Shown here piece after piece: positions 1 to 64,000 of a DNA stretch of 64,000 nt (position 1 is the stretch's first letter; the number at the start of each line of letters is the position of its first letter). The position numbers and the translations under genes were made by a program. A model generated the notes under the pieces. That model saw nothing but the letters and a program-made list of their open reading frames with translations. It was not told where the DNA came from and did no database searches. The DNA comes from Ornithinimicrobium sp. F0845 (GTDB taxonomy: Bacteria; Actinomycetota; Actinomycetes; Actinomycetales; Dermatophilaceae): positions 62,001 through 126,000 of the forward strand of contig NZ_JALKAL010000012.1 of the NCBI RefSeq assembly GCF_023015765.1. The letters run 5' to 3'.

Positions 1-894
1 GATCTCGCGCCACCGAGTCGGCGCGGGCGCCACCTCAGCCTGGTGGTCTGGGCGACGACCATCGGCTCCGTGCTCGGCCCCAACATCCTCGGGCCCGGCA
101 AGCAACTGGCCGGTGCCCTCGGACTGCCGCCGCTGGCCGGGGCATGGGTCTTCAGCGCCGCCGGGTTCCTCGTGGCGGCCACCCTCATCCACCTGCTGCT
201 GCGACCGGACCCCCTGCTGACCGCCCGGGCCCTCGCCGACCACGGCGCCCCGCCCGGCCCGCGCGTCGGACAGCGCGGCTCGGTCGTCCACGGCCTGCGG
301 GCGATCATCGCCTCCCCGGTCACCCGGCTGGGCACCATCGCGGTGACCGCGGGACACGTGGTCATGGTCGCGGTCATGGTGATGACCCCGATCCACATGT
401 CCCACGGTCACGCGGAGGTGGAGGTGATCGGGTTCGTCATCTCGATCCACATCCTCGGCATGTACGGCCTGTCCCCCGTCGCGGGCTACCTCACCGACCG
501 GTGGGGCGCGCGCCCCGTGATCGTGACCGGGGCCGTCATCCAGGTCGCCGCCTGTGTCCTCGCCGCGACCTCCCGGACCGGGTGGTCACTCGGGCTGCTC
601 GCCGGCCTGTTCCTGCTCGGGCTGGGGTGGTCCTGCACCATGGTCGCCGGCTCGAACCTGGTCGTCGCGGGTGCGGCTGTCCACGACCGCGCCTCCGTCC
701 AGGGCGCCTCTGACCTCGTGATGGGGTTGTCCGCCGCCACGGCGGGCGGACTCGCGGGCGTGGTTGTCCAGCACCTGGGCTACGACTGGCTCGGCGCCGC
801 AGGTGCCCTCGTCGCCCTGCTCCTCGGGGCCTACACCGTGCTGTCCGCGCGCCGCACCGTCTCACCGGCCCCCGGACGCACCCCGGCGCGGTAG
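1..894 (+). CDS. MFS transporter, C-terminal part (runs off left edge)
   Basis: The reading frame is open from base 1, so the true start lies left of the window; 297 codons are visible. The visible part is strongly hydrophobic, with repeated 20-residue membrane segments. The loop motif around GYLTDRWGARPVIVTG resembles the MFS motif-A loop that begins the second six-helix half. The family exports small molecules by proton antiport in the inner membrane; the substrate cannot be told. The stop lies inside the 3' end of the convergent araC-type gene, giving a 64-bp tail-to-tail overlap. Confidence 0.85.
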   Translation, partial: DLAPPSRRGRHLSLVVWATTIGSVLGPNILGPGKQLAGALGLPPLAGAWVFSAAGFLVAATLIHLLLRPDPLLTARALADHGAPPGPRVGQRGSVVHGLRAIIASPVTRLGTIAVTAGHVVMVAVMVMTPIHMSHGHAEVEVIGFVISIHILGMYGLSPVAGYLTDRWGARPVIVTGAVIQVAACVLAATSRTGWSLGLLAGLFLLGLGWSCTMVAGSNLVVAGAAVHDRASVQGASDLVMGLSAATAGGLAGVVVQHLGYDWLGAAGALVALLLGAYTVLSARRTVSPAPGRTPAR

Positions 895-1784
895 ACCGAC
901 GGCGGCACCCCGATCACGGCCGTGAACGCGCGGGTGAAGTGTGCCTGATCCGCGAAGCCCAGGGACGCCGCGAGAGCGGCCAGGTCCTCGCCCTCCCCCG
1001 CATCGATCAGCGCGGCCGCGTCCTGCAGGCGGTACCGGCGCAGCACCCACAGCGGCGACGCCCCGACATACTGCGAGAACATCCGCTGCAGGGTGCGCGG
1101 GGACACGCTGACCTGCTCGGCGACCCCGGGCAGGCTGACCTGGTCACGCCGGTGCATCAACTGCTCCGCTGCGCGGACCACGGAGTATGCCGGATCGCCG
1201 GCCACGCGGTCCTGCTGCGGCCCCAGCAACTCACCGAGGTAGGACAGGACGATCCCACGCCGGGCACCCTCGTCGGGCTCGGTCAGGACCGCCTGGGCGA
1301 CGTCGCGGACGCCGTGACCGAACACGCGGGTCGCCGGCACCACCGAGTCGGCCAGGTCCCGCATGGCGACCCCGAGGAGCGCGGTCAGGCCCCCGGGGTG
1401 GAAGGCCACGCCGCTCACCCGTCCCGCCACCGGCAGCTCGACGCGGAAGACCCGGCTGACCAGGCCGTGCACCAGCGGCGCGGGCACCTCGTGGCCGTGC
1501 AGCCGGCCGCCGACCGCGTCCTCGAAGGTGAGGTGCGCGATGGGGTTGGACAGCACGCTGGAGGCGAACGGCCGGGCGTCGGGCCTGCGCCACGTGACGC
1601 TCCAGAGATGCCGGACCACGAGCGAGACCGGCGCGGGAACCGACTCATCCCGCCCCACGTCATACACCTCCCGCCCCTCGTCGGGCCACAGGATGCCCTT
1701 GGCCCGGGGTGCAGGATCCCGGGGTCCAGGTTGTCGTGAATCTGCAAGCGCCACGACTCCGAGCGTAGGCACGATGACTGACAT
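831..1784 (-). CDS. AraC family transcriptional regulator
   Basis: A protein of about 317 residues with the AraC/XylS double helix-turn-helix at the C-terminus (from SLPGVAEQVSVSPRTLQRMF to LGFADQAHFTRAF). The N-terminal half starts with a GILWPDEG block typical of the DUF6597 sensor domain paired with this HTH type. It is expected to bind DNA and control neighbouring genes, most simply the divergent VOC gene, whose start codon overlaps its own start region. The start is uncertain: ATG at 1784 and GTG at 1790 overlap the VOC start, and GTG at 1754 is an alternative. A shifted frame near 1700 reads GILHPGP, so a small frameshift near the N-terminus cannot be excluded. Confidence 0.8.
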   Translation of the reverse strand: MSVIVPTLGVVALADSRQPGPRDPAPRAKGILWPDEGREVYDVGRDESVPAPVSLVVRHLWSVTWRRPDARPFASSVLSNPIAHLTFEDAVGGRLHGHEVPAPLVHGLVSRVFRVELPVAGRVSGVAFHPGGLTALLGVAMRDLADSVVPATRVFGHGVRDVAQAVLTEPDEGARRGIVLSYLGELLGPQQDRVAGDPAYSVVRAAEQLMHRRDQVSLPGVAEQVSVSPRTLQRMFSQYVGASPLWVLRRYRLQDAAALIDAGEGEDLAALAASLGFADQAHFTRAFTAVIGVPPSVYRAGVRPGAGETVRRADSTV

Positions 1785-2256
1785 GAGCACGCGCTACCAG
1801 CCGGACGGCTACACCACCCTGACCCCCCTCGTCGTCGTCTCCCCCGCCGCACGGGCCATCACGTTCTACGAGGACGTGTTCCGCGGCACGGTCACGTCCC
1901 GGATGGACGGACCGGAGGGCACCGTGCTGCACGCCGAGCTGCAGGTGGGCGACGGACGGCTCCAGCTGATGGACCCGCACGAGGACTACCACGCCGTGGC
2001 CAACGACCCCACCTCCGACGAGTCACGCTTCAGCATCGCGATCTACGTCCCGGACGTCGACGCGACGGTCGCCCTCGCCCGCGACAGGGGAGCCCGGGTG
2101 CGTGAGGAGCCGGCGGACTTCGGGGTGACCGGCGACCTGTTCGCCTCGATCCAGGACCCCTTCGGCGTGCGCTGGACGATCATGTGCCGCACCGAGCAGC
2201 GCACGGACGAGCAGGTGCAGCAGGCGCTGGACGAGTGGGCCGCGTCGACGCACTGA
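1774..2256 (+). CDS. VOC (glyoxalase/PhnB-like) family protein
   Basis: 160 residues forming a paired beta-alpha-beta-beta-beta vicinal-oxygen-chelate fold: a first module starting LTPLVVVSPAARAITFYEDVF and a second ending IQDPFGVRWTIM, the usual VOC closing strand. The family includes glyoxalases, dioxygenases and metal-dependent resistance proteins; the PhnB-like branch has no agreed reaction. ATG 1774 and in-frame ATG 1783 are both possible starts. It is transcribed divergently from the AraC regulator, which may control it. No substrate can be assigned. Confidence 0.8.
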   Translation: MTDMSTRYQPDGYTTLTPLVVVSPAARAITFYEDVFRGTVTSRMDGPEGTVLHAELQVGDGRLQLMDPHEDYHAVANDPTSDESRFSIAIYVPDVDATVALARDRGARVREEPADFGVTGDLFASIQDPFGVRWTIMCRTEQRTDEQVQQALDEWAASTH

Positions 2257-2391
2257 CGCGGAGGTCGGCGTGGGCAGACTGACCGCGGGGACCCGCCATG
2301 ACGAGGCTCGGTTCGCGCAGACGGCGTCGTAGGACCGCTACGCTGGGTCGGTGGAGACCCACGCACACACCGTCGCCGGCGAGGACGGCTG

Positions 2392-4026
2392 GTGAGCCCA
2401 GAGGCACCGTCGGCCAGGGCCGGCTGGCTGGTGCCGTCCCTGGCGGGATACCAACGAGCCTGGGTTGTCCCCGACGTGCTGGGTGGACTGTCGGCCGGGG
2501 CCGTCGTGATCCCGCAGGCCATGGCCTACGCCACGATCGCCCACCTGCCGGTCCAGGTCGGTCTGTACACGTGCATCGTCCCCATGCTCGTCTACGCCCT
2601 GCTGGGCGGCTCCCGGGCGATGAGCGTGTCAACGACCTCGACGATCGCGACGCTGACGGCCACGACGCTGGTCTCGGCGGGGGTTGCGGCCAGCTCTGAG
2701 GACGCGCTCGGCTCGCTGGTCACCCTCACCCTGCTGACCGGCAGCATCCTGCTGCTCGCACGGCTGCTCCGGCTCGGGACACTCGTGGAGAACATCAGCA
2801 AAGCGACCGTGCTCGGTGTCAAGATCGGTGTCGGCGCGACCGTGGCGGTCGGCCAGCTGCCCGCCATACTCGGTGAGACCAGCACCTTCTCGGGACACGG
2901 CTTCTTCCGATCCCTTGTCGGAGCCGGCGACGCGCTCGACACCGTGAACGTCCCCACGCTGTGGCTCTCCCTCGGATCGATCGCGGTCCTGATCCTGCTC
3001 AACCGCTACGCACCACGGACACCCGGGACGCTCCTGGTCGTGCTCGCCGGAGTGTGCCTCGCGACGTGGACAGGGCTTCCCGAGCGAGGAGTTGCCCTCA
3101 TCGACCCGGTGCCCTCAGGGCTGCCGCTGCCGACACTGCCTGACCTGCACCTGCTGCCACAGCTCCTCGGCGGCGCCCTCGCGATCGCGATCATGGCCTT
3201 CCTCGAGTCGGCAGCGGTCGCACGCGCGATCCGCAGGACCACGGAGCCCCCGGTCGACGCCGACCAGGAGCTGCGGGCCGTCGGAGCGGCCAATGTCGCC
3301 GGTGCCCTGTTCACCGCGATGCCTGCCGCGGGTGGCTTCTCCCAGAGTGCCGTCAACCAGCGTGCTGGCGCCAGGACGCAACTCTCGACCCTGGTCACGG
3401 TGGTGCTGGCGATCCTGGTCGCCCTGTTCCTGGGACCGGTCGTGAGCCAGCTGCCCCAGGCCACCCTCGCGGCCCTCGTGTTCGTCGCCGTCATAGGCCT
3501 GATCGACCTCCCCGAGCTGGCTCGCTGGGCCCGGATCAGCCCGATGGACTTCTGGGTGGCGGTCGGAGTGGCACTCGTCGGGCTGACCATCGGTCTGCTT
3601 GCCGCGGTCGCGGTCGGCGTTGCGGTCACGCTCGCACTGGTCCTGCGCGAGCTCAACCAGCCGCGCATCATCACCGAGCAGGCCGAGCAGCAGGTGCTGG
3701 TGCTGACCGTGGCGCAGGGGCTCTACACCGCCAACGTGCGGGGCAACCTGGCCGCGGTCGAGGAGATCGTCTCGGCAACACCTCTCGCGCGCGCGGTCGT
3801 CCTGGACCTGAGCCGGGTCGAAGCCATCAGCATCACCGTCCTGGACGCGCTGGCCGAACTCGACCGGCACCTGTCCGGCCGGGGTGTGGTGCTCCACGTC
3901 GCCGGCCTCCCGGCACGGGCAGCAGCGGTCGCCGAGCGGACCGAGTGGCACCAGCAGCTCGCAGCACACGGACGGGTCCACCCGACTGCCGCGGACGGGG
4001 TCGCGGCGATCTCAACCCGGGATTAG
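2392..4026 (+). CDS. SulP family anion transporter with STAS domain
   Basis: 544 residues from a GTG start. The N-terminal hydrophobic core begins with the SulP signature (GLSAGAVVIPQAMAYATIAHLP, then VGLYTCIVPML), followed by about 10-12 membrane segments. A C-terminal cytosolic STAS domain lies near residues 440-540 (VVLDLSRVEAISITVLDALAEL). SulP proteins move sulfate, bicarbonate or other anions, usually with Na+ or H+. A -10-like TACGCT lies about 50 bp upstream. This protein is only distantly similar to the second SulP at 12,897. The luciferase-like gene follows after 54 bp and may be co-transcribed. The transported anion is unknown. Confidence 0.9.
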   Translation: MSPEAPSARAGWLVPSLAGYQRAWVVPDVLGGLSAGAVVIPQAMAYATIAHLPVQVGLYTCIVPMLVYALLGGSRAMSVSTTSTIATLTATTLVSAGVAASSEDALGSLVTLTLLTGSILLLARLLRLGTLVENISKATVLGVKIGVGATVAVGQLPAILGETSTFSGHGFFRSLVGAGDALDTVNVPTLWLSLGSIAVLILLNRYAPRTPGTLLVVLAGVCLATWTGLPERGVALIDPVPSGLPLPTLPDLHLLPQLLGGALAIAIMAFLESAAVARAIRRTTEPPVDADQELRAVGAANVAGALFTAMPAAGGFSQSAVNQRAGARTQLSTLVTVVLAILVALFLGPVVSQLPQATLAALVFVAVIGLIDLPELARWARISPMDFWVAVGVALVGLTIGLLAAVAVGVAVTLALVLRELNQPRIITEQAEQQVLVLTVAQGLYTANVRGNLAAVEEIVSATPLARAVVLDLSRVEAISITVLDALAELDRHLSGRGVVLHVAGLPARAAAVAERTEWHQQLAAHGRVHPTAADGVAAISTRD

Positions 4027-4080
4027 TTTCGGACGCCGGCTGGTTGGCCACGTCATGAGCCCCGACGCCTCCACAGCCGC

Positions 4081-5676
4081 ATGACCGACTACGGCCACGA
4101 ACTGCAGTTCGGCACCTTCCACACCCCGACCAACCAGCAGCCTCAGCAGGCGGTGACGCTCGCTCAGCTCAGTGAGGCGTCCGGCCTGGACCTGGTGACC
4201 TTCCAGGACCACCCCTACCAGCCGGGTTTCCTGGACACCTGGACGCTCCTCAGCTACGTCGCGGCGCGCACCGAACGGGTTCACCTGGCACCGAACGTCG
4301 CGAACCTGCCACTGCGTCCGCCGGCCGTGCTGGCCCGCTCCGCCGCCAGCCTCGACCTGCTGAGCAACGGCCGGTTCGAGCTGGGACTGGGCACCGGCTC
4401 CTTCTGGGACGCCATGGTCGCCATGGGTGCAGAGCGTCTCACGCCCGGCGAATCGGTGCGGGCGCTGGAAGAGGCGATCGCCATCATCCGGGGCATCTGG
4501 GCGGCCGACGACACCTCCGTCCTCCGCGTCGAGGGCGAGTTCCACCGGGCCGTGGGGGCCAAGCGGGGCCCCGCACCCGCCCACGACGTCGGCATCTGGC
4601 TGGGCGCCTACAAGCCGCGCATGCTGCGGGTCACCGGGCGCCTGGCGGACGGATGGCTCCCCTCGGAGGGCTACCTGAAGTCCGACGACGACCTGACCAC
4701 CGGCAACGCGATCATCGACGAGTCCGCCGACGCCGCAGGACGGGACCCGCGCGACATCCGCCGGCTGCTGAACATCACGCCGCCCCGTGGCGGCACGGAC
4801 GCGTGGGTCGAGCGGCTGACCGAGCTCGCGCTGGACTTCGGCATCGGCACCTTCATCCTCGCCGCCGACGACCCGAACGCGATCCAGGTGTTCGGTCAGG
4901 AGGTCGCTCCCGCGGTGCGTGAGCTGGTCGCCACCGCACGGCAGTTTGCCGACGCGCAGGTCTCCCCCGCCGACGCCCCGGGTGCGGCGCCGGAGAGCGA
5001 CGCTGCAGGCCGGATCGTGACCACGACCGAGACCACGGCGACGGCGACCGGTGACAGCCAGTACGACCGGCTCGGCGTGCACCCCACGCCCGACGACGGG
5101 ACCCGCCTGGGCGCGTCCATGCCGTGGGACGAGTCGACCCGCCCCCGCCGGACGGAGTCCGGTCCGGAGGTCACCTACACCGCCCGTGCCGCCCAGATGG
5201 GCAAGCACCTGATCGACGTGCACGACATGCTCCGATCCGAGCTCACCCAGGTGCGCTCCATCATCGAGCAGGTCAAGAACGCCACGATGGACGTGGGCAG
5301 CGCCCGCTCGGCGATGAACGACATGACGATGAAGCAGAACAACTGGACGCTCGGCGCCTACTGCTCCCGCTACTGCGCCACCGTCACCCAGCACCACGGC
5401 CTGGAGGACGCCTCGGTCTTCCCGCACCTGCGCACCGCCGAGCGCGACCTGGTCCCGGTGCTGGACAGGCTCGAGCAGGAGCACGTCGTGATCCACGACG
5501 TCATCGAGCAGGTCGACCGCGCCCTGGTGGAGTTCGTCGCCGAGCCCGATGACTTCACCCGCCTCGACGAGGCCGTCGACGCCCTCAGCGACACCCTGCT
5601 CTCCCACCTGTCCTACGAGGAGGACCAGCTCGTCGAGCCTCTCGCCCGACTCGGCTACTACCCCGGCCAGGCCTGA
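4081..5676 (+). CDS. Luciferase-like flavin oxidoreductase fused to a hemerythrin domain
   Basis: 531 residues with two domains. Residues 1 to about 290 are a luciferase-like (LLM) TIM barrel: FGTFHTPTNQ strand, ARTERVHLAPNVANLPLRPP, then the GRFELGLGTG motif. These enzymes use FMN or F420; which one cannot be told. After a linker rich in T, A and D comes a four-helix hemerythrin-like domain from about residue 375, with metal-ligand type residues in TQHHGLEDASVFPHL, EQEHVVIHDVIEQV and LLSHLSYEEDQL. Hemerythrins bind a di-iron centre that handles O2 or NO. The fusion suggests flavin chemistry coupled to O2/NO sensing or delivery (inference). ATG 4081 has no strong Shine-Dalgarno. Confidence 0.88.
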   Translation: MTDYGHELQFGTFHTPTNQQPQQAVTLAQLSEASGLDLVTFQDHPYQPGFLDTWTLLSYVAARTERVHLAPNVANLPLRPPAVLARSAASLDLLSNGRFELGLGTGSFWDAMVAMGAERLTPGESVRALEEAIAIIRGIWAADDTSVLRVEGEFHRAVGAKRGPAPAHDVGIWLGAYKPRMLRVTGRLADGWLPSEGYLKSDDDLTTGNAIIDESADAAGRDPRDIRRLLNITPPRGGTDAWVERLTELALDFGIGTFILAADDPNAIQVFGQEVAPAVRELVATARQFADAQVSPADAPGAAPESDAAGRIVTTTETTATATGDSQYDRLGVHPTPDDGTRLGASMPWDESTRPRRTESGPEVTYTARAAQMGKHLIDVHDMLRSELTQVRSIIEQVKNATMDVGSARSAMNDMTMKQNNWTLGAYCSRYCATVTQHHGLEDASVFPHLRTAERDLVPVLDRLEQEHVVIHDVIEQVDRALVEFVAEPDDFTRLDEAVDALSDTLLSHLSYEEDQLVEPLARLGYYPGQA

Positions 5677-5726
5677 CTGACGGCCCCCGACCGAGAGGGC
5701 GCGGCCGACCCCCGCGCCGCGCACCC

Positions 5727-6086
5727 TCACGCCAGGCGCAACCGGTCTGGACCGACGGGCGCGACCAGCGTCTGCCGCTCGCCGTAGCGGTCGGCATGGT
5801 CGAAGAAGTCGACGAGCTGCACCGTGACACGCGTCGGGGAGGCCTCCACCAGTTGGACCCCGATCCAGTCGGCACCGTCGCGGACCTCCCACTTCTCGGC
5901 GAGGTAGCTCATGCCGATCGCGTGCAACCGGTCCTCGGCAGCCTCGCGCTCGCCCACCTCACCGATGGGGTGCCCGAAGACGGTCCGGGGCTGCCACCCC
6001 GAGGAGTCCTCGGCGAGGAACCCGATCAGCTCGCCGTCCTCGCGGCGCACCGGGATCCAGCCGTTGGCTTGCTGCGTGCTCGTCAT
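5727..6086 (-). CDS. Conserved hypothetical protein of about 119 aa
   Basis: A small soluble protein read from the ATG at 6086, which begins MTSTQQANGWIPVRREDGEL. It resembles small actinobacterial proteins that start with a WVPVRR.DGEL.GYL block and carry a FGHPIGE segment; the family has no known role. An upstream in-frame start at 6155 would add 23 residues of low-complexity sequence and is less likely. It lies between the convergent luciferase-hemerythrin gene and pntB on the same strand, with no sign of shared function. Confidence 0.6.
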   Translation of the reverse strand: MTSTQQANGWIPVRREDGELIGFLAEDSSGWQPRTVFGHPIGEVGEREAAEDRLHAIGMSYLAEKWEVRDGADWIGVQLVEASPTRVTVQLVDFFDHADRYGERQTLVAPVGPDRLRLA

Positions 6087-6167
6087 GTCCCGAGGATGTC
6101 CGAGGGCCGCGAAGGGCACAACCGGTTTCCCGGCACCGTCGGTCGGCGACGCCAACCCACCGTCGAC

Positions 6168-7559
6168 TCAGAGCAGCTTGACGACCTCCTCGACGACCTC
6201 CTTGGCGTCGCCGAACAGCATCCTGGTGTTGTCCCGGAAGAAGAGCGGGTTCTGCACTCCCGCATAACCGCTGGCCATCGACCGCTTGAGCACCACGACG
6301 TCCCGGGCCTTCCACACCTCCAGCACCGGCATCCCCGCGATCGGCGAGCCCGGCTCGTCGACCGCGGCGGGGTTGACCGTGTCGTTGGCGCCGATCACCA
6401 GGACCACGTCGGTCTCGGGGAGGTCGTCGTTGATCTCGTCCATCCCGAGCACGATGTCGTAGGGCACCTTCGCCTCAGCCAGCAGGACGTTCATGTGCCC
6501 GGGCAGCCGCCCAGCCACAGGATGTATGCCGAAGCGCACGTCCACGCCCTGCTTGCGCAGGCGGGCGGTCAGGTCGGCGACGGGATACTGCGCCTTGGCG
6601 ACCGCCATGCCGTAGCCAGGGGTGATCACCACGGACGAGGCAGTGCGCAGCAGCTCGGCCACCTCGGCGGCGCTGGTCTCGCGGTGCTCGCCGTAGTCCT
6701 GGTCACCCTCGAAGGTCGCGCCCTCGGTGCCGAACCCACCGGCGATGACGGAGATGAAGGAGCGATTCATCCCCTGGCACATGAGGTAGGACAGGATCGC
6801 ACCGGAGGAGCCCACCAGCGCACCGGTCACGATCAGCAGGTCGTTGCCCAGCAGGAAGCCCGCCGCGGCAGCCGCCCACCCGGAGTAGCTGTTGAGCATC
6901 GAGACCACGATCGGCATGTCGCCGCCGCCGATGGAGGCCACCAGGTGCCAGCCGAAGGCGAGCGCGATCACCGTCATCAGCAGCAGCGGCACGAGGGCGT
7001 GGCTGACGACGAACCAGACCAGCAGGCCGGCGGAGGCCAGCAGGGCGATCAGGTTGAGCAGGTGCCGTCGGGGCAGCATCAGGGGGTTGGCGTTGATCCG
7101 GCCACTGAGCTTCAGCGCGGCCACCACGGAGCCGGTGAACGTCACCGCACCGATGAAGATGCCGAGGAAGACCTCGGCCAGGTGGATGGTCTCCTCGGAT
7201 CCGGTCAGCGGTCCTGGCGCAAGGTAGGCGTTGTAGCCGATGAGCACAGCGGCGATGCCGACGAAACTGTGCAGCAGCGCGATGAGCTGAGGCATGCCGG
7301 TCATCTCCACGACCCTCGCCCGCCACAGGCCGATGCTGGCACCGACGGCCATCGCCGCCGCGATCAGAGCCAGGGTGAGGCCGGGGTTGCTGGCCCGGTC
7401 GGCAGCCAGCCAGATCGTGGCCCCGAGGGCGACGGTCATGCCGATGATGCCCAGGACGTTACCGCGCCGGGCGGTCTCGTGCTTGGACAGGCCGGCCAGG
7501 GAGAGGACGAACAGGACCGCCGCGATGATGTAGGCCGCCTGCACCAGGTTGAGGGTCAC
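6168..7559 (-). CDS. pntB: NAD(P) transhydrogenase subunit beta
   Basis: 463 residues, as in E. coli PntB (462). The N-terminal half is membrane domain II; the C-terminal domain III binds NADP(H), shown by [36 protein letters not shown] and [10 protein letters not shown]. With PntA it moves hydride between NADH and NADP+ using the proton gradient, supplying NADPH. The GTG start at 7559 overlaps the pntA stop by four bases, so the two are translationally coupled. A longer open frame back to 7661 exists, but the coupling and the conserved start of the membrane domain decide for 7559. Confidence 0.95.
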
Positions 7560-9103
7560 GCCGCCTCCTCCCGGCGGAACATCCGCAGCATCCGACCGGT
7601 CACCGCGAAGCCGCCGAAGACGTTGATGCTGGCGACCACCGTGGCGGCGAGGGCCAGGCACCGCACCAGGAGGTCCTCGTTGCCGACCTGCAGGATCGCC
7701 CCGACCAGGATGATGCCGCTGATCGCGTTGGTCTCGGCGAGGAGCGGGGTGTGCAGGGCGTGGGTGACGTTGCTGATCACGTAGAAGCCGACGATCACCG
7801 CGAGGGCGAAGACCGTGAAGTGCCCCAGGAAGGAGGGTGGGGACACGCTGGCGACGAGTGCGAAGAGCACGGCCGCCAGGCCCATCGCGACGTAGCCGCG
7901 GCGCGGGTCCCGGGGAGTGGATTCAACGGGTGCGGCACCAGCCGGCGGCGTCTCCGCCTGGGGTGGTGGTGAGGCGGACACGGTCACCGGTGGTGGTGGC
8001 CAGAGCACCTCTCCCTCGTGGGTCACGGTCAGCCCGCGCTGGACCTCGTCCTCGAGGTCCAGGACGACCTGGCCGTCCTTGTCCGGGGTGAGCAGCGTGA
8101 CCAGGTTGACGACGTTGGTGCCGTAGAGCTGGGAGGCCTGGGTCGGCAGCCGCGCGGGCAGGTCGGTGTAGCCGACGATCTTGACCCCGCTGTGCGTGGT
8201 GATGACCTTGCCCGGCTCGGTGAGCGCGCAGTTGCCACCGTTGCGGGCGGCCATGTCCACCAGGACGCTGCCCGGACGCATCGCGTCGACCGTCTGGGCC
8301 GTGACCAGGACCGGTGCCGGCCGACCCGGGATGAGGGCGGTGGTGATCACGATGTCGGCCTGCGCGCACTCCCGCGCGTAGACCTCCATCGCGCGACGCT
8401 CCAGGTCCTCCCCCATCACCTGGGCATAGCCGTCGCTGCTCGCAGACTGGTCCGAGAGGTCGATCTGGACGAAGTCGGCCCCCATCGACTCGACCTGTTC
8501 GTGGGTCTCGGGCCTGATGTCGAAGGCGCGGACGACGGCCCCGAGGCTGCTGGCGGTGCCGATCGCCGCCAGCCCGGCGACCCCGGCGCCGATGACGAAG
8601 ACCTTGGCCGGCGGCACGGAGCCAGCCGCGGTGTGCTGACCGGTGAAGACGGACCCGAACTCGTGGGCCGCCTCCACGACGGCGCGGTAACCACCGATGT
8701 TCGTCATCGAGGAGAGGACGTCCAGGGACTGGGCTCGCGAGATCCGCGGCACCGCGTCCATCGCCAGGGCGGTGACCCCCCGTGCTGCCAGCGCCTCGAG
8801 AAGCTCCGGTCGTTGCGCCGGACTCAGCTGGGTGGCGAGCATCGCCCCCGGGCGCAGCCGGGAGACCTCGTCCTCGTCCGGCGCATCGATCTTGATCACC
8901 AGATCTGCACCCCAGACCCCCGGGCCGGGGTCGAGGGCAGCCCCGGCCTCGGCATACTGCTCGTCGGGATAACTGGCCCGCTCGCCGGCACCTCGCTGCA
9001 CGGTGACCTCGTGCCCCAGGGCGATCAGCCGCCCCACGGTCTGGGGTGTCGCGGCCACGCGCGTCTCGCCGGCCTGGGACTCGGTGGGGACGCCGATCAG
9101 CAC
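7556..9103 (-). CDS. pntA: NAD(P) transhydrogenase subunit alpha (fused type)
   Basis: 515 residues, the length of the fused E. coli-type alpha subunit. The alanine-dehydrogenase-like domain I ([20 protein letters not shown]) has the NAD-binding [18 protein letters not shown] stretch. A proline-rich linker (about residues 385-410) leads to four C-terminal membrane helices ending [14 protein letters not shown]. Many actinobacteria split this protein into PntAa and PntAb; here it is one chain. It is the first gene of the pntAB operon. It works in the inner membrane as an alpha2beta2 proton-translocating complex. Confidence 0.95.
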
Positions 9104-9176
9104 ACGGGCTCCTTCGCCTGAGGGGGTGGGGTCCCGCTGACGGACCCGCCGGACTGCACCCTACAAGCAGGGACTG

Positions 9177-9842
9177 TCAGTCCCGGAGGGTGACGCGCAC
9201 GCCCTCGTCGGTGAGGGTGACCGCCAGGGCGGACAGGTCGCCGACGACCAGGTCCGCCAGGGGCTCGAGCTCCGGGGCCGGTGACGTGGTGACGACGGCG
9301 ATGGTGGCAGCCCCGGCGGCGCGACCGGAGCGCAGGCCGGCGGGGGCGTCCTCCACGACGAGGCACCGGGCGGGATCCGCTCCCAGGCGCTGCGCGGCGA
9401 TCAGGTAGGGCTCCGGGTCCGGCTTGCCCCGTGTGATGTCGTCGGCGGTCACCATGACCTCGGGAGGGGTGAACCCGGCAGCGTCCAGACGGGCCGTGAG
9501 CAGTGCTCGGCTGGCGGAGGTGACGATCGCTCCGCGCCAGCCCGCCGCTGCGACCGCCTCCACCGCCCCCGGCAGCGCGATGACGCCCTCGAGGTCCTCC
9601 AGTTCGCGGCGGTCGATGTCAGCCGTGGCAGCGACGGGGTCCAGGTGCGGCGCGACCGCGGCGACGATGCCGCTGCTGGGCACACCGTGGAACCCGACCA
9701 GCGACTGAGCGGGCACGCCGTGGTCGGCCGCCCAGGCGAGCCAGGAGCGCACCACGGGTCCCCGTGAGTCGATCAGCGTGCCGTCGTTGTCGAAGAGGAC
9801 CGCGTCGAAGAGCTCTGAGGTGATGTCGCGCACGTCGACCAT
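9177..9842 (-). CDS. HAD superfamily phosphatase (sugar-phosphatase/beta-PGM-like)
   Basis: 221 residues with all four HAD motifs: motif I FDNDGTLIDS (aspartate nucleophile), motif II VTSAS, motif III KPDPEPY lysine, motif IV VVEDAPAGL. The cap helices after motif I and the GKPDPEPYL/VVEDAPAG pair match the sugar-phosphatase/beta-phosphoglucomutase branch. Substrate unknown. It lies alone on the minus strand, 73 bp upstream of pntA, and could be transcribed with or independently of it. Confidence 0.85.
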   Translation of the reverse strand: MVDVRDITSELFDAVLFDNDGTLIDSRGPVVRSWLAWAADHGVPAQSLVGFHGVPSSGIVAAVAPHLDPVAATADIDRRELEDLEGVIALPGAVEAVAAAGWRGAIVTSASRALLTARLDAAGFTPPEVMVTADDITRGKPDPEPYLIAAQRLGADPARCLVVEDAPAGLRSGRAAGAATIAVVTTSPAPELEPLADLVVGDLSALAVTLTDEGVRVTLRD

Positions 9843-9887
9843 GCTCTCAGGCGCCGTGCCCCCGGCAGGGGCCGGCCGACGGTCTTC

Positions 9888-10550
9888 TCAGCTGGACAGC
9901 AGGACGATGCCGTCTCCCAGGACCTTGGCACCGAGGACCAGGAACAGGATGGCCATCACCGTCGCATTGTGTGCGGTCAGCCAACCCTTCATGGAGTCCA
10001 GGGCGGGCGTCATCGCCTCACGGGCAACGAGGTAACTCACGACGGGAACGATGATGGTGAGCGACGCGAGGATCACGTAGAGCCCGACAGCGACCACCTC
10101 CTGCGCCACGGCGAGTCCGACACCGCCGATCGTCGAGGCTGCGGCGATCGTCAGACCGAGGTTCTTGGGATTGACGGACGAGAGCAGCAGGGCCAGCCCG
10201 AGGGCCTTGATCGGTGTGAACTCGTCGATCTTGGCCATCCAGGCCGGCATCGCCGGTTCCTCGCCCTCGGCCGGACGGCCTCGCCACTGCTTGAGCGCAA
10301 GGAACAGGAAGAGGACGCCGATGACGACCTTGACGATGCCACCACCGGAGTCCTCGTCGCCGCTCTCCAGGCCGATCGCCAGCACCACGGCAGAGATGAG
10401 CGCCAGGCCACCCACCCAGCCGAGGAGGAAGGACAAGCCGTTCCCGGCCGCACGGGCGGAGAACAGCATCAGGATCACCGCGATGATCGGGACCGGGCTG
10501 ATCGCCACGCCGACGGCAAACCCCAGGACCCCACCGATGGCCTCACCCAT
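9888..10550 (-). CDS. GAP family membrane protein (Sap/LysE-like)
   Basis: 220 residues with about six hydrophobic segments. The N-terminus GFAVGVAISPVPIIAVILMLFS and the SSVNPKNLGLTIAA motif are typical of the actinobacterial GAP (GPL-addressing protein, Sap) family, a LysE-superfamily branch linked in mycobacteria to glycolipid export. A Shine-Dalgarno (GGAGGAG) lies just before the ATG at 10,550. It is divergent from the DUF6325 operon. The shared gap carries a regulatory palindrome pointing at the DUF6325 side; the spacing toward this gene lacks the matching -10. Confidence 0.75.
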   Translation of the reverse strand: MGEAIGGVLGFAVGVAISPVPIIAVILMLFSARAAGNGLSFLLGWVGGLALISAVVLAIGLESGDEDSGGGIVKVVIGVLFLFLALKQWRGRPAEGEEPAMPAWMAKIDEFTPIKALGLALLLSSVNPKNLGLTIAAASTIGGVGLAVAQEVVAVGLYVILASLTIIVPVVSYLVAREAMTPALDSMKGWLTAHNATVMAILFLVLGAKVLGDGIVLLSS

Positions 10551-10675
10551 GGTCTCCTCCTCTGAGCGGCAGCGTGGCTACCAGCAGAATCACACCCGCG
10601 TGGCGAACCGACCTCCCCCTGGATGGGCGAGTTCGAGACCCATCCCCACGATGACGTGCCGCCAGGGTTGAGATA

Positions 10676-10692
10676 TCCCCCTCAACGGGTGA
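10676..10692 (+). promoter_or_regulatory. Palindromic operator, copy 1 (before DUF6325 operon)
   Basis: TCCCCC-TCAAC-GGGTGA, one mismatch from the consensus TCACCC-N5-GGGTGA. A -10-like TACGAT starts at 10,716, exactly 23 bp after the site, and the start codon is 75 bp downstream. The same geometry recurs at five other sites in the window. Confidence 0.6.
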
Positions 10693-10766
10693 GTCAGCCC
10701 GGATCGGTCCATTCCTACGATGACGAGGCAGGTCACTGAGCCGTCGACGAATGGGAGAAGCGAGAC

Positions 10767-11204
10767 ATGGATACCGTGGTAGGCCCCGTGGAGCTGGTGG
10801 TGCTGGCCTTCCCGGGCAGCAAGTTCAAGGGCGAGATCATCCCTGCCGTCGGCGAGTTGGTCGACAGCGGCGTGGTGTCTCTCCTCGACGTCGCCCTGGT
10901 CACCAAGGACGACGCCGGCGACACGCTGGCGATCGAGCTGGCCGATCTCGACGACGAGCTGCGGGGTGCCTTCGATACGTTGGACGGTGAGGTCAGCGGG
11001 CTGCTGAGCGATGAGGACCTCGGTCTCGTGGCCGAGGGTCTCGATCCCGGCACCACTGCTGCTGTCATCCTGTGGGAGAACACCTGGGCCCGAGGGCTCG
11101 TGAGCGCCATCCAGGGCGCGGGAGGCGTGCTTGTGGCGCACGAGCGCATGGACGCCGCACGTGCGGCAGAGGCGATCGCCTCCCTTGACAACGAGGAGGA
11201 GTAG
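10767..11204 (+). CDS. DUF6325 family protein
   Basis: 145 residues, soluble, starting with GPVELVVLAFPGSKFKGEIIPAVGEL, the signature of DUF6325. This family of unknown function is frequently found beside SHOCT proteins in actinobacterial stress clusters. A second half, TTAAVILWENTWARGLVSAI, forms the usual closing strand-helix. A GGGAGAAG Shine-Dalgarno precedes the ATG. It is first of three tightly spaced genes (3 bp to SHOCT, then 2 bp to DUF2254). The upstream palindrome with a fixed-distance -10 suggests activation as part of the stress regulon. Confidence 0.75.
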   Translation: MDTVVGPVELVVLAFPGSKFKGEIIPAVGELVDSGVVSLLDVALVTKDDAGDTLAIELADLDDELRGAFDTLDGEVSGLLSDEDLGLVAEGLDPGTTAAVILWENTWARGLVSAIQGAGGVLVAHERMDAARAAEAIASLDNEEE

Positions 11205-11207
11205 GAC

Positions 11208-11543
11208 ATGTTGATGCGCAGACCGGTCAGGGTTGGACGTCCCGGGCTCATCGGCACCGCTGCGAGGACGGCCGTCATCGCCGGCACCGCGAGCGCTGTG
11301 AGCGGGAACGTGGCACGGCGACAGCAAGCCAGGTCAGCACAGGCTCAGGAGGCACAGGCCTACGAGGCCCAGCAGGCAGCGGCTGCCGCTGCACCCCCGC
11401 CCCAGGCGGCGCCACCCCAGCCTGCGGCACCAGCTGGTCCGGACGTCATCGCCGAGCTGGAGCGCCTTGGTGCGCTCAAGAGTCAGGGGATCCTGACCGA
11501 GGCGGAGTTCGAGGCGCAGAAGGCACGCATCCTCGGATCCTGA
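11208..11543 (+). CDS. SHOCT domain protein
   Basis: 111 residues: a basic N-terminus, a short hydrophobic stretch (LIGTAARTAVIAGTASAVSG), a Gln/Ala/Pro-rich linker, and a C-terminal SHOCT motif (VIAELERLGALKSQGILTEAEFEAQKARIL). SHOCT is a short oligomerisation or docking module, usually at the end of stress-related membrane proteins. The gene is three bases after DUF6325, clearly one operon. Its likely role is a membrane-tethered adaptor; the partner is unknown. Confidence 0.8.
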   Translation: MLMRRPVRVGRPGLIGTAARTAVIAGTASAVSGNVARRQQARSAQAQEAQAYEAQQAAAAAAPPPQAAPPQPAAPAGPDVIAELERLGALKSQGILTEAEFEAQKARILGS

Positions 11544-11545
11544 CC

Positions 11546-12811
11546 GTGGAGGTGGGCGGTGGGCCAGAGGCCGTTCGCGAGACACACGCCACCGGGCAGC
11601 GTTCCCTGCGGGCGTGGCAGCGACGAGGGCGTGATCAGAACCTGCTTCAGGCGCTGAGGCACCGGCGGCGACTTCGCACTGGGATCGTCCAGGCTCTCTA
11701 CCTCATCGGAGGCACCACGCTCGGTGTCCTCCTGCCGGAGGTGGACGCCGGACCCACGATCGAACGCACCACGGTCACCCCGATGCTGTTCGGGGCCGCC
11801 GGCGGGTTCATCTCGTTCATCGCCCTGGTCTTCTCGCTGCTGTTCCTCGTCATCCAGTACGGCAACACGTCCGTGAGCCCACGGCTCACCATCTTCCGGG
11901 ACGACCCGATGGTCTGGCACACCTTCGGCTTCTTCACGGCGGTGTTCGCCTACTGCCTCGTCGCAGGGATGATCACCGGCACCGGCGATGACACGGTGAC
12001 GATCCTGGTCCCCGCCGTCGCCATCACTCTGCTCGTGGCCTCGTTGGCCATGTCACGGGCGATCCAGCTGCGCGCTCTGCGACTGCTGCAGTTCAACTCC
12101 ATCATGGAAGAGGTGAGGACGCGGGGGCAGGAGGTCATCACCTCGCTCTACAAGACCGCCTTCCACAGCGACGCCGCTGACCAGGCGGGGCCGCCGACTG
12201 CGTGGGAACTGCGGTGGCAGCGACCGACCACACTGCTCCTCCAGGTCGACCTGCCGAGGCTGCTCAGTCTGGCCACGGAGATGGACGTCCTCATCGAGTT
12301 GCGAGCGGTCCCTGGCCAGGAGGTGCGACGCGGCCTGGTGCTCGCTGTCGTCCGCGCCGACCATCCGGTCACCGAGTGCGACATCCTGGGCGCACTCACG
12401 ACCGGCAGCGACAGGGCCTTCGCGCAGGACCCGTTGCTGGCCTTCCGGCTGTTGAACGACATCTCCAACCGGGCCCTGTCGATCTCTATCAATGACCCAG
12501 CCACCTGCGTGCAGGTGCTGGGTTGCATCTACGACCTGCTCGCCCAGGTGGCTGACAAGCAACTGCAACTCGGCACCATCACCGATGAGAGTGGCGTGGC
12601 GAGAGTGCGGCTGCCGTTCCCCTCCTGGGAGGACTTCCTCGTGGTCGGCGTTGACGAGGTCGCGCACTACAGCACGCACGATCCCACGGTCCATGCCCGC
12701 GTGGAGTTGTTGTTGCAGGACCTGCTGGCGATCGCTCCACCGGAACGACATGCCCCGTTGCGCGAGCGCCTCGATCGACTGCTCGCCACCCCCACGGTCC
12801 CGCGCGCGTGA
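11546..12811 (+). CDS. DUF2254 family membrane protein
   Basis: 421 residues. Four hydrophobic helices lie in the first 180 residues (including GAAGGFISFIALVFSLLFLV and a second pair around VFAYCLVAGMITG). A large soluble C-terminal domain carries the DUF2254 hallmark ALSxxINDP (ALSISINDPATCVQVL). The family is uncharacterised. The GTG start at 11,546 is two bases after the SHOCT stop, so it is translated as the third gene of the operon; a later start cannot be excluded because the first 35 residues are poorly structured. Confidence 0.75.
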   Translation: MEVGGGPEAVRETHATGQRSLRAWQRRGRDQNLLQALRHRRRLRTGIVQALYLIGGTTLGVLLPEVDAGPTIERTTVTPMLFGAAGGFISFIALVFSLLFLVIQYGNTSVSPRLTIFRDDPMVWHTFGFFTAVFAYCLVAGMITGTGDDTVTILVPAVAITLLVASLAMSRAIQLRALRLLQFNSIMEEVRTRGQEVITSLYKTAFHSDAADQAGPPTAWELRWQRPTTLLLQVDLPRLLSLATEMDVLIELRAVPGQEVRRGLVLAVVRADHPVTECDILGALTTGSDRAFAQDPLLAFRLLNDISNRALSISINDPATCVQVLGCIYDLLAQVADKQLQLGTITDESGVARVRLPFPSWEDFLVVGVDEVAHYSTHDPTVHARVELLLQDLLAIAPPERHAPLRERLDRLLATPTVPRA

Positions 12812-12828
12812 CGGGAGGCGCCGAAGCT

Positions 12829-12845
12829 TCATCCGCAACGGGTGA
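12829..12845 (+). promoter_or_regulatory. Palindromic operator, copy 2 (before second SulP)
   Basis: TCATCC-GCAAC-GGGTGA, one mismatch from the consensus, ending 52 bp before the SulP start. Unlike the other copies, no xAnnnT hexamer lies 23 bp downstream, so this is the weakest member functionally. Confidence 0.4.
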
Positions 12846-12896
12846 TTTCGGTGCTAATCACTGTCCTGGGTCGGCACGCACTGTCACACTGGGGCC

Positions 12897-14555
12897 GTGA
12901 ATCTGTCTCAGACGACACGAGGCCTGCTGCCCGGCCTGCGGAAGGACAATCTCACCCAGGAGCTGATGGCCGGGGTGACTCTGCTGGCCATCGCCGTGCC
13001 CCTCAACATCGGTTACGCACAGATCGCGGGTCTCCCCCCGACGGCCGGTCTCTACGCGTTGGTCGTGCCCTCCATCGTGTTCGCGCTGATGACCTCCTCC
13101 CGCCAGCTGATCGCCTCACCCGACGCGGCAGCGGCTGCCCTGGTGGCGTCCTCCCTGCTTGGTCTCACGGTGGCAGGCAGCGACGACTACGCCGCGATGG
13201 CGGCCGCGCAGGCGATCCTGGGTGGAGTCTTCTTCCTGCTCTGTGCCTACTTCAAGCTCGGATTCCTGGCCAACTTCCTGTCCAAACCCATCCTCATCGG
13301 GTTCGTGGGTGGACTGGCGGCGGAGATCATGCTCAGTCAGGCCGCCAAGATGCTGGGCGTCCAGACCGAGGGTGAGGGCTTTTTCGTCGAGGTCATCGAT
13401 CTCATCACCAAGATCCCTGACGCTCACCTCTGGTCGGTCGTCGTGAGTGCTGCCTCCCTCGCCGTGCTGCTGCTCGGACGACGGATTCCGGCCGTGCCCT
13501 GGGCCCTCATCGTGCTGGTAGCGGCGACCATTCTGACCGTCGCGCTGGGCCTGGCTGAGCGGGGGGTCGCGGTCCTGGGTGAGGTCCCTGCCGGTCCACC
13601 CCGGTTCGCACTCCCGGTCCTCGACTGGTCGATCTGGCTGGCGCTCATCCCCTCGGCGCTCGCCCTGACCATGGTGACCGTCGCCGAGGGCCTGCTGGTG
13701 ATCCGCTCCTACGCGGAGAAGAATGACTATCCCACCGACCCGAACCGCGACCTGGCGGCCTTCGGCGCCGCCAACGTCGCTGCGGGTGTCTCCAGCTCGT
13801 TCACCGTCGGGTCCTCGACATCACGCACGGCAGCGATGGACCAGACCGGGTCGCGCACGCAGCTGCCGACCCTGGTGATGGCGGTGGGTAGCCTCCTCCT
13901 GCTTCTGTTCGGCACCGCGCTCCTCGCCGACATCCCCTCCCCGGCGATCGGGGCCATCGTCGCCGTCGCGGTGCTCAAGCTGCTGGGCGTCGGCGAGCTC
14001 CGTGAGCTGTGGCGGCTCTCGAAGTTCGAGTTCGCCGTCGCCCTCACCTGCTTCCTCGGCGTCCTGGTCCTGGGTCCCATCCGTGGCATCCTCCTCGCGT
14101 TCGTGATCTCGCTGGTCAACCTGGCCCAGCGATCGGCCAACCCGCCCGTCGACGTCCTCCACGGAGACCTGGACCCCCAGGTCTCGCTGCAGGAGGCGGC
14201 TGAGGGCGGTGAGACGGCGCCCGGGGTCGTCATCATGCGGTTCGCAGCACCCGTCTTCTTCGCCAACAGCGGGGTCCTGAGCAGCACGGTGCGCTCCATG
14301 GTCGCCGACGCACCCAACCCCGTCGAGGCCTTCGTGTTCGACCTCGAGGCCGTGACGGATGTCGATGTCACCGGCGCGGAAGCGTGGGACGGCACCCTCA
14401 CCTGGCTCCGCGACCAGCAGATCACCGTGGCCTATACCCGCGTCCGACCCGAGCTGCGGGGCCAGCTGGAGCACTTCGGGCTGTTCGAGGACGTCACCGA
14501 GTTCCCCACGAGCCGCGCCGCACTGGCCGCGCTCCGCCAGGACGGCGCGGGCTGA
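12897..14555 (+). CDS. SulP family transporter with STAS domain (probable sulfate/anion permease)
   Basis: 552 residues from GTG. SulP core: LMAGVTLLAIAVPLNIGYAQ, then GLPPTAGLYALVVPSIVFAL, about 10-12 membrane segments. The C-terminal STAS domain starts near residue 440 (VIMRFAAPVFFANSGVLSSTV ... AFVFDLEAVTDVDVTGAEAW). The gene is immediately upstream of the arylsulfatase-FGE operon, so handling of sulfate released by the sulfatase is a natural guess, though export, import or bicarbonate transport cannot be separated. It is preceded by a weak copy of the regional palindrome. Confidence 0.9.
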   Translation: MNLSQTTRGLLPGLRKDNLTQELMAGVTLLAIAVPLNIGYAQIAGLPPTAGLYALVVPSIVFALMTSSRQLIASPDAAAAALVASSLLGLTVAGSDDYAAMAAAQAILGGVFFLLCAYFKLGFLANFLSKPILIGFVGGLAAEIMLSQAAKMLGVQTEGEGFFVEVIDLITKIPDAHLWSVVVSAASLAVLLLGRRIPAVPWALIVLVAATILTVALGLAERGVAVLGEVPAGPPRFALPVLDWSIWLALIPSALALTMVTVAEGLLVIRSYAEKNDYPTDPNRDLAAFGAANVAAGVSSSFTVGSSTSRTAAMDQTGSRTQLPTLVMAVGSLLLLLFGTALLADIPSPAIGAIVAVAVLKLLGVGELRELWRLSKFEFAVALTCFLGVLVLGPIRGILLAFVISLVNLAQRSANPPVDVLHGDLDPQVSLQEAAEGGETAPGVVIMRFAAPVFFANSGVLSSTVRSMVADAPNPVEAFVFDLEAVTDVDVTGAEAWDGTLTWLRDQQITVAYTRVRPELRGQLEHFGLFEDVTEFPTSRAALAALRQDGAG

Positions 14556-14557
14556 TT

Positions 14558-14574
14558 TCACCCGGCTTGGGTGA
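14558..14574 (+). promoter_or_regulatory. Palindromic operator, copy 3 (before sulfatase operon)
   Basis: Perfect inverted repeat TCACCC-GGCTT-GGGTGA, three bases after the SulP stop. TAGCGT, a -10-like hexamer, starts at 14,598, 23 bp after the site. A separate 10-bp palindrome GCACTAGTGC (14,651-14,660) lies in the predicted leader. Confidence 0.65.
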
Positions 14575-14676
14575 CACGCTCCCGCCCTGAGCGAATCTAG
14601 CGTTGCAAGGGTCAGAGTCACGCTCGCCCCCAGCTCCATGCGTGGCGTGAGCACTAGTGCACGGGAAGAGGACGCC

Positions 14677-16176
14677 ATGGCCGACCAGCCGAACATCCTG
14701 ATCATCTGGGGAGATGACATCGGGATCACCAACCTGAGTTGCTACTCCGACGGCCTCATGGGCTATCGCACCCCCAACATCGACCGGATCGCGGAGGAGG
14801 GTGTCCGGTTCACCGACTACTACGGCGAACAGAGCTGCACCGCTGGCCGCGCCGCCTTCATCACGGGCCAGAACCCCTACCGCACCGGCCTGACCAAGGT
14901 CGGGATGCCCGGCGCCGACATCGGGCTGCGTGCCGAGGATCCCACAATCGCCACAGCGCTCAAGGCCCACGGCTATGCGACCGGGCAGTTCGGCAAGAAC
15001 CACTTCGGCGACCGGGACGAGTTCCTCCCGACCGCCCACGGCTTCGACGAGTTCTTCGGCAACCTCTACCACCTGAACGCCGAGGAGGAGCCGGAACTCC
15101 GTGACTATCCCTCTGAAGAGGACTTCCCCGGCTTCCATGAGCAGTACGGGCCGCGCGGCGTCATCCGCTCGTGGGTCAATCCCGACGGCACCCAGCGGAT
15201 CGAGGACACCGGGCCGCTGACCAAGGAGCGCATGAAGACCTGCGACGAGGAGTTCCGCGACGCGGCCGTCGACTTCATGAACCGCCAGCACGAGTCAGAC
15301 ACGCCCTTCTTCCTGTGGTTCAACTCCACCCACATGCACTTCCGCACGCACATCCGAGACGAGGACAGGGAACGGGCCGGTCGGTGGCAGTCGGAGTACC
15401 ACGATGCGATGTGCTACCACGACGACATCGTCGGCGAGCTCCTGGACAAGCTCGACGAGCTCGGCATCGCCGACAACACGATCGTCATATACTCCACGGA
15501 CAACGGGCCGCACATGAACTCCTGGCCCGATGCCGGGATGACCCCCTTCCGCAACGAGAAGAACTCCAACTGGGAGGGGGCCTACCGGGTCCCCTGTGCG
15601 GTGCGCTGGCCCGGCCACGTCCCCGAGGGAACCGTGCTCAACGGCATCGTCAGCCACAACGACTGGTTTGTCACCCTGCTTGACGCGGCCGGCACTCCTG
15701 ACATCGCAGACCAGCTGAAGGCGGGAGCCGACCTCAACGGCACGACATACAAGGTCCACCTCGACGGGCACAACCAGCTGCCCTACATCACCGGCCAGGC
15801 CGATGAGAGTCCTCGCAGGCACTACTTCTATGTCTCGGATGACGGCGACCTGACCGCCCTGCGGTTCGACAACTGGAAGATCATGTTCATGGAGCAGCGC
15901 GCCACCGGGACGCTCCAGGTGTGGGTCGACCCCTACGTGGAGCTCCGCGTTCCCAAGATCTACAACCTGCGCACCGACCCCTTCGAGCGTGCGGACATCA
16001 CGTCGAACAGCTACTACGACTGGATGCTCGACCACGTCTTCCTGCTCGTGCCGGCGCAGGCCTACGTCGCCAAGATGGCACAGACGCTCGCCGAGTTCCC
16101 CGTCCGCCAGGAGCCCGCTGCCTTCAACCTCGAGAAGGTGATGGAGAAGCTCAAGGCGGGCGTGCTGAGCGCGTGA
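14677..16176 (+). CDS. Type I arylsulfatase (cytosolic)
   Basis: 499 residues. Sulfatase fold: metal-binding ILIIWGDDIGITN (Asp13, Asp14), the C-x-A-x-R maturation motif CTAGR with Cys54 as the residue converted to formylglycine, and the metal-ligand stretch YSTDNGPHMNSWPD. It hydrolyses a sulfate ester; the substrate is unknown. There is no signal peptide, so it should act in the cytosol unless exported otherwise. The ATG at 14,677 has a GGAAGAGG Shine-Dalgarno and starts the conserved fold; the in-frame ATG at 14,638 adds 13 unconserved residues. The next gene is its activating enzyme, overlapping by four bases. Confidence 0.92.
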   Translation: MADQPNILIIWGDDIGITNLSCYSDGLMGYRTPNIDRIAEEGVRFTDYYGEQSCTAGRAAFITGQNPYRTGLTKVGMPGADIGLRAEDPTIATALKAHGYATGQFGKNHFGDRDEFLPTAHGFDEFFGNLYHLNAEEEPELRDYPSEEDFPGFHEQYGPRGVIRSWVNPDGTQRIEDTGPLTKERMKTCDEEFRDAAVDFMNRQHESDTPFFLWFNSTHMHFRTHIRDEDRERAGRWQSEYHDAMCYHDDIVGELLDKLDELGIADNTIVIYSTDNGPHMNSWPDAGMTPFRNEKNSNWEGAYRVPCAVRWPGHVPEGTVLNGIVSHNDWFVTLLDAAGTPDIADQLKAGADLNGTTYKVHLDGHNQLPYITGQADESPRRHYFYVSDDGDLTALRFDNWKIMFMEQRATGTLQVWVDPYVELRVPKIYNLRTDPFERADITSNSYYDWMLDHVFLLVPAQAYVAKMAQTLAEFPVRQEPAAFNLEKVMEKLKAGVLSA

Positions 16177-17153
16177 GCGGGCTCGATACCTCGGTGGAGT
16201 CCGCCGTCCTCCTGGAGGGTGGAGAGTTCCTCATGGGCTCCGACGACCACTATCCGGAGGAGGCTCCCGCGCACCCGGTGCGCGTCGAGGCGTTCACGAT
16301 CGACCGCCACCAGGTCACCAACCGCCAGTATGCCGTGTTCGTCGCCGCCACGGGGTACGTCACCGTGGCGGAGCGGCCGCTGGATCCCCAGGACTTCCCC
16401 GCGGCGCCGCCGGAGAACCTGGTGCCAGGGTCGATGGTGTTCACACCGACTCCGGGTCCGGTCGACCTGCGGCACCTGAGCCAGTGGTGGACCTGGACAC
16501 CCGGGGCCAGCTGGCAGCACCCGGAGGGCCCAGGGTCCGGCCTGGGCGAACGCCTGGAGCACCCCGTCGTGCACATCGCCTACGAGGACGCTACGGCCTA
16601 CGCCCGGTGGGCCGGGGCTGATCTGCCGACCGAGGCGCAGTGGGAGTATGCCGCGCGTGGAGGACTGGAGGGAGCAGCCTTCACCTGGGGGGACGAAGCG
16701 CGACCCGATGGTCGGGTCATGGCCAACACCTGGGACGGACCCGACTTCCCGTGGCGCTCCACGGGTGAGTCGGGCTTCCTCCGCACGGCTCCCGTCGGTT
16801 CCTTCCCAGCCAACGGTTACGGCCTGCTCGACATGGCCGGCAACGTCTGGGAGTGGACCACAGACTGGTGGACCGAGCGGCATCCTGCCCCCGCGGAGCA
16901 TGCCTGCTGCGTGCCGGCCAACCCGCGGGGCGGAGATCTCGAGGGCAGCCGGGACACGCGCCAGCCGCAGTTCACCGTCCCCCGCAAGGTCATCAAGGGC
17001 GGCTCACACCTCTGCGCAGACAGCTACTGCCTGCGCTACAGACCTGCCGCCCGACGCCCCCAGATGATCGACACCGGTATGAGCCACGTCGGTTTTCGGT
17101 GCATCCGACCCGCCAAGCCGCCGAACCCCGCAGCTGAGGAGACTCCGCGTTGA
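16173..17153 (+). CDS. Formylglycine-generating enzyme (SUMF1/EgtB-type family)
   Basis: 326 residues, FGE-sulfatase fold: the opening GGEFLMGSDDHYPEEAPAHPV, the LPTEAQWEYAARGG motif, GLLDMAGNVWEWTTDWW, and near the C-terminus GGSHLCADSYCLRYR. The two cysteines of CADSYC match the copper-binding active-site pair of true FGEs, which oxidise the sulfatase Cys to formylglycine using O2. The GTG start lies inside the sulfatase stop (four-base overlap), so the pair is translationally coupled: enzyme and maturase in 1:1 order. Confidence that this is a real FGE rather than a paralog is high because both cysteines are present. Confidence 0.93.
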   Translation: MSGLDTSVESAVLLEGGEFLMGSDDHYPEEAPAHPVRVEAFTIDRHQVTNRQYAVFVAATGYVTVAERPLDPQDFPAAPPENLVPGSMVFTPTPGPVDLRHLSQWWTWTPGASWQHPEGPGSGLGERLEHPVVHIAYEDATAYARWAGADLPTEAQWEYAARGGLEGAAFTWGDEARPDGRVMANTWDGPDFPWRSTGESGFLRTAPVGSFPANGYGLLDMAGNVWEWTTDWWTERHPAPAEHACCVPANPRGGDLEGSRDTRQPQFTVPRKVIKGGSHLCADSYCLRYRPAARRPQMIDTGMSHVGFRCIRPAKPPNPAAEETPR

Positions 17154-18070
17154 CGACAACGACCCTTCTTCCGTCCTGGCGTCCCGGGACCACCCGTGAC
17201 GCGCTGGTCTCCTTCCTGGATCAGTGCCGCACGGTCCCGGTCGCCGATCGGGTGGCCTACTTCGACAACGACGGCACCCTGTGGTGCGAGCGACCGACCT
17301 ACGCGCAGTTCGACTTCTATCTCGACGCGCTACGCCGGCGCGTGGCCGATGACACCGCGCTCGGCGAGAGGGAGGAGTTCGCGGCCCTGCTGTCCGGGGA
17401 CCAGGGGCGCGTCGCGGCCCTGGGTCTGCCCCGGATCGCGCTCGCGCTCGCTGGCCTGTTCGAGGGGCAGACGCCGGAGGAGTTCGCGGCCGAGGTGCGG
17501 TCCTTCGCCGCGACCGCCCGTCACACGACGCTCGGACGGCCGCTCAGGTCGATGGTCTACCAGCCCATGCTGGAGCTGATGGAGGCGCTGCGGGATCTCG
17601 ACTTCACCATCGGCATCGTCACCGGGGGCGGCACCGAGTTCGTTCGAGCCATCTCGGAGGACTTCTACGGCGTGCCCGCGGAGCTCGTCGTGGGCACCCT
17701 CGTGGACTACACCTTCACCCGCGACCCTGAGGGACGTCCGCAGCTCGTGCGCACCGCCCAGCTTCTCGGTGGTGTCAACGAGGGAGAGATCAAGGTCTCC
17801 AACATCCAGACGCAGCTCGGGCGGCGACCCATCTTCGCAGCCGGCAACTCCGCCGGCGATCGGGAGATGCTGGAGTGGGCCGCCTCGGGCAGGCACCCCG
17901 GGTTCGCCCTGCTGATCGACCATGACGACGCGGAGCGGGAGTTCGCCTACGTGGGCGAGGCCGTCTCCCTCGACGGTCAGGAGCCGATCACCGCGGTCGC
18001 CGGTCGACAGGGATGGACCACGGTCAGTATGTCTCGCGAGTGGGACCCCGTGTTCAGCCCCGCGGAGTGA
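17150..18070 (+). CDS. HAD family hydrolase in sulfatase operon
   Basis: 306 residues with HAD motif I VAYFDNDGTLWCERP, motif II IVTGGG, and motif IV AAGNSAGDREML, in the branch related to phosphoserine-phosphatase-like HADs. Its TTG start overlaps the FGE stop by four bases, making a sulfatase-FGE-HAD operon. A role as a phosphatase acting on the same metabolite as the sulfatase is possible, but nothing in the sequence shows the substrate. No signal peptide is visible. Confidence 0.82.
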   Translation: MTTTTLLPSWRPGTTRDALVSFLDQCRTVPVADRVAYFDNDGTLWCERPTYAQFDFYLDALRRRVADDTALGEREEFAALLSGDQGRVAALGLPRIALALAGLFEGQTPEEFAAEVRSFAATARHTTLGRPLRSMVYQPMLELMEALRDLDFTIGIVTGGGTEFVRAISEDFYGVPAELVVGTLVDYTFTRDPEGRPQLVRTAQLLGGVNEGEIKVSNIQTQLGRRPIFAAGNSAGDREMLEWAASGRHPGFALLIDHDDAEREFAYVGEAVSLDGQEPITAVAGRQGWTTVSMSREWDPVFSPAE

Positions 18071-18080
18071 CCCGCACCGT

Positions 18081-18281
18081 TCACTCCTCGGGGATCGTCA
18101 CGACGTCGATGACCGTGACGCCCAGAGAGTGCAGCAGGTTGAGGATCCCCTGAAGTTCTTCCTGATCGGTGAGGTCACCGACCATGGTGGTCTGCGCACG
18201 CTGGGTTCGTCGGACGAGGTGTGGAAAGGCTTCACCGAGTTCGTCCGAGATCTCACCATCCACCCGGATCAGTAGCCTCAT
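18081..18281 (-). CDS. Conserved small hypothetical protein (66-67 aa)
   Basis: A compact acidic protein beginning MRLLIRVDGEISDELGEAF and ending LHSLGVTVIDVVTIPEE. It has a beta-alpha-beta pattern (LLIRVDG, TTMVGDLTDQEEL, VTVIDVVTI) that I recall as a widespread uncharacterised actinobacterial small protein. The start is ATG 18,281 or GTG 18,284. It is convergent with the HAD gene, ten bases away. Its promoter region faces the MscS gene promoter. Confidence 0.6.
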   Translation of the reverse strand: MRLLIRVDGEISDELGEAFPHLVRRTQRAQTTMVGDLTDQEELQGILNLLHSLGVTVIDVVTIPEE

Positions 18282-18364
18282 CACGCTGCACCCTTCACTG
18301 CGCTAGGTTCCCCGGCGAGTGTGTCCGAGGCTTGTGACGCTAGCCCACGGCGGCCCGCAGCGGC

Positions 18365-18381
18365 TCACCGGAATTGGGCGA
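18365..18381 (+). promoter_or_regulatory. Palindromic operator, copy 4 (before mscS)
   Basis: TCACCG-GAATT-GGGCGA, two mismatches but symmetric with the consensus. GATGCT, fitting xAnnnT, starts at 18,405, again 23 bp downstream. Start codon 60 bp after the site. Confidence 0.5.
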
Positions 18382-18440
18382 GGCCGACACCAGCGTTCTC
18401 AGAGGATGCTCGGAGCAGCACGTCACCGGGAAGGGATGTC

Positions 18441-19298
18441 ATGGTCACTCGAAACCTGCTCCCGAGCCAGTCCTGGTTGCCAGCGCCCGTGGATAACCTG
18501 AACATCACGGTCGCGTCCCTGGTGTGGGGCCTGGTGGCCGTCGTGGCCACGATGCTCGCCGCGCGATACGCCGCGCGTGCCACCCTGCGGCTCGCCGGGA
18601 GGATGCAAGGGCTTCATGAGGACGTGGCCCTGCAGGCTGCCCGTGTCGTGAGGTACGCGGTGCTCCTCGTTGGCGCTGGTGTCCTGCTCAGCATCCTGGG
18701 TGCCGACATCCAGCCGGTGTTAGTGGCCACTCTGCTGCTGCTCGGGGCGGCCGCGCTCATGGCGCGAGGTATCGCCGACAATCTCGGGGCCAGCCTGGTG
18801 ATCCAGGCACGCCGAGCCATCCGCCTCGGTGACTACGTCGACCTCGCTGGCGTCCGGGGCCACGTGTCCGACCTCAACACCCGCACCGTGGTGCTGGAGG
18901 TCAACGACGGCCGGACACTGCACGTCCCCAACCGATCGGTCCTCGACGATCCGTTCACCAACCTGTCGGTGCGTGGCAGACTTCGGGCGGAGGTCGAGGT
19001 CCGCGTGCCGCGCGACCCCGCCGGGCTGGACGCACCGCTCGACGGCGAGACGCTGGCCGCCGCACTGCTCCCGGTGCAGGGCGTCCTGCCAACCCCACCC
19101 CCGCATGCCCTGCTGACCGCCAGTGAACCGACCCGGCGGACGTTCACCCTCCGGTTCTGGCATGAGCCCGAGGCAGGGCCACAGGTGTGTTCTCGTGTCG
19201 CCACGGAGCTTGACCGTCTGCTGACCTCCCGGGGAGAGCGTGGCGCCGTCATCTGGCCACCGCCGGACCAACCGCTCACTCGTCCGGGTCGCCTCTGA
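18441..19298 (+). CDS. Small mechanosensitive channel (MscS family)
   Basis: 285 residues: three N-terminal membrane helices, then the pore-lining helix (LLLLGAAALMARGIADNLGASL) and the MscS beta domain (RLGDYVDLAGVRGHVSDLNTRTVVLEVNDGRTLHVPNRSVLDDPFTNLS). MscS channels release solutes on hypo-osmotic shock. The ATG at 18,441 has an AAGGG Shine-Dalgarno; in-frame codons back to 18,321 read through the promoter and are not part of the protein. The upstream palindrome places it with the stress genes. It is convergent with the first LAL regulator. Confidence 0.88.
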   Translation: MVTRNLLPSQSWLPAPVDNLNITVASLVWGLVAVVATMLAARYAARATLRLAGRMQGLHEDVALQAARVVRYAVLLVGAGVLLSILGADIQPVLVATLLLLGAAALMARGIADNLGASLVIQARRAIRLGDYVDLAGVRGHVSDLNTRTVVLEVNDGRTLHVPNRSVLDDPFTNLSVRGRLRAEVEVRVPRDPAGLDAPLDGETLAAALLPVQGVLPTPPPHALLTASEPTRRTFTLRFWHEPEAGPQVCSRVATELDRLLTSRGERGAVIWPPPDQPLTRPGRL

Positions 19299-19325
19299 CC
19301 CTGACGGCACCACGACCCGGACACC

Positions 19326-22013
19326 TCACAGCAGGTTAAGCTTGCGAGCCGTCGCCAGAGCCTCACTGCGGCGCTTGGCCGAGAGCTTGACGTAGACGTT
19401 GGACACGTGCGTCTTGACCGTGTTCTCGCTCACGAACAGGTTCCTCGCGATGTCGGCATAGGTCGCCCCGCGGGCAAGTTCGCCGAGCACTTCCTGCTCC
19501 CGAGGACTGAGCGAGGGAGCAACCACGAGCTCATCGACCGAGCCCAGCTCCTGGGCCGTTGCGACGCGCGGACGCATGGAGGCGGCGATGCCCGCACTGC
19601 TGGCGCATGCCGCGCTGAGGTCGCGCGTCCAGGTGGTCCTGGTCCGGTGCAGGTCCTTGAGCAGGGAACCGACAGCGGTCCCGTGCGTGCTCCAGCCCAG
19701 GAAGGGGGTGACATCACCGCGCTGTTCAGCCAGGACGAGTGCCGCCTCAAGCAGACTCCTGGCTCGGTCCTGGTCTCCCCGGTAGTGGTAGAGCTGCGCG
19801 GCGCAGACCATGCTGGTCTCCCGGACGGACGGCTGCCGCACCGTGACCGACCGACTCGCCGCCTCATAGAGGTCGGCAGCACGCCGAACGTCCCCCTGGA
19901 GGTCTGCGAGGGCGGCCTCGGCCCAGAGGCTCTCACCGGTCGCCCCGCCGCGACGGAAGTCGCGCGAGGCTTCGCGGAGATGCTCCTGATCAAGGGTCAG
20001 GATGCTCAGTCTCGCCTGTTCGACCAGGAAGCCCCTCTTCAGGTGCTGCGGCAGGCCGAGACTCTCCGGAGAACGTTGAAGGAAGGACTGCGCATCCGCG
20101 ATCGAACCCTGCAGGAGGGCCGTGCGCGCGAGCAGCATGCGCCGCCAGAACCGGCCTGCGAGATCATCGACCACGGCGCTGTTGATGAGTTCGCCCACCA
20201 CAGCTGCAGCCGGGCGCTCGGCGGATTTCGGCTCCTCACCGTCGGCATCCGGCCGTGGCAGTGACTGCAGCCGCACGAGTGCACGCACAACCTCGGCCCG
20301 TGCAGCCACAGGTGAGTCGGGCTCTCCGGTGAGGGCCACCCCGGAGAGCACCTGTTCGGCCAGATCATGGGCTGCCCGGTCGCGTGACGCCATGAACTCG
20401 GTCAGCGCCAGGTGTGACCTCGCCTCGTGAGCGAGGCTGTCCAGCTGGGCGGCCTGACACTCGAGCACTGCTCGGTTGAGGTGCTCCTCGGCGTGCTTCA
20501 GGTCACCAGCCCAGTTCTCGATCACCCCCATCTCCAGCAGCACCAGTGGGAGGAAGTGCTCGTGCGCAGGGTGGGTGGCGTCGTCAGCGATCACCGTGCG
20601 GGCATGCTCCAGTGCTGACTCGCCAGACTGCGCACCCAACCGCGCCAACAGTAGACGCACACACGTCGTGTGCAGAGGTGAGATCGATCCCGGATGCGCG
20701 GCGTCATGGGCCAGAAGACGTTCGGCCCAGTGGACCGCGCTGGCCCGCTCCCCCCGGAGCCGCATGGCACAGGCGATGGTGGCCCAGGCGTGCGGCTGTT
20801 CGTCGACGGCACCGCCGCTGTGTGCCACGAGTTGGTCGAGAATTCGCCCGTCCTCCAGGGCCAGCACCTGCGGCCCATGGGTCGCGACGACCTCCGCGGC
20901 CGCCTCGTGGTCCCCGATCGCGAGAAGCCGCCGTAGGCCAGCCTCGACCTGCCCCTGCCCCAGTTGGAGCCGGACCGCACGCAGCACGGTGGAGCGGGCC
21001 AGCTGGACGTCGACCCCACCCGCAGCGAGGCGCCGCCGAGCCAGCTCAGCCATGAGGGGATGCAGACGGAACCGGGTAGCGACGCTTGAGTCATCCTCGG
21101 GGAACGGCCCCTCAGAGACCCGATAGACCAGAAAGCCGGTCCTCTCCAACGCCGAGAGCACCTCGCCGGCGCGTGGGTCTCGGGTCAGCTCCGTGGCGGA
21201 GGCGACCGTAACAACTCCCTCCATGGCGGTGCAGAGCAGGAGGTGCCTCTCGCGAGGCTGAAGTCCCGCGAACACCTCCTGCGCAACCAGGCCGGTCACC
21301 TCCATGCTCGAGCTGCGGAAAGCGCGCACAAACTCCGCCTCGTCCCGTGCAAGGGCACCGGCTCGGGCCGCCAGGACGACTGCCGCGCACCATCCGTGGG
21401 CGCGCTCCATGATGACCTGGCGAATGGCCGCAGCCCGCGACTGTGCATGGATCAGGATGAGCGACGCCGCCTCGCTGTCACTCAGCCTGAGCGCATCCCC
21501 GCGGATGACCGTGAGGTGTCCGAGCAGCTCGGGAACCAACCGGCTGATCGCCAGGTCCCATCTGGCCAGAAGGAGGAGCCGCATCGAGTGCGGCTCGCGG
21601 TTGAGACGCTGCTCGATCTGGCGAACGCAGGGTCCCGGAAGCAGGTGGGCGTCGTCGATCACGACCAGTTGAGGCGACGAAGCAGACTCCCCCGCAGCTG
21701 CCTCCAAGGCGCGCTCCAAGGACCTCAGACTGCAACCATTGCTCGCGTCCAGCCAGATCGCATGCTCCCCGGTCTCGCGGTGCTGAAGCCATCCGGCGAC
21801 CCCCATCGTCTTTCCAGCTCCAGCAGGGGCGACCACCATCGTCACGGCCGCCGACGTGGCGCTGTCGAGAAGGCTCCAGAACTTTGTCCGCTGCACGTAG
21901 GCGCGCGGAAGCCAGGGGGACCCCGCCGTGGGCGGGCGGGGAGGGAACTCGCCGTTCTCGCTGGCGAGCGCCGCGTCCGGTGGTTCTTCAGCCAGGTTTT
22001 CTGTCGTCGACAT
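19326..22013 (-). CDS. LAL-type (MalT-like) LuxR family regulator 1
   Basis: 895 residues. An N-terminal STAND-type ATPase has a P-loop VVAPAGAGKT near residues 60-69 and a Walker B-like LVVIDDAHLL. A long TPR-like helical region carries the sensor part, and the C-terminal LuxR HTH (LSPREQEVLGELARGATYADIARNLFVSENTVKTHV) binds DNA. Family members switch on when an inducer and ATP cause multimerisation. The ATG at 22,013 has a strong GGGGAGG Shine-Dalgarno; upstream in-frame codons to 22,274 are rejected. It sits inside the set of genes carrying the palindrome and is one of two candidate regulators. A three-copy repeat lies upstream at 22,281-22,350. Confidence 0.9.
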   Translation of the reverse strand: MSTTENLAEEPPDAALASENGEFPPRPPTAGSPWLPRAYVQRTKFWSLLDSATSAAVTMVVAPAGAGKTMGVAGWLQHRETGEHAIWLDASNGCSLRSLERALEAAAGESASSPQLVVIDDAHLLPGPCVRQIEQRLNREPHSMRLLLLARWDLAISRLVPELLGHLTVIRGDALRLSDSEAASLILIHAQSRAAAIRQVIMERAHGWCAAVVLAARAGALARDEAEFVRAFRSSSMEVTGLVAQEVFAGLQPRERHLLLCTAMEGVVTVASATELTRDPRAGEVLSALERTGFLVYRVSEGPFPEDDSSVATRFRLHPLMAELARRRLAAGGVDVQLARSTVLRAVRLQLGQGQVEAGLRRLLAIGDHEAAAEVVATHGPQVLALEDGRILDQLVAHSGGAVDEQPHAWATIACAMRLRGERASAVHWAERLLAHDAAHPGSISPLHTTCVRLLLARLGAQSGESALEHARTVIADDATHPAHEHFLPLVLLEMGVIENWAGDLKHAEEHLNRAVLECQAAQLDSLAHEARSHLALTEFMASRDRAAHDLAEQVLSGVALTGEPDSPVAARAEVVRALVRLQSLPRPDADGEEPKSAERPAAAVVGELINSAVVDDLAGRFWRRMLLARTALLQGSIADAQSFLQRSPESLGLPQHLKRGFLVEQARLSILTLDQEHLREASRDFRRGGATGESLWAEAALADLQGDVRRAADLYEAASRSVTVRQPSVRETSMVCAAQLYHYRGDQDRARSLLEAALVLAEQRGDVTPFLGWSTHGTAVGSLLKDLHRTRTTWTRDLSAACASSAGIAASMRPRVATAQELGSVDELVVAPSLSPREQEVLGELARGATYADIARNLFVSENTVKTHVSNVYVKLSAKRRSEALATARKLNLL

Positions 22014-22336
22014 TGAGCCTCCCCACGAACTCCACCCTTTCGCGCCGGCCCGGATGGAGGCCGCCTCTGAACGAGATGGTGTGTCCAGACAACCAGCATG
22101 CCGGAGATCGGCGCTCTTCGCCTCACCCCGCCGGGGCGACTCTGTGCACCGGGACGCCCGGCACTGTGCGGCCCCCTGCGCGGGCATCTGTTGGATCCCA
22201 GGCCTGGTCACCGAGAAAGCACCCACTCCCGGGTGAGTCGCCTGGGTTCTACCCGGTGCTGCAGAAACACTCACAGCGATACGAGCACGTCAGGGGTGCG
22301 CCACACAAGCACATCAGGAGTGGCGACACGAACACA
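22014..22336. promoter_or_regulatory. Upstream region of LAL regulator 1
   Basis: 323 bp without a convincing gene. It holds a GCACCC-ACTCCC-GGGTGA element (22,219-22,236), like the regional palindrome but with a 6-bp spacer, and a tandem repeat at its far end. No -10 at the usual 23-bp distance was seen for this variant. Confidence 0.4.
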
Positions 22337-22350
22337 TCAGGAGTGCGATG
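22281..22350. repeat. Three tandem copies of a 23-24 bp repeat
   Basis: Copies start at 22,281, 22,305 and 22,328. The shared core is ACGARCACRTCAGGRGTG, imperfectly conserved. The period (24, then 23 bp) is close to two helical turns, so bound proteins would sit on the same face. The third copy overlaps the 3' end and stop codon of the DUF6069 gene; all three lie upstream of LAL regulator 1. Confidence 0.7.
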
Positions 22351-22783
22351 TGCTGCGCGCGACCGCCGACACGAGCGTATAGATCGCGATGCCGAGCACA
22401 CCGTTGAGGGTGGCGGTCGCGAGTTTCGCGTCGAGGTCCACGTCCAGGCTCAACGGCAGGACGACGCCGATCACGGTCACCAGGCCGACGATCCACCCAA
22501 AGAACCGCATCGGCCGTGGGGTGGTCCGGACCAGCAGGTGGGCGAGCGCCGTGGCCAGCAGCGTCGCGAACGCCGCCGCTCCGGCATATCCCATCAGCGA
22601 GGCGTTCCCCCACACCCCCGCTCCTTCCGGAGCGAGGATCGGGATGCCGAGGACACCCCTGATCAGCAGGATGCCGGTCACGGCAACCAACAGGGCGACC
22701 AGCGCCGCAGCGGCTCCGCCCATCCACAGCCGTGCCGCGTCGACCGAGCGCGGTCTCGATCCGGACGCCGTGGGATAGCTCAT
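22337..22783 (-). CDS. DUF6069-like small membrane protein
   Basis: 148 residues with about four hydrophobic helices (LWMGGAAAALVALLVAVTGILL, YAGAAAFATLLATALAHLLV, FFGWIVGLVTVIGVVLPLSL, TLNGVLGIAIYTLVSAVARS), matching the four-helix architecture of DUF6069. Function unknown. ATG 22,783 has a GAGGAG Shine-Dalgarno; longer frames run into the divergent promoter region. Its promoter region carries palindrome copy 5, with CAGGGT 23 bp downstream on the minus strand. The C-terminal end overlaps the last copy of the tandem repeat. Confidence 0.65.
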   Translation of the reverse strand: MSYPTASGSRPRSVDAARLWMGGAAAALVALLVAVTGILLIRGVLGIPILAPEGAGVWGNASLMGYAGAAAFATLLATALAHLLVRTTPRPMRFFGWIVGLVTVIGVVLPLSLDVDLDAKLATATLNGVLGIAIYTLVSAVARSTSHS

Positions 22784-22866
22784 GGTGACTCCTCGTGCTC
22801 GTGCCGAAGACCTCAGCGAAGAAGACTGACGGTCCCGACCCTGCGGCACCCCTGTCACCCGACGCC

Positions 22867-22883
22867 TCCCCCACCCCGGGTGA
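22867..22883 (-). promoter_or_regulatory. Palindromic operator, copy 5 (before DUF6069)
   Basis: Read on the plus strand: TCCCCC-ACCCC-GGGTGA. In the minus direction CAGGGT (plus 22,843-22,838) fits xAnnnT at the 23-bp spacing, 84 bp upstream of the DUF6069 start. Confidence 0.5.
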
Positions 22884-22961
22884 CCTTCCTGCGCGCCTGC
22901 TGGGTGACTGCGCCACCGCTCCCGGTGCCGCAGCATGGGCCATCAGGTGGCGTCCGGCCGT

Positions 22962-22978
22962 TCACCAGGAATGGGTGA
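22962..22978 (+). promoter_or_regulatory. Palindromic operator, copy 6 (before DUF1269)
   Basis: TCACCA-GGAAT-GGGTGA. CAGAGT (23,002-23,007) fits xAnnnT at the 23-bp spacing. The start codon is 68 bp beyond the site. Confidence 0.55.
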
Positions 22979-23045
22979 GGCAGCCACCGTGCGTGCCGTT
23001 CCAGAGTGGGATCAACATCAACCGATCCACCTGAAGGAGAGAACC

Positions 23046-23540
23046 ATGGCACAGCCAACGCTGACCGTCTGGAAGTTCGACTCACCCGATGGCGCACACC
23101 AGGCGTCCGAGACCCTGCAGGCGCTCGGCCGTGAGAACGTCGTGACGATCCACGATGCCGCAGTCGTGTCCTGGCAGGATGAGGCCAAGAAGCCGAAGAC
23201 GAAACAGCTCACCTCGACGACGGCAGCCGGTGCTCTGGGAGGGACCTTCTGGGGCATGCTCTTCGGACTCATCTTCTTCGTCCCGCTCCTGGGAGCCGCC
23301 GTCGGGGCAGCGACGGGCGCCCTCAGCGGATCACTCACGGATGTGGGCATCGACGACTCGTTCATCAACAAGGTGCGCGATCAGGTCACCCCCGGAACCT
23401 CCGCCCTGTTCGTCATGACCTCGGATGCCGTCATCGACAAGGTGCGGGACGCCTTCACCGATCAGCAGCCCCACCTCATCTTCACCAACCTGACGCACGA
23501 CCAGGAGGCGGCACTCCGCCTTGTTTTCCAGGACGAGTGA
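23046..23540 (+). CDS. DUF1269 family membrane-associated protein
   Basis: 164 residues. An N-terminal ferredoxin-like half (LTVWKFDSPDGAHQASETL ... VTIHDAAVVSW), then a glycine-rich double helix hairpin (GGTFWGMLFGLIFFVPLLGAAVGAATGALSG), then GIDDSFINKVRDQVTPGTSALFVMTSDA: the DUF1269 layout. The family has no proven role but occurs widely in stress regulons of actinobacteria. A good AAGGAGAG Shine-Dalgarno precedes the ATG. Expression is likely driven by palindrome copy 6. The gene is divergent from DUF6069. Confidence 0.82.
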   Translation: MAQPTLTVWKFDSPDGAHQASETLQALGRENVVTIHDAAVVSWQDEAKKPKTKQLTSTTAAGALGGTFWGMLFGLIFFVPLLGAAVGAATGALSGSLTDVGIDDSFINKVRDQVTPGTSALFVMTSDAVIDKVRDAFTDQQPHLIFTNLTHDQEAALRLVFQDE

Positions 23541-23617
23541 GGTGACCAAGCCAGGCAAGGCGTGCGAGGACGAGGTCAGCGGACGAAAGCGGATTCCGGT
23601 GGGCAACAGCGCTCGTC

Positions 23618-23674
23618 GTGAGTAGGCAGACTCCGCGGGTGTTGCCTGGGCAATAGCCTGTGTTGTGAGTAGGC
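23618..23674. promoter_or_regulatory. Direct and inverted repeats before LAL regulator 2
   Basis: GTGAGTAGGC occurs at 23,618-23,627 and again at 23,665-23,674, 47 bp apart. Between them is the near-palindrome TTGCCTGGGCAA (23,642-23,653). The second copy ends seven bases before the start codon, so a protein bound here would block initiation; autoregulation is possible. Confidence 0.45.
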
Positions 23675-23681
23675 TGCGCGA

Positions 23682-26315
23682 ATGTTGTCCGACTCTCCGG
23701 GGGACCGCGCCTTCGTCACACCCGCCAGGCTGCGCGTCCCGAGCCTCTCCCAGGTGCTGGTCGGCCGCGACCGCCTGGTGGAGAAGGCGATCGGACACCG
23801 CCGCGTCACCCTCGTCTGTGCGCCGGCCGGCGCTGGCAAGACCCTCCTCCTGGCCGACTGGGCCACCCGCGCGCAGGCCCGGGCGGAGTCGGTGGCGTGG
23901 CTGTCCCTGGAGCCGCTCCTCGACCGGCCCTACGAGTTCTGGTCGGCGGTGATCGAGGCGCTCATGGTCTCCGGCCCCGAGACCGAGACCGCTCGGCTCG
24001 ATGCCCTGAGCCCACCCAGGAACGGCGTCGAGCCCAGGTTCATCACCGCCCTGATCGACGTCGTGGTCGAGTGGGGATCGGCCTGCCTGGTGCTCGATGA
24101 CGTGCACGTGCTGCAGGACGAGGACGTGCTGGCCGGCCTTGACGTCCTGCTCACACAGGCACCTGCCCAGTTCAGAGTCGTCATGGCAGGCCGATCTGAG
24201 CCAACGGTCTCGCTCCACCGTCTGCGCCTGGACGCATCGCTCGCCGAGGTCGTCAGCACCGATCTCGTCTTCACCGAGGCTGAGGCGGCCGACCTCTTCG
24301 CTGCGCTGGGGACCCGCCTCAACTCCTCCGAGGTGGCGCGTCTGGTCGCTCGAACTGAAGGGTGGGCAGCAGGTCTGCGACTTGCCGCCACGTCGGTCGA
24401 GGGGACAGAGAGCCCAGCGGCGTTCATCGCGGCCTTCGAAGGAGACCATCGAGCGGTCGCCGACTACCTTTTCGCCGAGGTGATCCAGCATCTCGCGGAG
24501 GACCTGGTCGAGTTCCTGCGAGCCACCTGCGCCCCCGAGGAGATCTCCGTCGAGCTGGCGGCACACCTGTCCGGGCGCGAGGACGCAGGAGAGCTGCTGG
24601 ACCGCCTGTGTCGGAGCAACGCCCTCGTCGTCCAGGCCGGCGAGTCGTCCTGGTACCGCTACCACAGCCTGCTGCGTGGCTATCTCATGGCGGCCCTCCG
24701 GGGCCACGACGTCGACGCTCCACGCAGGCAACATCTCGCGGCTGCTCACTGGTTCGACCGGCACGACGAGCCGACGGTCGCCCTGACCCACGCCGCACAG
24801 GCAGCTGACGACGACCTGATCGGATCGCTACTCCGCAGGCACGGGCTGCGCATGGTCCTGTCCGGGCGGAGCGGTCTGATCCTGGACGCACTCGGGGACC
24901 GACCGAGTGCCCCTCTCTTGGCCGATGAGTCTGTGCGGGTCGCCGCTGCTCTGGCCGCACTCGATGTCGGTGATCTCGCCGCGACTGACCAGTGGCTGTC
25001 GAGGTTGGCGGTCACTCCCAGCACCTCCGACCCGCGGCTCGTCGCGATGCGGGCCTCGGCGATCGTCCAACGCGCCTTGCTGGGCGGTGACGTCGAGGGT
25101 GCACTGACCACCACCGGCATTCTTGATCTGGCAGAGACCGGCGAGGGGGACGTGGACCTGATCATGCTCGCCTACCGTGCGCCGGCCCGGATTCGCACGG
25201 GTGACTACCAGGGTGTCCTCCACGATCTTGAGCGAGCCCTGGCGCTGGCCCGCGCACATCGATACGACCAGTTCGTCCTGTGGACGTTGGCGCAGATGGC
25301 GGGGATCACCGGCGCGATCTGCGACATCCGCGCCTCTCGGGAGTGGGCAGAGTTGGCGATCGCGTTTGCGGAGCGCCGAGGCTGGGCGGACTCGCCCAGG
25401 CTCGCCTATGCCTACCTCATGGCGTCCTGGAGCTCGTTCCAGACCGGGGACCACGAGGCCCAGGCTCGGCATGCCGAGAACGGGCTCCTCGCCCTGGACG
25501 GAGTGAACAACGTCGAGGTGGAGGTCGGGGTCCGGTCCATGCACGCGGTCGCCACGTTTGAGGCCTCGTCCGGTCCAGAACGGCGAGCCGCTGCTCAGCA
25601 GATGCACGCCATCTGGGACGACCCGCTGGTCGACCAGGTGTCGCCCGCGCTCGTCAGCCAGGCGACACCGCAGGAGATCCGCCTCGCGCTCGGCGTCGGT
25701 CACCCCGAGTGGGCGGAGGTTGCTGTCGCGAGGATCCAGGAGCGGATGCCCGACACCGCAGAGGGTGCCGCCGCGCGGGCACAGCTGCTCACTGCCAAGG
25801 GCCGGGTCCGGGACGCGCTGATGGTCCTGTCGCCGGTGCTCGCGGGATCGCTCCCCGCGCACGCGCCGACAACGCTCGTCCATGCCCAGGTGCTCGCCGC
25901 GGGGCTCGAGGCTACGCAGGGCAACGATCACCGGGCATTTGACGCGGTGCGGGCCGCCCTCGACTGGTCTGCGCCCCAGAGCTACGTCCGGCCGTTCATG
26001 GACGCCTGGGCGGACATCGAGGCCGTGCTCGCGAGGCACCGAGGCCGGTTCGGGGCCGAGGAGTCCTTCGTCACCCACCTGTTCGAGCACCACGGGCCCC
26101 GGGACACCGGCCCCGCCCTGACGCAGACCCTGAGCACCCGGGAGCTCGAGGTGCTGCGGGATCTCCCCTCACTGCTGACGGTCAGTGAGATCGCCGAGGC
26201 CGAGGCGGTCAGCAGGAACACCGTCAAGTCCCATATCCGCTCCATCTATCAGAAGCTGGGCGTCGACAGTCGATCGGCAGCCGTGCGAGAGGCTCGCGAC
26301 CGCGGCCTCCTGTGA
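23682..26315 (+). CDS. LAL-type (MalT-like) LuxR family regulator 2
   Basis: 877 residues. P-loop CAPAGAGKT at residues 46-54, Walker B LVLDDVHVL near 130, the STAND arginine-containing MAGRSEP segment, winged and TPR-like regions through the middle, and a C-terminal LuxR HTH (LSTRELEVLRDLPSLLTVSEIAEAEAVSRNTVKSHIRSIYQKL). The domain order is as in LAL regulator 1, but the sequences are clearly diverged. It is expected to be a signal- and ATP-dependent transcription activator. It lies between DUF1269 and the AI-2E gene, within the palindrome-bearing gene set. The signal is unknown. The start is ATG 23,682. Confidence 0.9.
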   Translation: MLSDSPGDRAFVTPARLRVPSLSQVLVGRDRLVEKAIGHRRVTLVCAPAGAGKTLLLADWATRAQARAESVAWLSLEPLLDRPYEFWSAVIEALMVSGPETETARLDALSPPRNGVEPRFITALIDVVVEWGSACLVLDDVHVLQDEDVLAGLDVLLTQAPAQFRVVMAGRSEPTVSLHRLRLDASLAEVVSTDLVFTEAEAADLFAALGTRLNSSEVARLVARTEGWAAGLRLAATSVEGTESPAAFIAAFEGDHRAVADYLFAEVIQHLAEDLVEFLRATCAPEEISVELAAHLSGREDAGELLDRLCRSNALVVQAGESSWYRYHSLLRGYLMAALRGHDVDAPRRQHLAAAHWFDRHDEPTVALTHAAQAADDDLIGSLLRRHGLRMVLSGRSGLILDALGDRPSAPLLADESVRVAAALAALDVGDLAATDQWLSRLAVTPSTSDPRLVAMRASAIVQRALLGGDVEGALTTTGILDLAETGEGDVDLIMLAYRAPARIRTGDYQGVLHDLERALALARAHRYDQFVLWTLAQMAGITGAICDIRASREWAELAIAFAERRGWADSPRLAYAYLMASWSSFQTGDHEAQARHAENGLLALDGVNNVEVEVGVRSMHAVATFEASSGPERRAAAQQMHAIWDDPLVDQVSPALVSQATPQEIRLALGVGHPEWAEVAVARIQERMPDTAEGAAARAQLLTAKGRVRDALMVLSPVLAGSLPAHAPTTLVHAQVLAAGLEATQGNDHRAFDAVRAALDWSAPQSYVRPFMDAWADIEAVLARHRGRFGAEESFVTHLFEHHGPRDTGPALTQTLSTRELEVLRDLPSLLTVSEIAEAEAVSRNTVKSHIRSIYQKLGVDSRSAAVREARDRGLL

Positions 26316-26417
26316 GTCGCCCTGTCCCTGGACCCAGGCGCAGTATGACGACTGACTGAGATCCGGTGCCCGGGCCGCTGACCTGCCGCGGCCCACTGTG
26401 ATCAAGGGCGCCAGGGA

Positions 26418-27605
26418 TCAATGGCGCCAGGGCATGAAGCGGCTCACGCCCGTGGGTTTGGGTGGTGCGTCGGGGACGTCGGCAGGCTTCGGAACGGGTG
26501 CCGGTGGCACCAGGACGTCTGCCAGCACCTCGTACTTCCGGGTATAGATCTCCAGGAGGGCCAGGATCAGGGCCGCGGTCGGCACGGCGACAAAGGCGCC
26601 GGGGATCCCAAAGAGGGCCGCGCCCAGCATGACTGACCCGAAGGAGATCGCGGGGTGGACGTGGACCGCGCGGGAGCTGATCCGCGGGTCAAGGATGAGG
26701 TTCTCGACCTGCTGATAGAGCGTGGCGAAGATGAGGACGAACAGCCCCTGGATCGGCCGGTCACCGACCAGCCCGATGAACACCGGCAGCGCAATCGCGA
26801 TGTAGGTGCCGACGGTGGGCACGAACTGTGCCACGACGCCGGTCCAGATGCCCAGTGGCAACCAGTAGGGCATGTCGATCAGCAGCAGGAAGACGGCGGT
26901 CGCCGTCGCCGAACACGCAGCCAGGGTCATGCGGGCCGCGATGTAGCCACCGGTCTTGGTGATGGCCAGGTCCCACACCGTCGCGACCACCTCCTGCTGC
27001 GCCGGCGGGAAGAGGCGCGAGAGCCACCGACGCAGACGCGGGGCGTCCGCCGAGAGGTAGTAGGTGAAGAACGCGAAGGTGAAGACCGAGAAGAAGCTCC
27101 CGACCAGTGTGGCGACGAAGCTCAGCAGTCCGCCCGCGACACTCGCGGCCACCCCGCCGAGGTCCAGCGGGCCACCCAGCAGATCCACCAGCCGGTCCGT
27201 GTCGACATACTGCGAGAGCAGCTGGTTGAGCTGGTCCACATAGCCCGGGATGCTCGCGGCGAACAACCTGATCTGCTCGGCCAGCATGCCCCCGAAGAGG
27301 TACAGAAAGATCGCGCCGGCGACCACCAGCGAGAACATCACCACCAGGGTGGCCCAGCCACGCGACATACTGCGCGACACCCGGTTCACCGCGGGCTCCA
27401 GCGCGAGGCTGGCGGCCCAGGACATCACGATCGTGCCCAGGACAGAACTGGCCTCGTCGAAGACGAACAGCAGCAGCCGGACGAGCAGGAATACCGCGAC
27501 GACGGTCCAGGCGACCTGCCAGACGTTGCGCCGGTCCAGGAGGACGGTCCTGCGCGGGCCGGGCGGGGTCGACGCCGTGTCGACCCCGCTCTGCCCGCCT
27601 GCCAC
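26418..27605 (-). CDS. AI-2E family transporter
   Basis: 395 residues with about eight membrane segments and the family features: an N-terminal pair of helices (VWQVAWTVVAVFLLVRLLLFVF), a long periplasmic loop after residue 105, SFFSVFTFAFFTYYLSADAPRLRRWL, and the C-terminal LLGIPGAF-like LGAALFGIPGAFVAVPTAALI. Members export autoinducer-2 or act as Na+/H+ antiporters; the substrate is not assignable here. GTG start at 27,605, three bases after the HdeD-like gene, so probably the second gene of that operon. The C-terminal tail is proline-rich. Confidence 0.85.
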   Translation of the reverse strand: MAGGQSGVDTASTPPGPRRTVLLDRRNVWQVAWTVVAVFLLVRLLLFVFDEASSVLGTIVMSWAASLALEPAVNRVSRSMSRGWATLVVMFSLVVAGAIFLYLFGGMLAEQIRLFAASIPGYVDQLNQLLSQYVDTDRLVDLLGGPLDLGGVAASVAGGLLSFVATLVGSFFSVFTFAFFTYYLSADAPRLRRWLSRLFPPAQQEVVATVWDLAITKTGGYIAARMTLAACSATATAVFLLLIDMPYWLPLGIWTGVVAQFVPTVGTYIAIALPVFIGLVGDRPIQGLFVLIFATLYQQVENLILDPRISSRAVHVHPAISFGSVMLGAALFGIPGAFVAVPTAALILALLEIYTRKYEVLADVLVPPAPVPKPADVPDAPPKPTGVSRFMPWRH

Positions 27606-27608
27606 GCC

Positions 27609-28163
27609 TCAGCCCCCCGGTGTGGCGGGGCTGGGCTCCAGCGGGGCCAGCCGGAGCCGACCAGCCAGGATCATGGTGACGCCCTCGACCAGGACCTGGA
27701 TGCCCAGCAGGGTGCCGAGCAGGGTCAGGGTCGCCGTCCCGGGGTTGAACAGGATCCACAACCCCAGCACGACGGACACCGCGCCGCTGAAGATCAACAG
27801 TGCACGTTTGTTCTCCTGGTCGAACGCCAGGAAGATCCGCACCAGACCGGTGGCCAGGAACATCGCTGCGGCGGTCATGGTGAGGGCCGCCGCGCTGGCG
27901 CCGAGGTTGCGCAGCATGATCAGCCCGAGCACCCCGAGCGCGACGCCACCGAGCAGGATCGACCAGGAGAAGTCCGACCTGATCCGGAGGAGGCCCGCCA
28001 CGAGCATGGCTACCCCGCCCAGCAGCACACACCATCCGATGAGAACCACGGACACGGCGGTCGCCAGCACCGCGTTCCCCAGGATGACCAACGATCCGAT
28101 GACGAGCAACGCGCCCAGGGCGATGTCCCACCCTGTCCTACTTCTCTGCAGCACCTCAGTCAT
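27609..28163 (-). CDS. HdeD-like (DUF308) membrane protein
   Basis: 184 residues, about six hydrophobic helices in three repeating pairs, the DUF308 arrangement of E. coli HdeD, an acid-resistance membrane protein. The ATG at 28,163 follows a good AGGAG; an upstream start at 28,187 adds eight residues. Palindrome copy 7 lies 75 bp upstream, and on the minus strand TAGGGT (plus 28,214-28,209) is exactly 23 bp beyond it, so this gene and the divergent one at 28,312 probably share one operator. Confidence 0.8.
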   Translation of the reverse strand: MTEVLQRSRTGWDIALGALLVIGSLVILGNAVLATAVSVVLIGWCVLLGGVAMLVAGLLRIRSDFSWSILLGGVALGVLGLIMLRNLGASAAALTMTAAAMFLATGLVRIFLAFDQENKRALLIFSGAVSVVLGLWILFNPGTATLTLLGTLLGIQVLVEGVTMILAGRLRLAPLEPSPATPGG

Positions 28164-28237
28164 GTGGAGCTCCTCGTGACTCTGCACCCGGTGCCTCCGG
28201 GATGTTCGACCCTAAACGGGCCCGGCGCCCTCAGAGG

Positions 28238-28254
28238 TCACCCGGTCAGGGTGA
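28238..28254. promoter_or_regulatory. Palindromic operator, copy 7 (shared by divergent promoters)
   Basis: Perfect inverted repeat TCACCC-GGTCA-GGGTGA. TACGCT starts 23 bp to its right (28,278), and TAGGGT lies 23 bp to its left on the opposite strand. This two-way symmetry is the best support that the site acts at a fixed distance from the -10. Confidence 0.7.
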
Positions 28255-28311
28255 TCCTGGCTCCGTCCGCCGGAAAATACGCTGCCGGGAAGGCAATGGG
28301 AGGTGTCGTAG

Positions 28312-28938
28312 ATGAGCGAGGAAACGGTGGTCACCCCGCGTCGCAGTCTGCTGGTGGATGGCGCCACGATCTTTGTGCTCTCCATCACAGCGGTGCTGAC
28401 TGCGTGGTGCGGCTTCGAGGCCTCAAAGTGGGGAGGCGAGATGTCGATCGCCTTCAGCCAGGCCTCCAGTGCCCGCATCCAGGCCGCGGCCGCCGAGGGG
28501 ACTGCGCGGGACGCCCGTCAGTACGACCTGTCGATCTACACCCAATGGGTCCTCGCGGAGGCCGACGGGCGGGATGAACTGCGGGAGTTCATCGAGGAGC
28601 GGTTCACCCCGGAGTTCCGGACCGCCTTCGACGCGTGGGAGGCCGGGGGTCGGGAGCAGCTGGGGCCCATGGCGATGGCGGAGTACGTCCCGCCCGGCAC
28701 GCAGGAGGCCGTGGACCTCACCGCCCGCGCCGACGCGAAGTTCGAGGAGGGGCTTGGGTTGAACGAGACCGGCGACCGGTACTCGTTGCTGACCGTGCTC
28801 TTCGCCTTGGTGCTCTTCCTGGTCGCCCTGTCCCAGCGCAACGTCGTGCCGTGGATGAAGTACGTCCTGCTGGGGCTGGGGGTCGTCATCGGGGTGGTCT
28901 GTGTCGGCATCATGCTGACCTACCCCATCCTGATCTGA
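28312..28938 (+). CDS. Membrane protein of unknown function (DUF4337-like)
   Basis: 208 residues: one N-terminal membrane helix (ATIFVLSITAVLTAWCGFEASKW), a helical soluble stretch with many acidic residues (28-150), then two C-terminal helices (LLTVLFALVLFLVALSQ and VLLGLGVVIGVVCVGIMLTYPILI). The layout resembles DUF4337 proteins but the family call is tentative. The start ATG has a GGGAGG Shine-Dalgarno. It is expressed from the shared divergent operator, and the FUSC-like gene follows 17 bp later, probably in the same transcript. Confidence 0.6.
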   Translation: MSEETVVTPRRSLLVDGATIFVLSITAVLTAWCGFEASKWGGEMSIAFSQASSARIQAAAAEGTARDARQYDLSIYTQWVLAEADGRDELREFIEERFTPEFRTAFDAWEAGGREQLGPMAMAEYVPPGTQEAVDLTARADAKFEEGLGLNETGDRYSLLTVLFALVLFLVALSQRNVVPWMKYVLLGLGVVIGVVCVGIMLTYPILI

Positions 28939-28955
28939 GGTTGAGCACCTCGAGA

Positions 28956-30088
28956 ATGCGACCCGCAGGCTGTGGGCCCTCGCCCGGCCCCGCGCCGGTC
29001 CCCTGGCTGCCGCACGATGAGGTGGTGGCCCCACAAGCTGCGCCCAGCAGGCTCAGGCGCGTCCTGCACCACCCGGTGACCGCCCGAGCGCTGAAGTCTG
29101 GCATCGCCGCGGGCCTGGCCTTCCTGGTGGGCGGTCTGCTCCCCGAGCCGATAAACGCCTACAACTACTACGCCGCGATGGGTGCGTTCAGCGTCGTCCT
29201 CCCCGCCCTCGCCGACTCGCTGCAGGCGGCGCTGCGCACCGTGCTGGCCATCATGCTGGGCATCGGCGTGGCGTTCGTCCTGCAGCTGCTGGCCTCCACG
29301 AGCTGGTGGGTGGTCGGGCTCGCGATCGGCCTCGCCGTGGTCGTCGCGGCGCTCCCGGTGCTGCGCAACGAGGCGAGCTGGGTGCCCCTCGTCGCCCTGT
29401 TCGTCCTGGCCTTCGGGGGCGAGGACCCGCGCCAGTTCGCCCTGGGCTACGTCGTCCAGGTGCCGCTGGGTGCGATCATCGGGATCTCGGTCAACTACGT
29501 CCTCGTCGCGCCCCTTCCGATCCACGACCTGGAGGTGGGGCTCCAGCACTACCGCCTGGCTCTCCACGATCGCTTCCGACAGCTGGCAACGGCCGTGGCG
29601 GACGGCGACGGCAGCGAGCCCCTCCCGACCTGCTCGACCACGTCGAGGGCCGTCGGGAGCAGCTGGCCAGCGCGCTGGCCCTCAACCACCGAGCCCGGCG
29701 TGGCAACCCGCACCGGAACCGCTATGCGCGTCTCGACAGCGACCTGCACGCCCAGACCCGCGCTCTCGAGCGGTGCGAGCTGCTGACGGAGACCGCCTCA
29801 CTGGCCCTGGCCGACCTCAGCGGGGTGCTCGTCCAACCCTTGCGCCGGCCGCTGGCGGCGACCTTCGAGCACCTTGCTGACGGACTGGCCGGACCGCCGG
29901 GTGAGCCCGAGGCGGAGACGCAACGAGCCTGGCTGGAGGGTGTCCGGCACGAGGTGGCGGTCCTGCTCTCACGCACCGGTGAGCAGTCCGTCCCCGCCGC
30001 GCAGCGTGCCCTGGTCTCTGCGCTGGCCTACGCCGCGCGCGACGCCGCGGTGCGCCTGGACGACGCTCGCCGACTCCCCCTGCAGTGA
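28956..30088 (+). pseudogene. FUSC-like membrane protein, single-base frameshift
   Basis: Two frames make one protein. The first (28,956 to about 29,630) has about six membrane helices with the FUSC-like hydrophobic pattern (PEPINAYNYYAAMGAFSVVL, SSWVPLVALFVLAFGGEDPR) and stops matching after DGDGSEPLP. The second frame continues PDLLDHVEGRREQLASAL and runs as a soluble helical domain to 30,088. One missing base in the C-rich stretch near 29,630 (restoring one C gives E-P-L-P-D-L-L-D-H) joins them. FUSC proteins resemble aromatic-acid exporter AaeB. Whether this is a real mutation or a reading error cannot be told. Confidence 0.75.
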
Positions 30089-30098
30089 GGGGCCACCC

Positions 30099-30614
30099 TC
30101 AGGTGCCGGGCTCCTCGAACGCCGGAACGGCGATCTCGCCGTGCAGCCGCTCCAGCAACCCGCTCTGCTGCGGCACCCGGTCCGCCAGCTCCTGGAACTC
30201 CGCCGGATCCAGTCCGAGGTCCCCGGCCATCCCCACGAGCACCTCCCACAGCCCGGCCTTGGCGTTGACCGCACCGCGCATCAGCTCGAGCTCCAGCACC
30301 GGCGTCATCGGGGAGCGCCGCAGCAGCCTGCCGTTGAGCTTGAGCCTGCCGATCTGCTCCAGCACCCGGGCCGCGACCTGCCGGTGCGCCAGTCGACGCA
30401 GCCCCAGTTCCTCGAGCAGGCGGACGATCCGTTGATACTCACCGTCGAGCTGGTCCGCCAGGCCGGGCAGCTCCGGCCCGATCGGGAGGTCGGCATGGGC
30501 CTCGGCCATCCGTCGGACCCGGGCCCTGCCGGCCTCCGCACCGGCCAGGTGGTCGTTGAGATAGAGCTCGAAGACGTCGGTGAGCAGGGCCGCGCGGGAC
30601 CGGGAGAGCGTCAT
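30099..30614 (-). CDS. Conserved hypothetical helical protein
   Basis: 171 residues, all helical, with blocks LYLNDHLAGAEAGRARVRRMA, EELGLRRLAHRQVAARVLEQIGRLKLNGRLLRRSP and ELELMRGAVNAKAGLW. I recall this pattern from an uncharacterised actinobacterial family with a ferritin-like look, but no iron ligands are evident. ATG 30,614 starts the conserved part; longer frames enter the next intergenic region. It is convergent with the FUSC-like gene, ten bases apart. Confidence 0.6.
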   Translation of the reverse strand: MTLSRSRAALLTDVFELYLNDHLAGAEAGRARVRRMAEAHADLPIGPELPGLADQLDGEYQRIVRLLEELGLRRLAHRQVAARVLEQIGRLKLNGRLLRRSPMTPVLELELMRGAVNAKAGLWEVLVGMAGDLGLDPAEFQELADRVPQQSGLLERLHGEIAVPAFEEPGT

Positions 30615-30736
30615 GCCACCATGCTCACCCGACCTCGGAGCGGGCGCTCGCCGAACCCGAGGTCCGCGGCCACCGCCATCCTGGCGAGCCACGGTCTGCG
30701 CTCGCGCACCCCCAGCGCCCCGCCCATGATGAACAG

Positions 30737-31309
30737 ATGGGATCAGGCCAGGTGCAACCGATCCTGGACGCGCTGAAGACCGTTGCCGTCGCGTTCAAGG
30801 AGGAGTCGATCCCGTTCGCCCTGGCTGGAGGGTATGCCGTGTACGCCAGGGGTGGCGGTGACAGCCGGCACGACGCGGACGTCGTGATCTGCGGGGAGGA
30901 CGTGCACCGGGCCCGCACCGCACTGCGGGGCCGGGAGCTGGAGGTCATCGACCCGCCGGAGGACTGGCTCTTCAAGGTCCGGCACGGCGGCGAGCAGGTG
31001 GACGTCATCTTCCAGCTCGCCAGCGGACCGGTGGACGCCGGGCTGCTCGACCGCGCCACGGAGCTGCAAGTGGACTCGGTCCGCATGCCGGTCCTGGCGG
31101 CGACCGACCTGTTGATCTCCAAGCTGCTGGTCCTGACCGAGCACTACTGTGACCTGTCGCCGATCCTGGCCCTCATCCGCAGCCTCCGGGAGCAGCTGGA
31201 CACCGAGCGCGTGGACCGGGCCTGCGCCGACCAACCCTTCGCGCGGGCCGCGCTCGGGCTGGCCCGCGACCTGTCCCTGCTCCCACCACCCCACCAAGGA
31301 GCACCATGA
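30737..31309 (+). CDS. Nucleotidyltransferase-fold protein
   Basis: 190 residues. The fold opener FALAGGYAVYARGGGDSRHDADVVI contains the GG and DxD-type residues of minimal nucleotidyltransferases; a second carboxylate lies in EQVDVIFQLA. Such proteins transfer nucleotides to small molecules or proteins, and some are toxins, but no antitoxin-like gene is adjacent here. It is first of three genes joined by four-base overlaps (nucleotidyltransferase, BON, metallophosphoesterase). Confidence 0.7.
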   Translation: MGSGQVQPILDALKTVAVAFKEESIPFALAGGYAVYARGGGDSRHDADVVICGEDVHRARTALRGRELEVIDPPEDWLFKVRHGGEQVDVIFQLASGPVDAGLLDRATELQVDSVRMPVLAATDLLISKLLVLTEHYCDLSPILALIRSLREQLDTERVDRACADQPFARAALGLARDLSLLPPPHQGAP

Positions 31310-31560
31310 CCGACGACTACCACCTCAAGGACATCGAACGGCGCCTCGCTGAGGAGGGCGAGACCGCGGAGCTGGGCGTCCACCTGGACCAGCGCGGCGA
31401 CCGGGTGTTCGTGACGGGTCAGGTCGCCAGCGAGGCCAGCCGGCGTGCCGTGATCGACCGCGTCACGGCCCTGTGCCCGGGCCACGAGGTCGTCGACCAG
31501 CTGACCTGTGCCGAGCGGACACTCGGGGACCCGCCCACGACCTCGGAGGACCTCCGATGA
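31306..31560 (+). CDS. BON domain small protein
   Basis: 84 residues with the BON pattern: LKDIERRLAEEGETAELGVHLDQRGDRVFVTGQVASEASRRAVIDRV. BON domains bind lipids or shield against osmotic stress; this one lacks a signal peptide, so it is cytosolic or membrane-peripheral. The ATG overlaps the previous stop, and its stop overlaps the next start. Confidence 0.75.
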   Translation: MTDDYHLKDIERRLAEEGETAELGVHLDQRGDRVFVTGQVASEASRRAVIDRVTALCPGHEVVDQLTCAERTLGDPPTTSEDLR

Positions 31561-32321
31561 TCCGGGTCGCCGCCGTCGGGGACGTGCATCTCGGGCCGGA
31601 TCTCGCCGGCCGCCACCGCGCCGGCCTGCTGGACCTCTCCGCCCACGCCGACGTCCTGCTGCTCGCCGGGGACCTGACCCGGCACGGCACCGTGGAGGAG
31701 GCACGCATCGTCGCGGAGGAGTACCGCGACCTGCCGGTGCCCGTCGTCGCGGTGCTCGGCAACCACGACTACCACGACAACGCGGCCGCGGAGGTCTCCG
31801 ACGAGCTCCGGGAGGCCGGCTTGCTCGTGCTGGAGGGTGAGGGGGTCGTCCTCGACCTGGAGCCGGGTCGGCTAGGGGTCGCCGGGGTCAAGGGCTTCGG
31901 CCTGGGGTTCGCCGGCCGCTGCGCCAGCGACTTCGGCGAGCCGGAGATGAAGGACTTCACCCGCACCGGACGCCGCAGCCGTGAGCTGATGACACAGGCA
32001 CTCGCCGATCTCGCCGGCCAGTCCCCCGACGTCACCGTGGCCCTGACCCACTACGCCCCCGTGGACGAGACCCTCGTCGGCGAACCACCGGAGATCTGGC
32101 CCTTCCTCGGCAACTACCTGCTCGGACAGTCGATCGACGAGGCCGGTGCCGACCTGGCGGTCCACGGGCACGCCCACGCCGGCACCGAGAAGGGCAGCAC
32201 GGACGGGGGTGTCCGGGTGCGCAACGTCGCCCAGCCGGTGATCCGGACCGCCTACGCGGTCTACGACCTGCACGTTGCGGCAGAGGTCCAACGCTCCGAG
32301 CACGCCGTCACGGGAGGGTGA
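31557..32321 (+). CDS. Metallophosphoesterase (calcineurin-like)
   Basis: 254 residues with the phosphoesterase metal motifs: GDVHLG (motif I), LLAGDLTRHG (II), LGNHDYHDN (III), then LTHYAP and VHGHAHAG (IV, V). It is a di-metal hydrolase of phosphoesters; the substrate is unknown. The start ATG lies in the BON gene stop (four-base overlap). It is last of the three-gene operon and convergent with the enoyl-reductase-like gene (14-bp overlap). Confidence 0.88.
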   Translation: MIRVAAVGDVHLGPDLAGRHRAGLLDLSAHADVLLLAGDLTRHGTVEEARIVAEEYRDLPVPVVAVLGNHDYHDNAAAEVSDELREAGLLVLEGEGVVLDLEPGRLGVAGVKGFGLGFAGRCASDFGEPEMKDFTRTGRRSRELMTQALADLAGQSPDVTVALTHYAPVDETLVGEPPEIWPFLGNYLLGQSIDEAGADLAVHGHAHAGTEKGSTDGGVRVRNVAQPVIRTAYAVYDLHVAAEVQRSEHAVTGG

Positions 32322-33573
32322 GCGTCTCGAGGGTGAACCCGTGCGCACGGAGCCGCTCGACCAGTGCCTCACCGAGCCCGACCGCCGGGGTCAGCACGCC
32401 GGCGCCCGCCCCCTCCCCGGCAGCCAGCGCCAGGGCCGCCTGACCGAACATCACCGCGGTGCCCTCGTAACCAGGGTCGAGGTCGGCCCCGACCGTGGTC
32501 CGGTAGCGCGCGCCCGACTCGGTCCCCGCCGTGACCTCCATGGTGAACCCGCCCCGGGCCCGCTGCTCCGCCGCGGGTCCCTCCCCCGGCGCCGGTAGGA
32601 CCCGGTCCAGCACCGCCCGTGTCGGACCGAACGCCAGCCCGGCACCCACGCCGCCCAGCGCGGCCATCGTGCCGAGGCCGCGCACCGCACCGCGCACGCC
32701 ACGTCCGGTGTCCTGCAGCTCTCGATACCTGAAGTGCGGTCCGTAGCCACCCTCGGCCAGCGCGTGCGAGCGGCGGACGATCGGGCCGTTGAAGCCACCC
32801 ATGAAGAAGGGCACCCGCCACCGACCGGTCACCGCGTCCTGGCGGACCGGGCCCAGGCCCCTGCCCCGCACCGAGGGAGTATGCCGTGGGGTGGCCGACG
32901 GCGCAGCCTCCCCCTCTCCCCTGCTCCGCCGGGCGCCCCCACCCGACAGCGCCTCCCGGTCCGCCAGCACAGCCTTGGCGTCCGCGTCGCCCCGGCTCGC
33001 GATCACCTGCTGACGCATCGAGTCGATGGTGCCGCCGGACAGTCCCCCGCGCAGGCGCCGGACCACCAGCTCGGTGTCGGTGAGGCCGCCGGCACCGTCC
33101 TCCTGCGCCCGCTGCGCCGTGAGCCAGACGCCCAGGTCGGAGGGGACCGAGTCAAAGCCGCAGGCGTGCACGATCCGGGCTCCCGACATACTGGCGCGGT
33201 CGTGCAGCTCCTCGATCGTGCGCCGCACGAAGAGGACCTCGCCGGTCAGATCTGCGTAGTGCGTGCCCGCACCGGCACACGCGGCGACCAGGGGGAACCC
33301 GTAGCTGGCGTACGGCCCGACGGCGGTGGCCAGCGCGGTGGTGCGGACCGCCAGCGCGCGGGCCGCGTCCGGATCGGTGGCATCCACCTCGATCAGGGGC
33401 CACCGGCGGGCGTGCTCCGGCAAGGTGTCGCGCAACTGCTCCAGGCGCGGGAGGGACCGTGCGGCCAGGGCGATGCGTGCCCCGTCGGGCGCTGCCGTGG
33501 CCAGGTGGGCGGCTGTTAGGCGTCCCACGAAGCCGGTGGCGCCCACGAGGACGAGGTCGAGCTCGGGTTCCAT
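32308..33573 (-). CDS. Saccharopine dehydrogenase-like/trans-acting enoyl reductase family protein
   Basis: 421 residues. Rossmann start LDLVLVGATGFVGRLTAAHLA (GxTGFxG), then YASYGFPLVAACAGAGTHYADLTGE and the ACGFDSVPSDLGVWL block shared by saccharopine dehydrogenase-like proteins and mycobacterial trans-acting enoyl reductases (Rv2449c/Rv2953 type), which act with polyketide synthases. No polyketide genes lie nearby, so the role is open. The ATG at 33,573 is the start; the frame upstream to 33,957 is shadow of the HAD gene. Confidence 0.85.
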   Translation of the reverse strand: MEPELDLVLVGATGFVGRLTAAHLATAAPDGARIALAARSLPRLEQLRDTLPEHARRWPLIEVDATDPDAARALAVRTTALATAVGPYASYGFPLVAACAGAGTHYADLTGEVLFVRRTIEELHDRASMSGARIVHACGFDSVPSDLGVWLTAQRAQEDGAGGLTDTELVVRRLRGGLSGGTIDSMRQQVIASRGDADAKAVLADREALSGGGARRSRGEGEAAPSATPRHTPSVRGRGLGPVRQDAVTGRWRVPFFMGGFNGPIVRRSHALAEGGYGPHFRYRELQDTGRGVRGAVRGLGTMAALGGVGAGLAFGPTRAVLDRVLPAPGEGPAAEQRARGGFTMEVTAGTESGARYRTTVGADLDPGYEGTAVMFGQAALALAAGEGAGAGVLTPAVGLGEALVERLRAHGFTLETLTLP

Positions 33574-33601
33574 CTCACCATCGTCCCATCGGGGCCGCCG
33601 G

Positions 33602-34246
33602 TCAGACGTCGGTGCGCACGCCCGCGTCGAAGTGCACCGCCTGCCAGCCGAACCGGATGGCTCCGTCGATGTTGTCCGGGCGGTCGTCGGTGAAGAGCAC
33701 CTCGTCCGGCCGGACCGCACGCCCGAGGTGGGACTCCAGGGCGGCATGTGCCCGGGCATACGCCTCGTGGTGCGGCTTGCGGTGCCCCAAGACCGCGCTG
33801 TTGAGCACGACGTCGACCAGGTGGTCCAGGCCGATCTGCCGCAGCTCGGCGGGGATGTTGTCGGTGCCGTTGGTGAACACGAAGACCGCTGCGCCGTCCT
33901 CCTCGAGCTCCCGCATGAGCTCGACCGTCTCGGCCACTGGCACGCCCCGGTCGGCAACCCAGCGGGTCACCGCCTCCTCCGCTGCTGCGGGCGGGATGTC
34001 TCGCGCCACCAGCGCGTCCCGGATCAGGCCGCACCAGCCGGCGAACGTGCGCTGACCCGTCACGACCGGCTCGATGAGGTCCGGCGCGAAGGCCAGGGCA
34101 AGGAAGTCATCCGCTGTCAGACCGAGGTCGGCTGCGACCGCCTCGGTGGTGGCGGGGCCGAACTCCCGGATCACGCCGTCGAGGTCGAAGACGACGACGC
34201 CACAGTCGCGGGCGCGGCGGCGGATGGTGTCGTGGGGACCGGTCAT
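33602..34246 (-). CDS. HAD family hydrolase (IA subfamily)
   Basis: 214 residues: motif I VVFDLDGVIREFG, a helical cap, motif II VFTNGTD, motif III HRKPHHEAY lysine, and motif IV LFTDDRPDNIDGA. It is typical of the HAD-IA group (epoxide-hydrolase N-terminal-like or phosphatase). Substrate unknown. It is 28 bp upstream of the enoyl-reductase-like gene on the same strand and may be co-transcribed. ATG 34,246 is chosen because upstream codons have no conserved sequence. Confidence 0.82.
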   Translation of the reverse strand: MTGPHDTIRRRARDCGVVVFDLDGVIREFGPATTEAVAADLGLTADDFLALAFAPDLIEPVVTGQRTFAGWCGLIRDALVARDIPPAAAEEAVTRWVADRGVPVAETVELMRELEEDGAAVFVFTNGTDNIPAELRQIGLDHLVDVVLNSAVLGHRKPHHEAYARAHAALESHLGRAVRPDEVLFTDDRPDNIDGAIRFGWQAVHFDAGVRTDV

Positions 34247-34301
34247 GGCCCGATGGTAGGGCAGGCACCCTGGGTGATCAGACTCTCGGATGGTGCTTCC
34301 C

Positions 34302-34799
34302 TCAGGCGGAGGCTGCGACCCGTAGGTCGGAGACGAGCTCGGCCAGCGCCTCGTCATACCCACCCCGCGCGGAGGCGCCGAGGCAGACGACCACGTCGGG
34401 GTCGACCACCGTGAGCTCGGCCTCCAGCCAGGGGTGGCAGGCGACCAGGTGGCGCAGCTCGGGCGCCTCGTGGATGCGCCGCTTGCCGCGGCGCTCGAAG
34501 CGGAAGTGCTTCACCGCGTTGGTCAGATAGGTCTCCCCCGGGTCGATCCCGGCCGTCTCCAGCGCGGTGGCCAGCACCCGTCCGGCGGGGCCGACGAACG
34601 GCTCACCCTCACGGTCCTCCCGGTCACCGGGCTGCTCCCCCACGAGCATCAGACGAGCCTCACGCGTGCCCGTGGACAACACAGCCTGGGTCGCGTCCTC
34701 CCACAGCTCGCAGCCGCGGCAGTCCTGGACGGCCTCCGCGAGCCGACGCAGCGTGGGGCGTGCGGGAACCCAGGCGGTGGCGTCCTTGGCCTCGGCCAC
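34302..34799 (-). CDS. UdgX-type uracil-DNA glycosylase, internally shortened
   Basis: 165 residues, against about 200-215 for the family. Motif A GEQPGDREDREGEPFVGPAG and the UdgX-specific KRRIH loop (RRGKRRIHEAPEL), whose His covalently traps uracil-DNA, are intact. After VVVCLGASA the chain jumps to RGGYDEALAELVSDLR, so the segment carrying the usual HPS motif B is gone, an in-frame loss of about 40 residues by comparison with family memory. Without that motif the protein may bind but not process uracil. A 55-residue membrane protein gene lies nine bases upstream on the same strand. Confidence 0.8.
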   Translation of the reverse strand: MAEAKDATAWVPARPTLRRLAEAVQDCRGCELWEDATQAVLSTGTREARLMLVGEQPGDREDREGEPFVGPAGRVLATALETAGIDPGETYLTNAVKHFRFERRGKRRIHEAPELRHLVACHPWLEAELTVVDPDVVVCLGASARGGYDEALAELVSDLRVAASA

Positions 34800-34807
34800 G
34801 GCGAACG

Positions 34808-34975
34808 TCAGATGAGGACGATAGCCAGGATGATCAGGACCGCCCCGATCACCGCGAAGAGGGCCGGCCCGAGCAGGGCGCCGGAGCGGGCCACGCGGTG
34901 GCCCGTCGACCCCTGGCCCTCGGCCGGGTCCTCCGAGCGGTGATCTGACTCTGGTCTGGAACCGTCGGTGGTCAT
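34808..34975 (-). CDS. Small single-pass membrane protein (55 aa)
   Basis: ATG at 34,975, stop at 34,808. A charged N-terminus (TDGSRPESDHRSEDPAEG) is followed by one hydrophobic helix to the C-terminus (LGPALFAVIGAVLIILAIVLI split as GPALFAVIGAVLI-ILAIVLI). The stop lies nine bases before the udgX start, so the two may form an operon. Function unknown. Confidence 0.6.
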   Translation of the reverse strand: MTTDGSRPESDHRSEDPAEGQGSTGHRVARSGALLGPALFAVIGAVLIILAIVLI

Positions 34976-35062
34976 GTCTTCACGCTAGGAGGGTCGTGAG
35001 CGACCCTCCTGCCGAAACGACCCCCGCACGTCATCGGGGCTGAACCCGGATCCAGACGGCGC

Positions 35063-35119
35063 GGATCGAGACAGACAGCACGGATCGGGACAGACAGCAC
35101 GGATCGGGACAGGCGGCCA
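35063..35119. repeat. Three tandem 19-bp repeats
   Basis: Unit GGATCGRGACAGACAGCAC starts at 35,063, 35,082 and 35,101; the third copy is degenerate at its end. The repeats lie in the gap between two small minus-strand genes, at the 3' side of the 57-residue gene. Confidence 0.75.
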
Positions 35120-35142
35120 GATCCGAGGACGGGCGTATGCCG

Positions 35143-35316
35143 TCAGTTGGGCCGGTAGATCATCTCCAGCAGCTCGTCGCGGACGTTGTCCGGACGGGTG
35201 GCCAGCTGAGCCAGCAGCTCGCGCTCCTCACGACGCTGCCGGCGGGTCAGGCGCGCCGGCTGGGCGACGAGGGTGCTCGTGGTGGTGGGGCGGGACAGGG
35301 TGAGGCGGGCGCTCAT
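35143..35316 (-). CDS. Small basic protein (57 aa)
   Basis: ATG 35,316 to stop 35,143. Basic N-terminal half (ARLTLSRPTTTSTLVAQPARL, then TRRQRREERELLAQLATRPDN) and a helix ending LLEMIYRPN. A GAGG Shine-Dalgarno is 9 bases upstream, and a TATGCT-type -10 lies further up on the minus strand (near 35,390). The codon pattern is that of a real gene. Function unknown. Confidence 0.55.
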   Translation of the reverse strand: MSARLTLSRPTTTSTLVAQPARLTRRQRREERELLAQLATRPDNVRDELLEMIYRPN

Positions 35317-35446
35317 TGTTCGGGTTCCTCGACAAGGACGGAGAGATAGAAAATGCGCCGGGCAGCGGCACCGGCGCCAGACGCTTACATAGCATAACTC
35401 CGGCCCCGATGGCGAGATTCCGCGTTGCGTGAACTACGGTCGTGAG

Positions 35447-35803
35447 ATGCCTCACATCACCGTGCTGCACAACCCCCGCTGCTCCACCTCGAGGGCTGCG
35501 CTGGAACACGTCGAGTCCGCTGGCGTCGACGCCGAGGTCGTGCGCTACCTGTCCACACCCCTGGACGAGGCGCAGCTGCGCGACCTGATCGGCAAGCTCG
35601 AGGACCCGGTGACCGACCTGGTGCGCCGGGATGCCGCCTTCACCGCGCTCGGTCTGACGGACACCGACGTCGCCACGGCCGACCAGGTCGTCGCGCTGCT
35701 GCTCGAGCACCCCCGCCTGATGCAACGCCCCGTCCTGGTCCGCGGCGACCGCGCCATCATCGGGCGGCCCAAGGACCGGGTGCCAGCCTTCCTCGCCGAC
35801 TGA
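35447..35803 (+). CDS. arsC: ArsC-family reductase (arsenate reductase-like)
   Basis: 118 residues, thioredoxin-like fold with the ArsC active-site loop HNPRCSTSRAAL (single reactive Cys near residue 12) and the closing RPVLVRGDRAIIGRPKDRV. The glutaredoxin-linked ArsC group reduces arsenate; Spx/YffB relatives share the fold. No ars operon partners are nearby, so the role is not certain. ATG 35,447 is preferred over GTG 35,429. Confidence 0.82.
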   Translation: MPHITVLHNPRCSTSRAALEHVESAGVDAEVVRYLSTPLDEAQLRDLIGKLEDPVTDLVRRDAAFTALGLTDTDVATADQVVALLLEHPRLMQRPVLVRGDRAIIGRPKDRVPAFLAD

Positions 35804-35905
35804 CCCACGCCCCCGCCACCGGACGCACGTCCGACACGCCCTCGTCGAACAGCCGCCGCGAGGCCATCCGCTCCGTCGCCGACGGCGGCGACGGGTGGAC
35901 CTACC

Positions 35906-36109
35906 TCATCGGCCGGCACCGCTCTCTCGCGCCAGCCTCGCCGCACGGGCCGCATCGACCTTTGTCTGTCGTTGCTGCCGAAGCCGCCACTGCGGATCGC
36001 TCTGCCCGCTGAGCTGGGCTGGCCCGAACACGTGGTAGCCCTGGTACTTGATCTGCCAGAGAAACCGGTACCACAGCGACAGTCCCTCGTTCTTGCCTCG
36101 TCCGGGCAT
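35906..36109 (-). CDS. Small conserved hypothetical protein (67 aa)
   Basis: Basic protein starting MPGRGKNEGLSLWYRFLWQI and continuing KYQGYHVFGPAQLSGQSDPQ, then an Arg/Ala/Gln-rich helix. The aromatic block looks like a conserved actinobacterial family I cannot name. A GAAGG Shine-Dalgarno precedes the ATG. Divergent from the OhrR/MarR gene, 57 bp away, with a shared palindrome between. Confidence 0.6.
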   Translation of the reverse strand: MPGRGKNEGLSLWYRFLWQIKYQGYHVFGPAQLSGQSDPQWRLRQQRQTKVDAARAARLARESGAGR

Positions 36110-36135
36110 GGTTCGCCTTCCTTTGCGTACAAATC

Positions 36136-36149
36136 ATTGGGGCACCAAT
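36136..36149. promoter_or_regulatory. Probable MarR/OhrR operator
   Basis: Perfect inverted repeat ATTGG-GGCA-CCAAT directly before the -10 TAGCCT (36,154-36,159) of the marR-type gene. The -10 is seven bases from the ATG, so the transcript is probably leaderless. The position over the -35 region fits autorepression. Confidence 0.65.
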
Positions 36150-36166
36150 CTGGTAGCCTAACAGTC

Positions 36167-36655
36167 ATGAGGGACGACGTCCGCCTTTCCGATCCCGCAC
36201 GGGCCCTGGCGCTGGAGGAGCAGGTCTGCTTCGCGCTCTCGGTCGCCGCCCGCAACGTCGTCGCGGTCTACCGCCCGATCCTGGAGCCCATGGGACTCAC
36301 CCACCCGCAGTACCTCGTGATGCTGGCACTCTGGGAGCGCCCGGATCCGGTCTCCGTGCGAGAGCTGAGCGACCTCCTCCATCTGGACCCCGGCACCCTG
36401 TCGCCGCTGCTGAAACGCCTGGAGTCTGGTGGGCTGCTCCGCCGGGAGCGCCGCGCGGACGACGAGCGGTCACTCGCGGTCACGCTGACCGAGCAGGGTC
36501 TCCGGCTGCGTGAGGACGCACTCCGGGTGCCCCCCGCCGTGGTCTCTCGCCTGGGCATGGACGTCGAGGAACTCATCGCCCTGCGCGAGTCCCTGGGCAC
36601 GGTCATCACGGCCGCCCGCTCGGCCCTGGCCGACGCCGCGGCGGTGTCCCCATGA
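36167..36655 (+). CDS. MarR family regulator, OhrR-like
   Basis: 162 residues, winged helix: LTHPQYLVMLALWE, the recognition segment VRELSDLLHLDPGTLSPLLKRLE, the wing RERRADDERSLAVTLT. An N-terminal Cys in EEQVCFALSVAARN is placed like the peroxide-sensing Cys of OhrR, so oxidation-controlled repression is plausible. It overlaps the nitrilase gene by four bases, so both are in one operon, controlled by the palindrome at 36,136. No ohr gene is adjacent, which is unusual for OhrR. Confidence 0.82.
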   Translation: MRDDVRLSDPARALALEEQVCFALSVAARNVVAVYRPILEPMGLTHPQYLVMLALWERPDPVSVRELSDLLHLDPGTLSPLLKRLESGGLLRRERRADDERSLAVTLTEQGLRLREDALRVPPAVVSRLGMDVEELIALRESLGTVITAARSALADAAAVSP

Positions 36656-37581
36656 CCCGGGTCGCCGTCGTGCAGGACGGCTCCGTCCCCTTCGACGCTG
36701 CCGCCACCACCGCCAAGGTCGTCGCCCTCATCGACTCGGCCGCCCAGCAGGGCGCCCAGGTCGTGGTCTTCCCCGAGGCCTTCCTCGGCACCTACCCCAA
36801 GGGGCTGACCTTCGGGGCACCGGTCGGCGCCCGCACGCAGGACGGGCGCGAGGAGTTCCTGCGCTACGCCGAGGGCGCAGTGCGACTGGACGGGCCTGAG
36901 GTGGCCGAGATCGTCGAGGCCGCGCGCGGGGCCGGAGTGTTCGTGGTCCTCGGGCTGATCGAGCGGGCGGGCGGCACGCTCTACTGCACCGTCGCGCTGA
37001 TCGACGCCGACCAGGGCCTCGTGGGCCACCACCGCAAGCTGATGCCGACTGCGGCCGAGCGGCTCGTCTGGGGCCAGGGGGACGGCTCGACGCTGCCCGT
37101 CGTGGACTCCCCCGCCGGCCGGGTCGGCGCGGTGATCTGCTGGGAGAACTACATGCCGCTGCTGCGCACCGCCATGTACGCCCAGGGCATCGAGCTGTAC
37201 TGCGCCCCGACCGTCGACGACCGCGACGCCTGGCAGCACACCATGCGGCACATCGCGCTGGAGGGGCGTTGCTTCGTGCTGGCCGCGTGCCAGTACATCC
37301 GCCGGTCGGACTACCCCGAGGACTACGCCACGGCCATCGACGTCCGCGGCGAGGAGCCCCTGATCCGGGGCGGCAGCGTCATCGTCGACCCGCTGGGTCA
37401 GGTGCTGGCCGGCCCGTTGTTCGGTGAGCCGGGCATCCTCGTCGCGGACCTCGACCTGGCGGACCGCACCCGCTCCCACCTCGACCTCGATGTGGTCGGG
37501 CACTACGCGCGGCCGGACGTCTTCCGGCTGCAGGTTGACGACCGACCGCGGGAGCCGGTGACCTTCGCCTCCGAGGGTTGA
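36652..37581 (+). CDS. Nitrilase family carbon-nitrogen hydrolase
   Basis: 309 residues with the catalytic triad in order: Glu in VVFPEAFLGTYPKG, Lys in GHHRKLMPTAAERL, Cys in VGAVICWENYMPLLR. The CWENYMPLLR block is that of true aliphatic/aryl nitrilases (nitrile to acid plus ammonia), not amidases. The cytosolic enzyme is translated with the OhrR-like regulator. A link between nitrile use and peroxide sensing is a guess from gene order. Confidence 0.9.
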   Translation: MTRVAVVQDGSVPFDAAATTAKVVALIDSAAQQGAQVVVFPEAFLGTYPKGLTFGAPVGARTQDGREEFLRYAEGAVRLDGPEVAEIVEAARGAGVFVVLGLIERAGGTLYCTVALIDADQGLVGHHRKLMPTAAERLVWGQGDGSTLPVVDSPAGRVGAVICWENYMPLLRTAMYAQGIELYCAPTVDDRDAWQHTMRHIALEGRCFVLAACQYIRRSDYPEDYATAIDVRGEEPLIRGGSVIVDPLGQVLAGPLFGEPGILVADLDLADRTRSHLDLDVVGHYARPDVFRLQVDDRPREPVTFASEG

Positions 37582-37636
37582 ACCTGGACGGCTTCGAGAC
37601 AGGCCGCAGTGATCGAGTCGCTCACCCGGCCAGGGC

Positions 37637-37650
37637 TTGACCCAGGTCAA
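37637..37650. promoter_or_regulatory. CRP/FNR-like palindrome before DsbA-like gene
   Basis: TTGACC-CA-GGTCAA, the spaced arms seen at FNR/CRP-family sites. Just left of it lies TCACCC-GGCCA-GGGCTT (37,622-37,638), a half-conserved version of the regional palindrome. Both are 50-75 bp before the ATG at 37,698. Confidence 0.4.
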
Positions 37651-37697
37651 GGACTCACCCTGCTCCCTGCCGTAGAACGGAAGGCGAGGAGGACACC

Positions 37698-38417
37698 ATG
37701 ACCATCACGACACCCACCCGTCCGCACACCCTGGTCCGGCCCAACCGGCATACTGCCGCCTCGCCGGACTGGACCTACCACGCCCTGGTCGCGCAACGGC
37801 CGGTTGCGCCCGCCGTCCGGCCCGGGACGGTCCGGCTGCTCGTCGACCTGACCTCGCCGTGGGCCTACCTGGCCCACCTGCGGCTCGGACCCGATGACGA
37901 CAGCTCCTGGCTGGCGGTGCAACGGCCGACCACGATTCCGCGCACGGGACTGCGCGACGACGGTCCCGAGCGGGAGGAGATGCAGCGTCAGCTCGACGCC
38001 GCCCGCTCCGTGGCCGGGCCGGACGAGGACCTGCCGACCCGTGTGCCGTCCGTGCTCCCGCACCCCCGCACCGTGGCGGCGGCCTATGCCGAGGCCGTCG
38101 ACCTCGGACGGGGTGCGGCCGTGCGCGCGGTGCTCCTGGAGGCCTACTGGCTGGACGGGCAGGACATCGGCAGCCCCGACGTGCTGCGGCAGATCCTGCC
38201 GTCGGTCGTCGTCGACGAGGACACCCTGTGCACCGGGGACCCCCGCCGGGAGTTCGGCTACCTGGTCTCCCCGGCCCGTGAGCCGCTGACCGACCGGGCC
38301 TACCACCTGATGGCGGACTGGCAGCGGCAGTGGGAGGACCTGGGCCGACCGGGACCGCTGGCCCTCGTGGACACCGCGGGCGCGGTGCGCACCGGTCCCG
38401 CGGCGCTGCGGCCCTGA
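37698..38417 (+). CDS. DsbA-like thioredoxin-fold protein
   Basis: 239 residues. After about 40 residues of extended N-terminus comes a thioredoxin-type strand and loop (VRLLVDLTSPWAYLAHLRLG) resembling DsbA/FrnE and 2-hydroxychromene-2-carboxylate isomerase proteins, where SPW-Y marks the active-site helix. No CxxC is present, so oxidoreductase activity is doubtful. A helical insert and a closing beta-alpha part (DVLRQILPSVVVDEDTLCTGD) follow. ATG has a GAGGAGG Shine-Dalgarno. It is convergent with the permease fragment. Confidence 0.6.
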   Translation: MTITTPTRPHTLVRPNRHTAASPDWTYHALVAQRPVAPAVRPGTVRLLVDLTSPWAYLAHLRLGPDDDSSWLAVQRPTTIPRTGLRDDGPEREEMQRQLDAARSVAGPDEDLPTRVPSVLPHPRTVAAAYAEAVDLGRGAAVRAVLLEAYWLDGQDIGSPDVLRQILPSVVVDEDTLCTGDPRREFGYLVSPAREPLTDRAYHLMADWQRQWEDLGRPGPLALVDTAGAVRTGPAALRP

Positions 38418-38426
38418 CCCCGGCGC

Positions 38427-38960
38427 CTACTTCACCGAGCCGGCGAGGACCCCCTGCTCGAAGTAGCGCTGGAAGGAGAAGAAGACCACCAGGGGCACCA
38501 CATGGGACAGGAACGCCCCCGTGGCCAGCACGTCGATGTTGGACCCGAACTGGCGGGCCTGGGACTGCAACGCCACCGTCAGCGGGGCCGCGGAGGAGTC
38601 GGCGAACACCAGCGCGACCAGCATGTCGTTCCACACCCACAGGAACTGGAAGATGCCCAGCGAGGCGATCGCCGGCAGCCCCAGGGGCAGGACCACGCTC
38701 CGGAAGATCCGCCACTCCCCCGCGCCGTCCATCCGTGCCGCCTCGAGCAGCTCCTTGGGGATCCCGGCGAAGAAGTTGCGCAGCAGGAAGACCGCGAACG
38801 GCAGACCGAAGGCGACGTGGAAGAGGATCACCGAGATCCGGGATCCGTAGATCCCGAGGTCCCCGAAGAGCCCCGCCACGGGGATCAGTGCCACCTGCAC
38901 GGGCACGACGAGCAGTCCGACGACCACGATGAACAACCAGTCCCTGCCCGGGAAGTCCAT
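38427..38960 (-). pseudogene. Carbohydrate ABC transporter permease, 5'-truncated remnant
   Basis: 177 codons encode the C-terminal two thirds of a MalG-type permease: the EAA loop (PKELLEAARMDGAGEWRIFRSVVLPLGLPAI) and five membrane segments, ending YFEQGVLAGSVK. Family members have about 270-300 residues, so about 100 N-terminal residues are missing; the frame enters at MDFPGRDWLF. No sugar-binding protein, second permease or ATPase is near. The cut coincides with a truncation of the neighbouring VOC gene, so this is a deletion scar. Confidence 0.8.
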
Positions 38961-38965
38961 CCACC

Positions 38966-39334
38966 GTGACCGACATGGACACCAGCATCGCCTGGTACGC
39001 CGACCTGTTCGGGTTCGTCGAGCTGGCGCGCGAGCCGCATCACGGCGACGGCGGCGGCAACGCAGTCGTGCTCGGCCCCGAGGACTGGTCGATGTTCGTC
39101 GTCCTCAACGAGCACCCGACCAACGCCGGCGAGAGCTTCGACCCGGTCCGCACCGGCCTCGACCACGTCGGGTTCACGGTGGCCGACCAGGACATCCTCA
39201 GGGGTTGGGAGGCTCGCCTGGAGGAGAAGGGCGTCACCTACAGCCCCGTCAGCGAGCACGGCTGGGGCTGGTCGCTCAACTTCCGCGACCCCGACGACAT
39301 CCAGCTCCAGCTCATCGCGTTCGCCACCTCCTAG
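38966..39334 (+). CDS. VOC family protein, N-terminally truncated
   Basis: 122 residues from GTG: TDMDTSIAWYADLFGFVELA, then LDHVGFTVADQDILRGWEARL and a closing strand FRDPDDIQLQLIAF, a two-module glyoxalase-like fold. VOC proteins normally begin with a strand ending in VTVTDMDxSIxWY; here that strand is missing upstream of the GTG, where the permease fragment begins on the other strand. It may be expressed from a new start or be non-functional. Confidence 0.65.
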   Translation: MTDMDTSIAWYADLFGFVELAREPHHGDGGGNAVVLGPEDWSMFVVLNEHPTNAGESFDPVRTGLDHVGFTVADQDILRGWEARLEEKGVTYSPVSEHGWGWSLNFRDPDDIQLQLIAFATS

Positions 39335-39346
39335 GGCCGGTGCGTC

Positions 39347-40180
39347 ATGGGGAGTATGCCGTCACCCGGCACCCGCATGCCCGCGGCCTTCATCGGTCAC
39401 GGGAGCCCGATGCACGCACTGCGGGCGAACCGCTACACCGAGGCCTGGCGCGAGTTCGGGCGGTCGGCGCCCAGGCCGCGGGCGATCCTGGTCATCTCGG
39501 CGCACTGGTACACCAATGTCACCGCGGTCACCGCGATGGCTCGTCCACGCACCATCCACGACTTCTACGGGTTCCCGCAGGAGCTGTACGACCTCACGTA
39601 CCCGGCCCCCGGACTGCCCGAGCTCGCCGAGGAGGTCGCAGATCTGACCAAGCCGCAGTGGGTCGGGTGCGACGTCGACTCCTGGGGGATCGACCACGGC
39701 ACGTGGTCCGTGCTCAGGCACGCCTTCCCCGAGGCCTCGATCCCGGTCCTGCAGCTCTCGCTCAACGCCTTCCAGGGGTTCGACCAGCACCTCGAGCTCG
39801 GTCGGCGGCTGCGCGGTCTGCGGGACTCGGGCGTGCTGATCATTGGGAGCGGCAACGTCGTGCACACCCTCGCCGCCCTCGACCACACCCGCGCCGAGGA
39901 GGGTTTCGACTGGGCACGGCGATTCGACGACGCCGCCCGGACGGTCCTGCAGAGTACCGACCCGACCGGGGTCGCCGCCCTGACCGGACACCGCGACTTC
40001 GACAACGCCGTGCCCACCCCTGACCACTTCCTCCCCCTGCTGTACGTCGCCGCACTGGCTGGTGACGAGCCGCTGTCGCTCCTGATCGACGGTCATCAGG
40101 CCGGGTCGATGTCGATGGCGGCCTACACCGTGGGCATGCCGGCCGAAACTGTCGGCTCTCCCTCATGTGCCGGCGACTGA
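39347..40180 (+). CDS. ygiD: LigB/DODA-type extradiol ring-cleavage dioxygenase
   Basis: 277 residues. Class III extradiol (LigB-like) fold with metal-binding His in FIGHGSPMHAL, ISAHWYT, and WGIDHGTW, like E. coli YgiD and plant DOPA 4,5-dioxygenases. A later SGNVVHTL carries another conserved His. It cleaves a catechol-type ring next to the hydroxyls using Fe or Zn and O2. It is followed by an intradiol dioxygenase and an FAD monooxygenase on the same strand, so a shared aromatic pathway is likely. Substrate unknown. Confidence 0.85.
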   Translation: MGSMPSPGTRMPAAFIGHGSPMHALRANRYTEAWREFGRSAPRPRAILVISAHWYTNVTAVTAMARPRTIHDFYGFPQELYDLTYPAPGLPELAEEVADLTKPQWVGCDVDSWGIDHGTWSVLRHAFPEASIPVLQLSLNAFQGFDQHLELGRRLRGLRDSGVLIIGSGNVVHTLAALDHTRAEEGFDWARRFDDAARTVLQSTDPTGVAALTGHRDFDNAVPTPDHFLPLLYVAALAGDEPLSLLIDGHQAGSMSMAAYTVGMPAETVGSPSCAGD

Positions 40181-40234
40181 GATCTCACGACACTGCCACT
40201 GTCACACCCTCACTCCCAGACAAGGACTCTCATC

Positions 40235-41056
40235 ATGACCACCATCGACACGGCACGACCGACCAACCTCCGGCTGCAGGAGGTCTTCGACGACGTCCTG
40301 CAGGCACTCCTGGACGCCATCACCAGGCACCGGGTGACCTGGGAGGAGTTCCGGGTCGCCACGGAGTGGCTCACCGAGGCCGGCGACCAGGGGATCGAGA
40401 TCCCACTGATGCTGGACGTCTTCCTCTCCTCGACCGTCGACGACCTGGCACACGCCGGCGACGGCACGGAGAACAATCTCGAGGGCCCCTACTACGTCCC
40501 GGACGCACCCTTCCTGCACCACCCCTACGTCCTCCCGCAACGGCAGGACGAGCCCGGCGAGAAGCTGCACTTCGCCGGCCGGGTGCGCTCGACGGACGGG
40601 ACTCCCCTGGCGGGCGCCGTGCTCGACGTCTGGCAGTCGAACGGCCTGGGCGAGTACTCCCACGTGCAGCCCGACCTGCCCGAGTTCAACCTCAGGGGAC
40701 GGCTGGTCGCGGACCAGGACGGATGCTTCGAGTTCATGACCGTCGTGCCCGTCCCCTATGCGATCCCGACCGACGGCGCGACCGGCAGGCTCCTGGCCGC
40801 CATGGGCCGCGAGCCCTTCCGTCCGGCTCACATCCACTTCCGGATCAGCCACCCGGACTGCGAGCCGCTGACGACACAGATCTACTTCGAGGACGACCCG
40901 TGGCTCGACGCTGACGTGGCCGGCGCGGTGAAGGAGTCTCTGGTGACCCCGGTGACCAGGTGGGCGGACGCCGGTGGCGGGCAGTATGCCGGGTGCGCCT
41001 ACGACTTCGTCCTGTCCGGTTCGGCGACGGCACCCTCGGCACTGCGTGCCGGGTGA
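40235..41056 (+). CDS. Intradiol ring-cleavage dioxygenase (catechol/hydroxyquinol 1,2-type)
   Basis: 273 residues. An N-terminal helical linker domain (about 1-100) and the catalytic beta domain with Fe(III) ligands: Tyr in NNLEGPYYVPDAP, Tyr in GLGEYSHVQPDL, and two His in RPAHIHFRIS. This is the catechol 1,2-dioxygenase/hydroxyquinol 1,2-dioxygenase group, which cleaves between the hydroxyls to muconate-type products. It lies between an extradiol enzyme and a FAD hydroxylase that could supply its ring-hydroxylated substrate. Confidence 0.9.
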   Translation: MTTIDTARPTNLRLQEVFDDVLQALLDAITRHRVTWEEFRVATEWLTEAGDQGIEIPLMLDVFLSSTVDDLAHAGDGTENNLEGPYYVPDAPFLHHPYVLPQRQDEPGEKLHFAGRVRSTDGTPLAGAVLDVWQSNGLGEYSHVQPDLPEFNLRGRLVADQDGCFEFMTVVPVPYAIPTDGATGRLLAAMGREPFRPAHIHFRISHPDCEPLTTQIYFEDDPWLDADVAGAVKESLVTPVTRWADAGGGQYAGCAYDFVLSGSATAPSALRAG

Positions 41057-41068
41057 GGAGGGGTTGTC

Positions 41069-42289
41069 ATGTCGAAGCCAACGGCACCGCCGCGGCCGGG
41101 GACGGTCCACATCGCGGGAGCGGGTCCGGTCGGTCTGTTCCTGGCCGCGCTGCTGCAGTCCGACGGATGGCGGGTGCGCCTCTACGAACGACGCCGGGAG
41201 TACACCCGCAGCCGGATGGTGTCGTTGGCCGACTACCTCACGGCGGACTCGATCGACACCTACCGCACGGACCCTCTCGACGGCCAGAACGTGCACGCCA
41301 TCTTCGACCGGGACCAGCTTGAGGCCGGGCTCGCCTACCGCAGCACCATGGCCGCGGACCTGCGCGGCCTGCTGGAGGACTGGACCCGTGGGTTCGTCCC
41401 GCTGAACACCATCGAGAGGGCGCTCAGCGAGCTCATCGCCTCGCGCGCCACCGGGACGGTCGAGCGGGTCGACCAGGAGCTCGACCCAGGCAGCGCCCTG
41501 GCGATGCTCGACCCCGGCGACCTGCTGGTCGACTGCACCGGTGCCCGTTCGCTCATGCGCGATCTCCTGGTGCCCGGACCGGACCCCGCCGAACGGGACC
41601 GCAACACCACGCGGATTCGCATGGAGTACGCACTGGTGATCACCTTCCTGTACGACCAGGACTACCAGTGCAACGAGCTCTGCAAGTACTACAAGAACAT
41701 CGGCAACGCCGCCTACAAGTTCATCCCGGCGGTGCGCCGCACCCACTACGACGGCTCGACGAGTCACGTCACCGGCATCGTGAACATCCGTGAGCAGGAG
41801 TTCGACGCGCTGCCGCCGACCTGCACCGGCGGGTTCCTGCGAGAGAGGTTCCCGGACATCGCCCTGTCGATGGACCAGTTCATCGACAGGATCAAGGCCG
41901 AGACGCACGGCCAGATCATCGGCGACCTGCAGGTGGTGCGGCTCCCGCTGGACCTCTACCGGGCACGCCACGTGACCAGTCAGGCGTGGCAGTGCTCGGG
42001 CGCCGACCACCCGCTGGCCGCCAGTCCGGTGTTCCTGCTCGGGGACTCGGCCCTGGGATCGCCCTACTTCCAGTCCATCTCCCTCGGCCTGGAGGCATCG
42101 TTCGTCCTGGCCCGCCACCTCGGCAACCCAGCACTGACGCTGCAGGAGGTGTTCACCCGGTGGGAGGCCTTCATGTACCGCCAGTGGATCCGTGTCTACA
42201 TGCGGACCCAGATGCTCAAGCACGACAAGGACCTGCTCGAGTCGGTCGGCGACAACTCCAGCCTGCTCGGCAAGATGCATGTCTTCTGA
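41069..42289 (+). CDS. FAD-dependent monooxygenase (aromatic hydroxylase-like)
   Basis: 406 residues. A Rossmann GAGPVGLFLAALL motif near residue 18 binds FAD; the LLGDSALGSPYFQSISLGLEA stretch is the second FAD-contact region of the FAD_binding_3 class, resembling kynurenine 3-monooxygenase. The middle of the protein is atypical, with LVITFLYDQDYQCNELCKYY and YKFIPAVRRTHYDGSTSHV, not familiar from standard hydroxylases. It follows the intradiol dioxygenase by 12 bp, so it is the third gene of the ring-cleavage set. The product is unknown. Confidence 0.82.
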   Translation: MSKPTAPPRPGTVHIAGAGPVGLFLAALLQSDGWRVRLYERRREYTRSRMVSLADYLTADSIDTYRTDPLDGQNVHAIFDRDQLEAGLAYRSTMAADLRGLLEDWTRGFVPLNTIERALSELIASRATGTVERVDQELDPGSALAMLDPGDLLVDCTGARSLMRDLLVPGPDPAERDRNTTRIRMEYALVITFLYDQDYQCNELCKYYKNIGNAAYKFIPAVRRTHYDGSTSHVTGIVNIREQEFDALPPTCTGGFLRERFPDIALSMDQFIDRIKAETHGQIIGDLQVVRLPLDLYRARHVTSQAWQCSGADHPLAASPVFLLGDSALGSPYFQSISLGLEASFVLARHLGNPALTLQEVFTRWEAFMYRQWIRVYMRTQMLKHDKDLLESVGDNSSLLGKMHVF

Positions 42290-42301
42290 CGGAGGTGGTG
42301 G

Positions 42302-45300
42302 TCACCGCAGCAGCTCGGGGTGACCGGGCACGTCCTCGAGAAAGCGGCGGCGCTGATCGGGGTCGGTGAACCGGTCGGACTGTTCCAGCAGGACGGCCCG
42401 GCCCACCTCAAGAACGTCGTCGGCCCGGGCATCACCCAGTGCACCCAGGACCCGACCGACGGCGGCGTAGAGCTGCGGCACGTCGACCACCCCGGGCAGG
42501 TCGCGCGCCAGCACCCGGGAGACGACCTGCTCCACGCGCTCTCGGGCCTCGTCCGGGTGCCCCAGGCGTAGCGCCACCTCGGCCAACCCGACCAGGGCAG
42601 CCGGATGCTGGATGACCGCGTCGATCTCGAGCACGGCCTCGTAGTCGTCGCGCGCCGCGTCCAGGTCGCCCAGGGCACGCCGCGCCTGCCCCATCTGGAG
42701 CCGGGCCTCGGCGTCCTCGCGGGGGTCCTCCAGCTCCGTGCACAGCACATGGGCACGGCGGGCGAAGTCCAACGCCTCCTCCGGCGCCCCCTGGTCCAGA
42801 CGCAGGCACGCCAGACCGATGAGGGCCAGGACCTCCACGTCCGGGTCCCCGATGTCCTGCGCGAGGTGCAGCGCCTGGTCGAACAGCTCCTGCGCCTCCG
42901 GTCCTCGCCCCGTGGCCCGGGCGAGCTCTCCCAGGTTCGCCAGCCGGAAGCCCTCGTCCTGACGGGTCGCCGACCTGCCGGTCGATCTCCAGGGCCTCCT
43001 TCTCGAGCGCCTCGGACCGGGGATAGTCCGCCAGCCCGCGGTAGGCGTGGCCGAGCAGACCGAGGGTGCGTGCCACGGCATACGGCCCACCGACCTCCCG
43101 GTTGAGCTGCAGGGCCTCCTCCAGGTGTCCTCGCCCGGCGTCGAGGTCCAGCCGGGCACACAGGAGCAGACCCAGGTTGGCCTGTGCCCGGCCCGCCAGC
43201 CGACGCGCGCCGATCCGCTGCGCCACCCCCAGGGCCTCCTGTAACCGCTCGGTCGCGTCGACCAGGTCGTTGCTGCGCCAGCTGTTCACCCCCAGGTGGA
43301 TCAGGTCGGTCACCACGCCACTGGTCCGGTTGTCCCGCTGCTGGATGGCCAAGGACTCCTCGAAGCACCGTCTGCCCGTCGCGCGGTCACCCGTCAGGTC
43401 GGCCACGATCCCCAGCCCGGCCAGGGCCGTCGCCTCGAGCGCCGACTGGCCTGTCTCCCGGGCGAGCTCGAGCCCCCGCCCGAGCTCCTGCCTGGCGGCT
43501 GCGTACTCCTGGGGGGCGCTGAGCACCTCGCCGAGCACCGTCCGGGCGCGCCCCTCCCCCGCCGGGTCACCGATCTCCTGGTATGTCGTGGCGGCCGCCC
43601 GCGCATCCGTCGCGGCCTGTGCGTAGTCGCCGGTGTGGTCCCCGTGCTTGGCTCGCAGGAGCAGCACCGACGCACGAGCCGCCCGGTCCTGACCGGAGGA
43701 CACCAGCTCCTCCAGCGCCCTGATGTCCTCATCCGCCGCGGCGAGGTCGGAGGCCAGGTTGTGCACGGCAACCCGGGCGGTGAGCAGCCGGATCCGGTCG
43801 GAGTCCTCCTCGGCCCACTCCAGGGCCCTGGTGTAGTGGCGGACGGCGGCGGCGTTCGCGAAGGCGGCAGCGGCCCGGTCACCGGCGCGCTCGGCATACT
43901 GCCTCGCCTTGTCGGGCACACCTGCCAGGTGGAAGTGCCTGGCCAGCGGGTCCAGGGTCCGGGGGTTGTCCGGGCCGTAGAGCTCCTCGACGGCCAGGCC
44001 GACGTCCTCGTGCAGGAAGCCGGCCTCCACCTCGTCCAGGTGCCGCAGGAGATAGTGCTGGACCGTGACGTGGGAGAAGCGGTAGCGGGAGAGTCGCCGG
44101 GCGCCGACCCGGTCGATGCCGACGGCCGTCACGAGGTGGTGACGGCGCGTCAGGGTCTCGCTCAGATCGCGCACCAGGTTGCGCAGCTCCACCTGCTGCA
44201 CCCGCGCGACCACCTCCGCGGTAAAGGCCTCGCCCTCGACAGCCGCGATCGTCAGGCTCCGGTGCAGATGCTCCGGCAGGCGCGCGAGCCGCTGCCCGAT
44301 GACGCCCTCGACCCGGGCGGGGAGCTGGTCCCAGTCGAGGTCGTCCAGCGCCGCCCAGCCCCGGCCATCGCGCCACACGATGCTGCCGTGGTCCTGGAGG
44401 TGGTGCACGAGCTCCACCGTGAACAGCGGGTGACCCCCGGTGCGAGCGTGCAGGGTGCGGCGGAACTCTTCGCCCAGCTCGTTGGGCTCCTGGTCCAGGA
44501 AGGCATCGACGAAGGCCCGGCCGTCCTCGTCCGTGTCCAGGTCGATGGTGATGTCACCGAACTGACGGGTCAGCTCGTGGGCAACCGGCTCCAGCGGGTG
44601 CTGCGCCTCGCCCGCCCCCAGCGTGACGTCGCTCGTCCGGTAGGTGCCGATCACGAGGATCCTGGTGCCCTCCAGTCGGCGGCCGATCCGGGCCAGCAGG
44701 GCCAGGGAGGCGGTGTCGGCCCACTGCAGGTCGTCGAGCACCACGAGCAGGGGCAGCTGCTGACCGAGGCGGCGCAGCACCTGGACGTACTGTTCGAGGA
44801 TCTGGTCCTGGTCGACCGCCGCGTCGATCACCGGCACCGTGGCGACCTCGTCCATACGCCGCCCACCTGCCTCGGACTTCTTCCGCGCCATCATGAGTCC
44901 GACGTTCGCCAGGAGGGCGCCGCCGGGGATGAAGAGCCCGACCAGCGACGGGCCCAGGGCGGCGACGGTGTCCCTGCTGAGGCTCCGGACCCTGTGAGGG
45001 TGCGCCTCCTCACCCGCCGGGTCCTGGTGCGGGGACCCTCCCGCAACATCCCCGGTGAGGGTCTGCAGCACCTCGCGGAACGGCAGGAAGGCATCGCCGC
45101 GACCCGACTGCGGGTCGCACCGGCCGACCGCGACGACGAGATCCTCTAACCCGCTCCGGGAGCGCGCGGCGAACTCGGTAACAAGGCTCGTCTTGCCGGC
45201 ACCGCTCTCGCCCCGGACGAAGAGCACCTGCCCGTCACCGCCCAGGACCTGGCTGAACACAGCATCGCTCGATCGTAGGGATGACGGGGTCGCAGGGGAA

Positions 45301-45401
45301 GGTGCCGTGGCTCGTCTCTCGGCTCGCGGGGCGGTGGGTCCGTGCCTACGGTGAGCATGCGGTTCAGCCGAGTGCCGCGTCCACCCGTCGGACGTAGGCA
45401 C
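42302..45401 (-). pseudogene. AAA/STAND ATPase with TPR tail, single-base frameshift
   Basis: An ATPase module with P-loop FVRGESGAGKTSLVTEF, Walker B LLVVLDDLQWADTASLALL, and winged domain, then many TPR repeats. The frame breaks near 42,964-42,966, where an extra C in a G/C run shifts DRQVGD out of phase with the continuation RQDEGFRLANLGELAR. The second frame runs to the stop at 42,302 with more TPRs (ALHLAQDIGDPDVEVLALIGLACL). No LuxR HTH is present, unlike the LAL proteins. Related proteins act as signal-transducing scaffolds. The N-terminus before RSSDAVFSQVLGG is uncertain. Confidence 0.8.
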
Positions 45402-45439
45402 CGCCTGCGCGCCGCTCCCCGTTTCTGGAGACCCACATC

Positions 45440-46510
45440 ATGCTCCGCATTGCGTCGGTACCTTCCTCGCACGTCTACGTCCGCCACCTCAGCGCCGGTC
45501 CCGACGACGAGGTCGAGCGGCTGCCCGACCCGTCACCGGGACGGGGCTTGCCGGCTGCCCAGTGGTGGCCGCCGCCGATGCTGGAGGCTGACTGGGTCAG
45601 CGAGCACGCCGACGAGTTCGACGTCATGCACATCCACTTCGGGTTCGACGCCGTCGCCCCAGCTGACCTCGAAGAACTCGTGCGTGCGCTGCGTGCCGCC
45701 GGCAAGCCCCTGGTGCTCACGGTCCACGACCTGCGCAACCCGCACCACCTGGAGCCCGGGCTGCACGACGAGCAGCTCTCGGTCCTGGTGGCGGGGGCGG
45801 ACGCCCTGATCACGCTGACCGAGGGGGCGGCGACCGAGATCCGGCGCCGCTGGGGGCGGGAGGCTCGGGTCCTCCCGCACCCGCACGTGGTGGAGGAGCC
45901 CACGCTGCGCCGCCCCAGGACGCCAGGCACGGAGTTCGTCATCGGCGTGCACGCCAAGAGCCTGCGGGCCAGCATGGACCCGCTGTTCGACATCGAGTCG
46001 ATCGTCGGGCTGCTTCCGCGGCTGCCCGGCGCCCGGCTGCGGGTGGACGTGCACACCGACGTCATGACGCAGGGATCCGACCGTCACGACGCAGGTCTGG
46101 CGGCACGGCTGCGCGACCTCGCCGCGCAGTCCCTCGTGGACCTGCACGTGCACGACTACTTCACCGACGCCGAGCTGTGGGACTACCTGCAGGGGCTGGA
46201 CCTGTCGGTGCTGCCCTACCGGTTCGGCACCCACTCCGGCTGGCTGGAGGCCTGCTTCGACCTGGGCACGGTCGTCGCGGCCCCCGACTGCGGGTTCTAC
46301 GCCGAGCAGCGCCCCTGCCTCAGCTTCCCCGCGGAGCCGGACCCCGCGAGACGGTACGGCCTCCGACAGGCCGTGCACACGGCATACTCGGAGCGGCCCG
46401 CCTGGCGCGCCGACCCCGACCAGCGCGCGGCCGAGCGAACCGCCCTGTCGCGGGCGCACCGCGAGGTCTACGCGCAGGCTCTCGCCGGGAGCGTGACGTG
46501 CACGTCGTGA
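45440..46510 (+). CDS. Glycosyltransferase, family 4-like (GT-B fold)
   Basis: 356 residues. A two-Rossmann GT-B pattern: N-terminal domain with FDVMHIHFGFDAV and LTVHDLRNPH, a linker, then the C-terminal nucleotide-sugar domain with YLQGLDLSVLPYRFGTHSGWLEACFDLGTVV, where the E in EACFD aligns with the GT4 EX7E region. Cytosolic enzyme. It is first of four overlapping glycosyltransferase genes, so the set probably builds one oligosaccharide. Confidence 0.8.
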   Translation: MLRIASVPSSHVYVRHLSAGPDDEVERLPDPSPGRGLPAAQWWPPPMLEADWVSEHADEFDVMHIHFGFDAVAPADLEELVRALRAAGKPLVLTVHDLRNPHHLEPGLHDEQLSVLVAGADALITLTEGAATEIRRRWGREARVLPHPHVVEEPTLRRPRTPGTEFVIGVHAKSLRASMDPLFDIESIVGLLPRLPGARLRVDVHTDVMTQGSDRHDAGLAARLRDLAAQSLVDLHVHDYFTDAELWDYLQGLDLSVLPYRFGTHSGWLEACFDLGTVVAAPDCGFYAEQRPCLSFPAEPDPARRYGLRQAVHTAYSERPAWRADPDQRAAERTALSRAHREVYAQALAGSVTCTS

Positions 46511-47562
46511 TCATCGCGGGGGCGAACCATCCGCTCTGCGAACCGTTCGCGGGCGGTCTTGAGTCGCTGACCTGGCACCTGGTCCGTGGTCTGCGCCTGC
46601 GAGGTGTGGACGTCACGCTGTTCTCCGGGCCGGGCAGCGACCCTGCCCTGGGCGCCCGGGAGATCCTCGTCGAGCCGCTGGAGCTCAGCGCGGCCGCGCG
46701 TCGGGACGTCGCCATGCCACCGGAGCGGTGGCTGCGGGAGCACCACTCCTACCTCCAGGCGATGCTGGAGCTGCAGGGCCGCAGGGACGTGGACGTGATC
46801 CACAACAACAGCCTGCACTACCTGCCGATCGCGCTGGCCGCGACACTGCCGGCACCGATGGTGACGACGCTGCACACCCCGCCCACGCCGTGGGTGGAGC
46901 CGGCCATCCGGTTGATGGACCAGCGGCGCGCCCGGTTCGTCGCCGTCAGCGGGCACACCGCCCGGTCCTGGCGGCACGTCACGAGGGCGCGGGTCGTGCT
47001 CAATGGTGTGGACGTCGACCAGTGGACTCCGGGCCCGGGCGGGCCGGACCTGGCGTGGTTCGGCCGACTCGTCCCCGAGAAGGCGCCGCACGACGCTCTG
47101 CGGATCGCCCTGGCGGGGGGTCGTCGGATCCGGCTCGCCGGCCCCGTGCAGGACCAGGACTACTTCGACGCCATGATCAGACCCCTGCTCGGGCCTGGTG
47201 CGGAGTATCTCGGCCACCTGGGCACGGCCGACCTGGCGAGCCTGGTCGGGCAGAGCGCGGCGACCCTGGTGACGCCGGTGTGGGACGAGCCCTATGGCCT
47301 GGTCGCCGCGGAGTCCCTCGCCTGCGGCACACCGGTCCTGGGCTACGACCGGGGCGGTCTGCGTGAGTTCGTGCCACCCCGCTGCGGCGTGCTCGTGCCG
47401 GGCGGCGACGTGGATGAGGCGGCCCGCCACGTGGAGGTGGCGAGCACGCTGGACCGGGCAGCGTGCCGGCGTCAGGCGGTGCGGCACTGCTCGGTGGAGC
47501 GGATGATCGACGCCTACCTCGAGGTCTATGGCCACCTGACCGTTCCCGGCCGGGCCGCATGA
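46498..47562 (+). CDS. Glycosyltransferase family 4
   Basis: 354 residues, GT4 type: HVVIIAGANHPLCEPFAGGLESLTW opening with a GGLE acceptor loop, MVTTLHTPPTPWVEPAI, FVAVSGHTARSW, and the nucleotide-sugar site LVTPVWDEPYGLVAAESLACGTPVLGYDRGGLREF (EPYGLVAAE matches EX7E). The GTG at 46,498 keeps the first beta strand; GTG 46,507 would give the four-base overlap common here. It is translated together with the preceding gene. Confidence 0.88.
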   Translation: MHVVIIAGANHPLCEPFAGGLESLTWHLVRGLRLRGVDVTLFSGPGSDPALGAREILVEPLELSAAARRDVAMPPERWLREHHSYLQAMLELQGRRDVDVIHNNSLHYLPIALAATLPAPMVTTLHTPPTPWVEPAIRLMDQRRARFVAVSGHTARSWRHVTRARVVLNGVDVDQWTPGPGGPDLAWFGRLVPEKAPHDALRIALAGGRRIRLAGPVQDQDYFDAMIRPLLGPGAEYLGHLGTADLASLVGQSAATLVTPVWDEPYGLVAAESLACGTPVLGYDRGGLREFVPPRCGVLVPGGDVDEAARHVEVASTLDRAACRRQAVRHCSVERMIDAYLEVYGHLTVPGRAA

Positions 47563-48605
47563 TCGGCTACTACGCCCACCACCAGGGCTCCGGCCACGTG
47601 ACCCGGCTGCAGTCGATCGCAGCGTGCCTGGACGAGCCCGTGTGGGGCCTGAGCTCGCTGCCCCGCCCCGCCACCTGGCGCGGCCCGTGGACCCGGCTGG
47701 AGCGCGACGACGGGCTCGACCCGGACACGGACGACACGGACACGGACGACCTGGCCGACGTCACCGCGGGTGGAGTGCTCCACTGGGCGCCGATGGGGCA
47801 CGCGGGCCTGAGCCGGCGGATGACCCAGCTCGCGGCCTGGGTCGACCGGCAGCAGCCGAGGCTCCTGGTGGTCGACGTGTCCGTGGAGGTCGCGCTGTTC
47901 GCCCGGCTGATGGGGGTCCCGACCGTGGTCGTCGCGCTGCCCGGCCGGCGGCTGGACCGGGCGCACCGTCTGGCCTACGACTCGGCGGTCGCCCTGCTCG
48001 CGCCGTGGCCCGAGGGCGCCCACGATCACGACTGGCCCGCGTCGTGGACGGACAGGACCTGGCACGTCGGCGGCATCTCCCGGTTCGACGGGCGACCGAC
48101 CGCCCCGCGTGCACCACGCTCGCGCCGCCGGGTCCTCGTGCTGTGGGGCGGCGGCGGGCGATCCACCGACGCCGGGGCGGTCTCCGCGGCGGCGGCTGCC
48201 ACCCCCGACTGGGAGTGGGTGGAGCGGGACCCCGCGACCGCACCCGCGACCGACGTGTGGGCCGACCTCGCCGCGGCCGACGTCGTGGTGTCCCACGGCG
48301 GCCAGAACGCCGTCGCGGAGGTCGCCGCAGCCCGACGACCGGCGGTCGTGATCGCCCAGCCTCGCCCCTTCGACGAGCAGGAGGCGACGGTGGACGCGCT
48401 CAACCACCTGGGGCTGGCCGTCGGCCTGCACGAGTGGCCGGCGTCCGACGAGTGGCCGGCCGTGCTCGAACGTGCCGCCGCGCTGGGTGGCGCCGGGTGG
48501 GGGCGCTGGTCGACCGGGCACGGTGCGCGCCGGGCAGCCGCTCACCTCATGGCGCTGCGCGCCCTCCCCGCACAGACGGCCGGCCTGAGAGGTCGACCGG
48601 CATGA
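47559..48605 (+). CDS. Glycosyltransferase (GT-B, GT1/28-like)
   Basis: 348 residues: opening IGYYAHHQGSGHVTRLQSIA (a GxGHxxR glycine-rich acceptor loop), then in the C-terminal half ADVVVSHGGQNAVAEVAAARRPAVVIAQ, the HGGxx donor motif of MurG/GT1 type enzymes. A run of Asp/Thr (residues 45-60) is unusual. The ATG overlaps the previous stop (ATGA). Substrate unknown. Confidence 0.85.
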   Translation: MIGYYAHHQGSGHVTRLQSIAACLDEPVWGLSSLPRPATWRGPWTRLERDDGLDPDTDDTDTDDLADVTAGGVLHWAPMGHAGLSRRMTQLAAWVDRQQPRLLVVDVSVEVALFARLMGVPTVVVALPGRRLDRAHRLAYDSAVALLAPWPEGAHDHDWPASWTDRTWHVGGISRFDGRPTAPRAPRSRRRVLVLWGGGGRSTDAGAVSAAAAATPDWEWVERDPATAPATDVWADLAAADVVVSHGGQNAVAEVAAARRPAVVIAQPRPFDEQEATVDALNHLGLAVGLHEWPASDEWPAVLERAAALGGAGWGRWSTGHGARRAAAHLMALRALPAQTAGLRGRPA

Positions 48606-49483
48606 CGGCACGCACAGCGGTGGTGACCATCGCGCACGGTCGTCACGAGCACCTGGCCGGGCTGCTGTGGGGTCTGCGCGGCCAGGTCCGGGCGCCCGCG
48701 GTGTTCGTCGCTGTGGCCATGGATGACCCCGAGGTCGCCTCGGTGGTGGACCGGTGTCGCCCGCCGGAGGCGCAGGTGCTGGTGCCGAGCCTGCCGAGCA
48801 CGCCCGAGGGACTGCCGCTCGCGGCGGCCCGCAACACCGGAGCCAGCGCAGCGATCGCCGCGGGCGCGGACCTGCTGGTCTTCCTGGACGTGGACTGCAT
48901 CCCGTCCCCCGGTCTGGTGCGGCAGTATGCCGAGGTGCTGGCGCCCGCCGACCCGACCCCTCGGCATACTGGCGACAGGCCGACCGTCGCCGCCGGTGAG
49001 GTGGCCTACCTGCCCGCGGTGGGGCACCCGCGCGACTACCGCGGCGCCGACCTGGCGGCCATGGCCCGGCCCCACCCCGCGCGCCCCCGTCTCGCACCGG
49101 ACGAGGTCCGGCCGGCCGACGACCTGCGACTGTTCTGGTCGCTCTCCTTCGCCCTGCGCGCGGACGACTGGGAGGCGCTCGGGGGGTTCGACGAGGGCTA
49201 TGTCGGCTACGGGGCCGAGGACACCGACTTCGGGCAGCGCCTCGGGGCGGCGCACGGGCGGCTGCTTTGGGTCGGGGGTGCCACCGCATACCACCAGCAC
49301 CACCCCTCACCCAGCCCGCCGCTGCAGCACCTGGCCTCCATCGTTGACAACGCCAACCGCTTCCAGCGGCGCTGGGGCTGGTTCCCGATGGAGGGATGGC
49401 TGGAGCAGTTCCAGGAACTCGGTCTGGCTGAGCAGGACCCGCGCGGCGGCGAGTGGCGTGCACTCACGCACGCGATCCGCTGA
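48602..49483 (+). CDS. Glycosyltransferase family 2 with galactosyltransferase-type C domain
   Basis: 293 residues: a GT-A fold start TAVVTIAHGRHEHLAGLLWGL, metal-binding LLVFLDVDCIPSP (DxD), and the Glyco_transf_7C motif GGFDEGYVGYGAEDTDFGQRL found in galactosyl/N-acetylgalactosaminyl transferases. Its ATG overlaps the previous stop by four bases, closing the four-gene cluster. No membrane anchor. The acceptor is unknown. Confidence 0.88.
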   Translation: MTARTAVVTIAHGRHEHLAGLLWGLRGQVRAPAVFVAVAMDDPEVASVVDRCRPPEAQVLVPSLPSTPEGLPLAAARNTGASAAIAAGADLLVFLDVDCIPSPGLVRQYAEVLAPADPTPRHTGDRPTVAAGEVAYLPAVGHPRDYRGADLAAMARPHPARPRLAPDEVRPADDLRLFWSLSFALRADDWEALGGFDEGYVGYGAEDTDFGQRLGAAHGRLLWVGGATAYHQHHPSPSPPLQHLASIVDNANRFQRRWGWFPMEGWLEQFQELGLAEQDPRGGEWRALTHAIR

Positions 49484-49484
49484 G

Positions 49485-50519
49485 TCACTCCAGGATGCGC
49501 ACCCAGTTGGGGCCGCGACCGATCTCGGCCGTCCCCAGCGATGTCAGCGCTCCGTCCTCCTCGACGCGAAGCAACTCGGCACGGGTCGACCTCTCGCCCA
49601 CGCTCACGAGGAGACGGCCGTCGGAGGTGACGTTGAAGCCGCGCGGCTGCTGCTGCGTCGGTGTGAAGTGCGTCGCTTGGCCAAGCCGCCCGGACGCGTC
49701 CACGGGGACCGAGGCGAGCTCCGATGAGCTGCGCTCCGAGGTGATCAGCCACGATCCGGCACGGTGCACGTCCGCACCCCAGATGAGGTGCTCCTGCGTC
49801 GGGTCCGCGCCCAGCCTGCTGTGCGCCAGCCCGTGGTGCGGGTCGACGATGCCGACCGCCTCGGCCGGGCTCAGCGTGCCGTCGGCGGCGCGGGCGTGAC
49901 GGACCGCCTCACCGGAGAACTCGGTCACCAGGTAGGCGTGGTCGCCGTCCACCACGAGGTGCCGCGGGCCAGAACCCTGGGGCGCAGCCACGGTCGGCGG
50001 GTCCAGCGGGGTCAGGGCGCCGCTCGCGTTCAGGCTGAACTGCGCGACCAGGTCGTCCCCGAGGGAGACGAAGTAGGCGACCGTGCCGCCGCCGCTGCCG
50101 GCCGGCACGACGCAGTGCAGGTTGGCGAAGCTGACGCGTGCGGTCGGCTCCCCGACCCGCACCTGATCCCCGTGCCCCACGGGCCAGACGTGACCCGAGC
50201 CTCCGCCGTAGGAGGCGCCGAGCAGCACGGTGCCTTCGTGAGCCAGCGAGAGGTAGGTCATGCTCGCCTCGGTGTCCCGGCGGGACACCTCGGTCAGCGC
50301 ACCCGTGGTGCGGTCCAGCCGCAGGGTGGCGATCCCCGGCTGGTCGCCCTTGTATGCCGCGTGGACCAGATCACGGTCCGGGTCCACCGCGAAGGTCCCG
50401 CACCCGGTGAGCCCCGAGGTGGTCTCCAGCACCTCGAGCCGGGGCGCCTCTCCACGGTGCAGGCGCAGGGCGCTGATGGAGCCGTCTTGGGCGTTGGCGA
50501 TCAGGACGAGTTCACTCAC
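49485..50519 (-). CDS. Lactonase family (6-phosphogluconolactonase-like) beta-propeller protein
   Basis: 344 residues, seven-bladed propeller with repeated blade strands (SISALRLHRGEAPRLEVLET, GIATLRLDRTTGALTEVSRR) and the conserved GSGPRHLVVDGDHAYLVTEF and HFTPTQQQPRGFNVTSDGRLLVSV blocks of the YbhE-like lactonase family. Members hydrolyse 6-phosphogluconolactone or other lactones. The GTG at 50,519 has a GGAGAAG Shine-Dalgarno; an in-frame ORF to 50,672 is rejected. Not linked to the sugar cluster except by position. Confidence 0.85.
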   Translation of the reverse strand: MSELVLIANAQDGSISALRLHRGEAPRLEVLETTSGLTGCGTFAVDPDRDLVHAAYKGDQPGIATLRLDRTTGALTEVSRRDTEASMTYLSLAHEGTVLLGASYGGGSGHVWPVGHGDQVRVGEPTARVSFANLHCVVPAGSGGGTVAYFVSLGDDLVAQFSLNASGALTPLDPPTVAAPQGSGPRHLVVDGDHAYLVTEFSGEAVRHARAADGTLSPAEAVGIVDPHHGLAHSRLGADPTQEHLIWGADVHRAGSWLITSERSSSELASVPVDASGRLGQATHFTPTQQQPRGFNVTSDGRLLVSVGERSTRAELLRVEEDGALTSLGTAEIGRGPNWVRILE

Positions 50520-50888
50520 CTTCTCCACCGTAGGGCCGATCACGGCAGCGCACCCCCGCAGTGCACATGCCTCGTCGTCGGTGCTTCTTCGCTGCGGCTC
50601 GAGGGCAGTGCCCACCCCCTGCTGGGCAGGAGTGTCGGGGGGCGACGCGCCGCTGGGGCACACTTGGGGCACAGACGGGGCGAAGCAAAGACCCCTTGCC
50701 CGTGTTTCTGCTGGTCAGGGGCCGAATACTGCTGGTGGGCGAAAACTGGGTTTGGACGGGCCGCTTCCTCGGCCGCTACGCCGCGTAGCACGCCACAACT
50801 CGGCACAATACGGGCGCAAGTGGCGTCTGGCGCAAGGTATAACGGTGCGCCTCCCCCGCCGACGCCGTTCTCCACGTTGCGATGGTGA
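50520..50888. other. Intergenic region with remnants of a tRNA attachment end
   Basis: 369 bp without a gene. It holds two GGGGCACA copies near 50,655-50,675, a weak hairpin (CCCCTTGCC / GGTCAGGGG, 50,691-50,721) and a degenerate tRNA-3'-end copy (50,733-50,756). The order hairpin then tRNA end mirrors 52,203-52,268. Confidence 0.5.
50733..50756 (-). repeat. Degenerate tRNA 3'-end copy (possible old att site)
   Basis: On the minus strand it reads CCAAACCCAG then TTTTCGCCCACCA, close to the intact copy at 52,246-52,268 but with an extra base in the acceptor strand and a changed T loop. It may be the scar of an earlier integration into the same tRNA. Confidence 0.45.
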
Positions 50889-51449
50889 CTACTCGGTCAG
50901 GCGACGCTCGACGGCCTGACAGTCCAGCAGGAGGTTGTCGAGCCCGCCATGGACACTCTCGATCATGTCCTCCCCGTAGGCTGCGATGACGATCTTCCGC
51001 ATTTCCTCAGCTCGGCTCACTCCGAGTGCACGGGCCAGGATCAGGATGTCATTCAGGTCTCTGACACCCCGCCGAGCGATCAACTTCATCGCCAACAGAT
51101 GTTCGGGCGGCGCAAGTTGGACGTCCAGGCCTGGGGTCTCTCCAGGCTCGAGCCTGTTGTGGGGCGTTGGGATCCAGGGTTGAGCAGCGGTGCTCAACCA
51201 GTCCTCGCGAAGTCCCTCATCATGGGCCACCTCTCGGGCTGCAGCCAGCACCTCCCCGGGCGGAACAGCCAGCGCATCCACGTCGTCCGTAGTCCGTCTA
51301 TCGTTGTGGCGAAGCGCAATGGCGGCTCCACCAACCACGTACACCAGGGCGGACGTCCCGGCTGCCGCCAGCTTTTCAGACACGAGACCCAGGAGCCGCC
51401 CAATCTCCGTCGTGGTGAACTCCCCGTCGAGCCGGCCATCGCTCCTCAT
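50889..51449 (-). CDS. Nucleotidyltransferase-fold protein (possible toxin of XRE pair)
   Basis: 186 residues. Motif YVVGGAAIALRHNDRRTTDDVDALAV carries the GG and the D-x-D of minimal nucleotidyltransferases (DUF6036/AbiEii-like), with a second carboxylate in GLDVQLA. AbiEii-type enzymes act as toxins that modify tRNA. The ATG overlaps the upstream XRE gene stop by four bases. The pair lies between the two tRNA-end repeats, so it looks like a small accessory cassette. Function as a toxin-antitoxin is inference. Confidence 0.7.
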   Translation of the reverse strand: MRSDGRLDGEFTTTEIGRLLGLVSEKLAAAGTSALVYVVGGAAIALRHNDRRTTDDVDALAVPPGEVLAAAREVAHDEGLREDWLSTAAQPWIPTPHNRLEPGETPGLDVQLAPPEHLLAMKLIARRGVRDLNDILILARALGVSRAEEMRKIVIAAYGEDMIESVHGGLDNLLLDCQAVERRLTE

Positions 51450-52045
51450 GCTGTGGACAACGTGCGGGCAGCAATGTGGATACCTCGGCGACGAAGCCAG
51501 TCCGGAGTCTCCCCGCGGACCGTGTCCGAGTCCCGGAACGGGTCCTCTGGCTCCCAGGGCGAATCGAAGTAGAGGCTCTCCGTCCAAGCAGGCACCTGGC
51601 GGCCCGCCTCTTCGAAGCAGTGCTCAACCAACGCACGGATGAGTTGATCGAACCGCGGGTCCTGGACTCTCGCTGCACGATGTCTCCACGCCGGGACGGC
51701 CCCCGTCTCACGCGTCAACGCGAAGACCAGGTCGTCCCGACAGCGCAGGGTCTGTCGGAAGGCCCACTCCTCGTCCTCGTCTGCGAGGGCACGATTGACT
51801 CGTTCCGCGGAGCTCGTCGGGTCAACCAGCCCAGCCTGCATAGCCCGGCGACGAGCTTCGGCGAACCGGACGGCACGCCGGTAAAGCACTGCGGACGGAA
51901 CGGTCTTGCCTTGGGTATAGGCAGACATGCGGGCAGGTGATGTTCCCATCGCCCGGGCGAACTGGTTCTGTGACAGGCCGGACTCACGGACCGCCAGGGT
52001 CATCTCCTCGGCGATCTCGGCACGCTCTTGGTCCTCGATCAGCAC
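51446..52045 (-). CDS. XRE-type helix-turn-helix protein (possible antitoxin)
   Basis: 199 residues from a GTG. N-terminal HTH: AVRESGLSQNQFARAMGTSPARMSAYTQGKTVPSAVLYRR. The rest is a long charged helical domain with no recognised fold. Order HTH first, then nucleotidyltransferase, with a four-base overlap, is the usual order in AbiE-like and MNT-type systems. The promoter region is AT-rich (52,050-52,075), unlike its surroundings. Confidence 0.7.
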   Translation of the reverse strand: MLIEDQERAEIAEEMTLAVRESGLSQNQFARAMGTSPARMSAYTQGKTVPSAVLYRRAVRFAEARRRAMQAGLVDPTSSAERVNRALADEDEEWAFRQTLRCRDDLVFALTRETGAVPAWRHRAARVQDPRFDQLIRALVEHCFEEAGRQVPAWTESLYFDSPWEPEDPFRDSDTVRGETPDWLRRRGIHIAARTLSTA

Positions 52046-52202
52046 ACGGTAGATGTTATCAGATTTGATTATGCTTTCACGTGACGCTCACGGACCGCCA
52101 TCCGCGGCACCACGGAGCAGACGTGCGCACACGCGGCCAGCACATAACGCGCTTGCGCCCCTTGAACCTGTGCCACGACGTTGGACATTCTGGACACAAC
52201 AA

Positions 52203-52235
52203 AGGCCAGAACCCCTTCCGAAAGAGTTCTGGCCT
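52203..52235. terminator. Strong hairpin, terminator-like
   Basis: AGGCCAGAAC (52,203-52,212) pairs perfectly with GTTCTGGCCT (52,226-52,235) with a 13-base loop. No clear T-run follows on either side, so terminator function is likely but not certain. Confidence 0.55.
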
Positions 52236-52245
52236 GCGGTGATAC

Positions 52246-52268
52246 TGGTGGGCGATACTGGGTTTGAA
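52246..52268 (-). repeat. tRNA 3'-end fragment, probable attachment site
   Basis: On the minus strand it reads a T-loop TTCAAAC, T-stem strand CCAGT, acceptor strand ATCGCCC, discriminator A and CCA: a perfect tRNA 3' end whose acceptor partner would be GGGCGAT, as in valine tRNAs. The rest of the tRNA is absent, so this is an att-site duplicate. The integrase is 170 bp away. Confidence 0.75.
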
Positions 52269-52436
52269 ATTTTGAGAGAGGGGGCTACCACAAACCCCTC
52301 TCCGCCGTCCACTTTGGTGATAAACTCGCAGGTCAGAGGGCATGTCGGCAAGGGACAGAGATGGACGGGTCTGGACAGGTTTTGACGCCGTTGTTCCTCG
52401 TATATTCCTCGAAAGGCGATACTGGGAGGACACAAG

Positions 52437-53600
52437 TTGACTCGCACCGACCATCGGTCCAGACGTGGGTTCGGGCGTGTGGAGCGCCTCAAGTCTGGGC
52501 GTTACCGGGCTGCATACACCGGCCCAGACGGTCGTCTCTACCGGGCTCCGATGACGTTCGATGCCAAGGACGACGCCATCGCCTGGCTGTCCGCGCGCCG
52601 AGCCGAGATCGGGATGGAGGTGTGGGCGCCGCAGGCCGCTGCTCAAGGGGCACGGCGACGGGAGTCCCCGACGTTCCGTGCCTACGCCGAGCTGTGGCTG
52701 GAGACCCGCCGCACGCGGGGGCGCGAGCTGCGCCCCACGACCGGTCAGCAGTATCGGATGCTGCTGGACCGGTTTATCTATCCCACGTTCGGCGAGGAGC
52801 GCATCGACCGGATCTCGCACGAGGACGTCAACGCCTGGTTCGACCAGGTGGCTCCGGGCCGGGACACCGTCAGGGCACAGGCGTACAGCCTGCTGCGCAC
52901 GATCTTCGCCGGCGCCGCGTCCGTGCGGCCCACTCCCCTCATCCCGTACAACCCGGCTCACATCCGCGGCGCTGGTAACGCCAGGCGGGCCCACCACGTG
53001 GAGCCGGCGACGCTGACGGAGCTCGAGACGATCGTCACGGAGCTGCCCGACCGCTACCGGCTGATGGCGCTGCTCGCCGCATGGTGTGCGCTGCGCTTCG
53101 GAGAGCTGGCCGAGCTACGCCGCGGTGACATCGACCTGCGGACCGGGCGGGTCAAGGTCCGTCGTGGCGTCGTGCGGGTCGGCGGACAGTTCATCGTCGG
53201 CCCACCCAAGAGCGATGCGGGCGTGCGCGACGTCGCGATCCCGCCACATCTGCTCGCCACGGTCAAGGCGCACTTGTCGCAGCACACCGCGTCAGGCAAG
53301 GACGCGCTGCTCTTCCCCGCCGCGGCCGACAGCGACCGGCACATGGCGCCGTCGACGCTCTACAAGGTCTACTACCCAGCGAGGCAGGCCGCCGGCCGGC
53401 CGGACCTTCGCTGGCACGACCTGCGCCATACCGGCGCCGTCCTCGCGGCCCAGACCGGCGCGACCCTTGCCGAGCTCATGGGCCGGCTCGGCCACTCCAC
53501 GCCCGGCGCTGCCATGCGCTACCAGCACGCCGCCGCCGACCGCGACGCCGAGATCGCGCGGCGGCTGTCGGAGCTGCACGACGGGGCGGCTCTGCAATGA
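52437..53600 (+). CDS. int: Tyrosine recombinase (site-specific integrase)
   Basis: 387 residues from TTG. An N-terminal arm-binding part (GRVERLKSGRYRAAYTGPDGRLYRA), a SAM-like core-binding domain, and the catalytic domain with Arg in WCALRFGELAELRR, HxxR in WHDLRHTGAVLA, His in MGRLGHSTPGAAM and the Tyr nucleophile in RYQHAA. It integrates and excises the island at the tRNA 3' end beside it. Its stop overlaps the RelE-like gene by four bases. Confidence 0.93.
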   Translation: MTRTDHRSRRGFGRVERLKSGRYRAAYTGPDGRLYRAPMTFDAKDDAIAWLSARRAEIGMEVWAPQAAAQGARRRESPTFRAYAELWLETRRTRGRELRPTTGQQYRMLLDRFIYPTFGEERIDRISHEDVNAWFDQVAPGRDTVRAQAYSLLRTIFAGAASVRPTPLIPYNPAHIRGAGNARRAHHVEPATLTELETIVTELPDRYRLMALLAAWCALRFGELAELRRGDIDLRTGRVKVRRGVVRVGGQFIVGPPKSDAGVRDVAIPPHLLATVKAHLSQHTASGKDALLFPAAADSDRHMAPSTLYKVYYPARQAAGRPDLRWHDLRHTGAVLAAQTGATLAELMGRLGHSTPGAAMRYQHAAADRDAEIARRLSELHDGAALQ

Positions 53601-54094
53601 GTCCTGATCGGCGTGGTCGCCGCAAGGCGTCCACGCCGAGGCCGAAGGCACCTGCGGTGCGCACTGCCCCGTCGTCGGACGATGCGCACGCGATCGTCTT
53701 CTTCCAGCGTCACGAGGACGACGACCCGACCCGGCGTGCTCCCGGACGCGATGCGCTCGACTCCTACCCGGCCGGCGTGCGCGCCAAGATGCGCGCCGCC
53801 CTGGTGGCCGTCGCAGCCGCTCCACCGAAGCGGTTCGCCGGCGGCGGTTACTGGGAGGCGATGAAGGGTGACATGAGCGGCTGGTTCGAGGTGCGGATGG
53901 ACGGGCCGGGACGTCACCACTACCGACTCTTCTGCCTCCTTGACTACGAGGCCAAGGGCGAGGACAAACCGCTCCTGGTTGTCGTCGACGGGCGCGACAA
54001 GCCGTTCCGGACGACGTTGTCGGACGCTGACTACGCCGCGGTCCGCAGGTTGGGCGTGGAGTACCGAAAGCGGAACCCGCGGTCCGTGATCTGA
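53597..54094 (+). CDS. RelE/HigB-like toxin domain protein
   Basis: 165 residues. A 45-residue basic, Pro-rich N-terminus, then a RelE/ParE-type fold: GGGYWEAMKGDMSGWFEVRMDGPGRHHYRLFCLLDYEAK and LLVVVDGRDKPFRTTLSDADYAAVRRLG. RelE-like toxins cut mRNA on ribosomes. ATG overlaps the integrase stop, so toxin and integrase are co-translated, which would couple element maintenance to integrase expression. The probable antitoxin is convergent, not in the same operon. Confidence 0.75.
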   Translation: MSPDRRGRRKASTPRPKAPAVRTAPSSDDAHAIVFFQRHEDDDPTRRAPGRDALDSYPAGVRAKMRAALVAVAAAPPKRFAGGGYWEAMKGDMSGWFEVRMDGPGRHHYRLFCLLDYEAKGEDKPLLVVVDGRDKPFRTTLSDADYAAVRRLGVEYRKRNPRSVI

Positions 54095-54100
54095 CGGCCG

Positions 54101-54514
54101 TCAGGCGGGAAGCCTCGTTCTGGGCCTACGCAACGTGATCAGGTGCTCGGCCAGCTTTATCGGGTCAGCCGTCCGGCCCTCGAGCAACGGCCGGGTGATC
54201 TGGCCGCGCTCGGGCTCGGGGATGGGCTCGACGGTGATGCGCAGCCCGAGGGCTGCCGCCACCTCGGCCAGCGTGCCCAGGGTCGGGTTGGAGCTCTCGG
54301 AGGACAGCAGGCGACGGATGGTCGCTGGTTCCTTCTGGATGGCCCGCGCCAGTTCGGCCTTGGACATCCCCGCAGCCTCGCGCGCGTCGTCGATGGCGTT
54401 GACGACCGAGTCGATGGTCGAGATGCGCATGGACTCGACGACGTACTCGCGGAGGAACTCCGGGTCCTGGAGGTCGCGGTTGAGGTCCTCCCAGAACGCG
54501 GTGTGCTTGCTCAT
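54101..54514 (-). CDS. XRE family HTH protein (probable antitoxin)
   Basis: 137 residues: an N-terminal helical part starting SKHTAFWEDLNRDLQDPEF, then an HTH (AAGMSKAELARAIQKEPATIRRLLSSESSNPTLGTLAEVAAALGL). This is the HigA/XRE antitoxin pattern. It is tail-to-tail with the RelE-like gene, six bases apart, instead of co-directional. ATG 54,514; the upstream frame to 54,550 would enter the promoter. Confidence 0.75.
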   Translation of the reverse strand: MSKHTAFWEDLNRDLQDPEFLREYVVESMRISTIDSVVNAIDDAREAAGMSKAELARAIQKEPATIRRLLSSESSNPTLGTLAEVAAALGLRITVEPIPEPERGQITRPLLEGRTADPIKLAEHLITLRRPRTRLPA

Positions 54515-54939
54515 ACCCTCACCTTGCTGATCACCCAGCAAGCGTAACATAAATGCTACGTACGGGGATGGTTGACGAGGGTGCTTGCCGCCGACCTCCG
54601 GACTGAGCAGCCGTCGTGGGCCTCGACGTGGCCCCGCATCACCTCTCCGTCACCAACTTTCCCAGGGACGTGCCCCACTTTCTTGGGGGCGTGGCTCTGA
54701 CCTGCGGCGATACGTGACATTAGCGGTTGGGTGGGAAGGTTCGCCCACATCCCGGGGGGGACGCTCCCGGGAGCGCTGGGGGCGGGCTGTGACCTGCGGA
54801 AACGTCGGCCACTGGAACGACGGACGCGGGCCAGGCGGGTTGCGGGGGACGCCGTTGGGGGCGCTTGGGGGGGACGAATCCGGGAGCGTCCTCACGTCAT
54901 CGTCTGGTCCACATCGACCCGGTGTGGAAGGAGACGACG
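54515..54939. other. G-rich repetitive intergenic region
   Basis: 425 bp with no convincing gene. Two imperfect copies of TGGGGGCGKGGCTSTGACCTGCGG-type sequence lie at 54,684-54,715 and 54,778-54,806. Further G-runs and CGGGAGCG copies occur to 54,890. It could be an origin, transfer or recombination site of the island, or old IS ends; nothing proves any of these. Confidence 0.45.
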
Positions 54940-55710
54940 ATGAGCGTAGCGACCTGTCTAGGGGTGGACACGCACGAACGGCCCCCGCTGCGGTGGGCCC
55001 GGGACCACTGGCCTGAGTGGGGCCGGACCGAACCGGGCCTCTCGGTAGTCGCGGACCTGCCCGAGCTTCCGGACTGGCTGGGTCAGGCGTCACCGGAACG
55101 ACGGGATGAGGTGCTGGCGGCTCTGGCACGGACGGCCGCACACCATGTGGAGGCGGTCTCCGTGATCACCTGGCTCCTGGTCCCGGGAGCGGTGAACCTG
55201 GCTCGGCAGCTCGCGGACCTCTCCCCCGACATCGACGCTCTCGTCGCCGGACAGCTGTGGTTGACGGTCCGGGCCTACGGTGGCGACCCGCACCGGAGCG
55301 TCGCAGCCACGCTGCTTGCCCGGACCCGGCGCGAAGTGATGGCCGACCTGGGTGTCGGTGACGCAGCACTGCGTCGTGACCGCGTCTGGGCATCGGCGGT
55401 CCCGATGGGGTCGGTCCCGGAGGTCCCCGGCGTCGATGCCGGAACGGACCCCGAGCGCGAGTTGGCTGAGCTTCTCGAGGACGCTGCTGCGATGGGCGTA
55501 CTGACACGCGAAGACCGGGCCCTGCTCATGGACGTCGCCCGCGAGGCGGCTCGGCTCAACGCACCCGCACGCCGGGGCCGGGGTGGCCTGATGACCCCGT
55601 CGGTGGCCGAGCTGGTCGCCGAAGACTACGCAGCGTCGGCACGGACGGTCCGTCGCCGTGCAGCCATGGCCGTCACCGGCCTCGCAGCCTTCCACCGGTC
55701 GATCCACTGA
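54940..55710 (+). CDS. Uncharacterised island protein with sigma-like C-terminus
   Basis: 256 residues. Middle region VEAVSVITWLLVPGAVNLARQL and the block AATLLARTRREVMADLGVG resemble helical sigma-70-type segments; the C-terminal VAELVAEDYAASARTVRRRAAMAVTGLAAF looks like an HTH for -35 recognition. It may be a sigma-like or replication-related regulator of the mobile element. AAGGAG Shine-Dalgarno seven bases before ATG. No clear partner. Confidence 0.5.
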   Translation: MSVATCLGVDTHERPPLRWARDHWPEWGRTEPGLSVVADLPELPDWLGQASPERRDEVLAALARTAAHHVEAVSVITWLLVPGAVNLARQLADLSPDIDALVAGQLWLTVRAYGGDPHRSVAATLLARTRREVMADLGVGDAALRRDRVWASAVPMGSVPEVPGVDAGTDPERELAELLEDAAAMGVLTREDRALLMDVAREAARLNAPARRGRGGLMTPSVAELVAEDYAASARTVRRRAAMAVTGLAAFHRSIH

Positions 55711-56173
55711 CCGGGCTCCGGCATCAGCCGGGACCGACTCTGAGACTGTGGCCCACTCCGGGGAACTGATTCTGAGACGTGCTCCGCTGCGGACCTTAAG
55801 ACCGTGCGTTGGCGGACATCCGCTAGCCGGGCTGTTGGGTCCCTCCGCCCCCGGGCCGTGGCGTGCAGGACGAGCATGGTCGTGACAGCACTCAACTGCC
55901 GAATTGAGGGCGGTCTGCCTGCTGCATACTTTTACGAAGACTCGCATCAGCATACGGAAGTATTTGGGCGCCCTTGGAGCCACAGCTCGTGTCTGCGTGC
56001 ACCGATCAGGGTAGTCATCGAGCGCCCTTGTCCCGTATGAGGTGCCTGCTCGGGATTCTTCACCGGGCGGGTCTTACGGGACGATCGACCGCGAGTGCGC
56101 ACGTCGAGTTCCTTCATTCCCGTATGAGGTTCCCCTTATGGGGCTGCCGCAGGCATGCCGTCTGGGAGGAGCG
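55711..56173. other. Intergenic region with short repeats, possible IS remnant
   Basis: 463 bp with no gene. CTGAGAC occurs at 55,740 and 55,772 and a related CTTAAGAC at 55,795, in a context of similar flanks. CCCGTATGAGGT is repeated exactly at 56,032-56,043 and 56,119-56,130. Such spaced repeats are seen at ends of insertion sequences, but no transposase is present. Confidence 0.45.
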
Positions 56174-57523
56174 TTACAGGTCCAAGGCCTCCATGGCGGT
56201 CAGGTAGCCCTCGGTGTAGGTCGGGAACTGGGCCACCTGGTCGAGCAGGGTGTCGATGGGAATGCCGGCGCGGATGGCCAGGGAGGCCTGGTGGATCCAT
56301 TCACCGGCCTGGGGCGCCACGGCCCAGGCTCCCACGAGGACGCGGCGGTCGAGGTCGGCCAGTAGGCCGAGGTGACCCCGGGGGTCCTGCTCGAAGGTCC
56401 ACGGCCTGGCGATCGAGGCGGCCAGGTCGACCTCGGCGGCCGCGGTGCGCAGTCCTTGGGCGTCGGCTTGGGCCTGGGTCAGACCGGCCGCCGCGATCTC
56501 GGGGTCGGCGAAGACTACCCGCGGGATGCCGTCGTAGCGGGCGGGACGGGCCCGGCCGAGGATGGCGTCGGCGACGATCCGGCCCTGGTACTTGGCCACA
56601 TGGGTGAAGGGCAGGACACCGGTGACGTCGCCCAGGGCCCAGATCCCGCCTGTGGCCCGGCAGTGCTCGTCGATGAGGACCTCACCGTGCTCGCCCAAGC
56701 TCACGCCGACCTCTTCCAGGCCGAGACCGTCGCTGCGCGGGGCGCGGCCGGTGGCCATGATCACCACGTCGCCGCGCACGGAGGTCCCGTCGTCGAGCTC
56801 GACGACCTGATCGGCGCCGTCACGCCGCGCCCGCGCCGGGGTGGTGCTGGCGCAGACCTGGACGCCGGCTCCTTCCAGCGCGGTCCGCGCCAGGTCCCCC
56901 ACCCGGGGGTCCTCCCGGCTGAGCAGCCGCTCGCTGCGCTGGACCAGCGTGACGGCCGTGCCGAAGCGGGCCAGGAACAACGCGGTCTCGACGCCCACGG
57001 CGCTGCCGCCGATGATCACCGCGCGACCCGGGAGGTCGGCGGCGGTGTAGGTCTCGCGGTTGGTCCACACCGTGACCTGGTCCAGGCCTTCGATGGGCGG
57101 GATCACGGCCGTAGAACCGGTGGCGATGACGACGTGGTCGGCGCCCAGTTCGCGCCCGTCGACGTCGACCACGCCGGGTGCAGTCAGGCGGGCCACGCCC
57201 TTGACCACCGAAGCGCCTTGGTCGGCGTAGCTGTCGACCTGGGCTGAGTCGTCCAGGTGGCGGGCCATGTAGTCGCGGTAGTCCCGCGCGGCTGGCCAGT
57301 CCATCTGTGCGCCGCCGACCCCTGCGGCCCGGTCCACCTGCCCACCTGCCTCCGGTGGGCGCAGCACAGTCTTGGACGGGATGCAGGCCCAGTAGGCGCA
57401 CTCCCCACCGATCAGCTCGCGTTCGACGACGGCGACGGACTTGCCCGCGCTCAGCAGCCTGCTGGCGGCGACCTCCCCGCCAGGGCCCATGCCGATCACG
57501 ATGACGTCGAAGTGCTCACTCAT
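56174..57523 (-). CDS. Pyridine nucleotide-disulfide oxidoreductase, MerA-like
   Basis: 449 residues. FAD-binding VIVIGMGPGGEVAASRLL, redox pair in GGECAYWACIPSKT (C-x4-C), NAD-binding GGSAVGVETALFLARFG, and an ATGRAPRSDGLGLE region. It resembles mercuric reductase but lacks both an N-terminal HMA domain and the C-terminal vicinal cysteines, ending EALDL. It may reduce another disulfide or metal, or be a degenerate MerA. It is downstream of a DUF1440-like gene on the same strand, with a 68-bp gap. Confidence 0.85.
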   Translation of the reverse strand: MSEHFDVIVIGMGPGGEVAASRLLSAGKSVAVVERELIGGECAYWACIPSKTVLRPPEAGGQVDRAAGVGGAQMDWPAARDYRDYMARHLDDSAQVDSYADQGASVVKGVARLTAPGVVDVDGRELGADHVVIATGSTAVIPPIEGLDQVTVWTNRETYTAADLPGRAVIIGGSAVGVETALFLARFGTAVTLVQRSERLLSREDPRVGDLARTALEGAGVQVCASTTPARARRDGADQVVELDDGTSVRGDVVIMATGRAPRSDGLGLEEVGVSLGEHGEVLIDEHCRATGGIWALGDVTGVLPFTHVAKYQGRIVADAILGRARPARYDGIPRVVFADPEIAAAGLTQAQADAQGLRTAAAEVDLAASIARPWTFEQDPRGHLGLLADLDRRVLVGAWAVAPQAGEWIHQASLAIRAGIPIDTLLDQVAQFPTYTEGYLTAMEALDL

Positions 57524-57591
57524 CTGGTGCTCCTATCCGGGGGTCGTGCTTGGTGGTCGTGCCTCGGTGCGGTGTGGCCGGTCAGCCCGGG

Positions 57592-58098
57592 TCACGGCCT
57601 GGTCCGGGTCAGCACCCAGCCGATCTCGAAGACGGCGGCCACGGCGAGGCCGAACACCAGGTGCGCGGCCACCCCGCGGGCGTGGGTGACCAGCGGGTAG
57701 TCCAGGTTGGGAGCCGAGAACCCGAACGCCGGGGTCATCAGTTCATCGGCGACCACGCTCATCGCTGCTCCGGTGGCCAGCCCGGCGGCCACCGGGCCGA
57801 TGCTCGTGCGTCGGCGCAGCAGCGGGTACAGCGGTGCCCACTGGACAGCCAGGCCGTAGTGCAAGACCAGGCTGAGGCGGTCCAGCTGCTTCTCGCTCAG
57901 CTCGAGGCCGGCCAGGGTGGACAGCTTCTGCGCGGCGATCCGGTAGGGCGGGCCCGGACGCACCGCGTCCTCTCGGGCGCGGGCAGCAGCGGGCTCCAGG
58001 TCGTAGAGCTTCATGCTCACTGGCTCCATGGCCTTGGTGCCCAGGTAGCCGGCAGCGGCGGACAGGCCGGCGTCGATCAGGGTGCGGGTCAGCTTCAT
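57592..58098 (-). CDS. DUF1440/YagU-like membrane protein
   Basis: 168 residues. Three to four hydrophobic segments (LIDAGLSAAAGYLGTKAM, VAAGLATGAAMSVVADELM, VAAHLVFGLAVAAVFEIGWVL). The pattern resembles YagU (DUF1440) acid-stress membrane proteins. Its place between two MerA-type genes suggests a metal-linked membrane role, but no Cys or His cluster is seen. ATG start with a GGAAC upstream. Confidence 0.5.
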   Translation of the reverse strand: MKLTRTLIDAGLSAAAGYLGTKAMEPVSMKLYDLEPAAARAREDAVRPGPPYRIAAQKLSTLAGLELSEKQLDRLSLVLHYGLAVQWAPLYPLLRRRTSIGPVAAGLATGAAMSVVADELMTPAFGFSAPNLDYPLVTHARGVAAHLVFGLAVAAVFEIGWVLTRTRP

Positions 58099-58129
58099 GG
58101 CAGGTTCCTTCCAGCCGGATCGGTCGGGC

Positions 58130-58414
58130 TCATCGAGTCAGTGCGGCCCGGCCGATGCGCCGGCGCCGGCGAAGTAGTCGCAGGGATGCCATTGCGCCGG
58201 TCACCGCCAGGGCTATCGCGGCGGTGGTGAGCACCGCGGTGGTGCCGGACAGAGCACCGGCGGCAGCGCCGAGGCCGGCGACGCCGAAGACCAGCAGCAA
58301 GGTGTGCCCGACGCAGCACAGGAGCACGGCTGCACCAGCACCGAGGACCCGGCGTCTGGTGCGCTCGGGCCGGGCCTCGGGTCGGGGTCGGTGGAGGCGC
58401 GGGGTCTCAGGCAC
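58130..58414 (-). CDS. MerT/MerF-like mercury transport protein
   Basis: 94 residues. A basic N-terminus, then two membrane helices; the first carries the vicinal pair in VLLCCVGHTLLLVFGVAGLG, as MerT/MerF helices do to pass Hg2+ into the cell for MerA. A GTG start at 58,414 overlaps the merA stop by eight bases, so it is translated with merA. Other Cys residues of MerT are lacking, so the MerF-like small type fits better. Confidence 0.65.
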   Translation of the reverse strand: MPETPRLHRPRPEARPERTRRRVLGAGAAVLLCCVGHTLLLVFGVAGLGAAAGALSGTTAVLTTAAIALAVTGAMASLRLLRRRRRIGRAALTR

Positions 58415-59810
58415 AGCAGGACGTCGGCATCTGGTTGCGGAAGAGGCCGGCGACGATGCGTAGGCTCTCGGCCATGGTCAGGTACGGCGCCCAGGTGTCG
58501 GCCAGCTCATCAACGGTCATGCCGGCCTTGATGGCGTAGGTGGCCGCCAGCATGATTTCCCCGGCGCCCTCGGCCAGGGCGTGCACGCCCAGGACCTTGC
58601 CGGTGGTGGCGTCAGCGACGAGCTTCACCGCGCCCCTGGTGTCGTGCTGGACCAACGCGCGCGGAACGTCGGACAGGTCAAGGACCCGGCAGTCGCACTC
58701 GTGGCCGTTGGCGAGGGCCTCTTCCTCGGTCAGCCCCGCCGAGGCCAGCTGGGGCCGGGTGAACACGACGGCAGGCAAACCGATGTAGTCCACCCGTGCT
58801 GCCGGGGCGCTGCCGCCGTCGGCCAGGGCGTTGAGCGCGGCGACTCGACCGCCGGCGGCGGCGACGTAGACGTACTGGGGAGCCCCCGAGACGTCACCGG
58901 CGGCGTAGACGCGCGGGTTGGTGGTGCGCTGGGTCTCGTCGACCACGACAAAACCCCGCTCGTCCACGTCCACCCCGGCAGCGGCCAGGTCCAGCCCGTC
59001 GGTGCGCGCGACGCGCCCGGTGGCCACCAACAGCCGTGCTCCGCGCACCTGCGCGCCGGAGGCGGTGCTCACCACGACTCCCTGTCCTGAAGGGCCGACG
59101 TCGGTGGCCACCGCGGTGGCGTGCTCCTCGACCACCGTGATGCCGTCGTCGGCGAACACCTCCCGCAGCCCCTGGGCGAGCTCCGGCTCGGCGCGGGGCG
59201 CCAGACGCCCGACCACCGACACCCGGGCGCCGAGGTGGGCGAACAGCTGAGCCTGCTCCATCCCGACGTAGCCGCCACCGACGACGACCAGGGACTCGGG
59301 CAGCTCGGTCAGCTCCATCGCCGTGGTCGACGTCAGCCAGTCCACGGAGCCCAGGCCCCCCACGTCCGGGACGGCGGGGGCGGAGCCGGTGGCCACCAGA
59401 TAGGCCCGGGCCCGCAGCACCTCGCCGTCGACGGCCAGGGTGTCCATGTCCACGAAGGTGGCCTGGCCCGGGCGGACCTCGAAGCCGTAGGCGGCGGCCA
59501 CGTCGGCGTACTTCGCCTCGCGCAAGTGCTCGATCAGCGCATCCTTCTGGGCCACCAGGGCACCCAGATCCACCGGCCCGGCGGAGGTTGGAGCGCCTGC
59601 GAAGGGGTTGGTCAGCGCAGCGTGCCGCGCTCCGCCGGCCGCCAGGAGCGTCTTGGACGGCACACAGCCGATGTTCACGCACGTGCCACCCAGGACGCCG
59701 CGCTCGATCAGCACAACGCTCCTACCGGCCTGGCTGGCCGCGATCGCCGCCGACATGGCCGCACCCCCGGAGCCGATCACGGCCAGATCGACGTCGTAGT
59801 TCTCACCCAT
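58407..59810 (-). CDS. merA: Mercuric reductase
   Basis: 467 residues without HMA domain. FAD motif LAVIGSGGAAMSAAIAA, active site GGTCVNIGCVPSKTLL, NAD motif VVVGGGYVGMEQAQLF, and the C-terminal vicinal cysteines ending MPTSCCA that accept Hg2+ in true MerA. It reduces Hg(II) to Hg(0) with NADPH. ATG 59,810 has an AAGGA Shine-Dalgarno eight bases away; upstream ATG 59,819 is less well placed. Divergent from merR, with a MerR-type operator between. Confidence 0.92.
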   Translation of the reverse strand: MGENYDVDLAVIGSGGAAMSAAIAASQAGRSVVLIERGVLGGTCVNIGCVPSKTLLAAGGARHAALTNPFAGAPTSAGPVDLGALVAQKDALIEHLREAKYADVAAAYGFEVRPGQATFVDMDTLAVDGEVLRARAYLVATGSAPAVPDVGGLGSVDWLTSTTAMELTELPESLVVVGGGYVGMEQAQLFAHLGARVSVVGRLAPRAEPELAQGLREVFADDGITVVEEHATAVATDVGPSGQGVVVSTASGAQVRGARLLVATGRVARTDGLDLAAAGVDVDERGFVVVDETQRTTNPRVYAAGDVSGAPQYVYVAAAGGRVAALNALADGGSAPAARVDYIGLPAVVFTRPQLASAGLTEEEALANGHECDCRVLDLSDVPRALVQHDTRGAVKLVADATTGKVLGVHALAEGAGEIMLAATYAIKAGMTVDELADTWAPYLTMAESLRIVAGLFRNQMPTSCCA

Positions 59811-59846
59811 CTCACACATCCTTCGCGTCGCACGTCTCCAGAGGTC

Positions 59847-59878
59847 ACAATGGACCTTCCAGTACAGGGGAAGGTCAA
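59847..59878 (-). promoter_or_regulatory. MerR-type promoter/operator of merA
   Basis: Operator arms ACCTTCC (59,854-59,860) and GGAAGGT (59,869-59,875) with an 8-bp centre lie between -35 TTGACC (59,878-59,873) and -10 CATTGT (59,852-59,847) on the minus strand. The 20-bp spacing is the long spacer MerR proteins correct by twisting. Confidence 0.75.
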
Positions 59879-59913
59879 GGTGAACATCGAAAAGGATCGA
59901 GCAAGGGGTCACC

Positions 59914-60303
59914 GTGCGGATCGGTGAGCTGGCCCAAGTCAGCGGCACCACCACCAAGACGCTGCGGTTCTACGAAGAAGCCGGGCTCCTGCCCGCACCC
60001 GAGCGCACCGCCGGCGGATACCGGGACTACGCCCCGGAGGCTTTGGCGCGCCTGGACTTCATCCGCCGCAGCCGAACCGCTGGGCTCACTCTGGCCCAGA
60101 TCCGCGAGGTCCTCGACATCCGCGACGCCGGAGTCGCGCCCTGCCAGCATGTCCAAGACCTGCTCGAGACCCGCCTGGGCGACCTGGACCGCCAGATCGC
60201 CGACCTGCAGGCACTACGGCACACCGTCGCCCGCCTCCGCGACGATGCCGCCACGGTCGACCCCGCCAACTGCGACGCCACGACCGTCTGCCGCTACCTC
60301 TGA
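59914..60303 (+). CDS. merR: MerR family metal-responsive regulator
   Basis: 129 residues from GTG. N-terminal HTH IGELAQVSGTTTKTLRFYEEAGLLPAPERTAGGYRDY, coiled-coil helix, and metal-binding Cys in GVAPCQHVQ and ANCDATTVCRYL. Divergent from merA across the operator at 59,847-59,878; it probably represses and, with metal, activates merA. The spacing of the last two Cys (C-x5-C) is a little shorter than in Tn501 MerR, so the metal could be Hg or another thiophilic ion. Confidence 0.85.
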   Translation: MRIGELAQVSGTTTKTLRFYEEAGLLPAPERTAGGYRDYAPEALARLDFIRRSRTAGLTLAQIREVLDIRDAGVAPCQHVQDLLETRLGDLDRQIADLQALRHTVARLRDDAATVDPANCDATTVCRYL

Positions 60304-60422
60304 TCGCGTCGGCGGCGTCCGGTACCAGCACCGAAAACGTTCCGCATGTGTGGCCGGTCCGACCTCGCGCCAACGTGGACCACCCTTCCCGCTGACTGTA
60401 AGGTTGTGACCGGGAGGTTGGG

Positions 60423-60863
60423 ATGAGGATTGGTGAGCTGGCTGGCCGGCTGGGCGTGAACCCGAAGACGATCCGTTACTACGAGTCGATCGGGCTGCTG
60501 CCCGATCCGGAGCGCACCTCGTCGGGCTACCGCGACTACGACGAGGACGCCGTCGACCGGATGCGGTTCATCCGCACCGCCCAGCGACTCGGTGTCACCC
60601 TGGATGAGGTGAAAGAGATCCTCGGGTTCCGGGAGCGGGGCGAGGCACCCTGCGCGTATGTCCGGGAGGTGCTCGACGCGCAGGTAAACACCATCGACCG
60701 GCGCATCACCGAGCTGCAGGAGTTGCGGGACCAGCTGGTGAGTCTTGCGGCCGAAGCGGACAACCTGCCGCCGGCGGACGCGGGGATCACCTGCCAGCTC
60801 ATCGAGCATGTCCGGCAGAAGGTGGAGGCGAAAGTGGTGGCGCCGGTGCAATCCCAACCCTGA
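60423..60863 (+). CDS. MerR family heavy-metal regulator 2
   Basis: 146 residues. HTH IGELAGRLGVNPKTIRYYESIGLLPDPERTSSGYRDYDEDA, dimer helix, and Cys in GEAPCAYVREVL and GITCQLIEH, which fits heavy-metal sensors of the Zn/Cd/Hg group. It is 119 bp after merR, with its own promoter region containing a weak ACCCTTCCC/TAAGGT pair. It probably controls the chaperone/ATPase operon through the operators at 61,289 and 61,344. Confidence 0.82.
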   Translation: MRIGELAGRLGVNPKTIRYYESIGLLPDPERTSSGYRDYDEDAVDRMRFIRTAQRLGVTLDEVKEILGFRERGEAPCAYVREVLDAQVNTIDRRITELQELRDQLVSLAAEADNLPPADAGITCQLIEHVRQKVEAKVVAPVQSQP

Positions 60864-60897
60864 GCTGAGGCTGCACCGGCCGCCCGGGGCGAGCGGG

Positions 60898-61231
60898 TCA
60901 GGTGGCGGTACCAGCCATTTGACGGCAGGCTTCGGCGGCCCTGCGGCCGGCTTCGGCGCACTCGGTCATGCCGGTCCACTCGCACGCCTGCGCGCACTGC
61001 TCGCAGGCGTCGGCGAAGGTCTGGCACAGCTGGGCGGAGAACTGGCTGCCGCGGGCGAGCAGCGGGATGCACACCTGACACAGCGTCGCGCAGTCCAGGC
61101 ACAGGGTGATGCAACCGGCGAGGTCGGCGTTGCCCTGGGCTGGCGCAGTCCTTCGCGCAGGCCTCGCACTTGGCGACGCAGTCGCCGAGGACGTTGATCA
61201 GCTGCTCGGTGCGGTTGTCGACGAGAGGCAT
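60898..61231 (-). pseudogene. Cys-rich four-helix metal-binding protein (DUF326-like), frameshifted
   Basis: Two frames make one protein. The first starts MPLVDNRTEQLINVLGDCVA and continues KCEACAKDCA; after one extra base near 61,141 (plus T) the other frame gives NADLAGCITLCLDCATLCQV and further Cys residues (SAQLCQTFADACEQCAQACEW). The Cys-x3-Cys pattern on each helix matches the four-helix bundle copper-binding/DUF326 proteins. Length 334 bp (3n+1) fits a single insertion. Could be a reading error or a real loss. Confidence 0.75.
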
Positions 61232-61281
61232 TGTCCGGTCCTTCCGGTCGGCCTGAGGGCGCGGGGATACGGACGACACCC

Positions 61282-61312
61282 ACCCTGGGCCTTCCTGCGC
61301 CTGGAAGGTCGA
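61282..61312 (-). promoter_or_regulatory. MerR-type operator before the Cys-rich protein
   Basis: Arms GCCTTCC and GGAAGGT separated by 7 bp (61,289-61,309) lie between -35 TCGACC and a -10-like CAGGGT on the minus strand with a 19-bp spacer. Confidence 0.55.
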
Positions 61313-61340
61313 CAGCGGCGGCGTGTCCGCACAGGAGGAC

Positions 61341-61372
61341 TTGACCTTCCAGTCGAATGGAAGGTCTACCGT
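61341..61372 (+). promoter_or_regulatory. MerR-type promoter/operator of the chaperone-ATPase operon
   Basis: -35 TTGACC (61,341-61,346), operator ACCTTCC-N8-GGAAGGT (61,344-61,365), -10 TACCGT (61,367-61,372): 20-bp spacing, the same as at merA. Confidence 0.75.
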
Positions 61373-61487
61373 GGTCTGATTATCGCCGAGCAACCCCGTG
61401 CGCGGGACCTCGCAGGAGGCTTCGAGGACCTTCTACGCCAGGCACCACGGCACGTTGACTCAGTGACTACTGCTACCGGAAGGACAG

Positions 61488-61721
61488 ATGGTGGAGAACG
61501 TGACCATGCAGGTCGAGGGCATGACCTGCAGCGGGTGTGAACAGCGCGTGGGCAAGGTGCTGCGCCGGCTGGACGGGGTCCGCGAGGCAACCGCGGACCA
61601 CCGCACCGGCCAAGTGCGGGTGCGTTTCGATTCGGCCGTGACCGACCACGCAGCGCTGGCGGCCCAGATAGAGACCGCCGGCTACCAGGTCGCCGGTGAT
61701 GTGCAGGGCCAGTCTCGATGA
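61488..61721 (+). CDS. Heavy-metal-associated (HMA) domain chaperone
   Basis: 77 residues, one HMA domain (CopZ/MerP-like): NVTMQVEGMTCSGCEQRVGKVLRRLDGVREA with the metal-binding CSGC. It carries a thiophilic metal to the P-type ATPase whose start overlaps its stop by four bases. ATG with GGAAGGA Shine-Dalgarno. No signal peptide, so it is a cytosolic CopZ-type rather than a periplasmic MerP. Confidence 0.88.
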   Translation: MVENVTMQVEGMTCSGCEQRVGKVLRRLDGVREATADHRTGQVRVRFDSAVTDHAALAAQIETAGYQVAGDVQGQSR

Positions 61722-64000
61722 CCGCCCCGACCGACAGCGGTACCGAGCAGCTGTGGGCTGAGGAGCCGAGCCACCTGGCCGGGCACGCCCGGATTCGGGC
61801 TCGGATCGCGGGCCTGCACTGCTCGCTGTGCACCGGCACGATCGAGAAGGCGCTAGGCCGCCAAGCAGGGGTGGACCAGGTCGCGGTCAGCCTCACCCAC
61901 GAGCAGGCGCTGGTGGACTACGACCCGGCGCTGATCGCACCCGAGGACATCCTGGCCACGCTGCGCGACATCGGCTACGACCTGTACGACCCGCGCAAGC
62001 TACGTCCGTTCGAGGATGAGGAAGCCGACCTCGTCCGGGAGGGCAAGCGGCTGCTGGCCGCGGTCGCGGCGAGCCTGGCCGCGATCGCGCTGATCCTTGA
62101 GGTCTCCGGCGTCTGGTCGGTGCTGGTGCCAGCGTCGGTGGTAGCCCTGATGGTGCCGGTGTCCTACGCCATCCTGCGCCCCGCCGGGAGGGCCTGGGCG
62201 GCTCTGGGTGCGCTGTCGATCATCGCCCCGGCTGCGCTGGCCTACACCGCCCGAGCGACAGGGCTGATCGGTGACACGGCAGCCGGGTGGATCACCGGGG
62301 CACTGGCCCTTGCCGTGGTCTTCGGGGTCGCCCCGCACATCCTGCGGATGGCCTACCAGGCCGCGCGCCGGCGCATCCTCAACCAGCACGTGCTGTTGGA
62401 GGTCGGCGCGTTCGCCGGCATCGCCGGCGGCGTCATCGGCCTGACGAACCTGCTGGCGGACTACCCGACGGCCCCGTTCTTCGCGGTGACCGTGCTCGTG
62501 GCGAACTACCACATCTTCTCCGAGTGGCTCTCGCTGCTGGTCAAGACCCGCTCCAGCCAGGCGGTACGCAAGCTGCTCGATCTGCAGCCCGACACCGCCC
62601 GGGTGGTCCGCGACGGTGCCGAGCGCGACGTCCCCATCGCCGAGGTCGCCGCCGGCGACCTGGTACGGGTCCGTCCCGGGGAGCGGATCCCGGTCGACGG
62701 GCGGGTCAGCGACGGGTACTCCACCGTCGACCTGTCCCTGGTAACCGGTGAGTCGGTACCGGTGGAACGGGCCACCGGGGACGAGGTCATCGGCGGGTCG
62801 ATCAACGCCTCCGGGACCCTGCTGGTGGAGGTGACCCGGGTCGGGACCGACAGCTTCCTGGCCCAGGTGGTGCGCCACGTGGAGGACGCCCGCGCGCTCA
62901 AGCCCGGCATCCTGCACCTGGTCGACCGGGTGCTGCGGGTCTACACCCCCACCGTGCTCATCGTCGCCGCGCTCGCGCTGCTCGGGTGGCTGGCCGGGTC
63001 CTGGCTGCTAACGGGGGAACCCGACGTGCGCCGCGCCGTCTTCGCCGGCCTCGGCGTCCTCGTGATGGGCTACCCGTGCGCGGTGGGTATCGCCGCCCCG
63101 CTGGCGATCGTGCGCGCCGCGGGGGAAGCCGCCGACCTAGGCATCATCATGCGCACCGGGGAGGCCTTCCAGACCTTCGGGCAGGTCCGGACCATCGTGC
63201 TGGACAAGACCGGCACCCTGACCGAGGGACGGCCCGCCGTCCGGGAGATCGAGGCGTTCATCGACGAGGACGGCATGCTCGCCACCGCCGCGGCTGCCGA
63301 GTCCTCCTCCGAACACCCCCTGGCCCGCGCCATCGTGGACGCCGCCACCGACCGGGGCCTCGCCGTGACGGACGCGGAGAGCTTCGAGTCCGTCACCGGC
63401 TTCGGTGTGATCGCCCGCGTCGCCGGCCGCGACGTCCTGGTAGGACGCCCCGGGTTCCTCACCGAGCGGGGCGTGAACCTGGACCAACTCGCTGCAGCCA
63501 TCGACAGACTGGAGGCCGCCGGGCGAACCGTCGTGGCCGTGGCCGCCGACAGCGAACCGCTCGGGGTGATCGCCCTGGGGGATGAGGTCCGCGCTGACGC
63601 CCTCGAGGCCCTGGCCCAGATGCGCGGCGCCGGCCTGGACCCGGTGCTGGTCACCGGCGACAACGAACGCGCCGCCCGCCACGTCGCCGCCCAGCTCGGC
63701 ATCGAAGACGTCCGCGCCGGGGTGCTGCCCGAGGGCAAGGCCGACATCGTCCGAGACCTCCAAACCGACGGTACCCGCGTGGTCATGGTCGGGGACGGCA
63801 TCAACGACGCCCCCGCCCTCATGCAGGCCGACGTCGGCATCGCGATGGGCGGCGGCACCGACATCGCTGTCGAGTCCGCCGACATCATCCTCGTGCGCGA
63901 CGACCTGCGCTCGGTCATCACCGCCCGGACCATCAGCCGCTCCAGCTACCGCCGCACCCGCCAGAACGTCGCCCTGGCGTTCCTGTTCAACGGTGTCGGC
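61718..64000 (+). CDS. P1B-type metal ATPase with YPC motif (runs off right edge)
   Basis: 761 residues visible, incomplete at the C-terminus. An N-terminal HMA domain with Cys35-x2-Cys38 (GLHCSLC), membrane helices, the actuator TGES region (SLVTGESVPVE), the membrane-site motif GYPCAVGIAAPLA where Tyr452-Pro-Cys454 replaces the usual CPC, the DKTGT phosphorylation site (Asp496), SSSEHPLA and GDGINDAPALMQADVGIAMG. Such ATPases export metals. The loss of the first Cys changes the metal site, so the substrate is unclear; its neighbours suggest Hg or another soft metal. Confidence 0.9.
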   Translation, partial: MTAPTDSGTEQLWAEEPSHLAGHARIRARIAGLHCSLCTGTIEKALGRQAGVDQVAVSLTHEQALVDYDPALIAPEDILATLRDIGYDLYDPRKLRPFEDEEADLVREGKRLLAAVAASLAAIALILEVSGVWSVLVPASVVALMVPVSYAILRPAGRAWAALGALSIIAPAALAYTARATGLIGDTAAGWITGALALAVVFGVAPHILRMAYQAARRRILNQHVLLEVGAFAGIAGGVIGLTNLLADYPTAPFFAVTVLVANYHIFSEWLSLLVKTRSSQAVRKLLDLQPDTARVVRDGAERDVPIAEVAAGDLVRVRPGERIPVDGRVSDGYSTVDLSLVTGESVPVERATGDEVIGGSINASGTLLVEVTRVGTDSFLAQVVRHVEDARALKPGILHLVDRVLRVYTPTVLIVAALALLGWLAGSWLLTGEPDVRRAVFAGLGVLVMGYPCAVGIAAPLAIVRAAGEAADLGIIMRTGEAFQTFGQVRTIVLDKTGTLTEGRPAVREIEAFIDEDGMLATAAAAESSSEHPLARAIVDAATDRGLAVTDAESFESVTGFGVIARVAGRDVLVGRPGFLTERGVNLDQLAAAIDRLEAAGRTVVAVAADSEPLGVIALGDEVRADALEALAQMRGAGLDPVLVTGDNERAARHVAAQLGIEDVRAGVLPEGKADIVRDLQTDGTRVVMVGDGINDAPALMQADVGIAMGGGTDIAVESADIILVRDDLRSVITARTISRSSYRRTRQNVALAFLFNGVG

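Follow-up and report, generated by a model that had tools for sequence, protein, structure and literature searches.

A TCACCC-N5-GGGTGA palindrome at a fixed distance from -10-like hexamers is probably an operator of LAL activators in Ornithinimicrobium sp. F0845 and its relatives

The large ATP-binding LuxR (LAL) regulators have been called a poorly studied family (PMC3282765). The type member, MalT of E. coli (PMC9628970, PMC6099782), shares with the LALs described here an ATPase, a MalT-like TPR region and a LuxR HTH, and the MalT box, GGA[TG]GA, resembles a variant half-site, GGATGA, of the operator reported below. However, MalT boxes are direct repeats, whereas the operator here is an inverted repeat at a fixed distance from the -10 element, with membrane genes as targets. 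TpdR of Rhodococcus jostii TMP1 is also an actinobacterial LAL activator, but a 15-nt direct repeat, TnnAAnnGCGGAnTC, at a catabolic operon has been proposed as the sequence it recognizes (PMC6099782). SCO6993 of Streptomyces coelicolor is a LAL whose binding targets are short palindromes and the promoter of its own gene; it differs in that its authors could not predict a consensus and in its negative action on antibiotic regulators (PMC9628970). A described operator with identical half-sites belongs to another class of protein. The Group I operator of BldM in Streptomyces venezuelae is a 16-bp TCACCC/GGGTGA palindrome with a 4-bp spacer, and BldM is an orphan response regulator with developmental targets and no ATPase, in contrast to the ATPase regulators studied here (PMC4125116).

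The window, a 64-kb stretch of the Ornithinimicrobium sp. F0845 genome, contains the same half-sites in a 17-bp, N5 form, distinct from the 16-bp N4 operator of BldM Group I. The initial annotation of this DNA had proposed a new regulon in which this palindrome precedes seven transcription units, 23 bp from a -10 element. It named no described regulon with this motif, but the half-site is already in use by BldM. We searched for TCACCC-N5-GGGTGA with a -10-like xAnnnT hexamer at a set distance past the site. All seven annotated sites were recovered at their positions; two are perfect and none has more than two mismatches. xAnnnT begins exactly 23 bp past six of them (12,829 lacks it) and in both directions at 28,238. 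The list covered only 7 of the 13 matches at ≤2 mismatches, omitting 9,177; 10,614; 18,054; 22,123; 25,700; and 54,531. Candidate promoters of SfLAP (10,614 minus), LAL1 (22,123 minus) and a small ORF (18,365 minus) had also been missed. The predicted operators and the genes of the island are as follows.

10614..10630, minus strand: operator, two mismatches; hexamer GATTCT at 10586-10591 (22 bp); SfLAP ahead (ATG 10550, minus strand; Pfam)
10676..10692, plus strand: operator, one mismatch; hexamer TACGAT at 10716-10721 (23 bp), then DUF6325-SHOCT-DUF2254 (Pfam); minus arm with CATCGT at 10648-10653 (22 bp), also directed at SfLAP
12829..12845, plus strand: operator, one mismatch; SulP downstream (GTG 12897; Pfam); no hexamer at 22 or 23 bp
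14558..14574, plus strand: perfect operator; hexamer TAGCGT at 14598-14603 (23 bp); sulfatase (likely ATG 14677)-FGE-HAD (Pfam)
18081..18284, minus strand: small ORF of an unnamed family, recurrent beside LAL genes; predicted ferredoxin-like fold
18365..18381, divergent: operator, two mismatches; GATGCT at 18405-18410 (23 bp) toward MscS (likely ATG 18441); TAGCGT at 18337-18342 (22 bp) toward the small protein 18081-18284
19326..22013, minus strand: LAL1, LuxR/STAND regulator (Pfam, on a longer frame; NCBIfam); start moved to ATG 22013
22123..22139, minus strand: operator, one mismatch; hexamer CATGCT at 22095-22100 (22 bp); upstream of LAL1
22867..22883, minus strand: operator, one mismatch; hexamer CAGGGT at 22838-22843 (23 bp); DUF6069 (ATG 22783; Pfam)
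22962..22978, plus strand: operator, one mismatch; hexamer CAGAGT at 23002-23007 (23 bp); DUF1269 (likely ATG 23046; Pfam)
23682..26315, plus strand: LAL2, LuxR/STAND regulator (Pfam)
28238..28254, divergent: perfect operator; TACGCT at 28278-28283 (23 bp) toward the gene 28312-28938 (no match in a Pfam search); TAGGGT at 28209-28214 (23 bp) toward HdeD-like DUF308 (likely ATG 28163; Pfam) and an AI-2E transporter

Taken alone, the palindrome is only modestly rare in the window: shuffled versions averaged 6.2 matches at ≤2 mismatches against the 13 observed, and as many as 13 arose in 2 of 100. The spacer is more distinctive, with seven matches at ≤1 mismatch for five bases and 0-3 for every other length between 0 and 12 bases (twelve lengths in all); no N4 version at ≤1 mismatch occurs anywhere in the window. 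The hexamers were then counted for the island (10.6-28.3 kb), where 11 sites at ≤2 mismatches provide 22 oriented flanks. Fourteen hexamers lie at 22 or 23 bp; in 200 dinucleotide shuffles the count averaged 0.185 and never exceeded 2. The 23-bp offset is the post hoc choice of the initial annotation, and the 22-bp offset was taken from relatives. Ten of the 14 clearly face a gene, and the minus arm of 10,676 adds an eleventh, likewise directed at SfLAP; the remaining three (18,054 in both directions and 22,123 plus) have no clear gene ahead and may be chance matches.

The same arrangement was evaluated in relatives, using 79 LAL loci from the best 80 of at least 591 stretches, which were fetched by similarity to LAL regulators without use of the motif; of the four query proteins, three were already known to have perfect or one-mismatch copies nearby and the fourth a two-mismatch copy. 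These loci contain 24 exact and 105 one-mismatch copies, whereas 29 permuted half-sites gave 0-4 and 0-13, and other spacers 0-1 and 3-14, respectively. Of 210 oriented flanks, 60 have a hexamer that starts at 22 bp and 36 have one that starts at 23 bp (96 together), compared with 0-10 at any other offset, and 84 of the 105 sites have one at 22 or 23 bp; sites with a wrong spacer gave six at each distance out of 192. Thus the fixed geometry is strongly supported in loci picked without the motif, with a spacing of 22 or 23 bp in place of the single 23-bp value first proposed. Coding interiors, which occupy 66% of the sequence by a custom ORF picking with unsure starts, hold 16 of the 105 sites. 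Up to 0.5 kb from the ends of LAL genes the sites number 0.405 per kb, as opposed to 0.025 per kb beyond 5 kb, and 29 of the 79 loci have no site at ≤1 mismatch. Taken together, the comparison shows the palindrome, the length of its spacer, how far it lies from the hexamer and its linkage to this LAL class as features of a predicted LAL operator.

Downstream genes were picked for 72 of the 96 promoter arms (24 had no picked gene), again with unsure starts, and Pfam families were tallied over 69 rows after dropping two repeats and one ORF of >1000 aa; of the 51 families, the first 25 were listed. In a comparison without a random-gene baseline, the target families were the same in other genera, with no homologue listed for the window DUF2254, HAD and 28312 gene. 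A Rhodococcus plasmid has sites with the same target families, and a second Rhodococcus site has no hexamer.

The relatives also allowed the recognition helix to be set against the operator. At operator position 6, the 59 loci with a K helix have C in 57 and G in 1 of 70 half-sites, and the 12 loci with an N or S helix have G in 13 and C in 8 of 30, a count that leaves out 8 of the 79 loci with another, mixed or unread helix. In the N/S loci, all 15 sites have the hexamer at 22 or 23 bp. This comparison shows the predicted operator differing along with the recognition helix between LAL clades; since the N/S set forms a single clade in a quick-method tree, the link may reflect a single event.

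In the 4.2-Mb genome of Ornithinimicrobium sp. F0845, two of the three perfect palindromes fall in the window; the third lies between an FGE gene and a sulfatase gene and has no hexamer at 22 or 23 bp. A genome-wide scan with the hexamer fixed at 23 bp, and thus for 23-bp promoters only, gave ten matches at ≤1 mismatch, seven of them (from five sites) in the island. Outside the island there are 16 one-mismatch sites, and the contexts of nine were inspected. Within the genus, bare perfect N5 palindromes occur in 18 of 31 genomes, N4 palindromes in 26 of 31 and a LAL2 match at E≤1e-30 in 5 of 31; the site was absent from 6 of 8 LAL loci in the genus search and own genome. These counts speak against a LAL operator, as do the missing hexamers at the third perfect palindrome and the second Rhodococcus site, the relatives' LAL loci that have no copy and the half-site shared with BldM.

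The initial annotation had pointed to the HTH domains of the two LALs as candidate binders, and the LAL class is indeed the best candidate. LAL2 has the features of a LAL: an N-terminal ATPase domain (AAA_22, E 1.2e-7, residues 39-172), a C-terminal GerE HTH (E 9.6e-13, residues 815-871 of 877) and a MalT-like TPR region at residues 696-785, counted as present although TPR_MalT (E 1.8e-6) falls under the Pfam cut-off (27.9 vs 45 bits). A LAL of the window scored 241 bits against the NCBIfam MalT equivalog cut-off of 537. LAL1, or both LALs in concert, could be the activator instead, given that each has a GerE HTH, that several relatives have two or three LALs adjoining sites and that an operator precedes LAL1 but none was found for LAL2 at ≤2 mismatches. 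We regard this as unlikely, since in the quick-method tree LAL2 clusters with an Occultella LAL that has sites nearby (support 100) and LAL1 is a very long branch of unsure placement; by these sequence comparisons the cognate activator is most likely LAL2. Alternatively, the palindrome might be recognized by a BldM-like atypical response regulator, a protein that in Streptomyces binds TCACcCgnncGgGTGA, with the LALs merely adjoining its targets. The identical half-site, the frequent N4 palindromes of the genus and the N5 palindromes of those genus members that lack a LAL2 match would fit such a protein. It is nevertheless highly improbable, because N4 sites are scarce at the LAL loci (1 exact and 8 one-mismatch) and missing at ≤1 mismatch from the window, and because the N5 sites crowd at LAL genes and vary with the LAL helix.

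Geometry by itself does not prove activation, and the sites could be repressor operators or act in both senses. This is improbable in our view, since the site stops where a -35 would start and leaves the hexamer uncovered, the hexamers are weak, and the LAL-locus alignment has no -35-like columns, as the initial annotation had observed between site and hexamer. Activation rather than repression is thus suggested by the promoter geometry. Chance, in the form of GC-rich palindromes combined with loose hexamers, would fit a palindrome count in the window that at ≤2 mismatches is only about twice the shuffle mean, but is refuted by the permuted half-site, spacer and shuffle controls, and we give it virtually no weight.

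In all likelihood, then, the palindrome serves LAL2-type LuxR/STAND activators of membrane and envelope genes as a class II-like operator, and here the activator is most likely LAL2. Two C-terminal LuxR/GerE HTH domains of these large STAND-ATPase proteins would sit on half-sites five bases apart. With the hexamer start at -12, the operator would be centred near -43/-44 and end where a -35 would begin, so that the bound activator would stand in for the missing -35 and bring RNA polymerase to the weak -10 (xAnnnT), as at class II promoters. A single signal would then turn on LAL1, the small ferredoxin-fold protein and a gene set made up mainly of membrane and envelope genes. Binding, dependence on ATP and a signal, and a role in envelope stress are plausible for such a system, the stress role being read from gene content only.

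A wider proposal, on which our confidence is evenly balanced, is that these loci represent an undescribed, Actinomycetota-wide envelope-response system. It would comprise LAL STAND-ATPase activators, an N5 operator locked 22 or 23 bp from the -10, a K or N/S helix tied to the base at operator position 6, and, as sensor or co-regulator, a small ferredoxin-fold protein travelling with the LALs; its predicted targets, part of the same joint reading, include DUF1269, DUF6325, SulP, SfLAP, HdeD-like, DUF6069 and sulfatase/FGE genes. As for the predicted operator, once defined it would, through its fixed promoter geometry, make the targets of the whole LAL class readable from genome sequence; it joins several membrane families of unknown function in one predicted regulon, and the helix residue and the operator base would form a swappable pair for specificity.

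All seven palindromes TCACCC-N5-GGGTGA named in the initial annotation were confirmed, and in six of the seven a −10-like hexamer (xAnnnT) begins exactly 23 bp past the site, as claimed. Taken by itself, the palindrome is unremarkable within the window: 13 matches with up to two mismatches were found against a shuffle mean of 6.2, and 13 were reached by 2 of 100 shuffles. With a 5-bp spacer the window holds seven matches at ≤1 mismatch, and with twelve other spacers (0 to 12) 0–3. The combination with the hexamer is far above the shuffles, since the 11 sites of the island (10.6–28.3 kb; 22 oriented flanks) carry 14 hexamers at 22 or 23 bp, whereas 200 shuffles averaged 0.185 and never exceeded 2. 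Ten of these hexamers are clearly directed toward a gene, an eleventh (10,676, minus strand) is the second one aimed at SfLAP, and three are directed toward none. In the stretch before SulP (12829–12899), the operator has no hexamer at 22 or 23 bp; CACACT lies at 12885–12890, 6 bp upstream of the SulP GTG, and a leaderless start is therefore possible.

The arrangement recurs in related DNA. A similarity search with four aligned LALs, the LuxR-type STAND-ATPase regulators, supplied 79 loci (1.55 Mb; from the best 80 of at least 591 stretches); the motif played no part in their selection. Exact palindromes numbered 24, in 18 of the 79 loci, versus 0–4 for 29 other letter orders and 0–1 for other spacers (0 to 12); with ≤1 mismatch, 105 sites were found in 50 loci, versus 0–13 and 3–14 in the respective controls. 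Of the 210 oriented flanks of these sites, 60 have the hexamer at 22 bp and 36 have it at 23 bp, against 0–10 for any other offset (0 to 44); the 192 flanks of 96 wrong-spacer sites gave 6 at each of the two distances. The proposed 23-bp spacing is thus corrected to 22 or 23 bp, 22 bp being the commoner in these loci. When each site is counted once, 84 of the 105 have a 22/23-bp hexamer. Only 16 of the 105 lie in coding interiors, which make up 66% of the sequence, and site density is 0.405 per kb up to a distance of 0.5 kb from the LAL ends but 0.025 per kb more than 5 kb away. No −35-like columns were seen between site and hexamer; apart from these two elements, the columns that stand out most are a G at the second base after the site and, where the spacing is 23 bp, A and C at 10–11. 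Spacing and missing −35 columns together lend sequence-level support to the idea of a class II-like activator.

In the window's own genome (4.2 Mb), seven of ten matches with the 23-bp hexamer and ≤1 mismatch fall in the island, representing five sites, two of them matched both ways; with ≤2 mismatches there are 31 matches, versus 9 in the reversed control. The palindrome alone at ≤1 mismatch occurs at 23 places (seven in the island; control, 5). We inspected the context of nine of the 16 places outside, where gene names reflect resemblance by eye. Sites with a 23-bp hexamer precede a DUF1254-like gene (C1:117482, TAGATT) and point at a PfpI/DJ-1-like gene (C12:6215, AAGACT). Hexamers at 22/23 bp are absent at C1:168458, before a gene resembling a site-bearing membrane gene of the congener G022, and at C1:33585, the third perfect palindrome of the genome besides two in the island, which lies between a sulfatase gene and a homologue of the window FGE (55% identity). 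At least three outside sites fall within called ORFs and appear to be chance matches. A second LAL island (C12:516000–535999), with FGE, LAL3, SHOCT-like and sulfatase genes, has no one-mismatch site; a divergent two-mismatch relative (TCACGC-N5-TGTGA type) lies upstream of its FGE, with TACGGT at 23 bp.

Which protein would read the operator was considered for the two LALs of the window. LAL2 clusters with a site-bearing LAL of Occultella glacieicola (support 100), and the branch leading to LAL1 is very long, so that LAL2 is the likelier cognate regulator on sequence grounds, ahead of LAL1, even though in the window an operator lies upstream of LAL1 and none before LAL2. The operator also varies with the LAL recognition helix. 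In 59 loci with a TVK (or TIK) helix, position 6 of 35 TCACCN-N5-NGGTGA sites is C 57, T 6, A 6 and G 1 times, whereas in 12 loci with N or S in place of the K (15 sites) it is G 13, C 8, A 7 and T 2 times (C versus G, Fisher p = 1e-8, ignoring descent). All 15 of the latter sites have a hexamer at 22 or 23 bp. Because the N/S-helix LALs form a single clade (support 100), the difference may reflect one switch. Six Chloroflexota and Pseudomonadota loci with related LALs (112 kb) contain no one-mismatch site, in genomes that differ otherwise too.

Among 31 genomes of the genus, the palindrome with a 23-bp hexamer occurs in three, all within the five with a LAL2 match (E ≤ 1e-30). Without regard to the hexamer, 18 of the 31 have the perfect palindrome (reversed control, 0 in all 31), and its presence without such a match counts against the simplest reading. 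One genome without such a match, G005, has perfect palindromes at C1:3170001 and 3173736, 3.7 kb apart, possibly another island. Eight LAL loci from four genus genomes and the own genome yielded one-mismatch sites in two: L048 (one, position 1422) and L051 of G022 (two, both with a 23-bp hexamer, directed away from the LAL). The Streptomyces regulator BldM has the Group I operator TCACcCgnncGgGTGA, with the same half-sites but a 4-bp spacer (PMC4125116). A 16-bp N4 palindrome of this type is found in 26 of the 31 genomes, some identical copies being common to several, and the genus therefore probably has another system that uses this half-site. The window has no N4 palindrome at ≤1 mismatch, and the 79 LAL loci have one exact and eight one-mismatch copies, which is background. 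N4 and N5 look like two systems sharing one half-site alphabet. Among other LAL sites, the MalT box (GGA[TG]GA) is used in direct repeat, the TpdR site is a direct repeat, and the SCO6993 sites are palindromes with no consensus. No description of an N5 operator paired with LALs was found in the open-access library searched.

Pfam assignments (first 25 of 51 families) of 69 ORFs downstream of such promoters in the loci included DUF1269 (6), DUF7144, STAS and GerE (4 each), sulfate permease, MFS and DUF6325 (3 each), and SfLAP, AI-2E, DUF6069, DUF308, DUF2252 and sulfatase (2 each). For each window gene, we counted the places in the 79 loci where such a promoter (≤2 mismatches, counted without a random-gene control) lies upstream of a homologue, with the number of loci that have a homologue in brackets: DUF6325, 4 (5); DUF1269, 9 (19); SfLAP, 2 (4); DUF6069, 2 (3); SulP, 3 (7); sulfatase, 3 (4); FGE, 1 (1); HdeD-like, 4 from three sites (3); LAL2, 10 (79); and the small protein described below, 5 (6). 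By the same count no promoter precedes SHOCT (6 loci), AI-2E (2), MscS (1) or LAL1 (54). On a Rhodococcus plasmid, a LAL is flanked by SulP (63.5% identical) and DUF1254 genes and accompanied by two perfect sites, one upstream of SulP, 22 bp from TAAATT, and the other between LAL and DUF1254 with no 22/23-bp hexamer.

The small protein is encoded in the window at:
18,081–18,284, minus strand: small ORF, of a family recurring next to LALs both within and outside the motif class

Further members (~70–90 aa) lie at L049 11563–11805, L054 11696–11953 and in most LAL loci searched. Pfam gave a weak match (E 0.0076) for one of 45 members and none for the window member; NCBIfam gave none for the two members tried. 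The predicted fold is beta-alpha-beta-beta-alpha-beta (pLDDT 88), and the PDB matches are general ferredoxin-like folds, including ACT, Lrp-type and PII-like domains. Our guess is that the protein acts as a sensor or partner, and the family could be a general LAL partner.

Taken together, the initial observation is confirmed and extended. We rate the palindrome, from its sequence context, as a predicted new operator of LuxR/LAL type with its regulon; the claim of novelty does not extend to the half-site, which is already known from BldM. The common theme of the targets is membrane and envelope proteins, from which a role of the regulon in stress may be inferred.
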